This document shows, piece by piece, positions 1 through 64,000 of a stretch of DNA of 64,000 nt. Both the position numbers and the translations under genes were made by a program. The DNA comes from Chitinophaga sp. LS1. Lineage in GTDB: Bacteria > Bacteroidota > Bacteroidia > Chitinophagales > Chitinophagaceae. The stretch's first letter is position 1. The number at the start of each line of letters is the position of its first letter. The DNA lies in contig NZ_CP128362.1 of the NCBI RefSeq assembly GCF_034274695.1, positions 5,706,501-5,770,500 of the forward strand, read 5' to 3'. A model generated the notes under the pieces. That model was given only the letters and a program-made list of their open reading frames with translations. It did not search any database and was not told the DNA's origin.

Positions 1-1
1 T

Positions 2-1138
2 TTTAGTGAACAGGTACCTGACAACCAGCTCCGGCTGGTAAGCTGGGCTTTTTCTTTCGATGGCGGCAAAACCATTACCCCTTTCAAAACCGGTACTACC
101 CGCGTAGAGAAGGGTATCGCCTATAAATCTATCACCGTAGATGGCAATACCATCGATAAGGAAGTAAGTGTCTATGCCTTTTTCCGCAAACCGGATACTA
201 AGGTGGTTGCCACTACGAAGATCATTTACCTGCCACTGGTGGTAGACGTATACCGCACCCCCGGCCTGAATGAAGACGGTACCGATATCGCCAACGATAT
301 GGCCTTTGGAAAAGGGGTGGCTAAACGCCCGGTATATACGAAAGGAGAGGTAGATGCGTATAAAAACTCCTATGTCAACGATGGCTTTGACGCACAAAAA
401 GACGCGAAGTTCGCCAACGCCGCCAGCGGCACCACGTACAGTGCCATCTACAACCAACAGCAGATCCTCGATACCGGTTACCTGATGCAATTGTCCAACG
501 CTTCCAGTAACGACGATGATTTGTTCCTCGACTTCAGAATTATGGTGGAAACTATGGCCAGGGGCGATCTGAACGACAATATCAAGGCCATGATCAATAA
601 GTTCCAGAAGAATGAGGGTGGTGTATACGAAAATGCCAAACTCACCGCTGCTGCACAGGCCAATCCTTCTACCCAACGCTTTTGTACAGGCATTGAAGAT
701 GAAATGGCTGAGCGCATCAAAAAGGCTGGCGGGGAACTGATCACTATGGAAGATAAGAAAGTGTATGCAGGTACTGAAAGCGGCTATAAAACTTCTCATC
801 CATACGGTCACCCATCGTACCCTTACAGCAGGGACTACAACCTGGTAAAAGGCCTGACTATTGCGGTCAATGACGTATGGAGTTACAAAGTGACCTTATT
901 GAGTTTCAAACAAACCGGCGATACTTACAAAGCCCGCTACGAAGTGCAGCTTTGGGACCACTTTGGCCTCGATCTACCTGATATGGAAAAGTTCTACTCC
1001 TGGGGCGCTGGCTTCCGGGCATGGTTCCTGTTACAACACCTCAGGGGCTACAAACCATTCTTAACAAAAATGCAATTCACCAAAGAATTTTCCGGCAATA
1101 TAAACGAGGGTGCGCAGGAAAGGAAAAATAAGCGATAA
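2..1138 (+). CDS. DUF3289-type protein, C-terminal part (5' end outside window)
   Basis: The frame is open from the first bases of the window, so the gene starts upstream and only its last 378 or so residues are seen. The first 70 residues look like the end of a beta-rich Ig-like segment, as in DUF4280/PAAR-like effector proteins. The rest fits the DUF3289 family as I remember it: MARGDLNDNIKAMI, then GLTIAVNDVWSYKVTL, YEVQLWDHFGLDLPDM and a C-terminal AWFLLQ...GYKPFLTKMQFT stretch. DUF3289 domains occur at the C-terminus of secreted, toxin-like proteins, but the activity is not known to me. The stop overlaps the next ATG by one base (TAATG), so it is translationally coupled to the lipoprotein behind it, which could be its immunity protein. 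The family call is fairly good; the toxin role is inference. Confidence 0.7.
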   Translation, partial: FSEQVPDNQLRLVSWAFSFDGGKTITPFKTGTTRVEKGIAYKSITVDGNTIDKEVSVYAFFRKPDTKVVATTKIIYLPLVVDVYRTPGLNEDGTDIANDMAFGKGVAKRPVYTKGEVDAYKNSYVNDGFDAQKDAKFANAASGTTYSAIYNQQQILDTGYLMQLSNASSNDDDLFLDFRIMVETMARGDLNDNIKAMINKFQKNEGGVYENAKLTAAAQANPSTQRFCTGIEDEMAERIKKAGGELITMEDKKVYAGTESGYKTSHPYGHPSYPYSRDYNLVKGLTIAVNDVWSYKVTLLSFKQTGDTYKARYEVQLWDHFGLDLPDMEKFYSWGAGFRAWFLLQHLRGYKPFLTKMQFTKEFSGNINEGAQERKNKR

Positions 1139-1611
1139 TGAAGTATACTTTCATATTATTACTGAGTGCTGTTCTATTTGCCTGTACATCGACATCTACT
1201 GGCGTTCATGTAATATACCTGGACAAGCTGGATCATAAAGCAGAAGTGGAAGTAAACGGGCAGTATGGTCCCGGTTATTACCGTTACGCACTCATTGAGA
1301 ATGCGCCCAACTCCGCAGACAGCCTCAAACAAATCATTCATCAATATTGTGATAGTGCAGTGAACAAAACTGATGTGGAAGCACATTACATCCGTTATTT
1401 CATACAGTTTTACCGTTTGTCTAAGAACACGAAAAGCTATATGAAAGGCAAAGAAGACTATTGGGATATTCATAACGATATCAATCAGGAGTTGGAAGAC
1501 TACAAGGGAGAATACCGTTTTGAACGCTGTAGCACAGATTCTCTTCATGGGGTGTGGACGATGGAAGTCAACGGTAAAACCGATACGCTGGAAAATAAAT
1601 GTACACAGTAA
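1138..1611 (+). CDS. Small lipoprotein, possible immunity protein
   Basis: This 157-residue protein begins with a short hydrophobic segment ending in a lipobox (LSAVLFAC, Cys at about residue 16), so it should be a periplasm-facing lipoprotein. The mature part is charged and polar with no domain I recognise. Its ATG overlaps the stop of the DUF3289-type gene by one base and its own stop overlaps the next ATG by one base, so it belongs to the same translation unit. A lipoprotein directly behind a toxin-like gene suggests protection of the periplasm or envelope, but this rests on position only. Confidence 0.75.
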   Translation: MKYTFILLLSAVLFACTSTSTGVHVIYLDKLDHKAEVEVNGQYGPGYYRYALIENAPNSADSLKQIIHQYCDSAVNKTDVEAHYIRYFIQFYRLSKNTKSYMKGKEDYWDIHNDINQELEDYKGEYRFERCSTDSLHGVWTMEVNGKTDTLENKCTQ

Positions 1612-2282
1612 TGGGCATCTTTAACTTATTTGGCAAGAGACCGCCCCGTGTGGAAATCCTGACCCCGGTGGATTATACCGTAAAAATACAATACCCGTCT
1701 GTACTGGCATTCACCATGACCGTAAGCCGTATGAAGGTGGAAGATGACCAGGGTATTTTCTTTCAGTTTGAGAGGGGAGAAGTAACTGTAAATGGAGAAG
1801 CTTCTTCCGATTATCTCGCCGCTGATCTGGCTGCAAAATGTGGCCAGGTAATCTATCCATTACAGCTGGGTGTAGCCACCGACGGTAGTATCACCCGGGT
1901 TTTTAACCATGCTGAAATAATGAAGAAATGGGAAGAAAAGGAACCATCTTTGCTGGATTACTTTTCCGGCCCTGAAGCGATCGAATATATCATAGCCACT
2001 GGCTGCGCCCTGCGGGATGAAGGCGCAGTACTGCACGCGATGCAACAGGACCTATTCCTCACCTGCTGGTGCAACGTGGCCATGGGTGGCAAACGTACTG
2101 CCTACCAGTTAGTACCCTTTAAGGAACCGGTTCCCTATGAACACGACATCCGGTTTACCATCAATAAACTGACTAAAATGATAGATACCATCCATGCTGA
2201 ATGGACCTTTGAGCTGGATGGTACCCCTCGCCGTACCCAACTCACGGCTGTTTGTAATCCGATTAAAGAAACTGTAGTATGA
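1611..2282 (+). CDS. Unknown protein, possible effector adaptor
   Basis: This 223-residue cytoplasmic-looking protein starts MGIFNLFGKRPP. A longer start at 1599 exists, but the ATG at 1611 overlaps the previous stop in the same TAATG arrangement as the gene before it, so I prefer 1611. There is no signal peptide or membrane segment. I do not recognise a family. It lies immediately upstream of the DUF4280 effector-like gene with an ATGA overlap, and such a soluble protein between toxin modules could be a chaperone or loading adaptor. That role is inference only. Confidence 0.7.
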   Translation: MGIFNLFGKRPPRVEILTPVDYTVKIQYPSVLAFTMTVSRMKVEDDQGIFFQFERGEVTVNGEASSDYLAADLAAKCGQVIYPLQLGVATDGSITRVFNHAEIMKKWEEKEPSLLDYFSGPEAIEYIIATGCALRDEGAVLHAMQQDLFLTCWCNVAMGGKRTAYQLVPFKEPVPYEHDIRFTINKLTKMIDTIHAEWTFELDGTPRRTQLTAVCNPIKETVV

Positions 2283-5200
2283 GTGAAAAACACTTTGTAG
2301 TACAGGGAGCTACCTGCAAATGCGATTATGGTGCTTCCCCCGACAAGTTGAAAATATCCTCCAATGATCGTGACTATATCAACGATGGCAGCGGAGATGC
2401 TAAACCTATCGCCAGTACGAAAGATATCGGCCAGCCACTGGAAGCGAAAACCTTTGGTCGCTGTAACAAGGTGAATAGTGCCTGCAATGTGAACATCACA
2501 AAATGGGATAGTTTTTATAATAAGATCACCCTCACCAATGGTGGTAAGATCCTCACGGAAGATAGCAAGGCTACCTGCGCTGTGAGTGGTAATCCCTGCA
2601 TCACCATCATCAACCACGGACAGGTGGCACAGGTAACCAGTGCACACTTCGATAATGTGGAAGTCTCTACCATGGCCGCCCTAAACCCAATGGCCGAGCC
2701 GCCGGACAATAAATTGCAGATCCCTAAGGTAAAATCTATCGAAGGGAAAGTAGCTGCTGCCGAAGCAGCTGTGCAGAGCGGGAAAAAAGTACCGGAACTG
2801 GTAACCCGTGTAGACGAAGACGTCACCTTCAAGGTAAAGGAATATTTCAATCCCGGTAATGCGGACAAGGCGAAGGTGAGCTGGAAAGTGTTCAAAGGAT
2901 TCGGCTTTTCTGAGACAGGTACACTCGTCTTTGAAACCATCGGCCCCGATTTTAAAATGAACTTTGATACTGTAGGTGCTTACAGGGTAATGGCCTATGG
3001 CGCGAATGGCAATGGGGATCCGACCTGCTCTATCGACGTTACAGTTGCCGTGAACAAGCTGAAAAATGAATTCAGTATGGATGGATTACTGGGGCATTTT
3101 GTCAAAGACCAGTACCGTGTAAGAAGAGGGATGAACGTAACCGTCAGTGCTGTCTACGAAATAGATCCACCTACTCCCGAAGAAAAGCAACAGGTATCTA
3201 TGCAGGTCACCGATATGGCAGGGAATGTCATTGCATCTGGTACGGACAAGGTCACGTTCAGGGTAGATAACTCTGCCGCTACCTACATCGTCACTGCAAA
3301 GATGGGTGAGCAGGTAGTGTCAAAAGAAATGAAATCTGAGGCGAATGGGGTTGTTGCCGTTACCAACGACCAGAATACGACCGTGATCAGGCCACGTACC
3401 ACCATGACCTTCCAGGTGAGTAAGATGACCTACACCACACAGCCCGAAGATTTTGAAGTCGGCCAGATCAAATGGCAGCTGAATGGACGGGATGTAGGTA
3501 CAGGTAAGTCCATCACACTGGATGGTAATCAGTACTTTGCCAACCCCGGTAAGTACGTGGTTGAAGCCTATGTATCTGTAGCAGATGCCTGGAATGCGAA
3601 GAAGAATGCACCCGCTGCCAGTGATCAGGCAGACGATTGGCGTTTTGAAGTGGCACTGAATACTATCACAGACATCAAAGAAGAAAACAACACGAAGAAC
3701 TGGATAGTGGGTAAGAAATACAATGTAGTCGCTACTACCAGAATGCCTTACGATGCCTCGAAAGATGGACCCTTTACCTGGTCGCCGGCATTAGGCAAAG
3801 GCGATAAGATTGCTGGTGTATATGCGGCACAAAAAGGTAAATCATCTGTGACTGCTACATTGGGTGCATCCACAAAGTCACTGGAAGTAAATGCGGATTT
3901 TGCAAAAATAGACGCCTGGTATTTTGGTGATAAGGAAGGAAACTACAAAGCAAAGGCTGGTTGGAATGAGACACTCAAAATGATCATTAAGAGTGCCAAT
4001 GCGGCCAATGAGGAGGTTGAATTACACATCCTGGAAGCTGATGAGCATTCAGCGCCAAATTACATAGCAGGGCCTAAAAAGGGCAAATTTGATGTAAATG
4101 GTGTACTGAGTATCGATGTCAATACAAATGACCTGAAGAGCAAGCTGAGTGAGTTATGGTTTGAAGGTGATGAGTACGATGTGTTTTTCGTGATGCTGCC
4201 TACCCAATCAGGACTACAGTTTGATGGTGTGAAGAAGGTAGCCTGCAAAGGAAAGGATTATATCTTCCCTGCCAAAGAAAGTAACATGCGGGGGAGTGAA
4301 ACGGGCAAGTATGTCTACATCAGCAAACGCCCCGAAGTTGTGGATGTCAAGTACTTTGAATCCGGTGGCAACCTGGCTTACAGGGTCTATCAGTATGGCG
4401 AGAAAATTAATATTAAGATACAGACACTTAACCTCGCTGGCAAGGAACTGACGGTCGAATTCTGGGACAACCGGTATAAGCTGCCGGATGAGAAAATGAA
4501 GGTTGAAAAGAAGATAAAACCGGATAATACTGAACTTGTCACATTACAGCTGGATACCAATGAACTGAAGCATGCCAGCAAAGCGAGGAATGACGGGTAT
4601 AGTGCTTTCTACCTGATTATTAAATCAGCTGAGGCAAAGACCTTCATGTATCCCAAAGAAGTTACAGACGATGGACAGCATTTTCCGAACCAGATCTATT
4701 TCTTCCAGCACCTGAAAATGTCTGATGCCCATGCCGGTGAATGGAGCCAGCTGGCAGATAAGAATGCACCGGCCGTATTAAAGAATGAACCGGCACAGAC
4801 AGCACCCACTACTTCAGGATGCCCTAATTGTGCGGATAAGGTATCAGTAGACCAATTGAAGAAGATCTTTCCCCAGGCAAAAGCTGACGACCTGACGGCG
4901 ATAGCGGCAAACTATACAAAGTATATGAAGGAACTGGGTATGGATACCTGCTGGAATAAAGCCCACTTCTTTGCACAGGTAAGAGGGGAGTCCGGCCCCG
5001 GCCTGGATATTACAGAGGATGAAAATTTCAACTACTGGTATGTACGACTGAGCCGGTTCAAAGCTTTCAGAACTGCGGAAGGAAAGAAAAAGGCAAAGGA
5101 ACTGGGCCGTCAGACAGAGGAGAATGTAAATGGCCTGGATGAAGAAGGCGAAAAGAAGGTAGCTAATTATGCTTACGGACCAACGACCGAAAAAGGAATT

Positions 5201-6211
5201 GAATTAGGTAATACGGAGGAAGGAGATGGTTGGAAATTTCGTGGTATGGGGCCCCTGCAACTGACCGGAAGAGGAAACTATAAGGCAGCAAATATTTATA
5301 CTAAAAAGGAAGGTGGCGATATCGAAACCACCCCTGACCTGCTCCGGACCAATGCAAAGATCTCCCTGCTGGCCTCTATGGCCTTCTGGAAAATATATAA
5401 AATCCAACATGTCGCCAATAAACAAAAGGATGAAGACGTGATCAGTGTGATCGTGGGTGCGGACCAGTCACTGCCGGGTGGTAAAACTGCCTATGGCGTG
5501 AAGAAAGAAGCATTTAAGAATACTGCTGAAGTATTCAAAGTGAATGAATGTAAGTATGGGGAAACGGTGCCCGAAAAAGATTGTAACAGGTATAAGATAG
5601 ATGTCGATAATTTCACGGTCACTTATGAATATAAAAACCTGGCTTCGAAACAATACAGGTATGAGGTGATTGTAGATAAGAAGTCTGTGTACACAAAGTA
5701 CATCAACTCAGAAGAAATGAAGAGTACCTTCAGAGGGAACAAGGTCGATATCCGCTTACTGCCATTCCCTGAAACAGGTCCGAACTGGGGCCGTTTTGGT
5801 ACGAGAGATAAAGGCGGTGATAACTATGCTTCTCCTGAAATGGCGGCGCATTTACTGGGCTTTTTCTTCTGTCTGCCAGTGAAGGGATATTCCGACACAC
5901 TTTACTATAACGATATTTCGGCGAATGATGCACGGAACATCGGGCATAGTTCTCACAGGGTAGGTGTTGACGTAGATATCCGTTATCCGGGTAGTCCCAA
6001 TACCGCAGGCCAGGTCATATGGTCACAGGCTGCGCAGGCATTTCCAACTACTGCAGATTTTGTTGCGAAGCTGGAATTTTTATTAGAACTTGCTACGAAG
6101 TGGAATTATATAAATAACTACACGTACAAAGCTGGTATTAAACACTCAAGTGGAGACTATGCAGATGTGCACCAGGACCACTTTCATATAGGATTAAAAT
6201 TTTCTGAATGA
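2279..6211 (+). CDS. DUF4280 (PAAR-like) effector with GH19/lysozyme-like and endopeptidase-like domains
   Basis: A 1310-residue protein. Residues 1 to about 115 are Cys-containing and match DUF4280, a PAAR-like tip domain seen in Bacteroidota secretion effectors (start MSEKHFVVQGATCKCDYG). Residues about 150-850 are beta-rich, Ig-like repeats. Residues about 865-1090 resemble GH19 chitinase/lysozyme-like enzymes: HFFAQVRGESG carries a plausible catalytic Glu and WKFRGMGPLQLTGRGNY (from about 984) is the family-type substrate loop. The C-terminus has GHSSHRVGVDVDI (about 1222) and HQDHFHIGL (about 1299), a zinc-ligand pattern like MepA/M15 murein endopeptidases. The protein could therefore cut both glycan and peptide of peptidoglycan. 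It has no Sec signal, as expected for T6SS-type export. ATGA overlaps join it to both neighbours. No secretion apparatus is visible in the window. Confidence 0.85.
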   Translation: MSEKHFVVQGATCKCDYGASPDKLKISSNDRDYINDGSGDAKPIASTKDIGQPLEAKTFGRCNKVNSACNVNITKWDSFYNKITLTNGGKILTEDSKATCAVSGNPCITIINHGQVAQVTSAHFDNVEVSTMAALNPMAEPPDNKLQIPKVKSIEGKVAAAEAAVQSGKKVPELVTRVDEDVTFKVKEYFNPGNADKAKVSWKVFKGFGFSETGTLVFETIGPDFKMNFDTVGAYRVMAYGANGNGDPTCSIDVTVAVNKLKNEFSMDGLLGHFVKDQYRVRRGMNVTVSAVYEIDPPTPEEKQQVSMQVTDMAGNVIASGTDKVTFRVDNSAATYIVTAKMGEQVVSKEMKSEANGVVAVTNDQNTTVIRPRTTMTFQVSKMTYTTQPEDFEVGQIKWQLNGRDVGTGKSITLDGNQYFANPGKYVVEAYVSVADAWNAKKNAPAASDQADDWRFEVALNTITDIKEENNTKNWIVGKKYNVVATTRMPYDASKDGPFTWSPALGKGDKIAGVYAAQKGKSSVTATLGASTKSLEVNADFAKIDAWYFGDKEGNYKAKAGWNETLKMIIKSANAANEEVELHILEADEHSAPNYIAGPKKGKFDVNGVLSIDVNTNDLKSKLSELWFEGDEYDVFFVMLPTQSGLQFDGVKKVACKGKDYIFPAKESNMRGSETGKYVYISKRPEVVDVKYFESGGNLAYRVYQYGEKINIKIQTLNLAGKELTVEFWDNRYKLPDEKMKVEKKIKPDNTELVTLQLDTNELKHASKARNDGYSAFYLIIKSAEAKTFMYPKEVTDDGQHFPNQIYFFQHLKMSDAHAGEWSQLADKNAPAVLKNEPAQTAPTTSGCPNCADKVSVDQLKKIFPQAKADDLTAIAANYTKYMKELGMDTCWNKAHFFAQVRGESGPGLDITEDENFNYWYVRLSRFKAFRTAEGKKKAKELGRQTEENVNGLDEEGEKKVANYAYGPTTEKGIELGNTEEGDGWKFRGMGPLQLTGRGNYKAANIYTKKEGGDIETTPDLLRTNAKISLLASMAFWKIYKIQHVANKQKDEDVISVIVGADQSLPGGKTAYGVKKEAFKNTAEVFKVNECKYGETVPEKDCNRYKIDVDNFTVTYEYKNLASKQYRYEVIVDKKSVYTKYINSEEMKSTFRGNKVDIRLLPFPETGPNWGRFGTRDKGGDNYASPEMAAHLLGFFFCLPVKGYSDTLYYNDISANDARNIGHSSHRVGVDVDIRYPGSPNTAGQVIWSQAAQAFPTTADFVAKLEFLLELATKWNYINNYTYKAGIKHSSGDYADVHQDHFHIGLKFSE

Positions 6212-7287
6212 GAAACTTAATTATCATCTTAGGAATAATCGGTTGTACCAGTTGTCAGCAACAGGCGAAGCCCAAAGAGGCCACTGAACAGCAGACGGCG
6301 GATACGACAGTTAGTAATGAAAAGGAAGTGATTATGAATAATCCGGAATTAAAAAAACAGAGCGAGTTACAGAAGAACCTGAACGACGAAGGAGGTGGTA
6401 CATATCAATATGCTGAAAAAGATATGAACATTGCACTACCGGTGATTGCAGAGATTCTGAAAACAAAGGGATATGTAACCCCTGCAAAGGAGGTGTTTCA
6501 AAAGAAACTGCATGAACTCTTTGCTGAGAATTTTAATGCAGGCGGCAATTGCCGGACTAAGGAACATGAGAAATTCACCATGCTCTATGAAGGTGGAAAT
6601 ATAGAGAATCCATTTCCCATGATGACAGATGATGTGGTCGCGTCAAAAGAGTTCAGCTTCATTTCGCATATCCCATTGATTTCATCACTGGGCACCTTTG
6701 TAGATGATGATCATTTTAAGATCGATACTAAGTATACGCAGAAACTGATTTCAAGAAATAAGTATTTTTTCAATGACAACAAGGCGGATCTGGCTATACT
6801 CCTGAATGAAGATACCTCTTTTTTAAAAGTACTGGTTACTTCTTATGGGTATACCAAAGATCAGAAAATAAATGACCTTGTGATGAATGAATACCTGAGA
6901 GCAGATGATGATGATGGGCTGGCAAAAGTAGCGACTATTATTTTTAGGAAAGATTGTAAGAATCAGCTGGTGATCAGGGAGGGATTGTTGAAATGGGTAG
7001 CGGATCATACGGATGGTAATGAGCATAGAATGATCAGCGCATTGTACGGCTATGTATTCAAACTATATGAGAATAAAAGCGATTTTAACCAGAATGAGAA
7101 GCGAAAGATCGCGGCTTATGTAGATAATGTTTTTATTCCTTTAAAGGAAAAATATGGTAGCAGCGGTGGCTGGCCAGCCACAGAATTGATCTTTAACCTG
7201 GAGGCGAGGGATAAGGAGATTATTGATTACCTGGAACAGCAAAATTTTTATAATTTAGCCGCTGTAAAGAATCTATATGGGGAATAG
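6208..7287 (+). CDS. Lipoprotein, candidate immunity protein of the DUF4280 effector
   Basis: A 359-residue protein with a short signal and lipobox (LGIIGC, followed by TSCQQQ), then a Gln/Thr/Glu-rich linker and a mostly helical acidic domain. I see no known enzyme motif. The start overlaps the effector stop (ATGA). A lipoprotein translated directly after a predicted peptidoglycan-degrading effector is the usual arrangement for a periplasmic immunity protein. The lipoprotein call is seen in the sequence; the immunity role is inferred. Confidence 0.75.
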   Translation: MRNLIIILGIIGCTSCQQQAKPKEATEQQTADTTVSNEKEVIMNNPELKKQSELQKNLNDEGGGTYQYAEKDMNIALPVIAEILKTKGYVTPAKEVFQKKLHELFAENFNAGGNCRTKEHEKFTMLYEGGNIENPFPMMTDDVVASKEFSFISHIPLISSLGTFVDDDHFKIDTKYTQKLISRNKYFFNDNKADLAILLNEDTSFLKVLVTSYGYTKDQKINDLVMNEYLRADDDDGLAKVATIIFRKDCKNQLVIREGLLKWVADHTDGNEHRMISALYGYVFKLYENKSDFNQNEKRKIAAYVDNVFIPLKEKYGSSGGWPATELIFNLEARDKEIIDYLEQQNFYNLAAVKNLYGE

Positions 7288-7894
7288 AATGATCTTATTG
7301 CTGCTTTGTTGCTTCCTGACCGGGAAAATCATAGCCCAGAACTTTGAAGGCGAAATCCGCTACCAAAACAAATTCGAAGGCAAAATGATCGCCGTTGAAA
7401 TGATCGAAAAACTGGTAGGGAACGAGCTGGACTACTATATCAAAGAAGGGAAATATAAAAATTACTCCAACGGGTCCTACATGACCTACCAGGTCTATGA
7501 CGACCAAACCAACCGGCTATACAACAAATTCCCTAAATCAGACACCCTCTTTTACTACGACGGTGCTGAAAATGCCGACAGCGTAACCCGCATTGAACAC
7601 CTCAATAACGCCGATACCGTGCTCGGTTACCCCTGTGATGTAGTTATCATTACATCCAAAACCAGCATTTCCCGTTACGCCTATAGCAAAAAATTCCCCA
7701 TGAACGCTGCCGCTTATAAAAAGCACGCCTACGCCAACTGGAATACATATGGGAATGCCACGCACGCTGTACCGCTAAAAATCACGGTAGACAGTAAATA
7801 CTACAAATTTACCTCAACAGCCACCGCCATTACGCCCAAAAAACTGAGCGATCAGATTTTCACCATCGAAGGGCCTACGGCAAAAATGAAATAA
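7277..7894 (+). CDS. Secreted protein resembling DUF4412/GLPGLI-type proteins
   Basis: A 205-residue protein with an N-terminal signal peptide (MGNRMILLLLCC...KIIAQ). The ATG at 7277 is kept over the one at 7289 because it supplies the Arg before the hydrophobic core. The mature part begins with GEIRYQNKFEGKM, the pattern common to Bacteroidota DUF4412/GLPGLI-like periplasmic proteins, which have no settled function. It overlaps the previous lipoprotein gene by 11 bases and is the last gene of the effector operon. It could be a second immunity factor or simply a passenger. Family call is tentative. Confidence 0.65.
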   Translation: MGNRMILLLLCCFLTGKIIAQNFEGEIRYQNKFEGKMIAVEMIEKLVGNELDYYIKEGKYKNYSNGSYMTYQVYDDQTNRLYNKFPKSDTLFYYDGAENADSVTRIEHLNNADTVLGYPCDVVIITSKTSISRYAYSKKFPMNAAAYKKHAYANWNTYGNATHAVPLKITVDSKYYKFTSTATAITPKKLSDQIFTIEGPTAKMK

Positions 7895-7911
7895 CCGTAC
7901 TTTTGCGCTCT

Positions 7912-9744
7912 ATGCGTAATTGGCTTTTATGGGGGGCATGGCTGCTACTGACCACTATTGCTAAAGGGCAGCAAGTAGTGCATATCGACAGCTCGTTGAA
8001 TGAACACATATTTACCTATGCCCAGATCGAATTTCTGAACGACCCGCATGGCAATCTGAATATCCACGATGTGACTCAGCCTGCCATGCAGGCGCAATTC
8101 CGCGCCAGCCTGGAAAGTACACCTCAGAACCGACAACTGGGCGCCGTTTGTTGGTACCGTATCCGCATCGGACATAACCGGGAAGCCGATAAATACTATC
8201 TCCTCGAATTCTTCGACCAGACCATTGACGATATCACGGCCTACCTGCCTGATACGACCGGGGCTTTTAAAAAACTACAATTAGGTGCCAGATACCCTTT
8301 TGCCCAGCGATGGTTCCGGCATAAGAACTTCGAAATCCCCCTGGACAACTTCCGGCAGGACAGCGCCGTTTATTATTTCCGGATCCAATCCTCCCAAACG
8401 GCAGATATTATCATTGTACTCCGCTCCATCGACCGGTTTGTCAGTTACGCCCTCTCCGAATACCTCACTTTCGGCATTTTCTATGGCATGATCCTCATTT
8501 TCAGCTTTTACAACCTGATCATGTTCATCGCCATGCGCCAGCGCCAATACCTTTATTATGTATTATATGTAATGAGCGTAGCCCTGTACGAGCTTTGTAC
8601 AGATGGTATCGCCTACCAGTGGCTCTGGCCCAACTGGCCACTCTGGAACCAGCAGGCGTTCGCCTGGCCATTGCTCACCATGAGTATTTTTGCTCTGCTG
8701 TTTACCAGTAGCTTATTACACTTAAAGGTCCGGCAGCCGTTTTTGTACCGCCTCATAAACGTAGTCATAGGACTCAGGTGCCTGTATTTCCTCGGCTGTC
8801 TGTTCATCAATCCTTACTGGTTCAATTATAAATTCATAGAACTATTACCCCTGGCGGTCGCATTCTACACAGGTATCCATGTATGGTCCAAAGGCTACCG
8901 GCCGGCCCGTTTCTTTGTATTGGGGTACGCTTTTCTCTTCGTGGGCTTTATGCTCAAGTTCTTTATCATGCTAGGGTATACCTGGCTGAATTTTGGCGCC
9001 ATCAGCTATTATAGCCTGAGTTGCTGTTTTATATTGGAGATGTTTTTCCTCAGCTTCGCCGTAGGGGATAAAGTTCGCCTGTTAAAACGCAAAAGGGACA
9101 AAGCCCACCGCCAGATGATCCGCCAGATGACTGAAAATGCCCGTTTAAAAGATAACCTGAACAAGGAACTGGAAGCCCAGGTCAAAGCGAGAACCAAAGA
9201 GATCTCCGAACAGGCGGCAGAGATCTCCCGCATGAACGCCCTGTTGGAACTACACAATAAACAACTGCAAACAAATGTGGAAGAGGTCAGCCGCGCCCGC
9301 GCCCTCTCGACTTCCCTTGATTTTGAAGAATTTAGCAAAATCTACCCTGACAAGGAAAGCTGTCTCCAATTCCTGGCAGACCTGAAATGGACTGGTCCCT
9401 ACCATTGCCGCAAGTGCGGGAATGATAATTTCTATCCCGGGCACCAGCCTTTTAGCCGCCGTTGTACCAAATGCAGCTACGAGGAATCCGCTACCGCGTA
9501 CACCATTTACCAGAATATCCGTATTCCTATTAATAAAGCCTTCTATCTCACCTTTTTAGTTTATAGCAGCAAAGGAAAAATCTCTTCCCATAAACTGTCC
9601 GAGATCCTGGAAATCCGCCAAAGTACCTGCTGGTCTTACGCTTCCCGCATTACCAAAATGATGGAAGAAAGGAAAAAAGCCCTCAAAAATGCTAATGGAC
9701 AGGGGTGGAGTTTATTGGTATTGGACGATAAGGAAGATGGTTGA
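7912..9744 (+). CDS. 7TMR-DISM membrane receptor fused to IS1595-type zinc-ribbon DNA-binding region
   Basis: A 610-residue protein. The longest frame uses TTG at 7903; the ATG at 7912 gives a proper signal peptide (MRNWLLWGAWLLLTTIAKGQ). Residues about 25-165 look like the extracellular 7TMR-DISMED2 sensor, about 180-385 form a seven-helix membrane region (7TMR-DISM), and about 390-460 are a charged coiled coil. The C-terminal 150 residues carry a CxxC...CxxC zinc ribbon (YHCRKCGNDNF, RRCTKCSYEES) followed by the helical region normally found at the N-terminus of IS1595-family transposases; the DDE nuclease is absent. The gene ends about 290 bases before susC, so it may sense a glycan and regulate this PUL in place of the usual hybrid two-component or sigma/anti-sigma system. 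The regulatory role is inferred. Confidence 0.8.
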   Translation: MRNWLLWGAWLLLTTIAKGQQVVHIDSSLNEHIFTYAQIEFLNDPHGNLNIHDVTQPAMQAQFRASLESTPQNRQLGAVCWYRIRIGHNREADKYYLLEFFDQTIDDITAYLPDTTGAFKKLQLGARYPFAQRWFRHKNFEIPLDNFRQDSAVYYFRIQSSQTADIIIVLRSIDRFVSYALSEYLTFGIFYGMILIFSFYNLIMFIAMRQRQYLYYVLYVMSVALYELCTDGIAYQWLWPNWPLWNQQAFAWPLLTMSIFALLFTSSLLHLKVRQPFLYRLINVVIGLRCLYFLGCLFINPYWFNYKFIELLPLAVAFYTGIHVWSKGYRPARFFVLGYAFLFVGFMLKFFIMLGYTWLNFGAISYYSLSCCFILEMFFLSFAVGDKVRLLKRKRDKAHRQMIRQMTENARLKDNLNKELEAQVKARTKEISEQAAEISRMNALLELHNKQLQTNVEEVSRARALSTSLDFEEFSKIYPDKESCLQFLADLKWTGPYHCRKCGNDNFYPGHQPFSRRCTKCSYEESATAYTIYQNIRIPINKAFYLTFLVYSSKGKISSHKLSEILEIRQSTCWSYASRITKMMEERKKALKNANGQGWSLLVLDDKEDG

Positions 9745-9924
9745 CCGCATCAACAAATTATTTTTAAATGGTATTAAACCGTATCAGTGGTTTCCTACCA
9801 GATATAAGGAAAATCGCCATGTAATCTGTCATTATCAAGCCTTTCGAAACGTATTACTCAACGGTACTGAAGCGTATCAAATATTTTATAACTAATTTAA
9901 ATTCAGCCATTTACGATAAAATAA

Positions 9925-9958
9925 TTTTGATTGGTACCTATAAATACCCTTAACTTTA
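9925..9958 (+). promoter_or_regulatory. Putative Bacteroidota-type promoter of the susCD operon
   Basis: TTTTG at 9925 and TAACTTTA at 9951 match the Bacteroidota -33 (TTTG) and -7 (TAnnTTTG) elements with the expected spacing of about 20 bases. They lie about 80 bases upstream of the susC ATG. The rest of the 291-base gap after the receptor gene holds nothing else I recognise. Visual match only. Confidence 0.45.
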
Positions 9959-10035
9959 TCCTCATAAACGTTATGAAGCCAACTGATACAGTCGTATCCT
10001 TTTCCACTAAATCAAACTGACGTAACACACACATT

Positions 10036-13000
10036 ATGAAAAAATGGGTAACATTCCTGACAACCTTCCTGGTAATGTTATGCTGCCAATTGTTCGCACA
10101 GGAAAACAGCAACATCAGGGGACAAATCAAAGACAGTAAAGGAAATGCCTTGCCTGGGGTCACCATCAGGGTCAAGGGCACCACTAAAGGAACCACCAGC
10201 CAGGGCGATGGTTCTTACAACCTGTCCGCTCCCGGCACCGCCACGTTAGAAATTTCTTATGTAGGCTATGCTTCCCAGGAGATCGCGGTAAACGGCCGTT
10301 CCGCAATTAACATCACCATGACAGATGGTAAAACTGACCTGGGCGAGGTAGTCGTGATCGGCTACGGTACCCAGAAGAAACAAGACGTTACATCTGCCAT
10401 TACAACCGTATCTACCAAAGACATCTCCAGTCGTCCCATCGTGAGCGCGGTAGAAGCGATTACCGGTAAAGCACCGGGCGTACAGGTTTCTGTACCTTCC
10501 GGTCAGCCAGGTGGAGACCTCTCTGTAAGAGTGCGTGGTATCGGTAGTCCCAATGGCGGTGAACCACTCTATGTAGTAGATGGGGTACTGGCCAGCGATA
10601 TCAAAACTATCGACCCGAATACCATCGAGTCCATCACTGTACTCAAGGACGCTTCTGCTGCCGGTATCTATGGTGCAGCCGGTTCTACTAACGGGGTGGT
10701 GATGATCACGACCAAACAAGGTAACAAGGGCACTACGAAAGTGGATGCTAATGTGTACACCGGTATGCAGCAGATCGTAAAGAAACTGCCGGTGCTCAAC
10801 AACACCCAATGGGTAGACCTCATGACAGACATTCATGGTACTACGCCAAGTCTGCCTTCTTATTACAACCTGGACTCTACCAACAATAACTGGCAGGACA
10901 TCATCTACCGCAAGGCCATGCAAACAGGCGCAAACGTGGGTATGTCCGGCGGTTCTGACAAAGGGACTTACTATTTCAACGTTGGTTACCTGAACCAGGA
11001 TGGTATCATGGTGGGTTCCAACTTTAACCGTTATTCTGTAAAACTCAGCCTGGATCAGAAACCAAAAGAATGGCTGCGCATAGGTGGTAACGTGAGTTAC
11101 AACCGCTCTTACCAGCGCTCCACTCCACAAAACGCTTCTACCCAGAACGGTGGTGCGGTAATTGCCGCCCTCGTAACTCCTGAATATATTCCTATTAAGA
11201 TGCCTGCAGGCTCTCCGTACCCCGGCGTGTATGGTTACAGCAACTTCTTCTCCGGCGATAACCCATTGTCCGATATCTGGCAGTCTGAAAACAAGACCAT
11301 TGCCAACAACCTGCTGGGCAATGTGTACACCGAAATTACGCTGCCATTCAATATCAAGTACCGTAGCCAGTTCAACGCCATCATGGAAAACTCCCGCTAC
11401 GACTGGTTCCTGAATCCTTACACCAGTCTGTATGGTATCTCCCTCACCGGCGCCGGTCGTGAAAACACGTCCGAAGTGTTCCGCTACAGCTGGGATAATA
11501 CCCTGACTTACGACAAGCATATTGGCAAACACGCCCTGAATGTAGTAGTCGGTACTTCAGCACTGGAAGAAAAGATTGCCACTAGCAGCCAGTATGGAAC
11601 CGGGTTTGCTTCCGGTACCGTTACTACACTGAATGGTGCAAGTACAAATTATTCTATCAGCACAGGCAAATACGACTGGACCACGAATTCTTATTTCGGT
11701 CGCTTGATGTACTCTTATGCAGATCGCTACCTGTTCACCGCCACGCTGCGTGCAGATGGCTCCAGCCGTGTAGGTATCAATAACAGGTGGGGTACATTCC
11801 CTGCGGTATCCGTAGGTTGGAAAGTGAGCCAGGAGAAATTTATGGAGAACGTGACCTTCGTACAGAACCTGAAGATCCGTGCTGGTTATGGTTCAACTGG
11901 TAACCTGCCTCCATATACCATGCTGTATCCAACATACAGTTTGCTGAGTGCCGGTTCCGCTTATTCCTGGAGCTCCGGTGCGGCTAGTCCGGGTGTAAGC
12001 CCCAGCAGCCAGATTGGTAACCCTAACCTGCGTTGGGAAACTGCTAAGCAAACGAACATCGGTTTTGATGCAAGCTTCCTGCAATCAAAGATCACCTTCT
12101 CTGCAGATTATTACTACAAGAAAGTGGATGACATGATCTTTACCCAGCAGCTGCCACTCACCACTGGTGGTGCTACAACCGCTGTAAACCTGCCAGGGCA
12201 CGACATCAATAAAGGGATAGAACTGAGTGCGAATGCGATCGTCGTTGACAAGAAAGACTGGGGTTGGGATGTAAGCGCGAATATCTCTTTCAACAGTAAC
12301 AAGATCACCGGTATGGATTCTACCACCTCTTACCAGACTGGCGGTGTAAGCGTAGGCGGTAGTAAACAACCTATTTACACAGGTCTGATCAAGAATGGTT
12401 ATTCCCTCGGTACCTTCTGGGGTTACAAAGCCATGGGCGTAGATCCGCAAACGGGCAACATGGTATACAGTGCCAACATGATGGACCTGGGCAATGCATT
12501 GCCAAAGTACACATACGGTATCAATTCTAATTTCCACTACAAGCAATTCTCACTGGATGTATTGTTCGACGGTGTACACGGCAACAAAGTGTACAATGAA
12601 ACCCGTATGGAAATTGAAAACCTGACCGGCTACACGAACGAAAGCGCTTCCGTACTTCGTCGCTGGAAACAGGCGGGCGATGTAACAGACATTCCACGTG
12701 CAAAAGACAACGGTACTACCAATGCGACAGCGGCTGCATTACTGCAAAGCCAGATTGCGAGCAACTATGTGGAAGATGGTTCCTTCTTCCGTCTGCGTAG
12801 CGCTACCCTGGCTTACAATGTAGATGCATCTCTGCTGAAACGTATCGGTGTGGCTGGAGTGCGTGTATATGCCACCGCTCAGAACCTGTTCACCATCACC
12901 AACTACAAAGGATATTATCCTGAGATCAATGGTTTTGGTACAGGTACCAACAACCAGGCGACCAATGCCGGTTCCAGCGCGAGTCTGATGACACTGGGTG

Positions 13001-13062
13001 TAGATAATGGTACGTACCCTGCAGCAAAGACCTATACCCTGGGCCTGAATGTACAGTTCTAA
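10036..13062 (+). CDS. susC: SusC/RagA-type TonB-dependent outer membrane transporter
   Basis: A 1008-residue protein with a Sec signal (MKKWVTFLTTFLVM...FAQ), a carboxypeptidase-regulatory-like beta-sandwich at about 27-105 (IRGQIKDSKGNALPGVTI), a short linker with a TonB-box-like segment (GEVVVIGYGTQKKQDVT), a plug domain at about 115-225 and a C-terminal 22-strand-type barrel ending NVQF. This is the classic SusC architecture and length. It imports oligosaccharides with the SusD-like lipoprotein encoded 19 bases downstream. The GH3 and GH30 genes that follow suggest a beta-glucan ligand. Very secure as a family; substrate is inferred. Confidence 0.97.
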   Translation: MKKWVTFLTTFLVMLCCQLFAQENSNIRGQIKDSKGNALPGVTIRVKGTTKGTTSQGDGSYNLSAPGTATLEISYVGYASQEIAVNGRSAINITMTDGKTDLGEVVVIGYGTQKKQDVTSAITTVSTKDISSRPIVSAVEAITGKAPGVQVSVPSGQPGGDLSVRVRGIGSPNGGEPLYVVDGVLASDIKTIDPNTIESITVLKDASAAGIYGAAGSTNGVVMITTKQGNKGTTKVDANVYTGMQQIVKKLPVLNNTQWVDLMTDIHGTTPSLPSYYNLDSTNNNWQDIIYRKAMQTGANVGMSGGSDKGTYYFNVGYLNQDGIMVGSNFNRYSVKLSLDQKPKEWLRIGGNVSYNRSYQRSTPQNASTQNGGAVIAALVTPEYIPIKMPAGSPYPGVYGYSNFFSGDNPLSDIWQSENKTIANNLLGNVYTEITLPFNIKYRSQFNAIMENSRYDWFLNPYTSLYGISLTGAGRENTSEVFRYSWDNTLTYDKHIGKHALNVVVGTSALEEKIATSSQYGTGFASGTVTTLNGASTNYSISTGKYDWTTNSYFGRLMYSYADRYLFTATLRADGSSRVGINNRWGTFPAVSVGWKVSQEKFMENVTFVQNLKIRAGYGSTGNLPPYTMLYPTYSLLSAGSAYSWSSGAASPGVSPSSQIGNPNLRWETAKQTNIGFDASFLQSKITFSADYYYKKVDDMIFTQQLPLTTGGATTAVNLPGHDINKGIELSANAIVVDKKDWGWDVSANISFNSNKITGMDSTTSYQTGGVSVGGSKQPIYTGLIKNGYSLGTFWGYKAMGVDPQTGNMVYSANMMDLGNALPKYTYGINSNFHYKQFSLDVLFDGVHGNKVYNETRMEIENLTGYTNESASVLRRWKQAGDVTDIPRAKDNGTTNATAAALLQSQIASNYVEDGSFFRLRSATLAYNVDASLLKRIGVAGVRVYATAQNLFTITNYKGYYPEINGFGTGTNNQATNAGSSASLMTLGVDNGTYPAAKTYTLGLNVQF

Positions 13063-13081
13063 CCGCTTTAATCCTGGAAAC

Positions 13082-14551
13082 ATGAAAAAACAACTCTTAT
13101 ATACGCTTTCTTTCGCCATGGCATTTACTGCCTGCAAAAAGAGCTTTCTTGATAAAACACCTGAATCTGACCTGAGCACCGGTAGCTTTTATGCCTCTGC
13201 TACTGATGCGGAAGAGGGATTGACCGGTGCTTACCGCACCATGGCCAATGGTAACTTCTTCCAGTACGATAACCTGATGAATACAGATGGTCGTTCTGAC
13301 AACTGCTATGTAAACGGTGATAACACTTCGGCAGAGCAACCATTGGAGATGTTTACCTATGTGGCGACAAATACCAATATCCAGCGTGACTGGCAGGAAC
13401 TATACAACAATATCCGTGCAGTGAATGCTGTGCTGGATGCAGTACCCGGCCTGAATTCCGACGAATGGGCAGGTACCACCCGCAAAGCGCAGATACTGGG
13501 TGAAGCCCGTTTTCTGCGTGCCATGAACTACTACTGGTTAGTGACAGAGTGGGGCGATGTACCGCTGATTACATCAGAAGATAACGGTGGTGACTATTAT
13601 CCTTCCCGTGCTACCAGCACCGAAGTATATGCACAGATCATCACAGACCTGGTGTATGCAGATAGTACTTTAAATACTACTCCTTATAATGGCGAGTATG
13701 GCCGTGCAACCCAAGGTGCTGCCGATGCCATGCTGGCAAAGACTTATGCGCAGATGGGGGACTATACTAACAGTCTCGTCTATGCGAATAAAGTGATCAG
13801 CAGCGGTACCTATTCATTAGTAGGTAACTATGCCAACTTATGGGGCGCTGCGAATAAGAACAACAGTGAAGCGATCCTGGAGATTCAGTATTCAGGTAGT
13901 ACGTACAGCTTTTGGGGGGTGGAGATGTTTGCATACGTAGCATCCGATCAATGGGCAAAACGTAACATCGGTTCTTATGATCTGATTCAGGCATTCAAAG
14001 CTGCTGGCGATACGGCGGGAGCACGTTATACTGCCACGTTCAACTGGCAGATTGCCAATGCGAGTTTTAACAGTCCGGCAGCGGCCTGGGAATATACCGA
14101 AGCAATTCCGTTTATGAACAAATGGCCTGATCCAAGTGGCTGGAATAGTACTGATAATATTACCTTATTAAGATTGGGGGATATTATTTTATTGGCAGCA
14201 GAAGCAAATAACGAGTTAGGCAATACAGCCACCGCTATCACCTTGCTGAATCAGATCCGTACCCGTGCAGGTCTGGACAATACTACTGCGACTACGAAGA
14301 CTGACCTGGCGACCGCCATCCTGAATGAAAGAAGACTGGAACTGGTGAACGAAGGTACCCGCTGGAATGACCTGATGCGTGCAGAGAAAAACGGGTATGT
14401 GAATGTGGTGACCCTCATGAACAGTCAGAAAGATGAATCCGGTACCACCATCAATTATGGGGTGAATACTGACAAGCATCAGTATTTGTTCCCGATACCG
14501 GAGCAGGACAGGTTGCTGAATAAGAATTTGACCCAGAATACAGGATATTAA
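13082..14551 (+). CDS. susD: SusD/RagB-type glycan-binding lipoprotein
   Basis: A 489-residue protein. The longest frame starts at 13049, inside the end of susC, but the ATG at 13082 gives a clean lipoprotein signal (MKKQLLYTLSFAMAFTAC, then KKSF). The mature protein has SusD hallmarks: LTGAYRTM near the start, EARFLRAMNYYWLV in the TPR part, LLAAEANNELGN, and the C-terminal ILNERRLELVNEGTRWNDLMR with a final LFPIPEQDRLLN. It caps the SusC barrel and captures glycan at the surface. It sits 19 bases behind susC. Confidence 0.97.
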   Translation: MKKQLLYTLSFAMAFTACKKSFLDKTPESDLSTGSFYASATDAEEGLTGAYRTMANGNFFQYDNLMNTDGRSDNCYVNGDNTSAEQPLEMFTYVATNTNIQRDWQELYNNIRAVNAVLDAVPGLNSDEWAGTTRKAQILGEARFLRAMNYYWLVTEWGDVPLITSEDNGGDYYPSRATSTEVYAQIITDLVYADSTLNTTPYNGEYGRATQGAADAMLAKTYAQMGDYTNSLVYANKVISSGTYSLVGNYANLWGAANKNNSEAILEIQYSGSTYSFWGVEMFAYVASDQWAKRNIGSYDLIQAFKAAGDTAGARYTATFNWQIANASFNSPAAAWEYTEAIPFMNKWPDPSGWNSTDNITLLRLGDIILLAAEANNELGNTATAITLLNQIRTRAGLDNTTATTKTDLATAILNERRLELVNEGTRWNDLMRAEKNGYVNVVTLMNSQKDESGTTINYGVNTDKHQYLFPIPEQDRLLNKNLTQNTGY

Positions 14552-14582
14552 TCATTGTTTAACCTTTAAAAGGGGGCTATCT

Positions 14583-14615
14583 TCTCAGCGGGAATATGCT
14601 CAATTCCCGCTGAGA
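14583..14615. terminator. Strong hairpin between susD and the GH3 gene
   Basis: A perfect 13-base inverted repeat (TCTCAGCGGGAAT / ATTCCCGCTGAGA) with a 7-base loop lies between susD and the GH3 gene. It lacks a clear T-run (AATATATT follows), so it may partly terminate or protect the susCD mRNA and set a lower level for the downstream enzymes. Confidence 0.6.
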
Positions 14616-14650
14616 AATATATTCTATAGCGACTCTAAACACACAACAAC

Positions 14651-16993
14651 ATGGATTTTGGAAAACGTCTGCTGACAGTTGCATTGGTGGGTGGCATGAT
14701 ATGCCCGCTCACAAAGGTGCACGCGCAGAAAAAAACAAAAGCAGCACCACCTGCCAAAGTGGTAGCTTATGATTCCGGGACGATAAATGCAAGGGTAGAA
14801 GCTTTGCTGGCAAAGATGTCACTCGAAGAGAAGGTAGGGCAGATGGCCCAGATTACGCTGGACGTAGTTGGGAAAGGCCCTAACCGTTTTGCGAGCTTTG
14901 ACCCGCTGGTGATCGATACGGCAGAGATGCAGAAAGCACTGGTGAAGTACAAGATTGGCTCCGTACTGAACACTGCAAATAATAAAGCCCTGACCCCGCA
15001 AAGATGGTGGGAGGTTGTCAGCTATATTCAGCAGGTATCAATGAAAGGCAACGCCCTGCAGATACCCGTGATCTTTGGCATTGACGCGATTCATGGTGCG
15101 ACCTATACAGCAGGCGCCACCTTGTTCCCGCAGCAGATTGCACAGGCAGCTACCCGCAACAGGGCGCTGGTACGCAAAGGTGCAGAGATCACTGCGTACG
15201 AAACAAGGGCCAGTAATACCCCATGGGTATTTTCTCCGGTGCTGGATTTAGGTGGAGATCCCCGTTTTCCGCGTATATGGGAATCATTTGGTGAAGACCC
15301 TTACCTTGGTGCACAGATGGGACATGAAATCGTAAAAGGCTATGAAGGGGAGAAGAATGATGTGAATGATCCAACCCATGTAGCTGCGAGTATCAAGCAC
15401 TTCTTAGGTTATCAGGCACCCGTATCCGGCAAGGACCGTACACCTGCGAACATCAGCAAACAACAGCTGTATGAATACCACCTGCCAGCTTTCAAAGCCG
15501 GGGTAGAAGCAGGAGCACATACCATTATGATCAACTCTGGTCAGATCAATGGTATACCTGTACATGCGAACTACGAAATTCTGACGAAATTACTGAAGGA
15601 AGAACTGGGCTTTAAAGGACTGGCGGTGACTGACTGGGCAGATATTGAAAACCTGTACCGTCGTGATCATATAGCAGGTAGCGATAAAGAGGCGATCATG
15701 CTGGCTATCAATGCTGGTATTGATATGTCCATGATTCCTTACAACTATGAACCATTCTGCGAAGGACTGGTTGAATTGGTGAAAGAAGGAAAGGTGCCAC
15801 AGGCAAGAGTGGATGATGCAGTGCGTAGAATACTGCGTGTAAAGTTTGAACTGGGCCTCTTTGAGAAACCGGTTACTAACTACAAAGACTATCCTTTATT
15901 TGGTAGCAAAGAGTTTGAAAAAGCATCTTATGATGCAGCAGCAGAAGCGATTACGTTGCTGAAGAATGAAGGTAATGTATTGCCATTAACAAAGGGGGCT
16001 AAAATACTGGTCACTGGCCCGAACGCAAATGATATGCGTACACTGGATGGTGCGTGGAGCTATAGCTGGCAGGGAGAAAAGGTACCCCAGTTTACGGCTC
16101 AATACAATACCATCCTTGCCGCTTTGAAAAAGAAAGCAGGTGCAGAGAATGTAACTTACATTCCTGGTGTGAGCTACAAGGCTGATGGCAAGTGGTACGA
16201 AGAAGCGCCTGATCGGCTGGCAGATGCAGTCGCTGCTGCGCAACAGGCGGATGTGATAGTATTGTGTCTGGGTGAAAACTCATATGCTGAAAAACCGGGT
16301 GACCTGAATGACCTGTATATCGGCGATGACCAGACCAAACTGGCACAGCAACTGATTGCGACTGGTAAACCAGTAGTGTTGGTACTGACAGAAGGTCGTC
16401 CGCGTATCATCAGCAAGTTTGAGCAGGGAGTGAAAAGTGTGGTACTGGGTTATCTGCCCGGTAATTTTGGTGGCGATGCGATAGCAGATGTGTTGTATGG
16501 TGATGTGAATCCATCCGGTAAATTGCCGTATACGTATCCACGTTATCCAAATGCGCTGATAGGGTATATTCATAAGCCATCAGAAGAGCAGACAAAGGCA
16601 GAAGGGGTGTATAATTATGAAGCAGATTACAATCCGCAGTATACATTTGGTACAGGGTTGAGCTATACGACTTTTGAATACAGCAACCTTAAAGCTGAGG
16701 TGGCGAACCGTGTGGTGCGCGTAACAGTAGATGTGAAGAATACGGGTAGTAAAGCCGGTAAAGAAGCAGTAGAAGTGTATACATCTGATTTGGTAGCGAC
16801 ATTGATTTCGCCTGATGTGAAGAGACTGCGTGGGTTTGAGAAGATTTTGCTGCAGGCAGGGGAGAGTAAGACAGTGACATTTGATATTCCTGTAGAGCAG
16901 TTAGCATTTGCAGGTGTGGATGGCAAGCCGGTATTGGAGCCGGGTGATTTTGAAGTGCATGTGGCGAAGCTGACCGCGAAGTTTAAGTTATAA
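14651..16993 (+). CDS. bglX: GH3 beta-glucosidase (BglX type), periplasmic
   Basis: A 780-residue exported enzyme with a Sec signal ending near VHAQ. It has the GH3 N-terminal TIM barrel (GIDAIHGATYTAGATLFPQ, SPVLDLGGDPRFPRIWESFGE, KHFLGY), the nucleophile in LAVTDWADIE (Asp328), the alpha/beta C-domain with GENSYAEKPGDLNDL, which probably supplies the acid/base Glu, and a C-terminal fibronectin III-like domain (VTVDVKNTGSKAGKEAVEVY). Length and order match periplasmic BglX-like exo-beta-glucosidases. It would release glucose from oligosaccharides imported by SusCD. The last codons are duplicated downstream in a 74-base tandem repeat. Confidence 0.95.
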   Translation: MDFGKRLLTVALVGGMICPLTKVHAQKKTKAAPPAKVVAYDSGTINARVEALLAKMSLEEKVGQMAQITLDVVGKGPNRFASFDPLVIDTAEMQKALVKYKIGSVLNTANNKALTPQRWWEVVSYIQQVSMKGNALQIPVIFGIDAIHGATYTAGATLFPQQIAQAATRNRALVRKGAEITAYETRASNTPWVFSPVLDLGGDPRFPRIWESFGEDPYLGAQMGHEIVKGYEGEKNDVNDPTHVAASIKHFLGYQAPVSGKDRTPANISKQQLYEYHLPAFKAGVEAGAHTIMINSGQINGIPVHANYEILTKLLKEELGFKGLAVTDWADIENLYRRDHIAGSDKEAIMLAINAGIDMSMIPYNYEPFCEGLVELVKEGKVPQARVDDAVRRILRVKFELGLFEKPVTNYKDYPLFGSKEFEKASYDAAAEAITLLKNEGNVLPLTKGAKILVTGPNANDMRTLDGAWSYSWQGEKVPQFTAQYNTILAALKKKAGAENVTYIPGVSYKADGKWYEEAPDRLADAVAAAQQADVIVLCLGENSYAEKPGDLNDLYIGDDQTKLAQQLIATGKPVVLVLTEGRPRIISKFEQGVKSVVLGYLPGNFGGDAIADVLYGDVNPSGKLPYTYPRYPNALIGYIHKPSEEQTKAEGVYNYEADYNPQYTFGTGLSYTTFEYSNLKAEVANRVVRVTVDVKNTGSKAGKEAVEVYTSDLVATLISPDVKRLRGFEKILLQAGESKTVTFDIPVEQLAFAGVDGKPVLEPGDFEVHVAKLTAKFKL

Positions 16994-17150
16994 ACTATGT
17001 GGTGGATTTGCCAGCAGGTTAGGTTATGATAAGTGTGGCTAAGCTGACCGCGAAGTTTAAGTTATAAACTATGTGGTGGATTGGCCAACAGGTTAGGTTA
17101 TGATCAATGTGGTAAATTTGCCAACAGGCTAAGTTATAATTCATGTGGGG
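16967..17150 (+). repeat. Tandem repeat growing out of the GH3 gene's 3' end
   Basis: The last 27 bases of the GH3 gene plus about 47 bases behind it (16967-17040) are repeated almost exactly at 17041-17114, including the stop codon, and a third partial copy runs to about 17150. The 74-base period is not a multiple of three and the copies follow the stop, so they are non-coding. Confidence 0.85.
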
Positions 17151-17184
17151 GCCGGTACGGCCCCCATTTCTCAACTTTCCTATC

Positions 17185-18609
17185 ATGAAGTTATGGTTGT
17201 ATGCCGGATGCTTAGCATCGGTACTGGGCGGCTGTACCCAGAAAAATGAGAATGCACGTGTTTTCCTTACTACAGGAGACGAAAAACAGTTATTTCAGGA
17301 GCAGGCTTTTCTAAAATCGGAGAAGGACACCGCATTGTTAAATTTAAAAATTGACACCAGTCAGCAGTACCAGGAGATAGAAGGATTTGGTGCGGCTATG
17401 ACCGGGTCATCGGCATATGTGATGCAGCAATACATGACAGCACCTAAGCGCAAAGCACTGCTCGATGAATTGTTTGATGCAGAAAAAGGGATCGGGATAA
17501 ATTATATCCGGCTGTCAATAGGCGCATCTGATTTCTCTCTTTCGCCTTATAGTTATGACGATATGCCTGCGGGTGAGCGGGATGATAGTCTGGCGCATTT
17601 TAGCATAGCAAAAGATACGGGTGCTTTGATCCCTGTACTAAAAGAGGTGGTGGCAATTAACCCTCGTATCCACATCATGGTAACTCCATGGAGTGCACCG
17701 GGATGGATGAAAACCAGTGACAAGCTGGAAGGTGGTTCATTAAGACCGGATGCTTATGCTGCATATGCCTCCTATTTTGCAAAATATATCCAGGCCTTAG
17801 GTGCTGAAGGCATCACCGCAACCAGTCTGAGTGTACAGAATGAGCCGCAATACGAAGCGGCCTATCCTACCATGAAGATGACGGCGCCTGAACAGTTAAC
17901 CTTTATTAAGGATCATTTAGGACCTGTATTACAACAAAAGGGTATCCATACAGAGATATTATTGTTCGATCATAACTGGAATAGCCCGGAATACCCGATT
18001 TCTATTTTAGACGATACGGTGGCTGGGAAGTACGTAACTGGTGCAGCTTTCCATTGCTATGAAGGTGCAGTAGGTGCTATGAGTCTGGTACATGCCGCGC
18101 ACCCTGACAAGGGGTTATATTTCACAGAGTGTTCCGGTGGGAGCTGGGCGCCTGACTTTGGAGGCAACCTGAAATATATGGTGGGCAATCTACTGATAGG
18201 CACCGTCAATAACTGGTCAAAGAACGTATTACTCTGGAATATGGCGCTGGATGAAAATAACGGTCCTACGACCAATCAGCCTGCACAGGCAGGGGAGAAG
18301 GTGAACAAGGGGTGTATGAACTGCAGAGGGGTGGTAAAGGTTCGGTCAGACAGCGGGACGGTGACAAAGAATGTAGAGTACTATGCGCTGGCGCATTTCA
18401 GCAAATTTGTACGGCCCGGGGCGAAAAGGATCTATTCATCACATCCTGAGGGGGTGGAAAATGTGGCGTTTTTAAATAAAGATGGTAGCCGGGTGCTGGT
18501 AGCGCTGAATAGCGGGGAGGAGGCAAAGGCTTTTTCTGTGCAGGATGGGGCGCGGGTGTATAAATATGAGCTAAAGGCAGGAGCAGTAGTGACTTTGGTG
18601 TGGAAGTAA
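17185..18609 (+). CDS. GH30 glucanase/glucosylceramidase-like lipoprotein
   Basis: A 474-residue protein. The longest frame starts at 17143, but ATG 17185 gives a lipoprotein signal (MKLWLYAGCLASVLGGC, then TQKN). It shows GH30 features: IEGFGAAMTGSSAYVM, YIRLSIGASDFS, SWSAPGWMKT-type loop, the acid/base in SVQNEPQYEA (Glu220) and the nucleophile in YFTECSGG (Glu315), followed by the beta-domain characteristic of GH30. Together with GH3 and SusCD this matches beta-1,6-glucan PULs known from gut Bacteroidetes, where a GH30 endo-glucanase cuts at the cell surface. It could instead act on another beta-glucoside; the exact subfamily cannot be told by eye. Confidence 0.93.
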   Translation: MKLWLYAGCLASVLGGCTQKNENARVFLTTGDEKQLFQEQAFLKSEKDTALLNLKIDTSQQYQEIEGFGAAMTGSSAYVMQQYMTAPKRKALLDELFDAEKGIGINYIRLSIGASDFSLSPYSYDDMPAGERDDSLAHFSIAKDTGALIPVLKEVVAINPRIHIMVTPWSAPGWMKTSDKLEGGSLRPDAYAAYASYFAKYIQALGAEGITATSLSVQNEPQYEAAYPTMKMTAPEQLTFIKDHLGPVLQQKGIHTEILLFDHNWNSPEYPISILDDTVAGKYVTGAAFHCYEGAVGAMSLVHAAHPDKGLYFTECSGGSWAPDFGGNLKYMVGNLLIGTVNNWSKNVLLWNMALDENNGPTTNQPAQAGEKVNKGCMNCRGVVKVRSDSGTVTKNVEYYALAHFSKFVRPGAKRIYSSHPEGVENVAFLNKDGSRVLVALNSGEEAKAFSVQDGARVYKYELKAGAVVTLVWK

Positions 18610-18655
18610 TTTTATCGGGAAGCATTTCTGTACAGGAATGCTTCCCGATAAAATT
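18608..18655 (+). terminator. Terminator of the glucan utilisation operon
   Basis: A long inverted repeat (AATTTTATCGGGAAGCAT... / ...ATGCTTCCCGATAAAATT) starts at the GH30 stop codon. A GC-rich stem framed by A and T runs makes it a bidirectional intrinsic terminator. Confidence 0.85.
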
Positions 18656-18748
18656 ACACGGTTCGTGGGATATTATATATATGCGGTCCAACATATATTT
18701 GTAATACTACTTAAATAATCTTCTATTACGTTGATTTGCACCCCCTTT

Positions 18749-18778
18749 AGCCTTCCGGTTGTCGGGAGGCTCTTTTTT
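18749..18778 (+). terminator. Terminator-like hairpin before the repeat block
   Basis: AGCCTTCCGG-TTG-TCGGGAGGCT followed by CTTTTTT has the form of an intrinsic terminator on the + strand. No gene lies directly upstream except GH30, which has its own terminator, so it may be a backup. Its flanks resemble the 61-base repeats that follow. Confidence 0.55.
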
Positions 18779-18785
18779 GGGAGGG

Positions 18786-18957
18786 GAGAAGCCCTCGTTA
18801 TATTAATAACCTTCGTGCCTTTTGCCGTTAGATTCTTTTTGGGGATGAGAAGCCCACGTTACATTAAGGACTCTTCTGCCTTTTGCCGTTAGATTCTTTT
18901 TTGGCGGGAGAAGCCTCATTACATTAATAACCGTCCTGCCTTTTGCAGTGCGATATT
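18786..18957. repeat. Three 61-base tandem repeats at the HAD gene's 3' end
   Basis: Three imperfect copies begin with GAGAAGCC at 18786, 18847 and 18908 and contain CTGCCTTTTGCCGTTAGATTCTTTT. They end within a few bases of the stop codon of the HAD gene on the - strand. They fill the rest of the 349-base gap between GH30 and the HAD gene. Confidence 0.8.
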
Positions 18958-18958
18958 T

Positions 18959-19588
18959 TTATTGAGGAGGTAGTTCAAGTCCCCATTCCTTCAATTTCTC
19001 AACTGTCTTTGTATAATTCTCATGCAAAAGCCCATTAATCCCCAGCCCTTCAGCAACATGAATAAACATTGCACGGTCCTCAAGGTATAATACCTCCTGT
19101 GGTTTTACAAGCGCAATATCCAGCGCCATTCGCCATATATCGGCATCAGGCTTGCGGAAATGCACAAAACAGGAAGAAATAAAGAAATCCACAAATTTAT
19201 CAATGCCGAAAGTCCGTATGCGGTATTCATTCAGTTCTCGTCCTTCATTGTTGACAATCGCGATCTTCAGTTTATAATGATCCTTCAACTGACAGATAAG
19301 GTCTATCATTTCGGGATAAGGAGTCGTACGGCTGTACATGAACTCCTTAAAATCATTCCTTGTAAACTCCCTGTGTTCGTAAAAGACAATTCTTGTCAGG
19401 TATTCATCCAGCGTGAGCTTGCCTTCTTCGTAAGTATCGAAGGTAAGGTGGTGGCGTTCTTCCAGTTCTATAATATCCAGGTTAAAGATCCTGGCTGCCT
19501 CTTTACGGGCTGCACGGTCCCAACCGTTGCTTAATAATACCCCGCCGATGTCCAGGAATAGCGTCGTAATCTTTGCCGAGTGCTGCAT
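18959..19588 (-). CDS. HAD-superfamily (subfamily IA) phosphatase
   Basis: A 209-residue soluble protein. Motif I is TLFLDIGGVLLSNGW: the nucleophilic Asp is present but the second Asp of DxD is Gly, as in the YihX/epoxide-hydrolase-N-terminal-like branch. A helical cap follows, motif II is AIVNNEGREL, the Lys motif is FRKPDADIWRMAL, and motif IV is VLYLEDRAMFIHVAEGLG. The ending matches HAD-IA enzymes, which hydrolyse sugar phosphates or nucleotides; the substrate cannot be told. It is alone on its strand, 125 bases from the MFS gene's end, possibly sharing transcription with it. Confidence 0.88.
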   Translation of the reverse strand: MQHSAKITTLFLDIGGVLLSNGWDRAARKEAARIFNLDIIELEERHHLTFDTYEEGKLTLDEYLTRIVFYEHREFTRNDFKEFMYSRTTPYPEMIDLICQLKDHYKLKIAIVNNEGRELNEYRIRTFGIDKFVDFFISSCFVHFRKPDADIWRMALDIALVKPQEVLYLEDRAMFIHVAEGLGINGLLHENYTKTVEKLKEWGLELPPQ

Positions 19589-19713
19589 GGTTTTGAAATT
19601 AAGGTATAAAAATGTGCGCAGATGTAATTTATGAAATTCCTCTATGTGAATGTGCGAGGATGTGATTTATAACTTTTCTCTATCTATTCCCTTTCCCCTC
19701 TTAATCCCTGCAT

Positions 19714-21108
19714 TCACTTAACCGGCCGTTTCACAAAATTTGGTAGCTTCAAAGCAATAGGTACGGTCATCACTACCAATACAGCTGCTATAAAGAACGT
19801 ATCCTGTATGCCGTAATGATGCGCCACAACTTCCGTATATCCTTTCCCATCAGTATAATATCGCATAATGTATTGCTGAAGCAACCCACTAAATGCAATA
19901 CCGATAGTACCACTTAATTGTTGTAATAATGAAAACATAGATGATGCCTGCGTGACTTCTTCCGGAAGAACTGCACTCATAGCAGCGGAGGTAATAGTCG
20001 ACACCAACAAACCAATACCAAGCCCTCTCACGACCATGGCAGCAATGATAGGAAATAAAGCAGGTGTATTTAATTGTGAAAGCTGTATCATAGATATAGC
20101 AACTAATATAAGCCCCGCTATGATCAATCTTCGTGGTCCAATTTTATCAGACAGCGATCCGGCAGTAGGTGTGACCAGCGCCATCACTGCTGAGAAAGGT
20201 AAAATTAATAACCCTGATGCAATTTCAGTAAACCCAATTTGCCCCTGTAATAAGAAGGGCAGAAGAAACAAACCACCAAAGATAGCAACCGATCGCACAC
20301 AGGTGATTAAGATACAATAAGTATAGATCCTGTGCCTGAAAATATGCAGGTTAAATAGCGCCTGCGGATTCGGTAAACTGCGCCGGATAAATACAACAAT
20401 TGCGATAATACTGACAATAAAAGGTATCCATACCCCCAGCGATGTAAGCCCTTTAGCTGGCAATACAGCGATAGCATACTGGAACAACACAATAAAGACA
20501 GTAAAAAGTCCGAATCCACTGGCGTCAAACCGAGCAGGCTGGCGAACATTTGTCTTTAAGAACCGTAAACTATATGCTGCGATACCGATGGTCAGAATAC
20601 CAATCGGCAAGTTGATATAAAATATCGAAGGCCAGCCATAAAGGTTGGTCAGCGTACCTCCTAAAGTCGGTCCTATGGCCGGTCCGGCAATACTACCCAG
20701 CGACCACCACCCCATGACTTTACCTCTTTCTTCTGCTGGAAAGACCAACGTCAATATCGCCATGGCAGTAGGCGTAATTGCACCGCCGCCGAAGGACTGT
20801 ATAGCCCTGGCCGCAATTAGTTCCGGCAGACTATTGGAGATCGCACATAATAAGGAGCCGAAGGTAAAGATCGACAAACTGATCAGGTACAATGCATAAA
20901 AACCGATCTGTTCTTTGAGCCAGGTGGTGAGGGGCATAAACACACAGAAACCTAGCATGTAGGCTACGATCACCCATTCTATTGCATCCAGCCCAACCCC
21001 AAATTGAGTGCTCATTGTGGGGAGGGAAACATTCACGATACTACTGTCTATTCCCGCCATAAAGGTCCCCAGGATGAGGGGGAACAGGATTCCAAAACGT
21101 TGCTTCAT
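19714..21108 (-). CDS. DHA2-type (EmrB/QacA) MFS drug exporter
   Basis: A 464-residue membrane protein. The ATG at 21108 is preferred over an upstream TTG. The first helix carries GTFMAGIDSSIVNVSLP, the motif typical of the 14-helix DHA2 family, and motif C-like glycines occur in AGPAIGPTLGG. Hydrophobic segments are spread along the whole length. It would expel drugs or toxic metabolites by proton antiport. It faces the DNA glycosylase gene divergently across about 70 bases, so the two share a promoter region. Substrate unknown. Confidence 0.92.
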   Translation of the reverse strand: MKQRFGILFPLILGTFMAGIDSSIVNVSLPTMSTQFGVGLDAIEWVIVAYMLGFCVFMPLTTWLKEQIGFYALYLISLSIFTFGSLLCAISNSLPELIAARAIQSFGGGAITPTAMAILTLVFPAEERGKVMGWWSLGSIAGPAIGPTLGGTLTNLYGWPSIFYINLPIGILTIGIAAYSLRFLKTNVRQPARFDASGFGLFTVFIVLFQYAIAVLPAKGLTSLGVWIPFIVSIIAIVVFIRRSLPNPQALFNLHIFRHRIYTYCILITCVRSVAIFGGLFLLPFLLQGQIGFTEIASGLLILPFSAVMALVTPTAGSLSDKIGPRRLIIAGLILVAISMIQLSQLNTPALFPIIAAMVVRGLGIGLLVSTITSAAMSAVLPEEVTQASSMFSLLQQLSGTIGIAFSGLLQQYIMRYYTDGKGYTEVVAHHYGIQDTFFIAAVLVVMTVPIALKLPNFVKRPVK

Positions 21109-21178
21109 GTACAACTAAATTATTAATTATTTTCTTTTTGCGAAATACCAACTTCCGCTTATTGCTTATTTTCGCATC

Positions 21179-21880
21179 ATGAAAAAGACCTTCGCCGATC
21201 ACGTCATCGATTTTAATACCCACCTACAATATACAGGTAAGCTACCCAAAGGCATCCGTATTATGAATCCATTTCGTGAACAGCCGCAGGTCATGGATAT
21301 CATGAAACAATTCTACCGCCGGTTTTATGGAGACCAACACCCGAGGCAGATTATCATGGGCATTAACCCAGGTCGCTTAGGTTCCGGATCCACAGGCATT
21401 CCATTTACAGATACCAAACGGTTGCAGTCTGTTTGCGGTATATCCATTTCCGGTATACAAACACACGAGCCATCATCAGTGTTCATTTATGATGTAATTG
21501 CTGCATATGGCGGGCCGGAGCAATTTTATCATGATTTCTATTTTGCCTCCGTATCCCCATTGGGATTTACGGCCGTAAAAGAGGATGGGACAGAAATTAA
21601 TTATAACTACTATGACAGTGCGGAGCTGACAAAGGCGGTGTATCCTTTTATGGTGGAGAATATAAAAAAGCAATTGGAGTTTGGGGTGGATAGAAATGTT
21701 TGTTATTGTTTAGGAACGGGAAAGAATAGCCAGTTTTTAATCAAATTAAATGAGAAAGAGGGGTTCTTTAAGAAAATAGTTCCTTTGGAGCATCCAAGGT
21801 TTGTAATGCAGTATAGGGCGAAAAAGAAACAGGAATTTATTGATAAGTATCTGGAACGCTTTGAAGAGAATGCTCATTAA
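21179..21880 (+). CDS. SMUG2-type uracil-DNA glycosylase family protein
   Basis: A 233-residue soluble protein with the uracil-DNA glycosylase fold motifs: motif 1 IIMGINPGRLGSGSTGIPFTD and motif 2 LEHPRFVMQYR. This combination fits the SMUG2 family found in Bacteroidota, which removes uracil or deaminated bases in base excision repair. The ATG lies directly downstream of the short divergent promoter region shared with the MFS gene. Catalytic residues are intact as far as I can see. Confidence 0.87.
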   Translation: MKKTFADHVIDFNTHLQYTGKLPKGIRIMNPFREQPQVMDIMKQFYRRFYGDQHPRQIIMGINPGRLGSGSTGIPFTDTKRLQSVCGISISGIQTHEPSSVFIYDVIAAYGGPEQFYHDFYFASVSPLGFTAVKEDGTEINYNYYDSAELTKAVYPFMVENIKKQLEFGVDRNVCYCLGTGKNSQFLIKLNEKEGFFKKIVPLEHPRFVMQYRAKKKQEFIDKYLERFEENAH

Positions 21881-21918
21881 CCTGTCATCAAGAGACTATA
21901 AAATATATTGTGTAAACT

Positions 21919-21957
21919 CCTTCCCCATTGTTTGAAACCCTGTCGGGATGGGGAAGG
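21919..21957. terminator. Possible terminator between converging genes
   Basis: CCTTCCCCAT at 21919 and ATGGGGAAGG at 21948 form a 10-base stem with a 19-base loop in the gap between the glycosylase gene and the converging RloB remnant. It has no T-run, so the call is weak. The rest of this gap shows nothing. Confidence 0.35.
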
Positions 21958-22054
21958 GGGAATGGCGCGGCAGCAGTGCCTTCCCCGGTTTTTGGGCCTA
22001 TTGAGATAATTCACAACCATAGGCCATTAACACAGGAAATTTTACTGTCTCAAA

Positions 22055-22315
22055 TCAAACCTGCCAATTATTACCTAAAAATTCTAATAACTGATTACCC
22101 AGAATGTAAACCTTTGTAACATTCAATTCTGGAAAATAATGCTCTTTATGTTTATCACAACGTTTTGCATTATTAATTTTGATTTCCACTCTTGGTGTTA
22201 ATCTATTAAAATAACTAAAATAATCATCTTCCCTCACCCCCTCTGCTACAATAATAAATTTGCGACAATCTCTATGTGGATTCCCTTTTTTATAACCTCT
22301 ATTCTTCCTCGGCAT
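22055..22315 (-). pseudogene. Truncated RloB/AbiLii-like gene
   Basis: An 86-residue frame starts PRKNRGYKKGNPHRDCRKF and continues FIIVAEGVREDDYFSYF, the N-terminal signature of RloB (AbiLii-like) proteins, normally about 200 residues. After about residue 50 the family pattern is lost and the frame stops, so this is a truncated or frameshifted remnant. It overlaps the end of the ATPase gene by 17 bases, the usual RloA-RloB order. The defence pair is therefore probably inactive unless the fragment still works. Confidence 0.7.
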
Positions 22316-23639
22316 ACTTATCCCAATTTAAATCTTTTAAATTAGCTAATAAAGGAATTGCGCCAAATCTGCCAGAAAGGTATCCTTTTCTGACATCTAA
22401 ATCAGGGCGCACATTGAAATCGCTTAAAGGGTAAAAATGGCTTTCTTCTTTTTGATTCTTCTCTGCAAACCAAATTTCATCCTGACGAAACAAATCGAGG
22501 TCGAGTAAATTTGATTCGTGAGTAGTGAAAATTATTTGGCCTTTTTTATTTGGAATTTGCTGAATTTTTGTGATGAAATCTTTCAATAAAGAAGGGTGGA
22601 TACTTTTATCAATTTCATCAATAAATATTGTAACTGATTCCGAAACTAATAAGAACAACAACGGTATAAAGTCAATTAACCTAAGTGTTCCGACTGATTC
22701 CTCAAACAGATCAAACTCCGTTTTTTCACCACTATCATTCACATGATATGAGATGAATTTTTTAACAATAGGATTGCCGTCTTCCATCAAAGCAATAGCA
22801 TTATCTGTTGAACTAACCGGTAAAGTATCTCCATTAAGAATGGCCCTTAAAACACGTTCTCTTTCCTGAATATTGCTTTCGCCAAAATATTGATGTAATG
22901 GAATTGATTCAACATTAATTTCTTTAATGCCTGTCTCAAAACTTGAAATGGTTTCATTCAAAAATACCTTAAATTGATTGTTGTCAAGGAACAGTTTTAT
23001 AAAGTGAAAATTTACCATTTGCGGAAAGATAATATACATATATTGCTCAAACCATTCAAACGCATCTGTTATCTCCTTAAACTTCTTATCTTTTGCTAAA
23101 TGAATAAAAAGGTTAGACGGTTTTAAAAGTTCTTCTTCATACAATTCAACTAAAAGCTTTTCTTTCGGAGACTTTGTATAGTTCTGAGACAATTTCAGTG
23201 TTTCCTTTCCTCTGGCATTTGATTTTCGTTCAAAAACAAGTTCATCATCTTTTTTACCATAATTTAACTTGTATAACCATTCTTCCTTTACAATTCCTTT
23301 GTGGATGGATAAACCATATGCGTATCCAATCTTGTTTTTAATAAATTCAATTTCAAGAGTAGAAGCTTTTCCTTCATTCTTTCCAAGTCTGAAATAACTT
23401 TTAGGATCGATGATATCTATGTGTCCTTCAAGCACAACATCACGAAGGGCCGTCAATGTCTTAAATAAATTACTTTTACCAGCGCCATTGGCACCATAAA
23501 TAACTGCACTTTTAAGAAGTTCAACTTTAGGGAATCTGAAAATATGGTCAGGGTGTCTTCTAATATCCCCAGGAAGCATATTAAATTCAGTTTCTTTATT
23601 AAAAGAGAGGAAGTTTTCAGCTGTAAATCTAATTAACAT
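22299..23639 (-). CDS. RloA/AbiLi-type AAA ATPase (phage-defence family)
   Basis: A 446-residue ABC-like AAA15/21 ATPase. It starts MLIRFTAENFLSFNKETEFNM, has Walker A VIYGANGAGKSNLFK, an ABC-signature-like SVGTLRLIDFIPL, Walker B VTIFIDEIDKSIHP and the switch motif IIFTTHESNLLD. This is the full length for RloA/AbiLi-type proteins, which pair with RloB/AbiLii in abortive infection against phages. Here the partner is truncated. A C-terminal fragment of a second copy lies at 37.7 kb. The AT-rich 303-base gap upstream would hold its promoter and that of the divergent acyltransferase gene; I could not pick clear elements there. Confidence 0.88.
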   Translation of the reverse strand: MLIRFTAENFLSFNKETEFNMLPGDIRRHPDHIFRFPKVELLKSAVIYGANGAGKSNLFKTLTALRDVVLEGHIDIIDPKSYFRLGKNEGKASTLEIEFIKNKIGYAYGLSIHKGIVKEEWLYKLNYGKKDDELVFERKSNARGKETLKLSQNYTKSPKEKLLVELYEEELLKPSNLFIHLAKDKKFKEITDAFEWFEQYMYIIFPQMVNFHFIKLFLDNNQFKVFLNETISSFETGIKEINVESIPLHQYFGESNIQERERVLRAILNGDTLPVSSTDNAIALMEDGNPIVKKFISYHVNDSGEKTEFDLFEESVGTLRLIDFIPLLFLLVSESVTIFIDEIDKSIHPSLLKDFITKIQQIPNKKGQIIFTTHESNLLDLDLFRQDEIWFAEKNQKEESHFYPLSDFNVRPDLDVRKGYLSGRFGAIPLLANLKDLNWDKYAEEE

Positions 23640-23942
23640 GGTTTATTTTTACGTAAGGTGTGTTGTAAATCTACACATTTTATTAAAAAAACAAAATAAT
23701 ATACAATTTACGACGATTTTTTCGTTATAACCTATATATTATTTGTCATTATTAATAAGATTTCCATCTGAGGAATATCAAAATGCTTATAAATAAAGTT
23801 GGGAATAGGGTTAGATAATATTATGATAACATCGCCTCAATTTATTGTAAAGTCTCTTTTTTGTCTGAATTCCAGATTTGCTTTTTCCCAATAAAACCTA
23901 TACCTTAAAGTATTATTGTTTGACCCAAAACCCGACCCCACT

Positions 23943-24908
23943 ATGCCTGACTTTGTATTCATGTTCGCCGGCCATGGTAGCCAATATTATAACATGGGCG
24001 CGATGTTATACCACAGCAACGTATTTTTTAGAAATACCATCCTCCATTTGGACAAGGAGGTCCGCAACCACACCGGTACTTCGGTAGTGGAATATCTTTA
24101 CGGCAGGCGTTTCAATCCAGAAGGGATTTTCGATGACATCCGGTATACCAACCCCGCTCTTTTCATGGTCCAATACGCGCTCGCCCGTTTATTGCAGGAA
24201 GAACTACTGGTGAAACCTGATTATGTACTGGGTAGCAGCGTAGGGGAGATGGTGGCCGCGGCTGTGAGCGGCATGGTCTCGCCAGCCGAAATGCTTACGG
24301 CTATGATCGACCAGGCGCGGATTATTGAGCGGTTGTGTAACAAAGGAGGAATGATATCCATTTTAGCAGATGCTGCTATTTACGAACAGGAACCGCTGTT
24401 ATATGAAAATACCACATTGGCCGCTGTAGACCACAAGGGACATTTTACGCTATCTGCTGATGACCGTACTTTGCTGGCAGTGCGCCTCTGGCTGGACAGC
24501 CACGAGTTATCTTACAGCCAGTTACCAGTGCGCTTTCCATTTCACAGTCCGCTGATGGAACCTGCCAGGGCACCGTTCATCCGCATTATGCAGCAATTGC
24601 GCTATGGCGCACCGGAAGCCACTTTTATTTCAGGTATTCAATCTGCTCCTGTTTACCAGGTAGATGCTGACTACTTCTGGGATGTGGTCCGCGAACCGAT
24701 TGCTTTTAGCACTGCTATTGAAAGACTGGAAAACGCCGGGCCTTGCTTTTATATTGATTGCAGTCCGTCAGGGAGTTGTAATAACCTGCTGACAAAGGCA
24801 CTGTCTCCTACATCTTCTTCTGTGAAACAGGTGATTATGAGTCCATTTGGGCAGGAGATTAAACATCTGCAGGCATTACTGCAAAAGAGGCAGGCTTATT
24901 CTTTATAA
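23943..24908 (+). CDS. Stand-alone acyltransferase (malonyl-CoA:ACP / PKS AT type)
   Basis: A 321-residue protein. ATG 23943 replaces an upstream TTG. It begins with FVFMFAGHGSQYYNMG, has the nucleophile elbow VLGSSVGEMVAA (GxSxG, where the usual GHSxG reads GSSVG), and the catalytic-His region RFPFHSPLMEPA. These are the AT motifs of FabD and polyketide synthase acyltransferases. No PKS, ACP or ketosynthase gene lies nearby, so it is either a trans-acting AT for a distant pathway or an editing hydrolase. Its last 68 bases are the first unit of a five-copy tandem repeat. Confidence 0.88.
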   Translation: MPDFVFMFAGHGSQYYNMGAMLYHSNVFFRNTILHLDKEVRNHTGTSVVEYLYGRRFNPEGIFDDIRYTNPALFMVQYALARLLQEELLVKPDYVLGSSVGEMVAAAVSGMVSPAEMLTAMIDQARIIERLCNKGGMISILADAAIYEQEPLLYENTTLAAVDHKGHFTLSADDRTLLAVRLWLDSHELSYSQLPVRFPFHSPLMEPARAPFIRIMQQLRYGAPEATFISGIQSAPVYQVDADYFWDVVREPIAFSTAIERLENAGPCFYIDCSPSGSCNNLLTKALSPTSSSVKQVIMSPFGQEIKHLQALLQKRQAYSL

Positions 24909-25179
24909 GTCCATCCGGGCAGGAGATTAAATAGCTGCTGGCGTTACTGCAAAAGAGGCAGGCTTATTCTTTATAAGTCCATTCGGGCAGGAGATTAAAT
25001 AGCAGCAGGCGTTACTGCAAAAGAGGCAGGCGTATTCTTTATGAGTCCATTTGGGCAAGAGATTAATAGCTGCAGGCATTACTGCAAAAGAGGCAGGCGT
25101 ATTCTTTATAAGTCCATTCGGGCAGGAGATTAAATAGCTGCAGGCATTACTGCAAAAGAGGCAGGCTTATTCTTTATGA
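24841..25179 (+). repeat. Five 68-base tandem repeats; first copy is the acyltransferase 3' end
   Basis: Units start with GTCCAT at 24841, 24909, 24977, 25045 and 25112 (periods 68, 68, 68, 67). The first unit encodes the C-terminus of the acyltransferase up to its stop; the others carry the same sequence, stop codon included, with few substitutions. Since 68 is not a multiple of three, the copies are non-coding. Confidence 0.9.
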
Positions 25180-25267
25180 ATGTATAAGCGATAGCATTTT
25201 CAAGATTATTCCAGTAATATTATTTTTCCAGCTTGTTCCTACAGAACAAAGCCTAAATGTCTTTGTG

Positions 25268-25395
25268 CTTACGCTAGCGCTTGTCCTCGTTTCGTTTCTA
25301 AGCTTGCGCTAGCGCTTGTCCTTCCGTTTGTCCTTGTTTCTACGCTTACGCCATCGCTTGTCCCAACACTTGTCCTTATGCTTGCGCTGGCGCCA
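25268..25395. repeat. Short degenerate repeats around the oxidoreductase 3' end
   Basis: Imperfect copies of CTTACGCTAGCGCTTGTCCT (25268, about 25303, 25343 and 25381) run into the last codons of the oxidoreductase gene on the - strand. They are partly palindromic (GCGCTAGCGC, TGGCGCCA). With the 68-base repeats they fill the 467-base gap between the two converging genes. Confidence 0.65.
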
Positions 25396-26038
25396 GCGCA
25401 ACAATATCTTTTACCTCAACCGTCTTCTTAAAGTAACCCTCATCTGTTACTTTAATCATCGCTTTGCCCATTTCCGCCAGTGTGCAAAACCCATTTTTAA
25501 ACAAAGCCCGCCCTATCGGATAAATCCAGTCAATATACTTATACCCTTTCAACACATGCCTCGCGCCCTTATCCGCCCGCAGAAAACCAGGCCGGAACGC
25601 AAACACTTGTCTGAAAGGAAGTTGCATAAGATCATTCTCCGTCTTCCCTTTTACCCTCGCCCACATAATCCGGCCTTTTTCTGAACTATCCGTACCACTT
25701 CCAGATACATAGCAAAAGGTCATACCAGGGTTCTGTCCACTCAACACCTCTGCCACATGCATCGTAAGCGTATAGGTCGCTCTGGCATAATCTGTTTCAT
25801 TTTTACCCACTGAAGTCACCCCCAGGCAAAAGAAACATGCATCATACCCTTTTAACTGATCAGCTACAGGCCGGATATCAAAAAAGTCAGCGTGGATGAC
25901 TTCCTTTAATTTGGGATGTGATTTGCCAAAAGGCTTCCTGGCAAAGGATACGACTTCCGTGACCAACGGATTGCGGAGGCATTCTTCCAATACACCTTCT
26001 CCTACCATGCCGGTCGTACCGGTAACTATTACTTTCAT
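25376..26038 (-). CDS. NAD(P)-binding Rossmann-fold oxidoreductase (atypical SDR)
   Basis: A 220-residue protein starting MKVIVTGTTGMVGEGVL, an atypical-SDR dinucleotide-binding motif (TGxxGxxG). CFFCLGVTSVGKNETDYAR and TFCYVSGSGTD follow the NmrA/HIM1-like pattern of NAD(P)H-binding proteins of this size; the substrate is unknown. The longest frame begins at 26161, but that extension reads through the upstream tandem repeat, which contains extra copies of the first seven codons. I therefore place the start at 26038. Confidence 0.85.
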   Translation of the reverse strand: MKVIVTGTTGMVGEGVLEECLRNPLVTEVVSFARKPFGKSHPKLKEVIHADFFDIRPVADQLKGYDACFFCLGVTSVGKNETDYARATYTLTMHVAEVLSGQNPGMTFCYVSGSGTDSSEKGRIMWARVKGKTENDLMQLPFRQVFAFRPGFLRADKGARHVLKGYKYIDWIYPIGRALFKNGFCTLAEMGKAMIKVTDEGYFKKTVEVKDIVALAPAQA

Positions 26039-26510
26039 AATTACAGTATTAATAACGTTTTCAAATGTACACAACTTCACCGGGACTTGCTCGCTATTAC
26101 CGGTAACTATTACTTTCATAATTACAGTATTAACAAGGTTATCAAATGTACACAACTTCACCGTGGACTTGTTCGCTATTACCGGTAACTATTACTTTCA
26201 TAATTACAGTATTAACAAGGTTATCAAATGTACACAACTTCACCGTGGACTTGTTCGCTATTACCGGTAACTATTAATTTCATAATTACAGCATTAACAA
26301 GGTTATCAAATGGTCAACTTCACCCGGGACTTGCTCGCTATTACCGGTAACTATTACTTTCATGATTACAGTATTAACAAGGTTTTCAAATGGTCACAAC
26401 TTCACCCGGGACTTGTTCGCTATTACCGGTAACTATTACTTTCATAACTAACGCATTAATAAGATTCCCAAATGTACAATACTTCACCGGGGACTTGTTC
26501 CCCCATACCT
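26018..26510. repeat. Six ~81-base tandem repeats containing the oxidoreductase start
   Basis: Units begin with ACCGGTAACTATTA at 26018, 26099, 26181, 26263, 26343 and 26425 (periods 80-82), with a degenerate seventh copy to about 26560. On the - strand each unit carries upstream sequence, an ATG and the codons for MKVIVTG. The innermost unit is the real gene start. These repeats occupy most of the 586-base gap before the next gene. Confidence 0.9.
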
Positions 26511-26624
26511 GCTTTTAGTAAGATCTCCAAATATACACTACTTCACCCTTGAATTTGTCCGCTTCACCGGAGAAAAAAAGCTCCTATTGGGTAAATTTCT
26601 GTCTATTTGCTATAAATCTAAAAC

Positions 26625-27002
26625 ATGAAAAACAAAGTAGGATTAATTACAATTTTTGTATTGTTTTTGGGAATGTGTCAGGGTGCATTTGCACAGGATG
26701 GAACTAAGAAGGAGCAGGCTGCGAAAGCAATCACTGATACCATGCAGGTACATCTTTCTCTGAATGATGATCAGTACAAAAAAGTGTATGATATCAATGC
26801 GCAGTTTCTGACCAAACTGGCAGGAATTAAGCAGGACAACGGTGGCAAACTGGCCAAATTACAGAAATTCAAGGCTGCAGATCAGGAAAGGGATGCCGCG
26901 CTGAAACCAGTATTGTCTGACGATCAGTTTAAGAAATTTCAGGAAAATAAGAAAGCGAGAAGAGAGGAAATGAGAGAGAATTATAAAAATAGTAAGAGCT
27001 AA
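26625..27002 (+). CDS. Small periplasmic protein, Spy/CpxP-like helical type
   Basis: A 125-residue protein with a Sec signal (MKNKVGLITIFVLFLG...AFAQ) and a helical, Lys/Gln/Asp-rich mature part with two half-repeats: LSLNDDQYKKVYDINAQF and VLSDDQFKKFQENKKAR. The 'L(T/S)xxQxxK' pattern resembles Bacteroidota Spy/CpxP-like or DUF4890-type periplasmic proteins. Function is not known; envelope stress is a guess from the resemblance. Confidence 0.8.
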   Translation: MKNKVGLITIFVLFLGMCQGAFAQDGTKKEQAAKAITDTMQVHLSLNDDQYKKVYDINAQFLTKLAGIKQDNGGKLAKLQKFKAADQERDAALKPVLSDDQFKKFQENKKARREEMRENYKNSKS

Positions 27003-27057
27003 CGATCAGCTCAGGCACTTTAGCCTTTAGTAAGAATAAAATAAAAACCTGATTTCC

Positions 27058-27357
27058 ATGAAAAAGATATTGATTTGTTCTGTTTTGGGTTTGTTTTGCG
27101 CCGCAGGCGCAACCGCGCAGGTAGTTGTTGTAAGACCAGTACATAGAGTAGTCGTAGCCGCTCCACCTGCAAGAGTCGTGGTAGTCGCAAGGCCAGTTCC
27201 TCCACCTCCACCCGCAAGAGTCGTGGTGGTCGCAAGACCAGTCCCTCCACCTCCACCTGCAAGATTCGTGGTGGTCGCAAGACCAGTCCCACCACCTCCA
27301 CCCAGCGTCGTAATCGTCAGACCAAGACCAATTGTTCGCGTATACGCAAGATTATAA
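27058..27357 (+). CDS. Secreted Val/Pro-rich repeat protein
   Basis: A 99-residue protein with a Sec signal (MKKILICSVLGLFCAAGATAQ). The mature part is almost wholly three to four copies of a 15-residue unit, roughly ARVVVVARPVPPPPP. It contains Arg but no acidic residue, so the mature protein is strongly basic. It could be a wall- or surface-associated polyproline rod; I know no family. It lies 55 bases behind the Spy-like gene and could be co-transcribed. The codons follow normal usage, supporting a real gene despite the low complexity. Confidence 0.65.
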   Translation: MKKILICSVLGLFCAAGATAQVVVVRPVHRVVVAAPPARVVVVARPVPPPPPARVVVVARPVPPPPPARFVVVARPVPPPPPSVVIVRPRPIVRVYARL

Positions 27358-27510
27358 AATCACTTCAGACAACTGCTGCTATTACATTAACTGGAATGGC
27401 AGTAATAGTAGTGGTTGTCTGTACCTTCTACACCACCATGAAGACCTTCTACACGACCATGGACAACCCGCTACAAGACAATGAACCCCTTTTAAACCAC
27501 CATGGCCATC

Positions 27511-27615
27511 CCTCTTCACCACAGCCACCCGCTCTACCACTTCCACCTCTTCACCACAGCCACCCACTCTACCACTTCCACCTCTTCACCACATCCACCC
27601 GCTACACCACATCCA
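27511..27615. repeat. Three 35-base tandem repeats beside the histidine kinase 3' end
   Basis: Units start with CCTCTTCACC at 27511, 27546 and 27581 (period 35) inside a C/A-rich stretch from 27400 to the kinase stop at 27620. The period is not a multiple of three. This and less regular CCACCATG-like repeats are all that the 262-base gap holds. Confidence 0.8.
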
Positions 27616-27619
27616 CCCA

Positions 27620-29314
27620 CTACACCACTATCGGCAAACTAAACCCAAATGTCGCCCCTTCCCCCAACTTACTATTCACCCATATCTTTCCCCCCTGTGC
27701 TTCTATAAACTCCCTTGATATCGACAACCCTAACCCTGTCCCCGCTTTCTCAGGCGTACCAGGCACTTTAAAATACCTATCAAAAATCTTCGGCAAATAC
27801 TTCTCATCTATCCCCCTCCCATGATCCTCCACCGTAAAAGAAATATTATTATGGTGAATAGTCGTCGTCAACACAATCTCATCATCCTCCGGTGAATACT
27901 TCACCGCATTCGTCAAAAAATTCGTCAACACCCACGCCGTCTTCTCCGGATCCGTCAGCATCTTACATGAAGTACCCGCCTCTTCCACCCGCACCCTGAT
28001 ATTCTTCTGCTGTGCTAAAAAACTCACTGTACTCGTCGCATTTTCAATAATAATCTCCGGACTCACAGGCGCTATCTTCAACTGTATATGCCCCGTTTCT
28101 ACCTGACTCATATTCAGCAACTCACTGGTGATCTTTAACAATCTGTCTGAATCATCCGTAATACTCCTGATCAACTCATCCTGCTCTTTATTTACCGTAC
28201 CCACCCGATGATCCGCCAATAACTGCGCACTCATTTTTATACTGGCAATAGGTGTCTTTAACTCATGAGAAATGGTCGCAATAAAGTTCGTCTTTGCCTC
28301 ATTCAACTCATGGAAAGGCGTGATATTCCGTAACACAATTACCTGCCCGATCACCCGCTCATTATTATCTACATTGATCACATCAAGATGGAAATAACTC
28401 TCTTTATTATCCGCAAAGATCTTCAATTCCTTCTCCTTATTATTCTCCTGCAATAAACTGCGCATCAGATCATTCTGCAACGCCACATCCGGGGCATACT
28501 TACCAGCTATCTCCATTTCTTTCAACCCTAACAACTTCTCTGCTACGCGATTTGCAAATAGAATATGCCGGGTATCATCTATCCCGATAATACCATCATT
28601 CATCTGGTTGATGATCGTATCAATACGGGATTTTTCAAATTTAATTTTAGCAAGATTACTATGTTCATATTCATTCAGCTTTTCCGCCATCGTATTGAAA
28701 GCCTGTGCCAGCTCTCCGAATTCATCATGCTGATTCAAATGTATCCTGCGCGAATAGTCTTTATTGACAATAGATTTGATCCCTTCTGATAATGCATTGA
28801 TAGGCTCACTGATAATACCCGGGAAGTTCACCGCCAGTGTAAATGCAATCAATGAAAGTAAAGAAAAGATAAGCACCAGCCAGTTACTAAACCGCTTTGC
28901 ATTAGACATCGCAATATTGTTCTTCGCAAAGATAGCCTGTTGATTGGCGGTATTGATCAGGTATATTTTCTCTCTTAATAATTGTTGCAGTGAGTCATTT
29001 GATGGTGATTTTTTTAACTGCTCAAAAAGCGCCCGCACAGCGCCTGTCGCCGCACCCTCACCGGGCTCTGTGATATTCGCTTCCTGTTTAGCCAGGTTTT
29101 GCTCAAAGGTTTGAATACTGGCAGGATGCGTATGAAACTCCTCGAGTGTCTGCAACATATTATTGCTATACACCAGCGTCTCGTAGTTATCTTTCAATAC
29201 AAGATGTGCATCTTTCTTCATCAGGTTGATAGAGAAGATACCCAGCAATCCGGATACAAGGATGGCCGTAAATAAAAACCCAATGCCTATACTTAATTTC
29301 GTTTTCAGGCGCAT
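27620..29314 (-). CDS. Histidine kinase of the split KdpD system (HAMP-PAS-HisKA-HATPase)
   Basis: A 564-residue membrane kinase. Helix one is at about 8-30, an extracytoplasmic helical sensor follows, the second helix is near 148-170, then a HAMP domain (to about 220), a PAS domain (IDTIINQMNDGIIGIDDTR onwards, about 235-340), HisKA with the phospho-acceptor in FIATISHELKTPIASIKM, and an HATPase with N-box TNFLTNAVKYSP, G1 DHGRGIDEKYL and G2 GTGLGLSIS. It is encoded 1 base after the KdpD sensor half and should phosphorylate the NtrC-type regulator encoded upstream of kdp. The split from KdpD is typical of Bacteroidota. Confidence 0.93.
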   Translation of the reverse strand: MRLKTKLSIGIGFLFTAILVSGLLGIFSINLMKKDAHLVLKDNYETLVYSNNMLQTLEEFHTHPASIQTFEQNLAKQEANITEPGEGAATGAVRALFEQLKKSPSNDSLQQLLREKIYLINTANQQAIFAKNNIAMSNAKRFSNWLVLIFSLLSLIAFTLAVNFPGIISEPINALSEGIKSIVNKDYSRRIHLNQHDEFGELAQAFNTMAEKLNEYEHSNLAKIKFEKSRIDTIINQMNDGIIGIDDTRHILFANRVAEKLLGLKEMEIAGKYAPDVALQNDLMRSLLQENNKEKELKIFADNKESYFHLDVINVDNNERVIGQVIVLRNITPFHELNEAKTNFIATISHELKTPIASIKMSAQLLADHRVGTVNKEQDELIRSITDDSDRLLKITSELLNMSQVETGHIQLKIAPVSPEIIIENATSTVSFLAQQKNIRVRVEEAGTSCKMLTDPEKTAWVLTNFLTNAVKYSPEDDEIVLTTTIHHNNISFTVEDHGRGIDEKYLPKIFDRYFKVPGTPEKAGTGLGLSISREFIEAQGGKIWVNSKLGEGATFGFSLPIVV

Positions 29315-29315
29315 C

Positions 29316-30440
29316 TTATGACAGAATTATAATATCAATATCCGATTCTGACAACTTCCCCAGCAACTGGGAAAATACAGCCGTATTCAACACCATCCCC
29401 AATACATTCAAATGAGGTTTGCCCATACAAATAGTGGTAATGTTCTTTTCTTCGGCTGTGGTCATGATCGTTTTGGCAATATTACTACTTTTTACTTTCA
29501 GTACTTCTCCTCCCAGTTCCATTGCCAGTTTGAAATTATTGATCAGATGGCGCTGAGAGGCCAGCTCGATCCTGTCCATATTCTCCTTTGGCGTTTGTAC
29601 ATACAACACATAGAACCGGCTTTGGTAGTACGCCGCCAGTCTGGCCGTTTTGCGGATCACCTTGCGGGCTATAGCATGATTACTGCTGATGCAGGCCAGA
29701 AAGCGTTCACTGCGTAGGTGTGCTGTGCGTGGAAGAGCAGTCTCAATTTTATGCTCCACCTGCGAAGCTACTTCTTTCAATGCCAGCTCACGGAGTTGTA
29801 AGATCTTTTCCGGCTGGAAGAAGTTCTTCATAGCTACCGCAATCTTATCCGGGGTATAAATTTTCCCTTCCTTTAAACGGGTGATGAGCTCATCGGCTGT
29901 GAGGTCAATATTGACCACTTCATCTGCCTGCATTAAAACGTTGTCAGGAATGCGTTCCGATACATCGATGCCCGTAATATTCTTTACTGAAGCCTGCAGG
30001 CTTTCTATATGCTGTATATTCACCGCGCTTATCACATTGATCCCCGCATCGAGTATCTCCATCACATCCTGCCAGCGTTTTTCATTCTTGCTACCTTCTA
30101 TGTTAGAGTGCGCCAGTTCATCGATCACCACTACTTCCGGGTGCAGGTTCAATACCGCCTGCATATCCAGTTCGTCCAGCATCTTGCCTTTGTAAAATAG
30201 CTGGCGGCGGGGTATAACAGGCAACCCCTCCAGTAAGGAGTGGGTTTCCGGCCTGTTATGTGTTTCGATGTATGCGATCTGGATGTTGACACCGTTCCGC
30301 AGGAGGGTCCTTGCCTCTGTAAGCATACGATATGTTTTGCCTACACCGGCACTCATGCCGATGTAGACTTTAAATTTTCCTCTTCTGGACTGACGGATCA
30401 GGTCGAGGAAATGTTGGACATTATTTTCTTTTTCAGTCAT
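29316..30440 (-). CDS. kdpD: KdpD N-terminal sensor half (KdpD + USP domains)
   Basis: A 374-residue soluble protein corresponding to the cytoplasmic N-terminus of KdpD only. The KdpD domain (about 20-230) has a Walker A-like GMSAGVGKTYRMLTEA, ETHNRPET, VVIDELAHSN and the Walker B-like region; a universal stress protein domain follows (RFLACISSNHAIARKVIRK...). Membrane and kinase parts are absent and encoded by the next gene. It would sense K+ or turgor and steer that kinase. Length fits split KdpD proteins of Bacteroidota. Confidence 0.92.
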   Translation of the reverse strand: MTEKENNVQHFLDLIRQSRRGKFKVYIGMSAGVGKTYRMLTEARTLLRNGVNIQIAYIETHNRPETHSLLEGLPVIPRRQLFYKGKMLDELDMQAVLNLHPEVVVIDELAHSNIEGSKNEKRWQDVMEILDAGINVISAVNIQHIESLQASVKNITGIDVSERIPDNVLMQADEVVNIDLTADELITRLKEGKIYTPDKIAVAMKNFFQPEKILQLRELALKEVASQVEHKIETALPRTAHLRSERFLACISSNHAIARKVIRKTARLAAYYQSRFYVLYVQTPKENMDRIELASQRHLINNFKLAMELGGEVLKVKSSNIAKTIMTTAEEKNITTICMGKPHLNVLGMVLNTAVFSQLLGKLSESDIDIIILS

Positions 30441-30482
30441 GAAAAGAAAGGCTGTTTTGTTTTTATCCTGAAAAGGAATTTT

Positions 30483-31076
30483 TTATTGAACCACCACCTG
30501 TTCCCCTGCACGCACTCCTACCCGCAATCCCGCATGTTCTTCCGGCGTATACAACATCGCTGTACATATGCAATGCTTAAAATCCTTTTTCTGTAAAATG
30601 TCATAATTGACACAACCCTTACACCCTGCCCAGAAATTCTCATCCTTCGTGATCTCACTAAATGTAACAGGCTCAAATCCCAGTTTGGTATTCATTTTCA
30701 TTATCGTCAACCCACTCGTAATACTGAATACCTTTGCTGCAGGATACAGTTCCCCCGATAACCGGAAGATTCTTTTCTTAATCCTGGAAGCGACCCCCAT
30801 ATTACGAAAGGCAGGGTTCACTATCAAACCAGAATTGGACACATACTCCCCATGCCCCCATATTTCAATATAAGAAAATCCTACCCAAACTTTATCAGCC
30901 GTCACCGCTATTACTGCCTTTCCCTGCCTGATCTTGTCAATAATAGTAGATACAGGTCTCTTTCCTATTCCGGTCCCCCTGGCTTTTGCCGAAGCTTCCA
31001 TTTCATCCGTAATTGTGGCAGCATATTTAATGTCAGAAAGAGTCGCCTTTCTGACGATTATCCGGTCGTGTTCCAT
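30483..31076 (-). CDS. GNAT acetyltransferase with C-terminal Cys cluster inside the kdp operon
   Basis: A 197-residue protein with a GNAT fold: the acetyl-CoA loop region is in LIVNPAFRNMGVASRIKK, preceded by VWVGFSYIEIWGHGE. The C-terminus has a Cys cluster in FWAGCKGCVNYDIL and KHCICTAML. This resembles the GNAT proteins that head arginine-biosynthesis operons in Bacteroidota and may act as N-acetylglutamate synthase. Here it sits between kdpC (8-base gap) and kdpD (42 bases), an unusual place. It may acetylate an osmolyte precursor or a kdp component, or may merely be co-regulated. Confidence 0.82.
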   Translation of the reverse strand: MEHDRIIVRKATLSDIKYAATITDEMEASAKARGTGIGKRPVSTIIDKIRQGKAVIAVTADKVWVGFSYIEIWGHGEYVSNSGLIVNPAFRNMGVASRIKKRIFRLSGELYPAAKVFSITSGLTIMKMNTKLGFEPVTFSEITKDENFWAGCKGCVNYDILQKKDFKHCICTAMLYTPEEHAGLRVGVRAGEQVVVQ

Positions 31077-31084
31077 TGTGCAAA

Positions 31085-31639
31085 TTATTTTAACGCGTCC
31101 AGCGCGATATTGAGTTTTAAGACATTAATTTTATCCGGGCCTAACCACGATTTATCTGTGTGGTTGGCGATTAATTGGTGCAATACATTGACGTCTATAT
31201 GACGGGTTGCAGCAATTCTGATTACCTGTATGTCCGCAGCAGCGGGAGAGATGTCCGGATCCAGGCCACTCCCGGATGCAGTAACTAATTCACTTGGAAT
31301 GTCTGCCATTGCAGTACCGGGATTATGTGCCATAAAGGTATCGATACGCTCCTGTACTGTTTTGATATAATCAGGATTGCTCGCTGCTTTGTTTGAACCA
31401 CCGGAGCCTGCTGCATTGTAATCTACAGCAGAAGGACGACCCTGAAAATATTTATCTTCAGTAAATTTCTGTCCTATATTTTCGTAACCTACTACTTTAC
31501 CATCGACAGTTATTGTGCGTCCTTTGCCCTGTCCATTAGCAAAGTGTGCGACACCTGCAATCAACAGTGGATAGGCTACACCTAAAACTAAGATCAGTAT
31601 TAGGGTGAGTTTTATAGATGGCAAGAGATACTTTTTCAT
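31085..31639 (-). CDS. kdpC: K+-transporting ATPase subunit KdpC
   Basis: A 184-residue protein with one N-terminal membrane helix (LTLILILVLGVAYPLLIAGV) and a periplasmic part with the KdpC signatures GSDNKAAS-like GGSNKAASNPDY, ELVTASGSGLDPDISPAAA and RIAATRHID. KdpC stabilises the KdpFABC complex at the inner membrane and couples KdpA and KdpB. It follows kdpB by 11 bases in the standard order. Confidence 0.96.
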   Translation of the reverse strand: MKKYLLPSIKLTLILILVLGVAYPLLIAGVAHFANGQGKGRTITVDGKVVGYENIGQKFTEDKYFQGRPSAVDYNAAGSGGSNKAASNPDYIKTVQERIDTFMAHNPGTAMADIPSELVTASGSGLDPDISPAAADIQVIRIAATRHIDVNVLHQLIANHTDKSWLGPDKINVLKLNIALDALK

Positions 31640-31650
31640 AATTTCAAATT

Positions 31651-33666
31651 TTACATAAAGATTGACAGGAACAGGTCTATCAGTTTGATACCGATAAAGG
31701 GGATGATTACACCACCCAGACCATATATAAACAGGTTTCTGCGCAACAACGCACTTGCCCCAATTGGCTTATAAGCGACCCCTTTCAGTGCCAGTGGTAT
31801 CAATGCCGGTATGATAAGCGCATTGAAGATCACAGCAGAGAGGATCGCACTCTCCGGACTTTTCAGGTGCATAATATTCAGTCCCTGTAATGCTGGTATA
31901 GCTGTCACGAACAGCGCCGGCACAATGGCAAAATATTTAGCCACGTCGTTGGCAATAGAGAACGTAGTCAATGTACCACGGGTCATGAGCAGCTGTTTGC
32001 CGATCTCTACGATCTCAATGAGTTTGGTAGGGTCGTTGTCCAGGTCCACCATGTTCCCCGCTTCTTTTGCCGCCTGTGTGCCACTGTTCATTGCCACACC
32101 TACATCCGCCTGTGCCAGTGCAGGTGCATCGTTTGTACCATCACCCATCATCGCCACGAGCTTACCACCTTCCTGTTCACGACGGATGTAAATCATTTTA
32201 TCTTCCGGCTTTGCTTCGGCAATGAAGTCGTCCACACCTGCTTTCTCTGCAATGAATTTAGCCGTAAGTGGGTTATCGCCTGTCACCATTACCGTCTTTA
32301 CACCCATCCGGCGCAAACGTTCAAAACGCTCACGGATACCGGGTTTGATAATATCCTGCAATTCGATCACACCCATTACCTGTTCATTCTGACTCACCAC
32401 CAGTGGCGTACCACCATTGGAAGAGATCTCTTTTACTTTCTCCTCTGTTTCAGCAGGGAATGAATTTGCAAGTTTGCGAATCGCATCATACGCCCCTTTA
32501 CGAATACGCAGGTGACCTACATTCACACCACTACAACGTGTCTCGGCTGTAAATGGAATAAACGTAGCACCGGTCGACTGTAAACTGCTGGCTTTGATAC
32601 CTTTCTCCGCAGCTAATTCAATGATCGATTTACCTTCAGGGGTTTCATCTGCTAAAGAAGCCAATACACATGCTTCGAAGAATTCTTTTTTACCGATAGC
32701 AAAAGCAGGCCAGAAATGAGTCGCTTTTCTATTTCCGATAGTGATAGTACCTGTCTTATCGAGCAAGAGCGTATCCAGGTCACCAGCGGTTTCCACGGCT
32801 TTACCACTTTTTGTGATCACATTCGCTCTCAGGGCGCGGTCCATACCTGCTATACCAATAGCACTTAGTAAGCCACCGATGGTAGTAGGAATAAGACACA
32901 CAAAGAGAGAGACAAATGCAGCAATGGTGATCGGCGTATGTGAGAAGTCACCAAAAGGTTTCAGTGTCACACATACAATAATGAAAACCAGCGTAAAGCT
33001 AGCCAGCAGGATCGTAAGGGCGATCTCATTCGGCGTCTTCTGCCGGCTGGCGCCTTCTACAAGGGCGATCATTTTGTCCAGGAAACTTTCCCCGGGATCC
33101 GTCGTCACCTTCACTTTGATTTTATCACTCAGCACTTTGGTACCACCGGTTACAGAGCTTTTATCTCCGCCTGATTCGCGGATCACCGGGGCAGATTCAC
33201 CTGTGATGGCTGATTCATCTATGGTGGCGAGACCCTGAATGATCTCACCATCCATAGGAATCATGTCTCCGGCTTCACAAATAAAGATATCGCCTTTGCG
33301 CAGTTGGGAGGAAGGAACTATTTTCACTTCGTCCATAAAGATTTCACCGACTGCCAGTATTTTTTTTGCGGGGGTTTCTTCTCTTGTTTTACGCAGACTT
33401 TCCGCCTGCGCTTTTCCCCTTGCTTCGGCGATGGCTTCTGCAAAGTTGGCAAAGAGTAAGGTTAAAAACAGGATGATAAAGACCGTAAGATTATATCCGG
33501 GCGCCCCCTGTGAGCGATCGCCTGTAAAGTAGGTATATATGGTCACAGCCAGCATGATAGCAGTACCTATCTCAACGGTGAACATGACCGGGTTGCGGAA
33601 CATGATCTTTGGAGACAGCTTCACGAAAGCCTGTTTCAGTGCGCCGGCAAATTTATAATTAGACAT
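31651..33666 (-). CDS. kdpB: K+-transporting P-type ATPase subunit KdpB
   Basis: A 671-residue P-type ATPase. It has [18 protein letters not shown] (actuator TGES), [16 protein letters not shown] (phosphorylated Asp), the nucleotide-binding domain and [18 protein letters not shown], with membrane helices at about 30-85, 215-275 and at the C-terminus. It hydrolyses ATP to power high-affinity K+ uptake by KdpA. Encoded 12 bases behind kdpA. Family length and motifs are complete. Confidence 0.97.
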
Positions 33667-33678
33667 GACAGATACTAT

Positions 33679-35358
33679 TTAATAAAGTTGAAAGAATTCA
33701 GCAATAGGTCCCAGTGTCAAAGCCGGGAAGAAAGCCAGTGCAGCTACGATCATAATCACAGCATACGTCATGATACCGAAAGTAGCCGTATCCGTTTGCA
33801 GCGTACCTGCTGATTCAGGTGTATATTTCTTGCCGGCCAGGATGCCTGCGATCGCTACCGGACCAATGATTGGGAGGAAACGACCTAACAACATCACCAG
33901 ACCCGTGCTGATATTCCAGAAGATATTATTATCACCCAGCCCTTCAAAACCGGAACCATTGTTGGCAGAGGCAGAAGTATATTCATACAACATCTCTGAA
34001 AAACCATGGTGACCGGGATTATTCAACCATCCCGCCTGCGGATGATAAGCCGCGATAGCAGTACTCACGAGTACAAGGAATGGATGGAAGAGGGCAATGA
34101 TCGCAGCGATCTTCATTTCCTTTGCTTCTACTTTTCGCCCCATGAATTCAGGGGTTCTGCCTACCATGAGACCGGATATAAACACGGCGATGATAAGGAA
34201 GATAAAGTAGTTGAGCAGGCCCACACCTTTACCGCCATAAAAGCAGTTGATCATCATACCGAGTAGTTGCATGGCGCCGGAAAGCGGCATAGAACTATCG
34301 TGCATAGAGTTCACCGAACCGGTAGAGATGATGGTCGTCATCACCTGCCAGTAAGCAGAAGCAGCTACGCCGAAGCGGACTTCCTTGCCTTCCATGGCAC
34401 TGTGATCATGCAACCCGATTTTTGCAAGGGCAGGATTACCGCCCAGTTCGGAGAGCATATTGGGGATCATCAATGTGAGCATACCAATGGTCATCACACC
34501 GAAGATGGCATAACCGAGTTTCCGGCGATTGATGAAGAACCCAAAGGCAAACACCAAAGCCATTGGAAGTATACATTGAGCGATGGCTTCCACCATATTG
34601 GTGAAGTAGCTGGGATTTTCCAGCGGGTGGGCGGAGTTAGCGCCGAACCAGCCACCACCGTTAGTACCTAAGTGTTTGATCGCGATCATGCCGGCAGCCG
34701 GGCCACGGGATACCTGTACCGTATCACCCTGCAGGGTGGTAATGGTATCCTTGCCATCGAAGGAAGCAGGCGTACCGCTAAAGGCGAGGATGATAGCCAT
34801 GATCACAGCTAACGGCAATAACAGGCGCGTGATCGTCTTAATAAAGAAAACGAAGAAGTTACCCAGCTTCTCAGTCGTTTTGCCTGCAAACGCCTTAAAA
34901 AGCACCGCTACCGCTGCCACACCGGTTGCTGCAGATACAAATTGCAGGAAGGTGATGACGAGGAGCTGTGTCAGGTAAGTTAATCCGGATTCGCCGGAAT
35001 AGTGTTGCAGGTTACAGTTGACGAGAAAACTGATACTGGTATTAAAGGCCAGATCGGGAGTCATGCTCGCATTACCATCCGGGTTGAGGGGAAGGTGAGA
35101 CTGGAACAGGAGTACGAAGAAGGCATAGATGAGCCAGACCAGGTTGATGGTTAATAAAGCCACCATGTGCTGTTTCCAGTTCATTTCCCTATTTGGATCG
35201 ATGCCGCAGATGCGGTAGAGGAATCTTTCAAAAGGATGGAGAAAGTCGGTAAAGGTCGGCGCCCCGCTGAATACTTTGGCAATGTACTTTCCGAGGGGGA
35301 AAGCAATCAGTAAGGTGATTAAAAAAGTGGCTAAGACGCCTGTCATTTCGCTGTTCAT
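33679..35358 (-). CDS. kdpA: K+-transporting ATPase subunit KdpA
   Basis: A 559-residue integral membrane protein of the SKT superfamily that forms the K+ channel-like path. Signatures visible are TSISFLVNCNLQHYSGESG, GTNGGGWFGANSAHPLENP (selectivity loop), SAYWQVMTTIISTGSVNSMHDS, and YEYTSASANNGSGFEGLG. Ten or so hydrophobic segments match family topology. It is preceded by kdpF with a single-base gap. Confidence 0.97.
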   Translation of the reverse strand: MNSEMTGVLATFLITLLIAFPLGKYIAKVFSGAPTFTDFLHPFERFLYRICGIDPNREMNWKQHMVALLTINLVWLIYAFFVLLFQSHLPLNPDGNASMTPDLAFNTSISFLVNCNLQHYSGESGLTYLTQLLVITFLQFVSAATGVAAVAVLFKAFAGKTTEKLGNFFVFFIKTITRLLLPLAVIMAIILAFSGTPASFDGKDTITTLQGDTVQVSRGPAAGMIAIKHLGTNGGGWFGANSAHPLENPSYFTNMVEAIAQCILPMALVFAFGFFINRRKLGYAIFGVMTIGMLTLMIPNMLSELGGNPALAKIGLHDHSAMEGKEVRFGVAASAYWQVMTTIISTGSVNSMHDSSMPLSGAMQLLGMMINCFYGGKGVGLLNYFIFLIIAVFISGLMVGRTPEFMGRKVEAKEMKIAAIIALFHPFLVLVSTAIAAYHPQAGWLNNPGHHGFSEMLYEYTSASANNGSGFEGLGDNNIFWNISTGLVMLLGRFLPIIGPVAIAGILAGKKYTPESAGTLQTDTATFGIMTYAVIMIVAALAFFPALTLGPIAEFFQLY

Positions 35359-35359
35359 T

Positions 35360-35440
35360 TTAGAATTTTTCAGGTTTTAAGAGCACATACACCAGGTAGA
35401 TGAATACGAGGACGGATATGATCAGAAGTAATGTCATCAT
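35360..35440 (-). CDS. kdpF: Small subunit KdpF
   Basis: A 26-residue ORF reading MMTLLLIISVLVFIYLVYVL and ending LKPEKF. A single membrane helix ending in a KPEKF-like tail immediately before kdpA is characteristic of KdpF, the lipid-like stabiliser of the Kdp complex. An in-frame TAA lies just upstream. The stop is one base from the kdpA ATG. Confidence 0.88.
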   Translation of the reverse strand: MMTLLLIISVLVFIYLVYVLLKPEKF

Positions 35441-35443
35441 AGC

Positions 35444-35527
35444 TTAGATGTTTTCGAAGAAGTCAATAGATTTATAAAAGATGTAAAAACAGGCTGCTAA
35501 GATGAGCAGGTAGATGAATGTGAGCAT
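35444..35527 (-). CDS. Second small membrane ORF upstream of kdpF
   Basis: A 27-residue ORF beginning MLTFIYLLILAACFYIFYKS and ending in an acidic tail (DFFENI). It has one predicted helix and lies 3 bases before kdpF and 4 bases after the 116-residue gene, fully packed into the operon. I know no family. It could be a second KdpF-like helper or a leader ORF. Confidence 0.6.
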   Translation of the reverse strand: MLTFIYLLILAACFYIFYKSIDFFENI

Positions 35528-35531
35528 ATGT

Positions 35532-35882
35532 TTAAGCGTGTAATTGTTGGATATAAATAGAGAAGATGTTAACGGGCATCTTGCTTTGTATTTCCTGCCA
35601 TTCCTGGCGGGAGCAAACCATTTTCATGGCGCTGAAGCTGTAGATGAATACGTTTTCGATGGCTGTTTTTACCAGCTGATTACCTTTGTTGTAGATTTTT
35701 TCGGCCAGGAGCATGGAGTGTTGTACTTCTCTGATTTCATGGTCCTGGATCATTTTCAGGGTATAATTAGCCAATACTTTGATACAGAGATAGGCAGAGC
35801 CGAATACGGGGGCTTTGACTATTTCTTTTTGGATGGAAGGGATTTCATCTGCGATTTCGGCAGCGGCTTCATATTGGTTCAT
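35532..35882 (-). CDS. Uncharacterised first gene of the kdp operon
   Basis: A 116-residue soluble helical protein starting MNQYEAAAEIADEIPSIQ. There is no signal peptide or membrane helix and I do not recognise an enzyme motif. It is the first gene after a sigma-54-like promoter and is packed 4 bases from the small membrane ORF, so it should be made with Kdp. It may sense or modulate the transporter, but that is inference from position. Confidence 0.8.
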   Translation of the reverse strand: MNQYEAAAEIADEIPSIQKEIVKAPVFGSAYLCIKVLANYTLKMIQDHEIREVQHSMLLAEKIYNKGNQLVKTAIENVFIYSFSAMKMVCSRQEWQEIQSKMPVNIFSIYIQQLHA

Positions 35883-35910
35883 AAAAAATGATTTTTATAT
35901 GGGGAGTGAA

Positions 35911-35927
35911 GCCAATTGGTGTGCCGG
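35911..35927 (-). promoter_or_regulatory. Sigma-54-like promoter of the kdp operon
   Basis: On the - strand the sequence CCGGCACACCAATTGGC resembles the -24/-12 consensus (TGGCAC-N5-TTGC), with CGGCAC, five bases and TTGG; the GG pairs are ten bases apart, the right spacing, but -12 reads GG instead of GC. It lies about 30 bases upstream of the first kdp-operon ATG, and the adjacent regulator is a sigma-54-dependent type, which supports the call. Confidence 0.5.
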
Positions 35928-35985
35928 GGTGTTTTTTCTAATTTAAGTGGTTGATTTACAATATGAATGTAAAATAAGTGAAATA

Positions 35986-36016
35986 ATAAAACCCTCTCAA
36001 AATGAGAGGGTTTTAT
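35986..36016 (-). terminator. Terminator between the NtrC-type regulator and the kdp operon
   Basis: ATAAAACCCTCTC-AAAAT-GAGAGGGTTTTAT is a perfect 13-base stem with A and T flanks, 25 bases behind the regulator's stop. It separates regulator transcription from the kdp operon, so kdp needs its own promoter. Confidence 0.9.
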
Positions 36017-36040
36017 CAATTTGGAGGGGCCTGCGGCCGG

Positions 36041-37378
36041 CTAGAGTTTATACTCTTCAATCTTTCTATACAGCGTAGCAAGCCCTATGTTTAATAGCTT
36101 TGCTGCTTCTGTTTTATTGTTTTTAGTATGATGCAACACCTTTATTATATGTAACTTTTCTACACTTGCGAGATCAAAAGCAGACAGTATATTTGAGGAC
36201 TTATCTGCTATCTGCAGGTCAAAAGGTAAATGCTCTACTTTCAATTCATCACCATCAGCGAGTATCACCGCCCGTTCCAATACATTTTTCAACTCACGTA
36301 TATTCCCTTTCCATTCATGCAATTGCAGTTTCTCTACAAATGCCGGCGCCATAGTAAATGGCTTTCGGTTATTGCGATTGGCAGCGAGCTGGATGAAGTA
36401 TTCCGCCAGTGCGGGAATGTCTTTTTTCCTTTCTCTTAAAGGAGGTAGTGTAATCGCGAATACATTCAGTCTATAATATAGATCTTCCCTGAAAAGACCT
36501 TTTTCAGCTTCTGTCTTCAGATCCCTGTTCGTCGCTGCAATGATGCGTACATTTACTTTGGTAGGTTTGGTATCGCCTACTTTTATAAACTCCCCGGTTT
36601 CTAATACGCGGAGCAGTTTGGCCTGTAAGTCCAGCGGCATTTCACCCAGTTCGTCCAGGAAGATGGTGCCGTTATTCGCTTCTTCAATCAATCCTTTTTT
36701 ATCGCGGGTGGCATTGGTAAAAGCCCCGGCTTTATAACCGAACAGTTCACTTTCCAATAATTCCCTGCTGAAAGCGCTACAGTTCAGGGCTACAAAGGGT
36801 TTGCCGGCGCGCCTGCTATTATTATGAATAGCCTGGGCAAAGACTTCTTTTCCGGTACCGGTTTCACCTAATAATAATACGGTGGTGTCGGCAGGGGCTA
36901 CTTTGCTGGCCTGATCGATGGCATCAGAGATGGAACGGGAATTGCCAAGAATGCTTTCAAAGCTATATTTCTGTCCTACCTGTTTTTCCAGTTTTTCGAT
37001 ACGTTTTTGCAGCAGCACTTTCTCATGGGCACGGTTCAGCAATGGGATGATACGGTTATTGTCATCTCCTTTGGTGAGGTAGTCGAAAGCCCCGTTTTTA
37101 ATAGCCTGCACGCCGTCGGGGATGTTGCCATAGGCAGTGAGGAGGATGACTTCAACAGAGGGATATTTTTCTTTAATGGTCTTTACGTAATCTACGCCAC
37201 TGCCGTCGGGTAGTCTTACATCGCAGAGCACGACATCAATTTCTTCTTTATCTAATAACTTTTGCGCTGATTTGATATTACCGGTTTCCAGGACGTTGTA
37301 ACCTTCCAGTGTGATGAGGCGTTTCATCAGGCTGCGTAACTTCTCTTCATCGTCGATTATGAGTATCGTTCCTGCCAT
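36041..37378 (-). CDS. NtrC-family sigma-54-dependent response regulator (kdp regulator)
   Basis: A 445-residue protein. The receiver domain (about 1-120) has IIDDEEKLR, the phospho-acceptor in VVLCDVRLPDGSG and LTAYG. The AAA+ domain (about 145-380) has Walker A GETGTGKEVFAQAIH, the sigma-54 loop reading GAFTNA rather than GAFTGA, and Walker B GTIFLDELGEMPL. A Fis-type helix-turn-helix ends the protein (NKTEAAKLLNIGLATLYRKI). In Bacteroidota such regulators replace KdpE and pair with a HAMP-PAS kinase, as here. It lies upstream of kdp on the same strand. Confidence 0.93.
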   Translation of the reverse strand: MAGTILIIDDEEKLRSLMKRLITLEGYNVLETGNIKSAQKLLDKEEIDVVLCDVRLPDGSGVDYVKTIKEKYPSVEVILLTAYGNIPDGVQAIKNGAFDYLTKGDDNNRIIPLLNRAHEKVLLQKRIEKLEKQVGQKYSFESILGNSRSISDAIDQASKVAPADTTVLLLGETGTGKEVFAQAIHNNSRRAGKPFVALNCSAFSRELLESELFGYKAGAFTNATRDKKGLIEEANNGTIFLDELGEMPLDLQAKLLRVLETGEFIKVGDTKPTKVNVRIIAATNRDLKTEAEKGLFREDLYYRLNVFAITLPPLRERKKDIPALAEYFIQLAANRNNRKPFTMAPAFVEKLQLHEWKGNIRELKNVLERAVILADGDELKVEHLPFDLQIADKSSNILSAFDLASVEKLHIIKVLHHTKNNKTEAAKLLNIGLATLYRKIEEYKL

Positions 37379-37667
37379 ATAGTTTATTTGTGGGGCAAAA
37401 TTAAGGTTTATTGGTTAGTAATAGATTTGTCAATGTAATTATAGACTATTAGAAGCACAAGCCAGTTCAACGCATATTCATTTATTAGTATGAAAAGCAT
37501 TTTGCGCGCGTACTGGTCCTGGCAGGCGCGTTATTTGAGAAGGCATGCGAACATTTACAGCAAACTGTTATTATCCTGACCGGATTAGGTTCGAATTTTA
37601 TTTGCAGCGAATGGAATAGCAGTTTTTATTGTTTGTGATTTTGGACATGGTCACCAAATAGAAAAGA

Positions 37668-38147
37668 TTGGTATTTGAGCACATGGGGGAGAAGGAAGAA
37701 AAGTTTGAATTCAACTTCAGCGAAGAATCGGATGGTACTAAAAGATTATTGGAATACTTACCAGTATTAAATAGTATTGTGAATTCATCTTCAACCTTTA
37801 TAATCGATGAAATTGAAAGGAGCATCCACCCTCTCGTAGTTAAAAAATTGATAAGTAAATTTTCTGGAGATGAATTAACGCAAGGACAACTGATTTTTAC
37901 TACCCATGAATCAAATCTTTTAGATCAGGAAATTTTTAGGCCTGATGAAATTTGGTTTGCTGAAAAGAACATTATTGGGGCCACCAGCTTATACTCACTT
38001 AGTGACTTTAAAGAGCACAATACCATTGATATAAGAAAAGGATATTTAAGTGGAAGGTATGGAGCTATTCCATTCTTAGGGAATTTAAATGACTTAAACT
38101 GGCATAAATTCAAGATGAGACGAAGTAATATATACCAGGCGGGATAG
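37668..38147 (+). pseudogene. C-terminal fragment of a second RloA/AbiLi-like ATPase
   Basis: This frame encodes about 160 residues matching the C-terminal third of the intact RloA-like ATPase at 22.3-23.6 kb: TKRLLEYLPVL, STFIIDEIERSIHP (Walker B), IFTTHESNLLD, RPDEIWFAEKN and IRKGYLSGRYGAIPFLGNL. Walker A and the N-terminal two thirds are missing, and an in-frame stop lies just upstream. The only available start is TTG. A broken second copy. The 289-base gap before it holds nothing recognisable. Confidence 0.85.
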
Positions 38148-38163
38148 GGTGGCGACAGCTTGC

Positions 38164-38478
38164 TCAATGATTATAATATGTTCTTGGCTCATCATCTCTG
38201 TAAGCAGCGTCTATCTCATCTGCTAATTCTACCAGTGTTTCAGCGAGGTAGGAGCCGCGGTATTCAGTATGATGCAGAAATACTTCAGCTACCCAATAGC
38301 CAAGGGTATCGTCGAACCATACTATCCCTACGAAATGGGGTGCAAGGTACAGGGCATATTCATGCCGGCCTTTTATTAACTTTGCTATATGGTAATTAAT
38401 TTTATAGTTAAATCTGGATATGATTGGTTCATTGGAAAATATCATGAAGTTATTGGGTAATGTGAGGGTTGTTTTCAT
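38164..38478 (-). CDS. Hypothetical protein
   Basis: A 104-residue frame. The ATG at 38478 (MKTTLTLPNNF) is favoured over an upstream start at 38574 because the extension is of unlike composition. It is rich in aromatic and His residues (HFVGIVWFDDTLGYWVAEVFLHH), with an acidic helical C-terminus (TLVELADEIDAAYRDDE). Codons look normal. I know no family. It stands between the RloA fragment and IS remains, so it may be a leftover of a mobile region. Confidence 0.6.
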   Translation of the reverse strand: MKTTLTLPNNFMIFSNEPIISRFNYKINYHIAKLIKGRHEYALYLAPHFVGIVWFDDTLGYWVAEVFLHHTEYRGSYLAETLVELADEIDAAYRDDEPRTYYNH

Positions 38479-38589
38479 AGTGTTAAAATTATGTAATTCC
38501 ACACGAAACCAGGCAGCAGTGTAGCCGCTTCTGGTTAGGGAAGGTGGTGAATGGCAATTTGCCGTGCTGTGCATGTTGCCAGGGGAATA

Positions 38590-39054
38590 AGCTCTTCGAA
38601 TACCATTTCAACTGGCAGGTGTCTTTTCCGGCCATTAATATGTTTTCCGACATCAATGCCAGTTTCAATATTTATGAATGGACTTTTTTTATACTCTGGT
38701 TATCAATGGCTGCTGCAGAAGGAGCATAATTTCGGCCCTGCCTCATTCGTTCCTTTCGTACAACCTTCTTCGTGACATCGTCAAAGAATCCATTCTTCTT
38801 CCACTTGTTAAAGTAATAGTAAACTATCTGCCAGTAATGGAATTCGTTGCTTAGGTTGCGCCATTGACAACCCGTTCTGCAAATCCATAGAATAGCATTA
38901 AATATGGTTTGAAGAAAATATTTACGTTTTCTTTTGTCGGGTAATATTTTTTTCTATACTTTTCCATTGCGAATCGGTCAATAATGTGTACTTCGGTCTC
39001 ATAGTTTATTTTTGATAAATCCAAACTAATTGATCGATTCGTTTTTAGCTAATT
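38590..39054 (-). mobile_element. Decayed IS5-family insertion sequence (transposase remnant)
   Basis: On the - strand from ATG 39002 the frame reads MRPKYTLLTDSQWKSIEKNI, then stops and resumes in the +1 frame with RKYFLQTIFNAILWICRTGCQWRNL and FHYWQIVYYYFNKWKKNGFF, and later shifts again to GIDVGKHINGRKRHLPVE. This is the N-terminal half of an IS5/IS427-type DDE transposase with at least two frame changes; the C-terminal catalytic part is gone. The sequence from 39002 to about 39054 is shared with a second remnant at 40.2 kb, so 39054 is probably the original IS end. Confidence 0.85.
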
Positions 39055-39103
39055 TCCCGCAGTTTTATTTTTAAACATTGTTCCTTAATAAACGGAATTA
39101 TTT

Positions 39104-40105
39104 ATGAAGAAATTATTTCTTTTCCTATGCCTTGGAGCCAATCTACATATGTTCGCCCAAACAAGCTACGACACCCTCCGCACCAACTACATCGGGGTAG
39201 GCGGTAACGTTAACTCTGCCTTCCCCTTGAACGTAGGCGGCATTTCCCGCTTTTCAGAACAAGTCCATTTTGGCGAATGGTATGATGCCGGTGCTTACGG
39301 TAAAGTACAGATATCAAGATTGGCTGATCAGGGGGATAATGCCTTTCACCTTTCCTTTGTCAGAGCCGGATCTATTACCGCAGGTATGGGTTTCCTCCGC
39401 AACAGCAACACTTTTGCGATACAAACTGCTGCGTCAAATAACTCCTCTACCAAAGGTATCTTTATGACATCCGCCGGAAATGTAGGTGTCAATAATTCCA
39501 GTCCAACCGTACCACTTGACGTTACCGGGAATATCAGGCTCAGCGGCAACTTCCTTTATCTGAACACCTATGGCGCATTGTATTCTGATGTCAACAATAT
39601 CGCCTTATTCGCTGATGGCGGACTTTTCTTTGGAGATAGAAATAATACCTATCCCAGGGCGATTATAGAATCCAGCGGTGTTTTAAGGTTGTACAACAGC
39701 ACTTCGCATGTGACGACTGCTTATGTAAGCCCCAATGGCGATTCTTATTTAAATAGCGGCGGCCTGGCGATTGGTTTTACCTCCGTGCCGGCGAATTATA
39801 AACTGGCTGTAAATGGAACAATAGGCGCTACCAAATTAAAAGTAACGCAATCATGGGCTGACTATGTATTTTCACCAGACTATAAACTTCCTGCATTAAA
39901 AGATGTAGAAGCACATATCAAAGCTAATAATAAACTACCTGATATTCCTTCTGAAAAGCAAATTGCTGCTGAAGGGCTTGACGTAGGTGAAATGCAGAAA
40001 TTGCAAATGCAGAAAATAGAAGAGCTGACACTCTATATCATCGATCTGGAAAAACGCCTGCAAAAACAACAACATGAGATTGATGAATTGAAAACCGGAA
40101 AATAA
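39104..40105 (+). CDS. Exported tail-fibre-like protein with C-terminal coiled coil
   Basis: A 333-residue protein with a Sec signal (MKKLFLFLCLGANLHMFAQ), a long beta-repeat region with phage-fibre-like patterns (NVGVNNSSPTVPLDVTGNI, YKLAVNGTIGATKLKV) and the C-terminal block typical of Bacteroidota exported fibre-like proteins: WADYVFSPDYKLPALKDVE, IKANNKLPDIPSEKQI, GLDVGEMQ, then a coiled coil. It lacks an obvious S74 chaperone catalytic core. Two remnants of one IS flank it in the same orientation. It would be a trimeric surface or periplasmic fibre. Confidence 0.8.
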   Translation: MKKLFLFLCLGANLHMFAQTSYDTLRTNYIGVGGNVNSAFPLNVGGISRFSEQVHFGEWYDAGAYGKVQISRLADQGDNAFHLSFVRAGSITAGMGFLRNSNTFAIQTAASNNSSTKGIFMTSAGNVGVNNSSPTVPLDVTGNIRLSGNFLYLNTYGALYSDVNNIALFADGGLFFGDRNNTYPRAIIESSGVLRLYNSTSHVTTAYVSPNGDSYLNSGGLAIGFTSVPANYKLAVNGTIGATKLKVTQSWADYVFSPDYKLPALKDVEAHIKANNKLPDIPSEKQIAAEGLDVGEMQKLQMQKIEELTLYIIDLEKRLQKQQHEIDELKTGK

Positions 40106-40132
40106 TTACTTCCCACCAAACTGATTAATATT

Positions 40133-40203
40133 AGAACTCATTTCATAATTACCATTTAAGTATTGATTATCAACCACCAATGCCTATTTGTGAAATGAGT
40201 TCT
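40133..40203. repeat. 13-base inverted repeats enclosing 45 bases
   Basis: AGAACTCATTTCA at 40133 and its exact complement TGAAATGAGTTCT at 40191 enclose 45 AT-rich bases. Either this is a terminator with a big loop for the fibre gene, or a small MITE-like element. It ends where the second IS remnant is cut. Confidence 0.55.
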
Positions 40204-40204
40204 A

Positions 40205-40345
40205 TACATAAATTTGCGCTTTCTTTTGTCTGTTAATAATTTTTCTATACTTCTCCATTGCGAATCGGTCAATAATGTGTACTTCGGTCTCATAGTTTGT
40301 TTCTGATAAATCCAAACTAATTGATCGATTCGTTTTTAGCTAATT
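40205..40345 (-). mobile_element. Second IS5-family remnant (left end and transposase start)
   Basis: From ATG 40293 on the - strand the frame reads MRPKYTLLTDSQWRSIEKLL, uninterrupted to DKRKRKF, where homology to the 38.6-39.05 kb remnant stops at the inverted repeat. The 52 bases upstream of the ATG are nearly identical to those of the first remnant. Only the element's first ~140 bases remain. The rest of the 639-base gap (about 40346-40680) holds no gene I can support. Confidence 0.85.
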
Positions 40346-40684
40346 ACCTATCATACTAATAATGAGCTTATGTTTTAGAAAAAGCCTTAATACTCATTTA
40401 GGATAATCATTCGTGCATTTTTGTTTATTGAAGGGCTGGAATTGAATTTCATGATTTATCTTCTTGGACACTATGGCTAAGAACCATACCACTAAAGTTT
40501 ATCTGTTTCCCCTGATTGGCCGTGTATATTGAAGTAGATTTCGATTGAATTATTATCATAAGGAAGAAAGCTGCTTAAAAAAGATAATAATCACTTCGGA
40601 CTTTTTAAAAATATCTTCCCAAAACTCTTCAACTAAGAAATCTTCTCTAAATTCTATTACACCCTATACATCTCATAAAACAGG

Positions 40685-40718
40685 AAAAAGGCGCCTATTA
40701 CTTCTGAGACGCCTTTTT
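40685..40718 (-). terminator. Terminator at the end of the eleven-gene cluster
   Basis: AAAAAGGCG ... CGCCTTTTT (9-base arms, 16-base loop) lies 27 bases beyond the stop of the last cluster gene on the - strand and ends in a T-run in that direction. It marks the 3' end of the cluster's transcript. Confidence 0.8.
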
Positions 40719-40744
40719 AATATTTGAATTACAATCTTTCAATA

Positions 40745-41917
40745 CTACGAAACATTGATCGTGATCGTAGCCGGCGTACCGCTTACCTGGCTGGCTGAAC
40801 CTGGATTGCCCTGTGAACCCGTAGCGCCCTTGGTACCATTGGTACCGTCGCCATGACCTTTACCGCCATCACCGCCAGTACCTTTCGCGCCACCACCACC
40901 GGGAGCGCCGCCCTGTCCGAAATTACCCGGAGGCGCAGTGGCGCTGCCTTTGGTTACCATGCTTGCCATAGCGCTGGGTATCATAACTGTGATATCCCCT
41001 GCACAGTTCACCCCATTCCCTGCATCACCTCCACGGCCACCTGAACCACCGGAGCCGCCGTTACCACCATTACCACCTTTGGTGCCGGTACATTCGCAAT
41101 TGGCGCCATTACCGCCTTTGCCACCGTTACCGCCATTGCCGCCCGTGCCTCCGTTACCACCCGATCCACCTGTACCAGAACGGGTGAAGAAAACTACTGG
41201 CTTGCCCGTACTGGTGGTGATTGCATTGTTGATGGTAAATATCGCCTGGCAGCTTGCCAATCCGGGACCACCGGGGTTGCCGGCACCGCCTGTAGCGCCT
41301 GCTGTACCATTTCCGCCATTACCGCCTTTGTCGCCGGGTTCTGAACCCGATACTGTACAGGTGCCTTTGCTGCCTTTACTGCCGTTGGTGCCGAAAATAT
41401 TGAAGTCGCCGATTTCGGAATTGCCGTTGTCCCCATTGCGCACCAAGGTATCCATGGTAAAACCATTGACCACCGTGTTGTAGAAATTGATATAAACACC
41501 CTGGTTCAGCGTTACGGTGCCATAGTTGAATGTCAAGGGTATTACCGGGCTATTGAACGTCTCAGGCCCAGTAGGCGTGTAATTGGATTCAGAAGTAGCC
41601 TGTATCTGCATCGGGAAGGCGCCCTTGATCCGTTCCCGGTCGGCAGGATGCAATTCAGCATCGCCATAAATAAATTCATTCACACGGCGAAGGGTACCTG
41701 CCGCCGTACGGTCGTTCTGTACATCCGTTAATGGAACATTGCCGAAAAGCTGGGCGCCGATGTTGGGATTGTTTTCCCGGTCGATGAATAAATTCGTGAT
41801 CTCTTTCAACTGGTCAACGTCCTTGACCGTAATGAAGGTGGTAACGGGTATTCCCTTTTCAAGCAATTCGAGGGAATGCCCCAATCGCTCAGCCCTTTCT
41901 TTAAAACTCAATTTCAT
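40745..41917 (-). CDS. Glycine-rich collagen-like protein (cluster gene 11)
   Basis: A 390-residue protein. The N-terminal 170 residues form a mixed domain (MKLSFKERAERLGHSLELL; YGDAELHPADRERIKGAFP), with helical start and beta-rich end. From about 185 the protein is dominated by runs such as GGNGGNGTAGATGGAGNPGG and GTGGNGGNGGKGGNG, broken by short hydrophobic beta segments (CQAIFTINNAIT; NGVNCAGDITVMIPSA). This recalls collagen-like or PGRS-like glycine helices arranged as layers. It has no signal peptide. The ATG overlaps the stop of the preceding glycine-rich gene (ATGA), so the pair is translationally coupled. Confidence 0.85.
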   Translation of the reverse strand: MKLSFKERAERLGHSLELLEKGIPVTTFITVKDVDQLKEITNLFIDRENNPNIGAQLFGNVPLTDVQNDRTAAGTLRRVNEFIYGDAELHPADRERIKGAFPMQIQATSESNYTPTGPETFNSPVIPLTFNYGTVTLNQGVYINFYNTVVNGFTMDTLVRNGDNGNSEIGDFNIFGTNGSKGSKGTCTVSGSEPGDKGGNGGNGTAGATGGAGNPGGPGLASCQAIFTINNAITTSTGKPVVFFTRSGTGGSGGNGGTGGNGGNGGKGGNGANCECTGTKGGNGGNGGSGGSGGRGGDAGNGVNCAGDITVMIPSAMASMVTKGSATAPPGNFGQGGAPGGGGAKGTGGDGGKGHGDGTNGTKGATGSQGNPGSASQVSGTPATITINVS

Positions 41918-43233
41918 AATGTGTAGTGTTTAGGTAAAGAAAATGATGAATGATACTTATGATCGTTGAGATAGCATACTGCTGCATGTCGCCCCCGGCC
42001 ATGGAGCCCGTTCTTACCTGGTATTCCATGATGTCCGTTGGTACCGGGCACACCGTTGAGCGTGGCATCGGTCATCGGCACAACGGTTCCGCCTTTGCCG
42101 CCCAATCCGCCTTTGCCGCCTTTACCGCCAATACCACCCAACGAGCAGAAAGCCGTCATACGTACATGACCAACCGCTTCTTCCGGAACATTGAGATAAA
42201 TATTGGAAGAAATACCACCATGACCGGCATTACCGCCACGGCCACCGTTACCGGCAGGCACTTTCATATTGAAACCATCCAACCCGGGTGCGCCGTTGCC
42301 ACCATTACCGCCATGGCCTCCATCACTGCCGTCACCACCTGCACCACCGGCACCGGCCTGTGAAAAAAGATGCAGCCGTCCTTCGAGCTCACGAATGGTG
42401 ATCTCAGCCAGCTTGCACATACCGCCATTACGCCCTTTACCGCCGTCGGTGCCGTTTTCGGCATCGGTTGCATCGGCGCCGTGCAATTCGTTCAATGGCT
42501 GGTTGGGTATCCAACGTCCAAGAATACTTGCTTCAGCAATACCCTGTATACCATTACGGCCATGCAAACCGCCCGAGCCATTTTCGCCATGGATGCCGTT
42601 TTGCGGACCGTGCCCGAAATCAACCGAAAAAGGTGTAGGCATTATGCCCACCTGGTAATCTATATCAGCACCGGCATTGCCCAGTGTAATGAACCGCTGG
42701 CAAAGCAAGGAGAACACATTGCCGCGTATTACTACTTTGGCGCCTTCTTCCAGCACAAGGGTGCCGATATTTACAATGGTGTACAATTCTTCCATTTCGC
42801 CCAGGTTCCATATTTCCTGCGGCATGGTCAGGTCCCAGGTTTCTCCTTTGGGAACTACTTTGTGCAGCACCGAAATGCCTTTCAAACACAACGGGAAATG
42901 CCGGTTGATCCCTTTGGCATCTTTTTCTGATATGGGCGCACCGGCAAATAATACGGCTTCGCCCCGGTCGTGCTTACCCTGTCCCAGCTTGGTGCGCAGT
43001 TCATGTGCGGCACTATAAAATGTAGGCAGGCGCAGGCGGTGCTGTTCATCCGTGGCATTGCTCAGCACCTGGCGTGCAATGTTAAAATCATGCAAATGGA
43101 AATATGTGGTGATCTCTTCACCGCTGAGTAATGGTTCATGGTCGTGCCCGATGAGCGATGCCTTGTGCAGGAATTCCTGCATCGATCTTTCAGAAAGTGC
43201 AGTAGTCGATTGGGTTTTAACGTTAGCGATCAT
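41914..43233 (-). CDS. Glycine-rich repeat protein paired with gene 11 (cluster gene 10)
   Basis: A 439-residue protein. The ATG at 43233 (MIANVKTQSTTAL) overlaps the glycosyltransferase stop as ATGA and is preferred to a longer frame from 43305. The first 200 residues are globular with a beta-helix-like part (IVNIGTLVLEEGAKVVIRGN). Later residues alternate Gly/Asn runs (GAGGAGGDGSDGGHGGNGGNG region) with short beta strands (SSNIYLNVPEEAVGHVRMTAF). Organisation parallels gene 11, although the N-terminal domains differ. No signal peptide. The glycosyltransferase just upstream could decorate it. Confidence 0.85.
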   Translation of the reverse strand: MIANVKTQSTTALSERSMQEFLHKASLIGHDHEPLLSGEEITTYFHLHDFNIARQVLSNATDEQHRLRLPTFYSAAHELRTKLGQGKHDRGEAVLFAGAPISEKDAKGINRHFPLCLKGISVLHKVVPKGETWDLTMPQEIWNLGEMEELYTIVNIGTLVLEEGAKVVIRGNVFSLLCQRFITLGNAGADIDYQVGIMPTPFSVDFGHGPQNGIHGENGSGGLHGRNGIQGIAEASILGRWIPNQPLNELHGADATDAENGTDGGKGRNGGMCKLAEITIRELEGRLHLFSQAGAGGAGGDGSDGGHGGNGGNGAPGLDGFNMKVPAGNGGRGGNAGHGGISSNIYLNVPEEAVGHVRMTAFCSLGGIGGKGGKGGLGGKGGTVVPMTDATLNGVPGTNGHHGIPGKNGLHGRGRHAAVCYLNDHKYHSSFSLPKHYTL

Positions 43234-45110
43234 AATACATCGGTTAAAATAGTTGAAGGATAATACCCGGCCACACGCGCAAACGGGCGCATGCTGCATA
43301 CCCATTCAAAATTGCGCAGTTGTGCAGGCCGGTTCACGAAATGATGACTCGCGGGGTTCCTGTTATTGTACCGGTATAAAATAGTTTCGTTGAAAATAAC
43401 GCGGTAAAAGCCGGCCATCTCCATAAGAGGGAACATGATGGCGGTGTCTGTTGCCGATTGTAACCATTCGCCTTCGCTGTTTTTAAGACAATTGTATTCC
43501 GGGTCCTGGTCGGCAATAGCCATAAAAAGTCCGGCACGGAAAGTCCGGATATGCGATACACGCCAGCCCTGTCGCAGGGTGGCAAAATCTTTTGGTGAGG
43601 CATAGGGTGCTGAAACGCCCAGGCATCCGTCGGCATCCATATATTGACCGTACATGGTCCAGCAATCGTAACGAACATATTGTTCATTGATGATGGAAAG
43701 CGCATTGTGGCAGGCCAACTGGTCATCGCCATCGAGGCAAACCACAATATCATCCGGGCGGCACCAGGTTGTGATGGCCTGGTATATATTGTATGCAGAT
43801 CCCATTTTTTGTTGATTGCGCAACAGCACTGCATCGAGCGCTTGCGGTGGTTCAAAATGCGCACTGGCGTCGGTAGAAGCATCATCTATAAATATCACCT
43901 GTGCATTCGGGTAATCCTGCATCAGCATACTGCTTACACATTCACCCAGGAAACGGCCCGGATTGTGAAATGGTACGATCACCACCAGCCGGTTGCGCGT
44001 TTCATCCATGTCACGGCCTTTGCCGTGGATCAGTTCAAAAGCCATTTTGCGCGCGTGTATGGTGTATTCGTATATGCCTGGCGGTAAACTATTCTGCCAT
44101 AGCAAACGGTTGGCGGCTGTAATGGCTTCCGATACCCGGCCACAGGCAATGGCGCAGACCATGAACTCGAACAGCAACTGGTAATCATATACCGGTTTAT
44201 CGATGAATAGTTTATCATTTGCCGGGTAAGGCGGGTCCTGTAAAGCCAGAGATGCCATACAGTATCCCTGCAAGTACTGGTGATTTTCGCGATAATAACG
44301 GGCCATGGCATGTAATGTTTCAAGGCGCCAGGGTCTTGCATCGAAGGCCGCCATGTAGGCAGCCTGTACGTCCGTCCATGCGCGTCCCAGCAAACGCAGC
44401 ATGTCGGCACGCTGCAAACGGGCATACCAGCGTTCTTCATCCCAGCCTTCTTTTTCAATTCTTTTTTCATACCAGTACAATGCCTGTTCGTACAACTTCA
44501 GGTCGCTGTACGACTGCGCCAGGTAAAACATATACCGTTCATTGTGCGGCTCTGTTTGCAGCGCTTCGGTAAGCAATTGCACATCGCGCCCGAATTTATC
44601 CGAACGGCAACCGCCATCGCCATAATGGGTAAGGCTTATTTCGGGCAAAAAAGCCCATTCCGTGGCAGTTTCTGCATGAAGGTATTCGTGGGTAACACCG
44701 ATGTAACGCCATTGGTGACGGCTGCTGATGAGCATGGGTTGCGAGTAATCGAGACTGCCTTCGTAACGGATCTCGTAAAAATCGTGCTGCAGTTTTTGCC
44801 TGAAAGGCGCTTTCACATTCAGCGTCATATCGGCATCCATGATCAGCAGGTAATCGGCATGGCTACGCGCCCGTTCAAGTACTTCACTGCGGTTGCGCCC
44901 GAAGTTTTTCCAGGTGGTATGATATAGTTGACCGGGTTTGTCCTGCATCACATTGGCAATGACGGCAGGCGTATCATCGTTTGAACCGGTATCGCAAATC
45001 ACCCAATAGTCTATATACGGCAGTGCCGATTCCAATGCGCGCCGGATGATATGCGCTTCGTTCTTTACCATCATACAAAGGCAGATGGAGGGATCAGGTA
45101 TTCTTGACAT
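43230..45110 (-). CDS. Double GT2 glycosyltransferase with TPR-like linker (cluster gene 9)
   Basis: A 626-residue soluble protein. Residues 5-200 are a GT2 domain of the kind fused to TPRs (ICLCMMVKNEAHIIRRALES, ICDTGSNDDT, LLIMDADM as DxD). Residues about 180-375 are helical TPR-like repeats (RYMFYLAQSYSDLKLYEQAL). A second GT2 domain follows (LVVIVPFHNPGRFLGECV, VIFIDDASTD, DIVVCLDGDDQL). Two complete GT-A folds suggest sequential addition of two sugars, perhaps to the cluster's glycine- and Asn/Thr-rich proteins. It overlaps gene 8 by 17 bases and gene 10 by ATGA. Enzyme family is secure; the acceptor is a guess. Confidence 0.92.
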   Translation of the reverse strand: MSRIPDPSICLCMMVKNEAHIIRRALESALPYIDYWVICDTGSNDDTPAVIANVMQDKPGQLYHTTWKNFGRNRSEVLERARSHADYLLIMDADMTLNVKAPFRQKLQHDFYEIRYEGSLDYSQPMLISSRHQWRYIGVTHEYLHAETATEWAFLPEISLTHYGDGGCRSDKFGRDVQLLTEALQTEPHNERYMFYLAQSYSDLKLYEQALYWYEKRIEKEGWDEERWYARLQRADMLRLLGRAWTDVQAAYMAAFDARPWRLETLHAMARYYRENHQYLQGYCMASLALQDPPYPANDKLFIDKPVYDYQLLFEFMVCAIACGRVSEAITAANRLLWQNSLPPGIYEYTIHARKMAFELIHGKGRDMDETRNRLVVIVPFHNPGRFLGECVSSMLMQDYPNAQVIFIDDASTDASAHFEPPQALDAVLLRNQQKMGSAYNIYQAITTWCRPDDIVVCLDGDDQLACHNALSIINEQYVRYDCWTMYGQYMDADGCLGVSAPYASPKDFATLRQGWRVSHIRTFRAGLFMAIADQDPEYNCLKNSEGEWLQSATDTAIMFPLMEMAGFYRVIFNETILYRYNNRNPASHHFVNRPAQLRNFEWVCSMRPFARVAGYYPSTILTDVL

Positions 45111-46926
45111 ATCGAACGGAAAGAAAATAGGTTCTGTCTATAGAATTTTTGGCGTTCACCGATTTTTGCGTCAGGAAGAAAGCGGTGTCGAAATTACTTC
45201 CCGGCTGCTGGTTGTTGGCGGTGGAGGTCCAATAGTAACCTGTAGCCAGGAGGCTGTTGAAATTGCCGAGATTATCGCCCATGCCGCCCGCCTGTGCATT
45301 AAAGCCGCTGCTGCCGCCGTTGATCAATGCGGCAAATGCATTGGCGCCAAGCGAAGTGAAAAGATTATTCCAGTCGTCCTGGCTGGGTATACGCCAGCCG
45401 GCCGGTGTATTGGTCTGTGCCTGCGCTTCGGTATACAGCATGCCATATTGCTTACGGTTGCTGCTGTTGTTGTCATAGGCCACACAACCATTGCCTGAAT
45501 TATAATTGTAATTGGCCGCCAGCCAGGTTTGATTGTTGAGGAAAACTGTTGGATACACCTGTCCGTTCGGATCAACAAAAAAGCTGGCCGATATGAATAC
45601 GGTAAACTGCAGGGCGTTGAGATAATTATTGTTGTTATCGAAAGCCTGCAGGGTAATGAACACGGGCGTTTCCTGCGATACCTGTATGGGCAGCGTCAAT
45701 GTATAGGTATCATAGGCAAGCGGCTGTATGTTTGGCGACTGGTCGGGCAGGAAATAATTTTTTTGTAGCATGGGTGCCCCGGGAATATTACAAATGAGCT
45801 TGATATTATCTACGTAGAACATCGCCCAGCGCAAGGGGATCTGTATGGTTTGTGAAGGTTCCGTTAGGGCTATGATAGAGCCATTGGTGCCAAAAAAGTT
45901 GAAGAGTCCACGGGTAGAAGGCGGGTTCTGTTTCGAAATATCGAGTATGAAAGTGACCGGTTTGTATGCCGTGGTACTGTTCATCATAAAGTTATTGAAC
46001 GTTACCATCATTTGCGTATGACCGGCTGGCGTAAACGAATTGATATTGTTGAAGGCAAAAGTAAGGTTGGCCTCGTTGCCGGTACCGATAATGCCTGCAT
46101 TGCTGCTTTGGGGATAAAGGGTCCATACAGGTGTATTGCCATCCCCGGTATTGGTGGGGTTTTTGAAAACCCATGACTGGTTGGTAACCAGGGTTACGCC
46201 AATATCCCAGGCCTGCCCCGAATTATCGGCAGGCGCCAGGGCACCCGCGGTATTACCATACACGAAAGAAACAGTAACAGTGGGATTGCCCGTCCAGGGT
46301 TTGGTATCGTTGTATAAAGGCGTATTCGCCGTGTTTTTGATATTCAGGAAAATGGTATTGCTCAGCGGGTCGCTTGCTGCAGAAACATAAACGGTGCCCT
46401 GGTTGTCGAGGCCAAGGTTCAACACCGTAGTAAGGTCTACCGCCTGTGGAGGCGCACTGCTGTTGAGTGCCAGGTTTTGCGATTGCAAACCGGCAGGCAC
46501 ATTCTGACCATTGAGATTGTTGAGATTCACGTTCACTGCACCAATGGTCGGCGATGCAGTGGCTGTTACATTGATGATGGTAAAGGTAAGGCTGGTATCT
46601 TTTGCCCAGATGCCCGATGTATTTCCATACGCGAGCAGCAGCCCTTTGTACGGAGCATCATAGCTGAAGCTCCAGCCCGGTTGCGATATATTGTTGATGG
46701 TCATTCCGGCTTTCTGATCGGCGGTAAAAAAATTGGGCATGAACAGCTCGATGCCCGAAGCCGTATCGGCGTTCCCGCCTTGCAGGGTAATATCGGCGCC
46801 GGTATTGTTCACAATGGTAATATTCAGCGTAGCGGTAACTTCTACATAGAGCTGGGGCTGGTTGCCGGCATCGGGATTGGCCATGGAAAAGTAAACAGGA
46901 TCGGAAGAAACGGCATAAGTGCTCAT
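45094..46926 (-). CDS. Beta-rich protein with C-terminal FISUMP domain (cluster gene 8)
   Basis: A 610-residue protein without a signal peptide. Residues 1-460 are Asn/Thr-rich beta-type sequence with several DUF-like sandwich domains (NTSGIWAKDTSLTFTIINVT). The C-terminal 140 residues match the Fibrobacter succinogenes major paralogous (FISUMP) domain: YPTVFLNNQTWLAANYNY, AGWRIPSQDDWNNLF, GYYWTSTANN and FLSVRYVKNT. FISUMP is usually on exported Bacteroidota/Fibrobacter proteins and is thought to be a C-type-lectin-like surface module, so its presence here without a Sec signal is odd. Confidence 0.85.
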   Translation of the reverse strand: MSTYAVSSDPVYFSMANPDAGNQPQLYVEVTATLNITIVNNTGADITLQGGNADTASGIELFMPNFFTADQKAGMTINNISQPGWSFSYDAPYKGLLLAYGNTSGIWAKDTSLTFTIINVTATASPTIGAVNVNLNNLNGQNVPAGLQSQNLALNSSAPPQAVDLTTVLNLGLDNQGTVYVSAASDPLSNTIFLNIKNTANTPLYNDTKPWTGNPTVTVSFVYGNTAGALAPADNSGQAWDIGVTLVTNQSWVFKNPTNTGDGNTPVWTLYPQSSNAGIIGTGNEANLTFAFNNINSFTPAGHTQMMVTFNNFMMNSTTAYKPVTFILDISKQNPPSTRGLFNFFGTNGSIIALTEPSQTIQIPLRWAMFYVDNIKLICNIPGAPMLQKNYFLPDQSPNIQPLAYDTYTLTLPIQVSQETPVFITLQAFDNNNNYLNALQFTVFISASFFVDPNGQVYPTVFLNNQTWLAANYNYNSGNGCVAYDNNSSNRKQYGMLYTEAQAQTNTPAGWRIPSQDDWNNLFTSLGANAFAALINGGSSGFNAQAGGMGDNLGNFNSLLATGYYWTSTANNQQPGSNFDTAFFLTQKSVNAKNSIDRTYFLSVRYVKNT

Positions 46927-46957
46927 GCTGTTAATAAGTTAATGTTATATGAAAGCA

Positions 46958-49900
46958 TTACTGTTGATTATTTTCCGGTGGTATGGGGCTCAGCACCAAC
47001 CATCCTTCCTGCAGCACCTGCGGCGAATAGCCGTACACTGGGGTTTCATTCATCACGTTGGCCTTAAGCGCTGTGGTATTGGCGGCGCCGGGTGTTATCC
47101 ACGACCAGGAATACCCGCTTTCTGCCGGCAGGGGAACGGTCATGCCCTGCGCCATTTGCAGCATGGGGCGCGTAGTGAAGTTCACCGCCAGGTTGTTCAT
47201 GATATCAGAATACTGATCGGGTGGTATCACCAATTCGCTTACGGCCAGTACACCAGTGGTAGCATGCACCGCAGCACGCGGGTCAACCAGCATGGTAATG
47301 GCAATGGGTTGCTGGTTCAACGTAACCTGTATGGTGGTATCGGTAGGTAGCGTTACGCCATTTTTCCAGAAGGCTTTAGCAGCGGGCATGTATAAAGGCT
47401 GTTGAGTGTACGGGTTGCTATTAGTTGTTTCAAGCACGTAGGCTACCAGCCCGTCGTCGAGGTTCGCCAGGTCACCCAGGCGGACAGGAAAAAGTACATT
47501 GCCCAGGTTCGCGCTGCTATGGGGCATACGGGTGGGGTAGCTGTAGCGCTGGTTGTTCACATCCTGCGGAAAGGGGCTCTGGGCATTGTTATCCGCCTGG
47601 TTCAGCGGCAGCAGGTTGCCCATTGTTTCAAGTCCCAGAATGGCGCGCGTAATTGCCAGCGGGCGTCCGATGAGCACTGCCAGTGAATTGTCCTGCGCAT
47701 AATTGGAGGGGCTTACAAAGGTTTCCGAATCCTGTATCGCCGTCATCATGTCTTCAAGAAAAGCGCCGCTCTGGTTGAACAGGAACCACATGAAATTAGC
47801 CACATGCGGGTTAACGGTAGGCGTGCCACGCTGGCCAATGTCTACAGCGAGCTGCTGTTCGCTGGTGCCGGCATTGGCAATATTACCGGCACGGGTACGG
47901 TATACGTTCTGACCATGTTCAACACCAAATGTGCCAATGGCGGAACCATCTATATCGTAAAAGAAAAGATCGTTATCGAGGTGGTTGGGCATTACCCATC
48001 CGCAAATAGGCGCGGTAGCAGGGTGGCTGTTCGTTTCCACGAAATCATCACTTACACCCGTCACTTCGTTATTATGCGTTGCCGACAACCATTTGAACCA
48101 GGTCCTTGTGGGTGTTACAATACGGGGCGAAAGGTAAATGCGGCCCTGGTTCTGCTTATCGTTTTCGTTGGGCGTCATGGCATAGGATGTAATGCAACTA
48201 AGACCGCCCTGTGGACTGCGGGTTGCTGTTTGCAGGTCCATCCGCTGTCCGAATGCATCAACGATCTCGATGCTGAGGATGTCCATAAACCCGGCGCGCA
48301 GTGGACCGAAATTTCCCTGTGCCAGCAAACCGGTAGGGATGGGTTCCAGGTTGGTGAAGGCATCATCGTACCAGTTGTCGTTGGCCGTAGCGCCGGCGGC
48401 TGTATTTATCCTTGGCGTAATACTATCCATTCGCCCGGCAACCAGGTTTTCTACTGCTACCTGCGCCACATAGGAAGTAAGTACCAGGTTGCTATTGAAA
48501 CCGCTCATGGACTGCGAAAGGATCTTACGGTTATCGTACAACGCGGCTATCTGCTTCAGCGTATTGTCTTCCAGGTCGGTTGGATTGTTATTAATATAAT
48601 TGGTGATCTGGAAAGAGAGTACGCCGGTAGCGCCCGAGCGCATCGTAGCATCGTCGTCATAACTTACCGGAGTGGGCGATGTAAAAGGCAGCGGTGCCGT
48701 ACCATTCATCTTGTATACATAGTCAACCCCATCGGCATCGAGGTTGAAATAATCGGTGATGTTGGTAGCGGCGTACAACTGGTTACCGTGGTCCTGCACC
48801 CATTGCAAAGGCGACAGGTTCACATTCCAGATCATAAAGATCGGCATGAAAGGATCTACACGGTTGGTGGAAAATTCAGGCAATGCGTTTTGCGTATTCC
48901 AGCCCACGCTGCCACATGAATAACCGTCGTTGTTGGCATTGGTCCAGGTTACGCTCAGCGCCTGCGGGCCTGTTACATTAATGACCAGCGCAGTGCCGGG
49001 TTGGTAGGTGCTACTATTGATCAATGCAAATAAACTGTTGGCGGGTGGTGTAGGAACGCCACCGGGATTGGGGGCAATGTCGAGCGGACTGAGTCCTCCC
49101 TGTGCATACATCAGCGAAAGCGTACAATTTGCCAGCGATGCTACTGCCGGGTTGCCATTACCGCCTGCCGAAGCAAGCGCCGATGCTACCTGACCAGCCA
49201 GCATGGGAGTAGTGAGAAAAGCTTCGCCGGTAAGGGTTTGCGCATCGCTTTGTATGGCGGCAGGCATATTGGTGTTCACAGCCGGTACGCCGGGAACAGC
49301 CGTTGCATTGACAGTGAAGTTGTTCGAATTGTAGTTGATGAGCAGTTCAGTAAGCAATTCGGTGCTTAACCGCACAAAGGTGGTATCGCCATCGCCATTC
49401 CGCTGCGGCGGTTCCATCATATCCCCTTCCATCAAGATCACGGGTTCTGCCGGCATCTGGAAATAATCGGCCATATCGCATTGCAGGGTCCATATGGCAT
49501 TTGTATTCTGCTTGTTGATGTCGGTAAGTGCATTCAGCACTGTTTGGTAATTGTTATATACGGCATATGCCAGGCTGCTGGTGCTTACGCCCGAACCAGG
49601 TGCTAGGATGCCACTTACCTGCCCGGTTTCTTCATCGATGGTATATTGCAGCAATCCTACACTGTTGCCATAGCTGATCACATCGTTCAGTTCACCGGCG
49701 GTGGACGTGTAGATGAAATTATTCATTGTGCCCTGCTGTATATAGCTGTCGCTGGTTTCGCCCTGGAACATTTTCACGTACCTTATCCAATCCATGAACA
49801 GTTGTTTACGGCGCATGCTCAGCGCGCCGCGTCCCATATCGTACTGCTTTTGCACGCTGTTCAGCAGGTACAACTGTTCGGCCAGGGTAAGCGGCAGGGT

Positions 49901-51304
49901 TATTTCTGTGTCTTCGGTGCTGCCATCGTTGGTGCCCTGCTTTGTATTTGTGATCAGCCAGTTGAAGCCACCCGAAATATTTTCAAACCCATTGTTGTGC
50001 AATGCTTCTTCGAGTGTAATGAGTTTGTTGGGCGTTTTTTCAATATCGTTCAGCAAACCCAGTTGCAGGGCATCGAGGAGGTATTCGTAATTCGTAAGTA
50101 CATTTGGGTCGTCGGTATCCTGCCCCATATCGATCTTCAGAAGTGCCGAAAGCGCTTCTTCGGTTGAATTGCCGATGGCAATTTCGGTATTGGCATTCCA
50201 TACCGACATATTGCTTTGCCCCGAAGAAAGAAAATAGGTACTGCCTGTATTGCTGGTCATGTTCCATACTACTTCCTGCATAGTGCCGGCGCAAAGTGTT
50301 TGCGTGGGCAGGTTTAGTTGTGTGATCTGGTATTCGTCATTTACACTGTATGAAAGATCGCCATTGTTAAATGTCCACTTCAGGTTTTGTGTGGTTATCT
50401 GGCTGAAGAAATCCAGCGGCGTCATTTCAGGCACTGTATTGTTTGCCAGGCAGCGTTGCACATAATCATTATACTGCTCCGTTACCTGGTCCCTGATATC
50501 GTTGAGCGGGTCGGTGCTTACATCGTTCAGCCATCCGATCACCTGGTAGGTAGCGCGGAACTGGATGGGGTTATTGCTTTTGATGGCCGATTGCACATCG
50601 GGCAGATCGCTGAAATTATCCCAAAAACCAAACACACTGCAACATTCGGGATAATAAGAACTGAAATAAGGTCCCACAAAACCAATTGAAGTGAGATAAC
50701 AGGGATTGCCATCGGTGTCTTGTTGCGAAGGCAGGTAGCTGGAAGCTGGCTCGGTGGAAGGGTTCCAACTGCTGTGGTCAACCACGCGGCCCATGTACAT
50801 ATAGGGTTGTTGCTGATAAGCGGGGTTTACGGGCAAGGGCACGGTAATATGGGGACGCCCGTCGGAAGGTTTATCAGATGTAATATAGTCGCTCTCCACG
50901 ATCCAGCTTTTTGCCGTTGGCGCGGCATAGCTGTTGGTCGACTGGTCATAGATGCTGAGATAGCGGGTCACCAGCCAACGGTTTGGGGCATGCGGGAATA
51001 AGATATTCGAACTACCGGGCAGTTGCTGTCCTTTTTTGAAATAATCGGGCAATTCCCAATGCAGATGAATACCCGCGCCCAGCGAGTTGTTGGGGCTCAC
51101 TAGCGGACCGCCGCTGCTGGTTAAACCGAGGGGTTGAAAAATTTTATCTCCGGTACTTGCCATATTCGTATAGCTGTCACCGGGGTCGGCCCAGGGCATT
51201 TTTTCGAACAGGGCGGTCTTGCCCTGGAAATTACCTGCTACTTTATCATAATCATTCTGATTAACGCGCAGTGCGGCGATATTCAGCGGAACGATTGCAT
51301 TCAT
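46958..51304 (-). CDS. 1448-residue protein of unknown function (cluster gene 7)
   Basis: The largest protein of the cluster. It starts MNAIVPLNIAALRVNQNDYD, has no signal peptide and no membrane helix, and is Asn/Thr/Gln-rich throughout. A distinctive segment near residue 75 reads AGIHLHWELPDYFKKG, followed by APNRWLVTRYLSIYD. A helical middle (DIEKTPNKLITLEEALHNN; LNSVQKQYDMGRGALSMRRK) and a C-terminal beta-rich part (LPLNQADNN, YVLETTNSNPYTQQPLY) follow. I do not know a family; the sharply patterned N-terminus suggests a conserved domain that profile searches would find elsewhere. Probably a structural subunit or large cytoplasmic/extracellular scaffold. Confidence 0.85.
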   Translation of the reverse strand: MNAIVPLNIAALRVNQNDYDKVAGNFQGKTALFEKMPWADPGDSYTNMASTGDKIFQPLGLTSSGGPLVSPNNSLGAGIHLHWELPDYFKKGQQLPGSSNILFPHAPNRWLVTRYLSIYDQSTNSYAAPTAKSWIVESDYITSDKPSDGRPHITVPLPVNPAYQQQPYMYMGRVVDHSSWNPSTEPASSYLPSQQDTDGNPCYLTSIGFVGPYFSSYYPECCSVFGFWDNFSDLPDVQSAIKSNNPIQFRATYQVIGWLNDVSTDPLNDIRDQVTEQYNDYVQRCLANNTVPEMTPLDFFSQITTQNLKWTFNNGDLSYSVNDEYQITQLNLPTQTLCAGTMQEVVWNMTSNTGSTYFLSSGQSNMSVWNANTEIAIGNSTEEALSALLKIDMGQDTDDPNVLTNYEYLLDALQLGLLNDIEKTPNKLITLEEALHNNGFENISGGFNWLITNTKQGTNDGSTEDTEITLPLTLAEQLYLLNSVQKQYDMGRGALSMRRKQLFMDWIRYVKMFQGETSDSYIQQGTMNNFIYTSTAGELNDVISYGNSVGLLQYTIDEETGQVSGILAPGSGVSTSSLAYAVYNNYQTVLNALTDINKQNTNAIWTLQCDMADYFQMPAEPVILMEGDMMEPPQRNGDGDTTFVRLSTELLTELLINYNSNNFTVNATAVPGVPAVNTNMPAAIQSDAQTLTGEAFLTTPMLAGQVASALASAGGNGNPAVASLANCTLSLMYAQGGLSPLDIAPNPGGVPTPPANSLFALINSSTYQPGTALVINVTGPQALSVTWTNANNDGYSCGSVGWNTQNALPEFSTNRVDPFMPIFMIWNVNLSPLQWVQDHGNQLYAATNITDYFNLDADGVDYVYKMNGTAPLPFTSPTPVSYDDDATMRSGATGVLSFQITNYINNNPTDLEDNTLKQIAALYDNRKILSQSMSGFNSNLVLTSYVAQVAVENLVAGRMDSITPRINTAAGATANDNWYDDAFTNLEPIPTGLLAQGNFGPLRAGFMDILSIEIVDAFGQRMDLQTATRSPQGGLSCITSYAMTPNENDKQNQGRIYLSPRIVTPTRTWFKWLSATHNNEVTGVSDDFVETNSHPATAPICGWVMPNHLDNDLFFYDIDGSAIGTFGVEHGQNVYRTRAGNIANAGTSEQQLAVDIGQRGTPTVNPHVANFMWFLFNQSGAFLEDMMTAIQDSETFVSPSNYAQDNSLAVLIGRPLAITRAILGLETMGNLLPLNQADNNAQSPFPQDVNNQRYSYPTRMPHSSANLGNVLFPVRLGDLANLDDGLVAYVLETTNSNPYTQQPLYMPAAKAFWKNGVTLPTDTTIQVTLNQQPIAITMLVDPRAAVHATTGVLAVSELVIPPDQYSDIMNNLAVNFTTRPMLQMAQGMTVPLPAESGYSWSWITPGAANTTALKANVMNETPVYGYSPQVLQEGWLVLSPIPPENNQQ

Positions 51305-51318
51305 ACGATCGGGTGCTT

Positions 51319-52257
51319 TTATTGGTTGATGAAACTTACCATGCCTACGCCTTCGGTCATTTCGAAGCCCATAATGGCGGCATCTATCGTTGCCCCGTTG
51401 TTGGCATTTGAAATAGTACCCGCAAGCGCCTTCATATTCAGTACACGGGTAGCCGGCGACCTGAATGTGTTGCTGATGTCGGTGGGCGTGGAGGTATCGC
51501 TCATGGTAACGCTTTGCACTTTGGTGCCATTGGGATTAGTGGTAGTGGTAATGGTGAATGTATGCAGGTTCTTTACTGCCAGCACGGGTACCGTTTTCAC
51601 CTGGCAATTATCATTGAAACAGTCTATACCATAATGCAGTGCCTGCGGCGCTTCGTGTATGTCGATGCGCCAGGCATTGCCCGAAATAAGACAGATCATG
51701 GTGTCGGATTTTGGTCCCAGTTGTTCCAGCCGCAGTATATCGAGCATGTCGGGATCCTGATCATCGGGCGTACCGCCTTTGGGGTACGCATTCACGCCCA
51801 GGCTGGGATAATCGAGCACCAGTGAAGAACGCAATAAAAACCCGGTGATGATGGTAGGCGTAGGAGGCGGATCGGTACCCAGTTTCTTCGAACGCACTTT
51901 TGTTGTGAATTCGTTGGTCTTTTGCAGCGACTGCGGCAATACCGCCGCATCGAGGTTCAGCATGGCATTGCTGGTATCGGCAGTGAGGTTGCGTCCGATG
52001 CTGAAGGCGCCGTCGCACAAAGTTGTTACCCAGTTCTGGTCGAGGTAAAAAAAGCGGATCGATTCCTGCGGCAGCATCCGTTCATCAGGCACCAGGTAGT
52101 TGAATGGCACCCCATTCAGCAATGCCAGGCGGCTCAACCAGGAAGCCAGGTCATCCGGCAGAACGGGATCGGTGAGAGAAGCCTGGATACTTGCCACACT
52201 GGCATAAGTAGCAGCCAGGCTTTTTCGAAGAAGCGCTCTTGTCAATGTCTTTTTCAT
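51319..52257 (-). CDS. Unknown conserved-looking protein (cluster gene 6)
   Basis: A 312-residue protein starting MKKTLTRALLRKSLAATYAS; the N-terminus is basic and amphipathic rather than a Sec signal. The most distinctive block, residues about 38-90, reads LPDDLASWLSRLALLNGVPF, then NYLVPDERMLPQESIRFFYL and DQNWVTTLCDGAFSIGR. Such dense Pro/aromatic patterning suggests a strongly conserved domain. The rest is mixed alpha/beta with a final MGFEMTEGVGMVSFINQ. No enzyme motif found. It sits 7 bases behind gene 5 and 14 bases before gene 7, suggesting stoichiometric production. Confidence 0.82.
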   Translation of the reverse strand: MKKTLTRALLRKSLAATYASVASIQASLTDPVLPDDLASWLSRLALLNGVPFNYLVPDERMLPQESIRFFYLDQNWVTTLCDGAFSIGRNLTADTSNAMLNLDAAVLPQSLQKTNEFTTKVRSKKLGTDPPPTPTIITGFLLRSSLVLDYPSLGVNAYPKGGTPDDQDPDMLDILRLEQLGPKSDTMICLISGNAWRIDIHEAPQALHYGIDCFNDNCQVKTVPVLAVKNLHTFTITTTTNPNGTKVQSVTMSDTSTPTDISNTFRSPATRVLNMKALAGTISNANNGATIDAAIMGFEMTEGVGMVSFINQ

Positions 52258-52264
52258 AATGGGT

Positions 52265-53734
52265 TTATTGCTTTAGCTTCAGCACTGTTTGTTTGAAAAT
52301 ACTGCCCGGCAGCAACGATACACGCTTACCACTGCGTTGCGATAAGGCAGGTTGTGGTGATGGCTGCACATTGAAATACTGCATCATCAGCGTATTCTCT
52401 ACATTGTTGTTCACCTGTTGGGCCAGGCCTTTTTTCCAGTTGTATAGTCCGGTGGAAAAAGAAGTATCCTGAAGGGCTACCATGCGTCCGATGGTCCATG
52501 CAGCCGCATAGGAAGTATCGAGCATGCCGGTAGTGGGGTCGAATACGTTCGCCGCATCGGGCGAAGGAATGGGCACCTGTAGGGGATTGGCGCCGGCATT
52601 AGAATAGGGAAGCAGCGGTCCGCGGTACCACGACACGTTTTTTTCGGCGGTGCGCATGGTTTGGTTAAGCGGTACAAAACCCATATTGAAAGCGCCGGCT
52701 ACCACCGCATTGCTACCGGCATATGGTATGCGAATGTTTGTATTGCTGGCCGGTACGCCACTGCCCGGAGTACAATCATTAAGGCTTTCGAGCTGGTGTA
52801 CGAATGTGGCGCTTTCGCCGGTGCTGAAAAAGGTCCAGTTTGCCAGCACCGCCAGCCGAATGGTATCAGTTTGTTTATAGTTGGTTGCCGATGGAATGGA
52901 ACCATCATCCTGCGGCAGAAAAACTTCCAGTCCCTCCAGCGACACCAGGTAAGCCCTGGTTTTACGCTGGGTATTGGGCAGACGGTTGCCAAATACGATC
53001 GAAAAGCTGCCGGTAGGCTCGCCGTTCGAATTGCCATTTGTAGGCTGGTTCACCAAACTCACAATGCGCACATGCGCCATCAGTTCCAGGTCATCGATCG
53101 AAGGCGCCAGTTGCCAGAACAAACCCATCGGCACGTCGATCACATTGATATTATCTGCCGTATTCTGACCGGGCTCAAGGTCGGCCAGATCGGTAGCTGC
53201 GTAAAAGTAAGAATAGGTATTGTCAGGTATTTTACTGTTGGCGTAAGCGGTTTTTGGAAAAAGATCGCAGGTGGTGCAGGGCGTAATACTGTTGGTCAGC
53301 GCCGGGTAGGCCGCCGTATCATCATCGTCGAGCAGCAGCACCCAAAGCCAGGTGGGCACATCGCCGTCTACATCCTTACCTGGTTGTGGCGGATCGTAAG
53401 GTTCCTTAAGCGTGGGATAACGCGTCCAGGGAAACGTTGTTTTATTGAATACCACATGCGGCAGCACGTTCGAAAATTCGCCCGAAGCATTGTCGTTCGG
53501 GAAAACGCTGTTGATCACGCTACCGGGATTGGCAAGACTGAAGCGATCGCTGGTAACGGCAAATGTATAGGTATTGCTGTAGGCTTCGCCGCTCACGGGC
53601 GTTTTACCATCGCTTTGAAATACCTGCTGGTTTAACTGCAACTGGTACTCCCCGGCATCCAATCCGGGTAAAGCATGTTGTACGAAGGATACCTGTTCAT
53701 TCAGCAGGTACTGTTCGCTGTTATTATCGGGCAT
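52265..53734 (-). CDS. Unknown beta-rich protein (cluster gene 5)
   Basis: A 489-residue protein without a signal peptide, starting MPDNNSEQYLLNEQVSFVQH. Notable blocks are LPHVVFNKTTFPWTRYPTL, WLWVLLLDDDDTAAYPAL (an acidic run behind a hydrophobic strand), IVFGNRLPNTQRKTRAYLVS and LEGLEVFLP. The C-terminus is basic (RSGKRVSLLPGSIFKQTVLK). These suggest one large domain of mostly beta structure. No family recognised. It is encoded 26 bases after the DUF6603-like gene and 7 bases before gene 6. Confidence 0.82.
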   Translation of the reverse strand: MPDNNSEQYLLNEQVSFVQHALPGLDAGEYQLQLNQQVFQSDGKTPVSGEAYSNTYTFAVTSDRFSLANPGSVINSVFPNDNASGEFSNVLPHVVFNKTTFPWTRYPTLKEPYDPPQPGKDVDGDVPTWLWVLLLDDDDTAAYPALTNSITPCTTCDLFPKTAYANSKIPDNTYSYFYAATDLADLEPGQNTADNINVIDVPMGLFWQLAPSIDDLELMAHVRIVSLVNQPTNGNSNGEPTGSFSIVFGNRLPNTQRKTRAYLVSLEGLEVFLPQDDGSIPSATNYKQTDTIRLAVLANWTFFSTGESATFVHQLESLNDCTPGSGVPASNTNIRIPYAGSNAVVAGAFNMGFVPLNQTMRTAEKNVSWYRGPLLPYSNAGANPLQVPIPSPDAANVFDPTTGMLDTSYAAAWTIGRMVALQDTSFSTGLYNWKKGLAQQVNNNVENTLMMQYFNVQPSPQPALSQRSGKRVSLLPGSIFKQTVLKLKQ

Positions 53735-53760
53735 GATACAAATATTTTGATGAAAATATT

Positions 53761-56700
53761 TTATGCGGCATTGTTGGTTTCAAGAATGGCTATCATTGGC
53801 CAATCGGTAAGCATTTCGGTGCTGCCCATATTGGTGAGCGTCACCAGCGAAGATGCGTACGTATTCCAACCATTATCATTCAGGTCGTCCAGTATGGCAT
53901 TTCGCTGACCGTTCACCCAGGTATTGATGAACGCACTCAACACATAACTGCTATTATCGAGTTCTTGCGAAGTGGTGCCACTGACGGTGATGTCGAGGGT
54001 TTCAGCTTTATCGTTTTCCTTAACCTGCAAGGTGTAGCTGGTATCGGGTTGCGGCGACATATAGCTGAAATTGGTTTGCTCGCCACTGGTGAACAGCAGA
54101 TCGATGAGCGGCACATTGTTCACTGTATCGGGATTACGCGGCACCGGCGTTATGTTGAAGCCCAGCAGGGTTTGGGTAAGTAGGGCGGGGGTATTGGCAT
54201 CGTTCGAAGAGAGAGCGGGATCGCCCCAAAGCGCCGTATTGCTACTGCCAAGCACGGGGTCAACCGATACATTGTTGCGGTAATCGCTGAACTGGCCTTT
54301 TTTATCAGTGCTTTCCCGTTTGCAAAGCGTAATGGTATGTACCGATTGTACATTGGAAAGCTTCATTGGCTTTACATTCACATTCGGGTTCCATACCTGT
54401 GTTTTGGAATAGGTTTCCGTGCCTGCCGGGAGGTCGTAATAAGGATGACTGCTGGTATCGATATCGGCGCCGTTGTATTGCGTGGGGTCATTGGGAATAG
54501 CGGCGTTGGTAGTGGCGCCCGTTGCCCAGTTGGCCATGTTGGCAGGGATGGTGGTAGTGGTAACGATATTGAAATTGTCGGGATCGAGCAGCCAGTTCCA
54601 GGTTTCGCCGTCCTGGCTGGTGGCATCCTTGCCCAGCAAACCGGTCGATACCGAAGCCGATACATTGGTCGTAATAGTGGTATCGGTAGCGGCAGCACTC
54701 ATGCTAACAGCGCTCATCAATCGCTGTTGCGGTTGTGGAGCAGGTTGCTGGGTTTTTACAGGCGGCGGTAAAAAGTTCTGTTCCAGGTTCTGCCAGGTAA
54801 CCGGTACAGGAGCGGCTGCCGTTGATCCAAACTGGATGGTGATCGTGATCACATCGAGGTCAACATCGGCATGGCCACCAAAGGGTGGTCCCCACAATTG
54901 CAGATCGGCGCCTACATGTATCTTGATAGTGAACAGTCCAACATTGAGATCACAGCCTATGTTCACATACGCATCGGCCTCGTACTGGAAGGGCGACCAA
55001 CTGATGAGAAAATCGGCGCCCATGTTGAACCATACTTTCACCACGGTGGCATCGTAGGTGGCCGCCACCGACATGCCAGCCATGAACATCGAAGGCGTAA
55101 GGGCCAGGTAGCTGGAACCAGAAGCCTGGAAGGGACCGAGGTTGAATGTAACGCGAATGCGCGGCACATCAGGATACCATTCAGGTTTGTTAAATGCAGG
55201 ATGATAACCACCCAGGCTCACAACAAAATCGCCCTGGTGCTCACCGGCAAACCACAGGTAAAAAGCAAAGCCGCCGCTGAGTTTTACAAATGGTCCGAAT
55301 ATATAAGATGCCGGTGTAATAACGCCTGTTACATTGATAAGACCGGTGGAAGGCGTAATGGCCGCCACCAGGTTCACCTGTATACTTGCCAGTGCATCGG
55401 GCGAGCCTTCGGGCAGTACAATAGCGCAACTACCCAGCAGGGCTACCTGCATATCTACCCCGAACGAGAAAGTGACCATGGCAAAGGCCGAGATCATATC
55501 GAAAGAGGTAAACTGTACGCCGAAACCTACCCAGTACTCACCGGCTTCGTATTTGATCACACTGCCGTTCTGCAACTGGCCGATGACGCTGCTGAGCGCA
55601 TCCTCCGCGTTGCCCTGCGGCGGCGCCATATTTGGCAGCAACAGGTAGGTTGGCAGAGTGTCGATGGTAGGCAGTATCAGCGCATAATTCACCCCGAAGC
55701 CAAAAGCCAGCCCCGATACATAGAAGAAGGGCGGACCACCAAGCGGCACTTCAAGATTGGCGTAAATGAAGAAAGCTGCCGGGTTGCTATTTTGCGCCGG
55801 GGCATAACCTCCCACAGCTTTAAAACCAAATTCGGCTATCTGTACAATGACTTCACCAAAATAGTTGGTGATATCGGTTTTGGGGTCGACCGTTTTCAGA
55901 AAGGCGCCACCGATCTCCAGGCCCGGTTCGGTAAAATCCATACCCAGTCCCTGTATGTCGAAGGTCACTTCATTGCCTGCAGGCATGCCAGGCAATGGGA
56001 ACGGGAACGTTATGCAAAGTCCCTGCACATCCAGCGTAAAACCGCCCATGCTCATACCGGCGGAAATGCCGAAAGTAGCTTCGCCCGATGCATAGTTCAA
56101 CCCAACCTTCTGCAGGCTTACCGGGCCAAAGGTTTTGTTTACATTGATCCAGTGCACCGGACTTGCAGGCGGACTGGTTTGTACTTTATTGGCCGGGTTG
56201 TTATAATAGGAAGCCGGCGTATTACCAGGTGTTGCAGCAGGCAACGCCAAGGGAAGGGCAAAATTATTTTCCGCCGTAGCCGATCCTTCGCGCATAAGCC
56301 CCGCTGTAAGCGAAAAACCACCCTGGGTGAGCGTGAAAGCCGTTTGATCGCCTTTCGTATCGATCGAATAGTTGTTCTTTTCTTTGCCATCGCCAATGGT
56401 GCGCGTGTAAAGCGGGTTGGCCGTTGTATTTACTTTGGGAATATGAAAGTTAACTGGTTTGCCCGTTGTTTTCGGATCGGCATTTGTGTAAGAAAAGCCG
56501 ATGTGCTTCAGGGTATATTCATTGAACACCGGTATATCGCCCACCAATGGAAGGTTTTTAAAAGCCAGGTCGGTATCGATGGCGGCGCCCACCACATATG
56601 GGTTGGTGCCGGTTGCCCCGGACTGTATGATGGAGTCAGCATAGAAACTCAATGTTACCTTATCGGTGTTACTGCCATTGGAATACTCCAGTTCAAAACT

Positions 56701-57000
56701 AGCAGACACGCCCAGCTCGGTAGTAGCATTACCGGTTTTGGGCGATGTATAGATCACCTGTCCGGCTACATAGTTTATGATTGCTTCGAGATTCAGCTCA
56801 GGCGGCAATAGCACATTCACACCGAATTGCTGACCAACAAAACTGATGAAGGTACCAATGTCGATCACGGCATTTTGTACGCAGCCGTTGAAAGTATATG
56901 TAGTGGCGGTATCGGTGGTGGTCAGTTCTGCAGCCAGCGATACTGGAACGGAACCTATTTCAAGGTTGATGCCTGTTGTCAGATCTACGTTAGTGGGCAT
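53761..57000 (-). CDS. DUF6603-like giant beta-rich protein (cluster gene 4)
   Basis: A 1079-residue protein without a signal peptide. From about residue 300 to 760 it follows what I recall as the DUF6603 pattern: FDIQGLGMDFTEPGLEIGGA, YFGEVIVQIAEFGFKAVGGY, GGPPFFYVSGLAFGFGVN, VVSLGGYHPAFNKPEWYPDV, ALTPSMFMAGMSVAATYD, ADFLISWSPFQYEADAYVNI and LQLWGPPFGGHADVDL. DUF6603 is known in bacteria and fungi without assigned function. The alternating hydrophobic strands suggest a long repetitive beta structure. A Gln/Pro-rich linker (VKTQQPAPQPQQRL) leads to a variable C-terminal region of about 300 residues. It may be the structural core of the cluster. Confidence 0.82.
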   Translation of the reverse strand: MPTNVDLTTGINLEIGSVPVSLAAELTTTDTATTYTFNGCVQNAVIDIGTFISFVGQQFGVNVLLPPELNLEAIINYVAGQVIYTSPKTGNATTELGVSASFELEYSNGSNTDKVTLSFYADSIIQSGATGTNPYVVGAAIDTDLAFKNLPLVGDIPVFNEYTLKHIGFSYTNADPKTTGKPVNFHIPKVNTTANPLYTRTIGDGKEKNNYSIDTKGDQTAFTLTQGGFSLTAGLMREGSATAENNFALPLALPAATPGNTPASYYNNPANKVQTSPPASPVHWINVNKTFGPVSLQKVGLNYASGEATFGISAGMSMGGFTLDVQGLCITFPFPLPGMPAGNEVTFDIQGLGMDFTEPGLEIGGAFLKTVDPKTDITNYFGEVIVQIAEFGFKAVGGYAPAQNSNPAAFFIYANLEVPLGGPPFFYVSGLAFGFGVNYALILPTIDTLPTYLLLPNMAPPQGNAEDALSSVIGQLQNGSVIKYEAGEYWVGFGVQFTSFDMISAFAMVTFSFGVDMQVALLGSCAIVLPEGSPDALASIQVNLVAAITPSTGLINVTGVITPASYIFGPFVKLSGGFAFYLWFAGEHQGDFVVSLGGYHPAFNKPEWYPDVPRIRVTFNLGPFQASGSSYLALTPSMFMAGMSVAATYDATVVKVWFNMGADFLISWSPFQYEADAYVNIGCDLNVGLFTIKIHVGADLQLWGPPFGGHADVDLDVITITIQFGSTAAAPVPVTWQNLEQNFLPPPVKTQQPAPQPQQRLMSAVSMSAAATDTTITTNVSASVSTGLLGKDATSQDGETWNWLLDPDNFNIVTTTTIPANMANWATGATTNAAIPNDPTQYNGADIDTSSHPYYDLPAGTETYSKTQVWNPNVNVKPMKLSNVQSVHTITLCKRESTDKKGQFSDYRNNVSVDPVLGSSNTALWGDPALSSNDANTPALLTQTLLGFNITPVPRNPDTVNNVPLIDLLFTSGEQTNFSYMSPQPDTSYTLQVKENDKAETLDITVSGTTSQELDNSSYVLSAFINTWVNGQRNAILDDLNDNGWNTYASSLVTLTNMGSTEMLTDWPMIAILETNNAA

Positions 57001-57033
57001 AATGGCGGGTTGAGAAATGCTTAAAGAGTTTGG

Positions 57034-57528
57034 TCATGTTTGTTGCGATGCGCTGCCCGATGTGGCAGAGAAAGCAACGGAAAGGCTTTGGATCTTCAGC
57101 CAGTTGTTCAGATCGCCCGGAAGGGCAATGAGCCCCTTCGAAGGATCGCTGCCTTCTATATCGAGATTAAAGGAAAAAAGAAATTCTTTGGAGGATGAGT
57201 TGATAGAGAATTCATATACGTTCACCATCGTTTGATTCTGCGCGTTAAAGGTATCTGGTGTAAGCGATGGGAATGCCTGTGTAATGAGCGACATGCCAGG
57301 GCTTTGGGAAAGATCGGAAGCGCCGAGTTTCGATTCGATGAAATTGATCACATCGCCCAGGTAAACGGTCACCGGCGGATCGCCCGGCTGCCGGTCGAGT
57401 TTAAAAAGAAAGCCATTGGTTACGCCATCCTGCGACTGGTCATCACCAAAAGCGAGTTCCGAAGCCAGGGGTACCGTTTGCTCACCGATCAGCAACTTCG
57501 CTTTGAAATTAACGGCAGTACTGCTCAT
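57034..57528 (-). CDS. Small beta-rich protein, possibly a short relative of gene 4's N-terminus (cluster gene 3)
   Basis: A 164-residue protein without a signal peptide. Blocks such as VYLGDVINFIESKLGASDLS and FEFSINSSSKEFLFSFNLD resemble in style the first 150 residues of gene 4 (IDIGTFISFVGQQFGVNVLL; FELEYSNGSNTDKVTLSFYA). It could be a stand-alone copy of that N-terminal domain acting as partner or cap. The resemblance is by eye and needs a profile alignment. It lies 33 bases upstream of gene 4. Confidence 0.78.
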   Translation of the reverse strand: MSSTAVNFKAKLLIGEQTVPLASELAFGDDQSQDGVTNGFLFKLDRQPGDPPVTVYLGDVINFIESKLGASDLSQSPGMSLITQAFPSLTPDTFNAQNQTMVNVYEFSINSSSKEFLFSFNLDIEGSDPSKGLIALPGDLNNWLKIQSLSVAFSATSGSASQQT

Positions 57529-57566
57529 GATTTAAAGTTTAAGGTTCACGGTCAAACACCAGGCGG

Positions 57567-58736
57567 TTATGATGAATAGGCAACCGCTATACTAAATGAT
57601 TCAAGTGAAAAATTCTCGAAAATGCCGAACTGGCCCGACATAGCTATTTCGAACTCAAAATCCGAAATGTAGCCCGTGGTCACATCGGCATCTGTTGCAA
57701 AGTCGAATTTCTCAAGAGTGATACTATTGCCGATGCCCAGGTCGGTAGCCTGCCCCAGCAGGTCCGACACGATCTGCGAAACCGGCTGGTTATATGGATT
57801 GTCGAAATTGCCCGAGAGGCTGAAATTAGGTTGATCGGGCGGGTTAGGAAAACCCATATTCAGGTCGAAGGTAAAGTCGGGATTGCCGGTATCGCCCGGG
57901 CGATTGAAATTGCACAACACGAAATTACCAACCAGCCCCCAGGCAGGCTCGGGTGTTGTATTTATGTTACTGATATTGATCCATATGGCCAGCGGGTTGA
58001 GATAGAGGGCTTGTTTATAAATGGGAATATTGGTAATGCCAATGGTAACGTCTACACCACTCACTACTACCGAAAAAGAAGGCGCTGTGCTTACATACAG
58101 CGATACCCCCAGACTTAGCAGTTCAAGTTGGGTTTGGTTATTATAATATGGGCCCAGTTGTGTTGAAGGAAAGCAAGTGCTGAAATTGTTATTGCCTGGC
58201 ACCAAAAAGTTAAGATCGCTGAGCGCGATACCGAAATTGGTAAAGCTGGCCGAGATGTTGAAGAAGCCGTCAGACATTGGTATCTGCGTGGTAAGGGTGC
58301 CTGTTCCGCTGCCGATGGCAATGGTCATGCTGAGATCTATTTCGTCTGTTTGCGGCTCATCATCGCTGGTTTGCTGTGTGCCGGTAACATTCACGATGCT
58401 GATGCCGGCATTTTTACAAATATCGCCCCCGATGATAGGAATGCAGGCGGCAAGTGCTTTGGTCAATACATCATTATCGGATGATTGCAGGTTCACCGAA
58501 AGTTGGTTATTGCTGGTGGTAACGGTGCCAGTTATGGGAATGGTCTTGGTGCCGGTAAGCGCCGCCAGTACATTCATGGCATTGCCGGTAGCTGTAAGAT
58601 CGAGGCTGGCGCTGAATGAAGTGCCGATCACAGGCGAGTTGCCCGAAGGCACATCGAATACCAGCAAGCTGAGTATACTGTTGGCCAATGCAGGGTAGGT
58701 GCTCCCGTATTGGTCGGTAAATTTCCAGGTGGACAT
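57567..58736 (-). CDS. Beta-rich protein of unknown function (cluster gene 2)
   Basis: A 389-residue protein starting MSTWKFTDQYGSTYPALANS, without signal peptide or membrane helix. It is rich in Asn/Thr/Ser/Ile with alternating strands (FNISASFTNFGIALSDLNFL; PSFSVVVSGVDVTIGITNIP) and ends FEIAMSGQFGIFENFSLESF. It shares strand style with genes 3 and 4. No catalytic motif. Sixteen bases separate it from the nuclease-like gene upstream and 38 from gene 3. Confidence 0.8.
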   Translation of the reverse strand: MSTWKFTDQYGSTYPALANSILSLLVFDVPSGNSPVIGTSFSASLDLTATGNAMNVLAALTGTKTIPITGTVTTSNNQLSVNLQSSDNDVLTKALAACIPIIGGDICKNAGISIVNVTGTQQTSDDEPQTDEIDLSMTIAIGSGTGTLTTQIPMSDGFFNISASFTNFGIALSDLNFLVPGNNNFSTCFPSTQLGPYYNNQTQLELLSLGVSLYVSTAPSFSVVVSGVDVTIGITNIPIYKQALYLNPLAIWINISNINTTPEPAWGLVGNFVLCNFNRPGDTGNPDFTFDLNMGFPNPPDQPNFSLSGNFDNPYNQPVSQIVSDLLGQATDLGIGNSITLEKFDFATDADVTTGYISDFEFEIAMSGQFGIFENFSLESFSIAVAYSS

Positions 58737-58752
58737 GATTGTAGTTTTTTTG

Positions 58753-59754
58753 TTACCACTCTATTACTACGGGCAGGTGATCGCTCACTATATTATAGGC
58801 ATTTACCAGTGCCAGCAGGTTGGTGCCTGCCAGCAGGGTATTATTCGCATTCATATTGCGGGCCTTGCCGATCAAATCCACTACCAGTTCCTGACCGTTT
58901 TGAAGGACGGTATTGTAAATGATATTATCATATGCATCGCTCAGATAATTAGCCGGTGGCTGCATGCTGTTGGCCGGTTTGGTTCGTACGCTTGATAAAG
59001 TGCCGTTAGGTATGAGGGTAATATAGGTAGCCAAACCCGGGGTAAAGGGGAAAACCTGTACTTGCTGCCCACCGACCTGTTCCTTGTTGTAATATGATGC
59101 CGGATTGCAATTGAAATCGCCCATGATGAAAGTGTTGTTCATCGTTGCCAGCTCGATAGTAGGCAGAATAGTACAATAGTTGATAGGAGGGCGGTATTTA
59201 ACACCATCGGCGCCTTTAGGCGGTGGTGCATGAATGCCTACTACCTGGAAAGAATCGGTGCTGTTGAGCACCTGGAACTTGGCGCCATAAGGCGTGCGTG
59301 GGTTGATCCAGTTCTGGGTGGTGTTATTGCGAAAAGCCTGTGCCGACAATACTTTCAGCTTTTTGGTATTAAACAATATGCCCACGGTTTCATGATAGCC
59401 TGTTATCTGCGGCACAATATAATCGTATTCATAAGTCGGGTTCTGATTATTTGAATAATTTTTTTTAGCAAGCGTGTTCAACTTGGCCTTGATATTATTG
59501 AGGGTGGGAAGGCAGGTGCCGCTGATGGCTTTGCCTTTCTGGCTGCCGCCAGTCTTCAGCTCTATGACGACAAAGATATCGGCCGGGTTGGTGCTCAGGT
59601 TGGGTACGGCATTCCAGCATGGGTTGCCCATTACCAGCCCCGTAATATAATCGATCACATTATTGCCCAGCCCAAAAGCGTTGAAGATTGGGCTGAATGG
59701 ATTATTAAGTTTGTTATCACCAATATTCTTGAGATTCCAGGAAACGATTTTCAT
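58753..59754 (-). CDS. Endonuclease/exonuclease/phosphatase (EEP) family protein (cluster gene 1)
   Basis: A 333-residue protein with all the EEP (DNase I/AP-endonuclease/sphingomyelinase fold) motifs: KIVSWNLKNIGD (metal-binding Asn), IFVVIELKTGG (catalytic Glu), GYHETVGILFNTKKLKVLS, VVGIHAPPPKG (His), FIMGDFNCNP (Asp/Asn) and the terminal SDHLPVVIEW (Asp-His). It has no signal peptide. EEP enzymes cut DNA, RNA, lipid head groups or phosphoinositides; the target cannot be decided. As the first gene of a block of structural-looking genes it could be the effector or a processing enzyme. Active-site residues are intact. Confidence 0.9.
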   Translation of the reverse strand: MKIVSWNLKNIGDNKLNNPFSPIFNAFGLGNNVIDYITGLVMGNPCWNAVPNLSTNPADIFVVIELKTGGSQKGKAISGTCLPTLNNIKAKLNTLAKKNYSNNQNPTYEYDYIVPQITGYHETVGILFNTKKLKVLSAQAFRNNTTQNWINPRTPYGAKFQVLNSTDSFQVVGIHAPPPKGADGVKYRPPINYCTILPTIELATMNNTFIMGDFNCNPASYYNKEQVGGQQVQVFPFTPGLATYITLIPNGTLSSVRTKPANSMQPPANYLSDAYDNIIYNTVLQNGQELVVDLIGKARNMNANNTLLAGTNLLALVNAYNIVSDHLPVVIEW

Positions 59755-60050
59755 GATAAATTATTGGTATAGGGTTTAGTGGTTATACTGTAATAATGAT
59801 AAGATCATTTTACTTTTTCAGATACAGTTTCGCTGTTGGGAGAGTTGGGTAGATTGCTATCAGGGGTCAAGGGGTGTTTTCAGTATAATATTTATCCTGT
59901 AAAAGGACAAGGTTTTGTTTTCATAATATATGTGTTATCACGCGGAAATGTATTTGAACTGACTATACAATTTAAATCTTTTTTTTCATTAAACCGGATG
60001 TATCATTTTACTTTTTTTTAAACCCGGTTATTTTTTTTGAAAATATGTAT

Positions 60051-60109
60051 ATCAATGTTCGGTAAGTTTTTCCATAGCGCAGCTGTGGAAAAACTTACCG
60101 AACATTGAT
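60051..60109. repeat. Long perfect hairpin upstream of the eleven-gene cluster
   Basis: Two 24-base perfect arms (left arm ATCAATGTTCGGTAAGTTTT plus TCCA; right arm its complement) enclose 11 bases that can pair further. The result is a stem of about 28 pairs. It lies about 300 bases upstream of the cluster's first ATG in an AT-rich 700-base gap (59755-60454). It may be a bidirectional terminator, a boundary, or the target of a recombinase or regulator. The remainder of the gap to 59755 shows no gene and no promoter I can name. Confidence 0.8.
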
Positions 60110-60130
60110 TAATGAATATGATATTTGAAA

Positions 60131-60300
60131 TTACATTTGTATCTGGCTTACATATTCAATAAAATCTTTTTTAAATTTCTCTTTATCAAAATCAGGTATT
60201 TCCAAAACATTAATAGCTACAATGGATTAATAAGTTCGGTTTTAATTCGTTTGGTTAACTCTTCTCTTTGTGCATTTAATATACTTTGGAAATCAGCATC
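60131..60300 (-). pseudogene. Remnant of a degraded gene
   Basis: On the - strand a fragment reads ADFQSILNAQREELTKRIKT, then ELINPL and a stop. It continues in another frame as IVAINVLEIPDFDKEKFKKD and ends FIEYVSQIQM at a TAA at 60131. The protein-like composition across a frame change suggests a decayed gene end. I do not know its family; the upstream limit is approximate. Confidence 0.4.
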
Positions 60301-60415
60301 CGGCTACAAATTCCGAAAGACACTCGATGACAGGAAAAGGCACGATCAGAGAGGATTAGATAAGTTTGAAAAAGCCTCTTCCTAAGTTGTCAAAGTAGAA
60401 TTAAACGTACCTATA

Positions 60416-60456
60416 AAACAGCAAAGCCGCAGATTTTTCCTGCGGCTTTGCTGTTT
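60416..60456 (-). terminator. Terminator of the 109-residue secreted-protein gene
   Basis: AAACAGCAAAGCCGCAG and CTGCGGCTTTGCTGTTT form a perfect 17-base stem with a 7-base loop, overlapping the stop codon (60455-60457) of the 109-residue gene on the - strand. It is followed by TAT and A/T-rich DNA in that direction. The same hairpin would also work on the + strand. Confidence 0.85.
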
Positions 60457-60784
60457 ATCTCTTTCGCTTTTTGTATTTCTTATCATACCAGTCATGCCAT
60501 TTCCGTAAATCTTCCTTTGTAAAATCAAACTGCCCAAAATATGTAATTTTTCCGGATGAAGGGACTTCCGTTTCATCCTTCATAAACCGTACACAATTAA
60601 TGCATCCATATAGGGTATCATTGGGCGATGCAGCAACCAGTGAGTCCATTATCCTAAAATAATAAGCACGCTCAATATTCTTTTTGGAAGTATTTATGTA
60701 ATAGTTATCAACTTGGCCATACATAATATTAGGCACAAAAAAACACAGTATTAGTATTCTAAAACTCTGACCTACAGACAACAT
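60455..60784 (-). CDS. Small secreted protein
   Basis: A 109-residue protein with a Sec signal (SFRILILCFFVPNIMYGQ). The mature part has CINC and ends in a strongly basic tail (WYDKKYKKRKR). No family recognised. It lies 40 bases downstream of another secreted-protein gene behind a broken toxin domain, so it may be an orphan immunity protein. Confidence 0.65.
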   Translation of the reverse strand: MLSVGQSFRILILCFFVPNIMYGQVDNYYINTSKKNIERAYYFRIMDSLVAASPNDTLYGCINCVRFMKDETEVPSSGKITYFGQFDFTKEDLRKWHDWYDKKYKKRKR

Positions 60785-60824
60785 AGTTTTACATTTACGT
60801 CTTCTCCGGTAATAACAATCGTGG

Positions 60825-61454
60825 TCACAGTTGCCTTAAATAATTACCATACAACTTAAACCTTCGCTTGTTCATAACTACATAATTCCCAATGGGAATA
60901 TCAGTCAATACAGTAAGTGCTATTTTTCTTTCATTAAACTTAATGGGAATCCATCCTGACGACATACCATTCTCAAAAGCAATTTTAACGCTATCTATCT
61001 TCTCATATTCTCCCTTACACATTCCAATCATTGGGAGACATTTTATAGTGTCATTATTAACTACCACAAAAGCATCTGTCAGGAGTTCATGCTTGACATT
61101 TTCTACAACAGCAATATCACAACTATCAACGAATTTTCTATTTTCTCCATTACTTATTTCAGCAGGAAAATTATTCATTTGAAATGTACTTTCCAATATT
61201 AATATACCTTCTGACAATTTCCATGTACCCTCACTTATTTGATGAGTGCCAATAGTATTAGCACTATAATAAAAAGTATTATCCTTTTTCAATATTAAGC
61301 TTACAAGGCCATAACTGTCTTTGGCTGAATAGTTGAACTTAAAGGAAATACCTTTCATCCTATCATTTTTAGTAATGCGTTCCTTTTTTAATGTTTGGCA
61401 ATTGCCACATATTGAAAAGAAAATTATGACAGCAACTATAAAAAGTACTTTCAT
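60825..61454 (-). CDS. Secreted beta-rich protein, possible orphan immunity protein
   Basis: A 209-residue protein from ATG 61454, with a Sec signal (MKVLFIVAVIIFFSICGNCQ). The mature part has lipocalin-like strands (LVSLILKKDNTFYYSANTIG; ISEGTWKLSEGILILEST) and IPIGNYVVMNKRRFKLYGNY at the end. The frame is open upstream without a stop into the toxin fragment, so the longest ORF is a 332-residue fusion; I place the start at the signal peptide. The position behind a toxin fragment suggests an immunity role, by inference. Confidence 0.7.
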   Translation of the reverse strand: MKVLFIVAVIIFFSICGNCQTLKKERITKNDRMKGISFKFNYSAKDSYGLVSLILKKDNTFYYSANTIGTHQISEGTWKLSEGILILESTFQMNNFPAEISNGENRKFVDSCDIAVVENVKHELLTDAFVVVNNDTIKCLPMIGMCKGEYEKIDSVKIAFENGMSSGWIPIKFNERKIALTVLTDIPIGNYVVMNKRRFKLYGNYLRQL

Positions 61455-61823
61455 ATTGTCAAAAAGCTTTGGAAAACGGGTTGTTAAATGACTTAGAAAC
61501 GTGTGACGCAGTGATTCCTTATCAATACTATCAGTATTAAGATTGCCCGTACTATGGAGCGATTCCTTACTCCTTACATTCAATTCCTCGTTTGGAAGAT
61601 TGCTGCCTGGATGGTCCGGATCGTTGGAATAAGTAGCTGTTCTATAGTCCATCTTACCTTCGAAAATGTTTTCCGTATGTATGAGTTCATGCAACAGACC
61701 AATAAATGATGGCCTACCTGATGTTCCGTTTTCATTTTGGATCCTGCTACCCGGATCAGTTGGATTGTATTCTACTACGGCATCTGTCCCATTACCTGTT
61801 CCTGCTGATTCTTTTGAAAGCAT
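61455..61823 (-). pseudogene. Truncated toxin metallopeptidase domain (HELIH, M91-like)
   Basis: A 123-residue segment reads VEYNPTDPGSRIQNENGTSG, GRPSFIGLLHELIHTENIFE and DPDHPGSNLPNEELNVRSKE. The HELIH zinc-binding motif in a PSFIGLLHE context is that of M91-type effector metallopeptidases found at the C-terminus of polymorphic toxins. The N-terminal delivery part is missing, and the frame runs on without a stop into the next secreted protein. It appears to be an orphan toxin tip left by recombination. Family assignment is from memory. Confidence 0.65.
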
Positions 61824-61882
61824 AAATTTGGGGATAAAAAAATATTTTCTTGCTTATTCATCTGCGGCGAAGGTGAAAGCAA

Positions 61883-61916
61883 AAACAAACGCTACCTGAT
61901 TGAGTGGCGTTTGTTT
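61883..61916 (-). terminator. Terminator downstream of the 181-residue lipoprotein gene
   Basis: AAACAAACGC / GCGTTTGTTT (10-base arms, 14-base loop) lies 20 bases beyond the lipoprotein's stop on the - strand and is followed by TTTTTGC in that direction. Confidence 0.8.
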
Positions 61917-61936
61917 ATTTTTATTGACTGATAATT

Positions 61937-62482
61937 TTAGTCTATCATAAAAGCGGGTATCAGCTTTACATAAATACTATCCATTCCTTTTTCATACATG
62001 CCCACATAAATAAAATTTGAACCAGATAATGTTTTTCCTTTTTCTTTAGCTAATGTTTCCAATTCTGCAAAGCGATGCTCTTTTAAATATTTTATAATTG
62101 CTGTATCGCTGTCTATTGGGTAGCTATACCTTTCAACTTCTTTACTTAAAAAAGGGGTTTTATAAAAGAGCTTTGAAGTATCGTCTATTATCATTTCACC
62201 GTAACTGGATTTCCCCCCTTCAAAACTTACCATGTCTAAAATAATAAACCTATCAATCTTTGAAGTATCTGTTTGTACTCCAAATAAAAGAGCAGCTTTT
62301 TCCCTTATCGCATATATGCGACTATCATAAGACTGATAAGAAGAACCAGCTTTAATTCCTGCTTTTTGTTGATGCTCTTTATTGATTAATTCAATAACAG
62401 ATTTACTACTCTTAGTTACTTGCAGCGTAGGACTACAAGATATAAAAATAATTATGCTGAATAATATTTTAATGGCTCTCAT
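61937..62482 (-). CDS. Lipoprotein of unknown function
   Basis: A 181-residue protein with a lipoprotein signal (MRAIKILFSIIIFISC, then SPTLQV). The mature part is charged alpha/beta (FIILDMVSFEGGKSSYGEMI; AELETLAKEKGKTLSG). No family recognised. It follows the Fic fragment by 6 bases and may be another orphan immunity protein of the toxin region. Confidence 0.7.
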   Translation of the reverse strand: MRAIKILFSIIIFISCSPTLQVTKSSKSVIELINKEHQQKAGIKAGSSYQSYDSRIYAIREKAALLFGVQTDTSKIDRFIILDMVSFEGGKSSYGEMIIDDTSKLFYKTPFLSKEVERYSYPIDSDTAIIKYLKEHRFAELETLAKEKGKTLSGSNFIYVGMYEKGMDSIYVKLIPAFMID

Positions 62483-62488
62483 ATTGTA

Positions 62489-62725
62489 CTATTTTGGTTT
62501 TCTATAGATATAACGATTGGCTTCAGGTACATCACTGGATTTTATTACATCGAGGGTGAGCGTTTCTAACGTGGCCTCGTCCTGTAAATTGAAGCTTAAA
62601 CTCTCCATACTACCTAATCGCCTGCCTTGCCTGAAGCGTACATTTGCACGTATTTCGGTTATTGCTTCCTTATCCCATTGGAAATGGGGCCAATCTTTCA
62701 ATTGATATATGTAGATGTAACTCAT
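62489..62725 (-). pseudogene. N-terminal fragment of a Fic-family protein (DUF4172)
   Basis: A 78-residue fragment from ATG 62725 reads MSYIYIYQLKDWPHFQWDKE, VRFRQGRRLGSME and ATLETLTLDVIKSSDVPEAN. This is the DUF4172 N-terminal domain of Fic proteins (IHQLKDWPxFxW ... RQGxLLGxM ... TLDVLKSSEIEGE). The family pattern ends at SSD and the Fic core with HPFxxGNGR is absent, so it is truncated. The upstream TTG at 62746 is less likely to be the start. Confidence 0.8.
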
Positions 62726-62822
62726 TCTACGCAAGATTTGCGTCAATTATAGCTAATATTCTTCGCATGAAGAAGTATTCTACGCATACTTTGCGTAGAA
62801 TATATGGCGTAATCTACGCAAG
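62725..62822. promoter_or_regulatory. Operator-like palindromes TACGCA...TGCGTA upstream of the Fic fragment
   Basis: Three related sites occur in 100 bases: TTCTACGCAAGATTTGCGTC at 62725, the perfect palindrome ATTCTACGCA-TACT-TTGCGTAGAAT at 62777-62801, and TCTACGCAAGG at 62813. Such clustering next to a gene start suggests a repressor-binding region, perhaps autoregulation of the former Fic gene. From 62823 to 63156 I see only AT-rich DNA with short AGTACA-type repeats. Confidence 0.6.
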
Positions 62823-63156
62823 GGCAGATGAGGAAGGCCATAACCGGTGGTAAGTCTGTTGGACCTGCTCAAATATTCCAATCTCCCCAGTATAACGATG
62901 AAGGCATCACCCACTTGGTAAGACAGACTATCCATGACAGGAGCTATACTTTTCTATGTAATTATAGACCTCCATAGCTATAGTATAGCTATACTGCTAT
63001 CAGTACACCACAAGTACATTAAAAGTACATTTCTATATCAATTCGATATTGAGGTGTTGATTAAGTGTAGTATTAGTACTCATTTAGTAATATAGTTACA
63101 CTATAGTTCGGACGAAGATTTTAATATTGTCCTTATTACCCCAAAAATTGTTTGTT

Positions 63157-63696
63157 ATGGCGCTTGTAAAAGACAACATACTCCTTCAACTTGTCCGAGG
63201 TACCCTCGGCGATCAAATCACGATTTACGAACGGAATGGCCAGATTATAATGGCAAAAAAACGTGGCCCGTCAAAGAATAAGCCGACAGCGAAACAGCTG
63301 GAAGCCCGGTATAAAATGAAAGTAGCTGCGGCTTATGCAAAATTGATCTTGCAGGATCCTGCGCTAAAGGCTTATTATAAGTCACTGGCAGGTCCTGGTC
63401 AGAATGCTTACAATATGGCAGTAAAAGATGCATACAAGTCTCCTGAAGTGCAGCAAATACAGTTCGAAGACACGACGGTCGTCGTGACGGCAAAAGATGA
63501 ATTTAGGGTAGCAGCAGTGGAAATTCGCATAGAAGATGCGGCAGGTAATATACAGGAACGGGGCAATGCGGTATTAGGGCGAAATGGCGTGGATTGGTAT
63601 TATAAAGGGAAAAGTTTCCCGGCAGGGGGGAGGGTGATAGTGGTGGCGGTAGATCTGCCTGGCAATGAGACGGTGAGAGCGGTGAGATTGGAATAG
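63157..63696 (+). CDS. Unknown two-part protein
   Basis: A 179-residue protein; ATG 63157 (MALVKDNILLQLVRGTLGDQ) is preferred to an upstream start at 63127. The N-terminal half is basic and helical (AKKRGPSKNKPTAKQLEARY; LKAYYKSLAGPGQNAYNMAV), the C-terminal half a small beta domain (DTTVVVTAKDEFRVAAVEIR; GGRVIVVAVDLPGNETVRAV), Ig- or FN3-like. No signal peptide. I do not recognise the family; similar proteins may be widespread in Bacteroidota. Confidence 0.75.
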   Translation: MALVKDNILLQLVRGTLGDQITIYERNGQIIMAKKRGPSKNKPTAKQLEARYKMKVAAAYAKLILQDPALKAYYKSLAGPGQNAYNMAVKDAYKSPEVQQIQFEDTTVVVTAKDEFRVAAVEIRIEDAAGNIQERGNAVLGRNGVDWYYKGKSFPAGGRVIVVAVDLPGNETVRAVRLE

Positions 63697-63732
63697 AAAA
63701 GTTTACTTATTCTCAGGGCGTAAAATGCTTGC

Positions 63733-64000
63733 TTAGTTTCCTTTATTCACGCCAATTATTTTTACTGCCTGACAAGTAATAGCGGATGCCGTGTCGTTCG
63801 TATATGCTACCCCTATAGCTACAAATAACGGTTGATCATTATTTATTTCAATATAAACAGGTCCTGCCTGCAGATCGCTCCTGGCGATCCACGCTGTACT
63901 TCCGGATGTTGTTGTGGAGGTATAAGATGCAAGATCTATTCCTACACCCAACAATATAATTTTACAATAAGCAGTATGCACCTGCCACCCGATCTGGTCG
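63733..64000 (-). CDS. Unknown protein, C-terminal part (5' end outside window)
   Basis: The frame stays open on the - strand to the window edge (DQIGWQV before the first in-window GTG at 63981), so only the last 88 or so residues are visible. The fragment is a small beta-rich domain (AYCKIILLGVGIDLASYTST; PVYIEINNDQPLFVAIGVAY) ending in IIGVNKGN. No family recognised. It converges on the 179-residue gene, 36 bases apart. Confidence 0.6.
   Translation of the reverse strand, partial: DQIGWQVHTAYCKIILLGVGIDLASYTSTTTSGSTAWIARSDLQAGPVYIEINNDQPLFVAIGVAYTNDTASAITCQAVKIIGVNKGN

What the first reader, a model, noticed from the sequence alone, without database searches (positions are those of the whole stretch)
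40745..59754. Eleven-gene, single-strand cluster of giant signal-less proteins: candidate undescribed system
Seen: eleven - strand genes with gaps of 7-38 bases or direct overlaps, ending at a terminator and starting after a long hairpin. They encode an intact EEP nuclease/phosphatase-type enzyme, two beta-rich proteins, a DUF6603-like giant, unknowns of 489, 312 and 1448 residues, a FISUMP protein, a GT2-TPR-GT2 enzyme and two glycine-rich proteins. No member has a Sec signal, unlike most other exported-looking proteins in this window. Known: DUF6603 has no assigned function; EEP and GT2 are enzyme families. Inference: a self-contained assembly (surface sheath, intracellular compartment or contact-dependent weapon) glycosylated by gene 9 with gene 1 as the active payload.
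Basis: partly seen in the sequence, partly recalled or inferred. Interest (0 to 1): 0.85.

Follow-up and report, generated by a model that had tools for sequence, protein, structure and literature searches.

The report
Conserved giant-protein cluster with swappable enzymes
An undescribed set of linked bacterial genes, shared by several phyla, combines giant proteins of unknown fold with an interchangeable enzyme and an interchangeable binding tip, so it may be a new kind of protein machine that carries enzymes to a target.

Summary
Eleven minus-strand genes (40745-59754) form one tight unit, and it is a conserved system, not a local oddity. All eleven families recur together in Methylovulum, Algoriphagus, a Lewinella MAG, an Acidobacteria MAG and a near-identical strain; a core (DUF6603 giant, genes 5/6, gene 7) recurs in six phyla. 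Of 32 main-type loci fetched by DUF6603 coordinates, 30 carry gene 5 and 27 gene 7. Genes 2+3+4 are a split form of one long protein; genes 5+6 are often fused. Two slots vary. The enzyme slot holds EEP, ComEC-type metallo-beta-lactamase, subtilase, M64 peptidase, class-3 lipase, PhoD phosphatase or DUF4135 kinase-fold proteins (22 of 37 scanned; 13 unrecognised). The gene-8 slot ends in FISUMP, Collar, S74, propeller, Kelch or LamG (8 of 16 scanned; 8 unrecognised). A crude rule found no Sec-like N-terminus in 313 family or 47 enzyme-slot proteins. DUF6603 is predicted as a long amphipathic beta-meander; gene 7 gave no convincing fold match. Best reading (about 0.4): a new enzyme-delivery or enzyme-display complex released without Sec. 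Function is untested. Searches for DUF6603 and PF20248 found no paper.

The parts
58753..59754 (-). gene 1: EEP-fold nuclease/phosphatase-type enzyme, the variable enzyme slot
   Evidence: Pfam PF03372 0.0055, below cut-off; NCBIfam MnuA nuclease 4e-7, 30 bits against a cut-off of 185; catalytic N, E, H, D-x-N, D-H shared with relatives; replaced by other enzymes elsewhere
57567..58736 (-). gene 2: beta-rich protein, homologous to the N-terminal part (131-484) of long DUF6603 proteins
   Evidence: hhalign probability 95.6, E 1.1e-8
57034..57528 (-). gene 3: small beta-rich protein, fused to the DUF6603 protein in a Saprospiraceae locus (L031)
   Evidence: hmmscan 2e-67 at residues 1-169 of the L031 1263-aa protein
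53761..57000 (-). gene 4: DUF6603 giant (1079 aa), core; predicted long amphipathic beta-meander
   Evidence: PF20248 1e-125; AlphaFold2 pLDDT 82.7; strand alternation
52265..53734 (-). gene 5: core unknown (489 aa); a gene-5-like domain also sits in the second protein of the distant DUF6603 clade
51319..52257 (-). gene 6: core unknown (312 aa), fused to gene 5 in many relatives
46958..51304 (-). gene 7: core unknown giant (1448 aa), 282 homologues, no convincing PDB fold match
45094..46926 (-). gene 8: conserved N-terminal about 440 residues plus C-terminal FISUMP head; variable tip slot
43230..45110 (-). gene 9: GT2-TPR-GT2 glycosyltransferase, accessory, found only in window-type clusters
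41914..43305 (-). gene 10: glycine-rich protein, homologous to gene 11
   Evidence: hhalign 100%
40745..41917 (-). gene 11: glycine-rich protein (22.6% Gly)
40685..40718 (-). terminator-like hairpin after gene 11
60051..60109 (.). long hairpin about 300 bases upstream of gene 1

Best explanation
The cluster encodes one multi-protein assembly that spreads between bacteria as a unit. Shown: a conserved core (DUF6603 protein with its gene 2/3 parts, gene 5/6, gene 7), one swappable enzyme gene and one swappable tip gene, none with a Sec-like N-terminus by a crude rule. Inferred: the giants assemble in the cytoplasm into a large, mostly beta-structured complex around or with the enzyme; the gene-8 proteins dock to it by their conserved N-terminal region and expose a binding head; the complex leaves the cell without Sec (lysis or an unknown exporter), the head binds a target surface, and the amphipathic beta-meander of DUF6603 contacts or crosses a membrane so that the enzyme (EEP here) acts on or in the target. 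Gene 9 and the glycine-rich genes 10/11 are accessory. In logic it works like a toxin complex or tailocin-type particle, but it shares no recognised core protein with them.
For: Co-occurrence across phyla. Gene 6 in 10 of 40 relatives and DUF6603 in 14 of 40, all 10 inside the 14. Split/fused forms of 2+3+4 and 5+6. Enzyme slot: 22 of 37 scanned proteins match a hydrolase or kinase-fold family, spread over 7 families, 8 of the 22 (3 EEP, 5 MBL) below Pfam's cut-off; close shells carry different enzymes (L028/L034 EEP beside L033/L049 MBL; L069 DUF4135 beside L071 MBL). Genes further upstream are mostly a miscellany (10 scanned). Tip slot: Collar, S74, FISUMP, propeller, Kelch, LamG in 8 of 16 scanned; tandem gene-8 copies share the N-terminus and then diverge. 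0 of 313 family proteins and 0 of 47 slot proteins Sec-like versus 64 of 419 other ORFs. Few Lys, Arg and Cys, many Asn, Thr, Ser, Gly in genes 2-8. DUF6603 model: long antiparallel strands resembling barrel walls.
Confidence: 0.42

Rival explanations
1. Surface or matrix assembly: a sheath-like or S-layer-like coat that displays a digestive or modifying enzyme and lectin-type heads, for adhesion or nutrient capture rather than attack.
For: Beta-rich, Lys-poor giants; glycine-rich proteins; FISUMP and LamG heads; the best three Foldseek rows of the DUF6603 model are S-layer/outer-membrane proteins; FISUMP head conserved rather than diversifying.
Against: No anchor recognised; no Sec-like N-terminus in 313 proteins from Gram-negative and Gram-positive hosts by a crude rule; patchy presence (14 of 40 relatives; 17 of 395 in the phylum) unlike a main coat; phage tail-tip heads.
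Confidence: 0.25
2. Intracellular conflict system: the giants sense phage or plasmid invasion and the swappable enzyme is the suicide or antiviral effector.
For: Effector swapping, signal-less proteins and patchy distribution are typical of defence systems (my knowledge); EEP, MBL, protease and kinase-fold effectors fit; Paenibacillus and Streptomyces copies lie on plasmids, the latter near a CATRA conflict gene.
Against: No PADLOC match for genes 1-10; no NTPase, nucleotide-signalling or DNA-binding family among the eleven genes; lectin-type and tail-tip heads are hard to explain inside a cell.
Confidence: 0.15
3. Intracellular storage or enzyme-scaffold structure (compartment-like).
For: All members are signal-less and one gene is an enzyme.
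Against: No microcompartment or encapsulin family match; slot enzymes include subtilase, lipase and M64 peptidase families, often secreted elsewhere (my knowledge).
Confidence: 0.1
4. Unrelated neighbours that look like an operon.
For: Only GT2, FISUMP, DUF6603 and a weak EEP are recognised.
Against: Same families and mostly the same order in distant phyla; control flanking genes do not recur beyond the near-identical strain.
Confidence: 0.01

Closest known systems
Tc toxin complexes (ABC toxins)
   Same: Giant proteins, variable enzyme component, modular receptor-binding parts (features of Tc recalled, not tested)
   Different: No RHS, SpvB or Tc family hit in the cluster proteins scanned; the enzyme is a separate gene, not a C-terminal hypervariable region; no Tc structure among the rows shown for gene 4 and a gene-7 relative, which does not exclude one
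Extracellular contractile injection systems and tailocins
   Same: Swappable cargo and swappable tail-fibre-type tips, including phage Collar and S74 modules
   Different: No sheath, tube, baseplate or ATPase family among the eleven genes; no phage or viral homologue of gene 7
Polymorphic toxin systems (CDI, RHS)
   Same: Toxin-type enzymes exchanged behind a conserved carrier
   Different: Exchange of a whole gene at a fixed place, no Sec-like N-termini, no RHS or filamentous-haemagglutinin family hit; immunity genes not searched for systematically
DUF6603 (PF20248)
   Same: Gene 4 is a clear member (E 1e-125)
   Different: The family is one domain of unknown function; its fixed partners are described here, and the two terms searched found no paper
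FISUMP variable proteins of diversity-generating retroelements (PMC4159848, passages read)
   Same: Gene 8 ends in the Fib_succ_major domain listed there among DGR targets
   Different: Head not hypervariable

Membership tests
DUF6603 (PF20248) | profile match over the curated cut-off | tested here: met
   420.6 bits versus cut-off 27
Tc toxin complex | TcA, SpvB or RHS-type families in the cluster | tested here: not met
   no such hit for the eleven genes in Pfam or for genes 1-10 in NCBIfam
Tc toxin complex | Tc fold of the giants | tested here: inconclusive
   not among the structural rows shown for gene 4 and a gene-7 relative
Extracellular contractile injection system | sheath, tube and baseplate genes in the cluster | tested here: not met
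   none among the eleven genes by Pfam and, for ten of them (1-9 and 11), PHROGs
Bacterial microcompartment or encapsulin | shell-protein family match | tested here: not met
   no such hit for the eleven genes in Pfam or for genes 1-10 in NCBIfam
Known anti-phage defence system | PADLOC model match | tested here: not met
   0 matches for genes 1-10
EEP superfamily (gene 1) | catalytic N, E, H, D-x-N, D-H residues | tested here: met
   present in gene 1 and the intact relatives aligned; the naming of the residues is recalled; Pfam score below cut-off
EEP superfamily (gene 1) | nuclease or phosphatase activity | not testable with these tools
   needs an enzyme assay
DGR variable protein (gene 8) | hypervariable C-terminal domain | tested here: not met
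   head about as conserved as the N-terminus in 102 homologues
DGR variable protein (gene 8) | template repeat and reverse transcriptase nearby | not tested
   not searched for specifically

The most novel reading that the evidence does not exclude
A new class of bacterial protein-delivery machine: signal-less giant proteins (DUF6603, gene 5/6, gene 7) that carry one of many exchangeable enzymes and are aimed by exchangeable tips, spread horizontally across at least six phyla and without recognised relatives among contractile, RHS or Tc systems.
Probability: 0.4. Interest if true: 0.92.

Novelty: categorically new. Interest (0 to 1): 0.82.

Why it matters
It turns a domain of unknown function and several unnamed giant families into one testable system, present in culturable environmental genera (Chitinophaga, Methylovulum, Algoriphagus, Undibacterium). 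If it delivers enzymes it would be a new Sec-independent weapon or tool with exchangeable cargo and tips; if not, it is still a new conserved molecular assembly with a predicted beta-meander of unusual size.

Tried and rejected
Unrelated neighbours: rejected by synteny. DGR-type diversification of gene 8: rejected. Homology between gene 5 and gene 6: an apparent match came from a gene-6 profile that had taken in fused proteins; with clean families there is none. Clade II third protein (about 1600 aa) as a gene-7 relative: not supported. Gene 7-gene 8 or gene 5/6-gene 7 fusions in L048, L049 and L100: not established, high-GC frames are uncertain. A common docking domain among slot enzymes: none found at E 1e-4 between the recognised families. 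Viral or phage origin of gene 7: no match in phage records and no confirmed match in viral contigs. PDB sequence relatives of genes 1, 7 and 8: none; gene 11 matches only a designed protein at 0.0014. The C-terminal part of the L028 EEP looks OTU-protease-like to me from memory (NNCLFHA motif), but Pfam and a PDB search gave nothing, so it is not claimed. Of the 37 slot proteins, L083 is better read as a tip protein. Folds of DUF6603: porin, usher, LptD, ApoB and S-layer rows are topology-level and not taken as homology; three viral rows under E 0.001, one a putative phage tail fibre, have TM of 0.13 or less; no Tc, contractile or compartment fold was noticed among the rows shown, apart from one contractile baseplate row at E 2.7 for gene 7. 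Enzyme labels on the tree include some given by similarity (L039, L040, L054, L057, L059, L088) and two assumed (L065, L098); the tallies of fewest changes (11 enzyme, 20 phylum) rest on these and were not compared with shuffles. Two short DUF6603 rows (L097, L107) were dropped from the tree.
Full report
What is there. The eleven ORFs stand as described, with gaps of -76 to 38 bases, a terminator-type stem after gene 11 and a very stable hairpin about 300 bases before gene 1. The region has 50.8% G+C against 44.5% to the left and 37.3% in the 3.6 kb to the right, compatible with acquisition. The genome is a single 8.67 Mb contig; one of its 'same genus' genomes (G003) has a contig of 836805 bases, the length of the Chitinophaga barathri contig that gave L036, so the host is most likely Chitinophaga (inference).

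Families. Pfam recognises DUF6603 in gene 4, FISUMP in gene 8, GT2 in gene 9 and, below cut-off, EEP in gene 1. NCBIfam adds a weak match of gene 1 to the MnuA nuclease family (4e-7, 30 bits against a cut-off of 185) and weak GT2-type matches. PADLOC gives nothing for genes 1-10. PHROGs, for genes 1-9 and 11, gives glycosyltransferase matches for gene 9 and weak ones elsewhere, among them an endolysin profile at 0.0012 in gene 8, where Pfam also has Amidase_2 at 0.0034 below cut-off; both overlap the FISUMP head.

It is a conserved system. Gene 7 has 282 homologues at E 1e-3 or better. A scan of genome contigs with its alignment gave 24 loci, with flanks cut at 10 kb or at contig ends. Main-type DUF6603 ORFs are present in 19 of the 24; the other five are short contigs (L030, L032, L035, L043) or a broken copy (L038). 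All eleven families are present in L021 (a near-identical strain), L024 (Methylovulum), L025 (Algoriphagus), L027 (Lewinella MAG) and L023 (Acidobacteria MAG; gene 2 inverted, gene 1 broken); L022 (Undibacterium) has genes 1-8 and L031 (Saprospiraceae, contig ends) genes 1-8 with gene 3 fused to gene 4. Of four flanking window genes used as controls, three recur in L021 only and one nowhere. The core DUF6603, gene 5/6, gene 7 is also seen in Leptolyngbya (L041/L068), Kineosporia (L044), Streptomyces (L046) and Paenibacillus (L045), which makes six phyla.

Independent anchor. DUF6603 was surveyed in whole genomes: 14 of 40 relatives, 17 of 395 of the phylum, one of them below the cut-off, and 9 of 296, 9 of 398 and 3 of 194 in the phyla of the Micromonospora, Methylovulum and Leptolyngbya loci; each survey includes its seed genome. 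From the fetched loci, 76 non-redundant DUF6603 ORFs of at least 500 aa fall into 55 of the main type (profile score over 100) and 21 others. Among the 32 main-type loci fetched by DUF6603 coordinates (L050 and later; copies already among the gene-7-anchored loci dropped; one, L085, in a genome first reached through gene 7), gene 5 is nearby in 30 and gene 7 in 27; loci missing one are L100 and L105 (gene 5) and L064, L073, L074, L106 and L107 (gene 7), some of them near an end of the stretch. Of 40 relatives, gene 6 is in 10 and DUF6603 in 14, and all 10 lie within the 14; by hand calculation the chance of that is about 1e-6, ignoring kinship. In some loci the order is permuted (gene 7 - tip - enzyme - DUF6603 - gene 5/6 in L067; gene 7 - 691 aa - enzyme - DUF6603 - gene 5/6 in L085), which argues for function rather than inherited order.

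Split and fused parts. Window gene 2 is homologous to residues 131-484 of the long DUF6603 proteins of six other loci (hhalign 95.6%, E 1.1e-8), and gene 3 is fused to gene 4 in L031 (2e-67); 389+164+1079 residues make 1632, like the 1530-1650 of the long form. Genes 5 and 6 are one protein in many relatives. The distant DUF6603 clade (about 1140 aa) is followed by an about 1100-aa protein with a gene-5-like domain (hhalign 96.1%; single-protein profile hits in 9 of the 21 others) and an about 1600-aa protein not like gene 7; Pfam has no significant family for five such proteins.

The enzyme slot. I scanned 37 proteins from the gene next to DUF6603 (or gene 1 of the window): 1; 6 of the 10 scanned; 10 each. 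Matches: metallo-beta-lactamase 11 (6 over the curated cut-off), EEP 3 (all below cut-off), subtilase 3, DUF4135 2, class-3 lipase 1, PhoD 1, M64 peptidase 1, WD40 1, phage Collar 1 (better read as a tip), none usable 13. Of the 11 MBL proteins 10 carry TH-x-D-x-D-H, the ComEC-type motif (name recalled), and one THYHQDH; four also carry DVGQG. DUF4135 is listed in the Pfam protein-kinase clan (PMC9758233, one passage read). The EEP relatives aligned keep the catalytic positions except the broken L023 copy. Control: ten genes further upstream in eight loci, chosen because their coordinates were at hand, gave RsgA, NmrA, TetR, LuxR, CNNM, an alpha/beta hydrolase, a second DUF4135 and three without a match, so two of ten also fall into such families. 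On a quick DUF6603 tree of 74 rows the window-type clade (13 rows, SH-aLRT 100) mixes Bacteroidota, Pseudomonadota, Acidobacteria and Actinomycetota, and EEP and MBL; L069 (DUF4135) groups with L071 (MBL) at 100; fewest changes are 11 for enzyme and 20 for phylum, without a shuffle control.

The tip slot. Sixteen proteins in the gene-8 position or class were scanned: FISUMP 1, Collar 2, beta-propeller 2, Kelch 1, LamG 1, S74 1, none 8. Further FISUMP-type copies were recognised by full-length alignment to the window protein and 116 homologues were found. In L027 two tandem copies share residues 4-380 at 49% identity and then part (one aligns full length to the FISUMP-type window protein, the other ends in Collar); in L026 residues 13-332 at 58%. 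Within the FISUMP type the head is not hypervariable. For L052, L071, L083, L058, L070, L045 and L085 the assignment rests on position.

No signal. A crude rule finds a Sec-like N-terminus in 0 of 313 family proteins, 0 of 47 slot proteins (a chosen list that holds near-duplicates), 64 of 419 other ORFs of the loci and 7 of 21 other window genes. Start codons were not refined, some ORFs are cut by locus ends, and the rule misses some likely signals, for example the gene at 39104.

Mechanism. Shown: one conserved unit, two exchangeable slots, no Sec-like N-termini by a crude rule, DUF6603 predicted as a beta-meander. Inferred: assembly into one complex, release, targeting by gene 8, and delivery or display of the enzyme. 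The delivery reading fits the two exchangeable ends best; a surface assembly and an intracellular conflict system remain open.

Literature. Searches for DUF6603 and PF20248 in 5.39 million open papers returned none; the listings of three broader searches and of one on DUF4135 with toxin show nothing on such a cluster. Subscription papers and preprints are not covered.

Noticed in passing
window 60825-61823, - strand: Gene next to the cluster matches Peptidase_M91 ('Effector protein', E 7e-10) over residues 7-81; a relative also borders the cluster in L021.
   Followed up: no
window 60051-60109: Hairpin with a 24-pair stem (-39.7 kcal/mol); the 17-base arm searched occurs elsewhere in the genome only twice, with mismatches.
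   Followed up: partly
window 29316-37378, - strand: kdp operon in which the 374-aa KdpD protein matches KdpD sensor and Usp domains only, not far from a sigma-54 response regulator at 36041-37378.
   Followed up: no
L038 (Chitinophaga sp. E66), about 900-18200: The whole cluster is broken into many short ORFs, apparently a decaying copy.
   Followed up: no
L049 record (Embleya sp. NBC_00896, 3.1 Mb linear plasmid record): Three DUF6603 places on one plasmid record.
   Followed up: no
L045 (Paenibacillus polymyxa plasmid), 1-3572: A phage baseplate V-type protein, a GH-E nuclease and an ankyrin protein lie about 7 kb upstream of the DUF6603 gene; relation unknown.
   Followed up: no
L028 1116-2726 and L034 983-2668: EEP protein with a C-terminal extension of about 150 or more residues containing an NNCLFHA-type motif in L028, OTU-like from memory; no database match.
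   Followed up: partly
P0228: A metagenome protein that joins PF03065 to a DUF6603 domain, possibly an assembly chimera or a fused enzyme.
   Followed up: no
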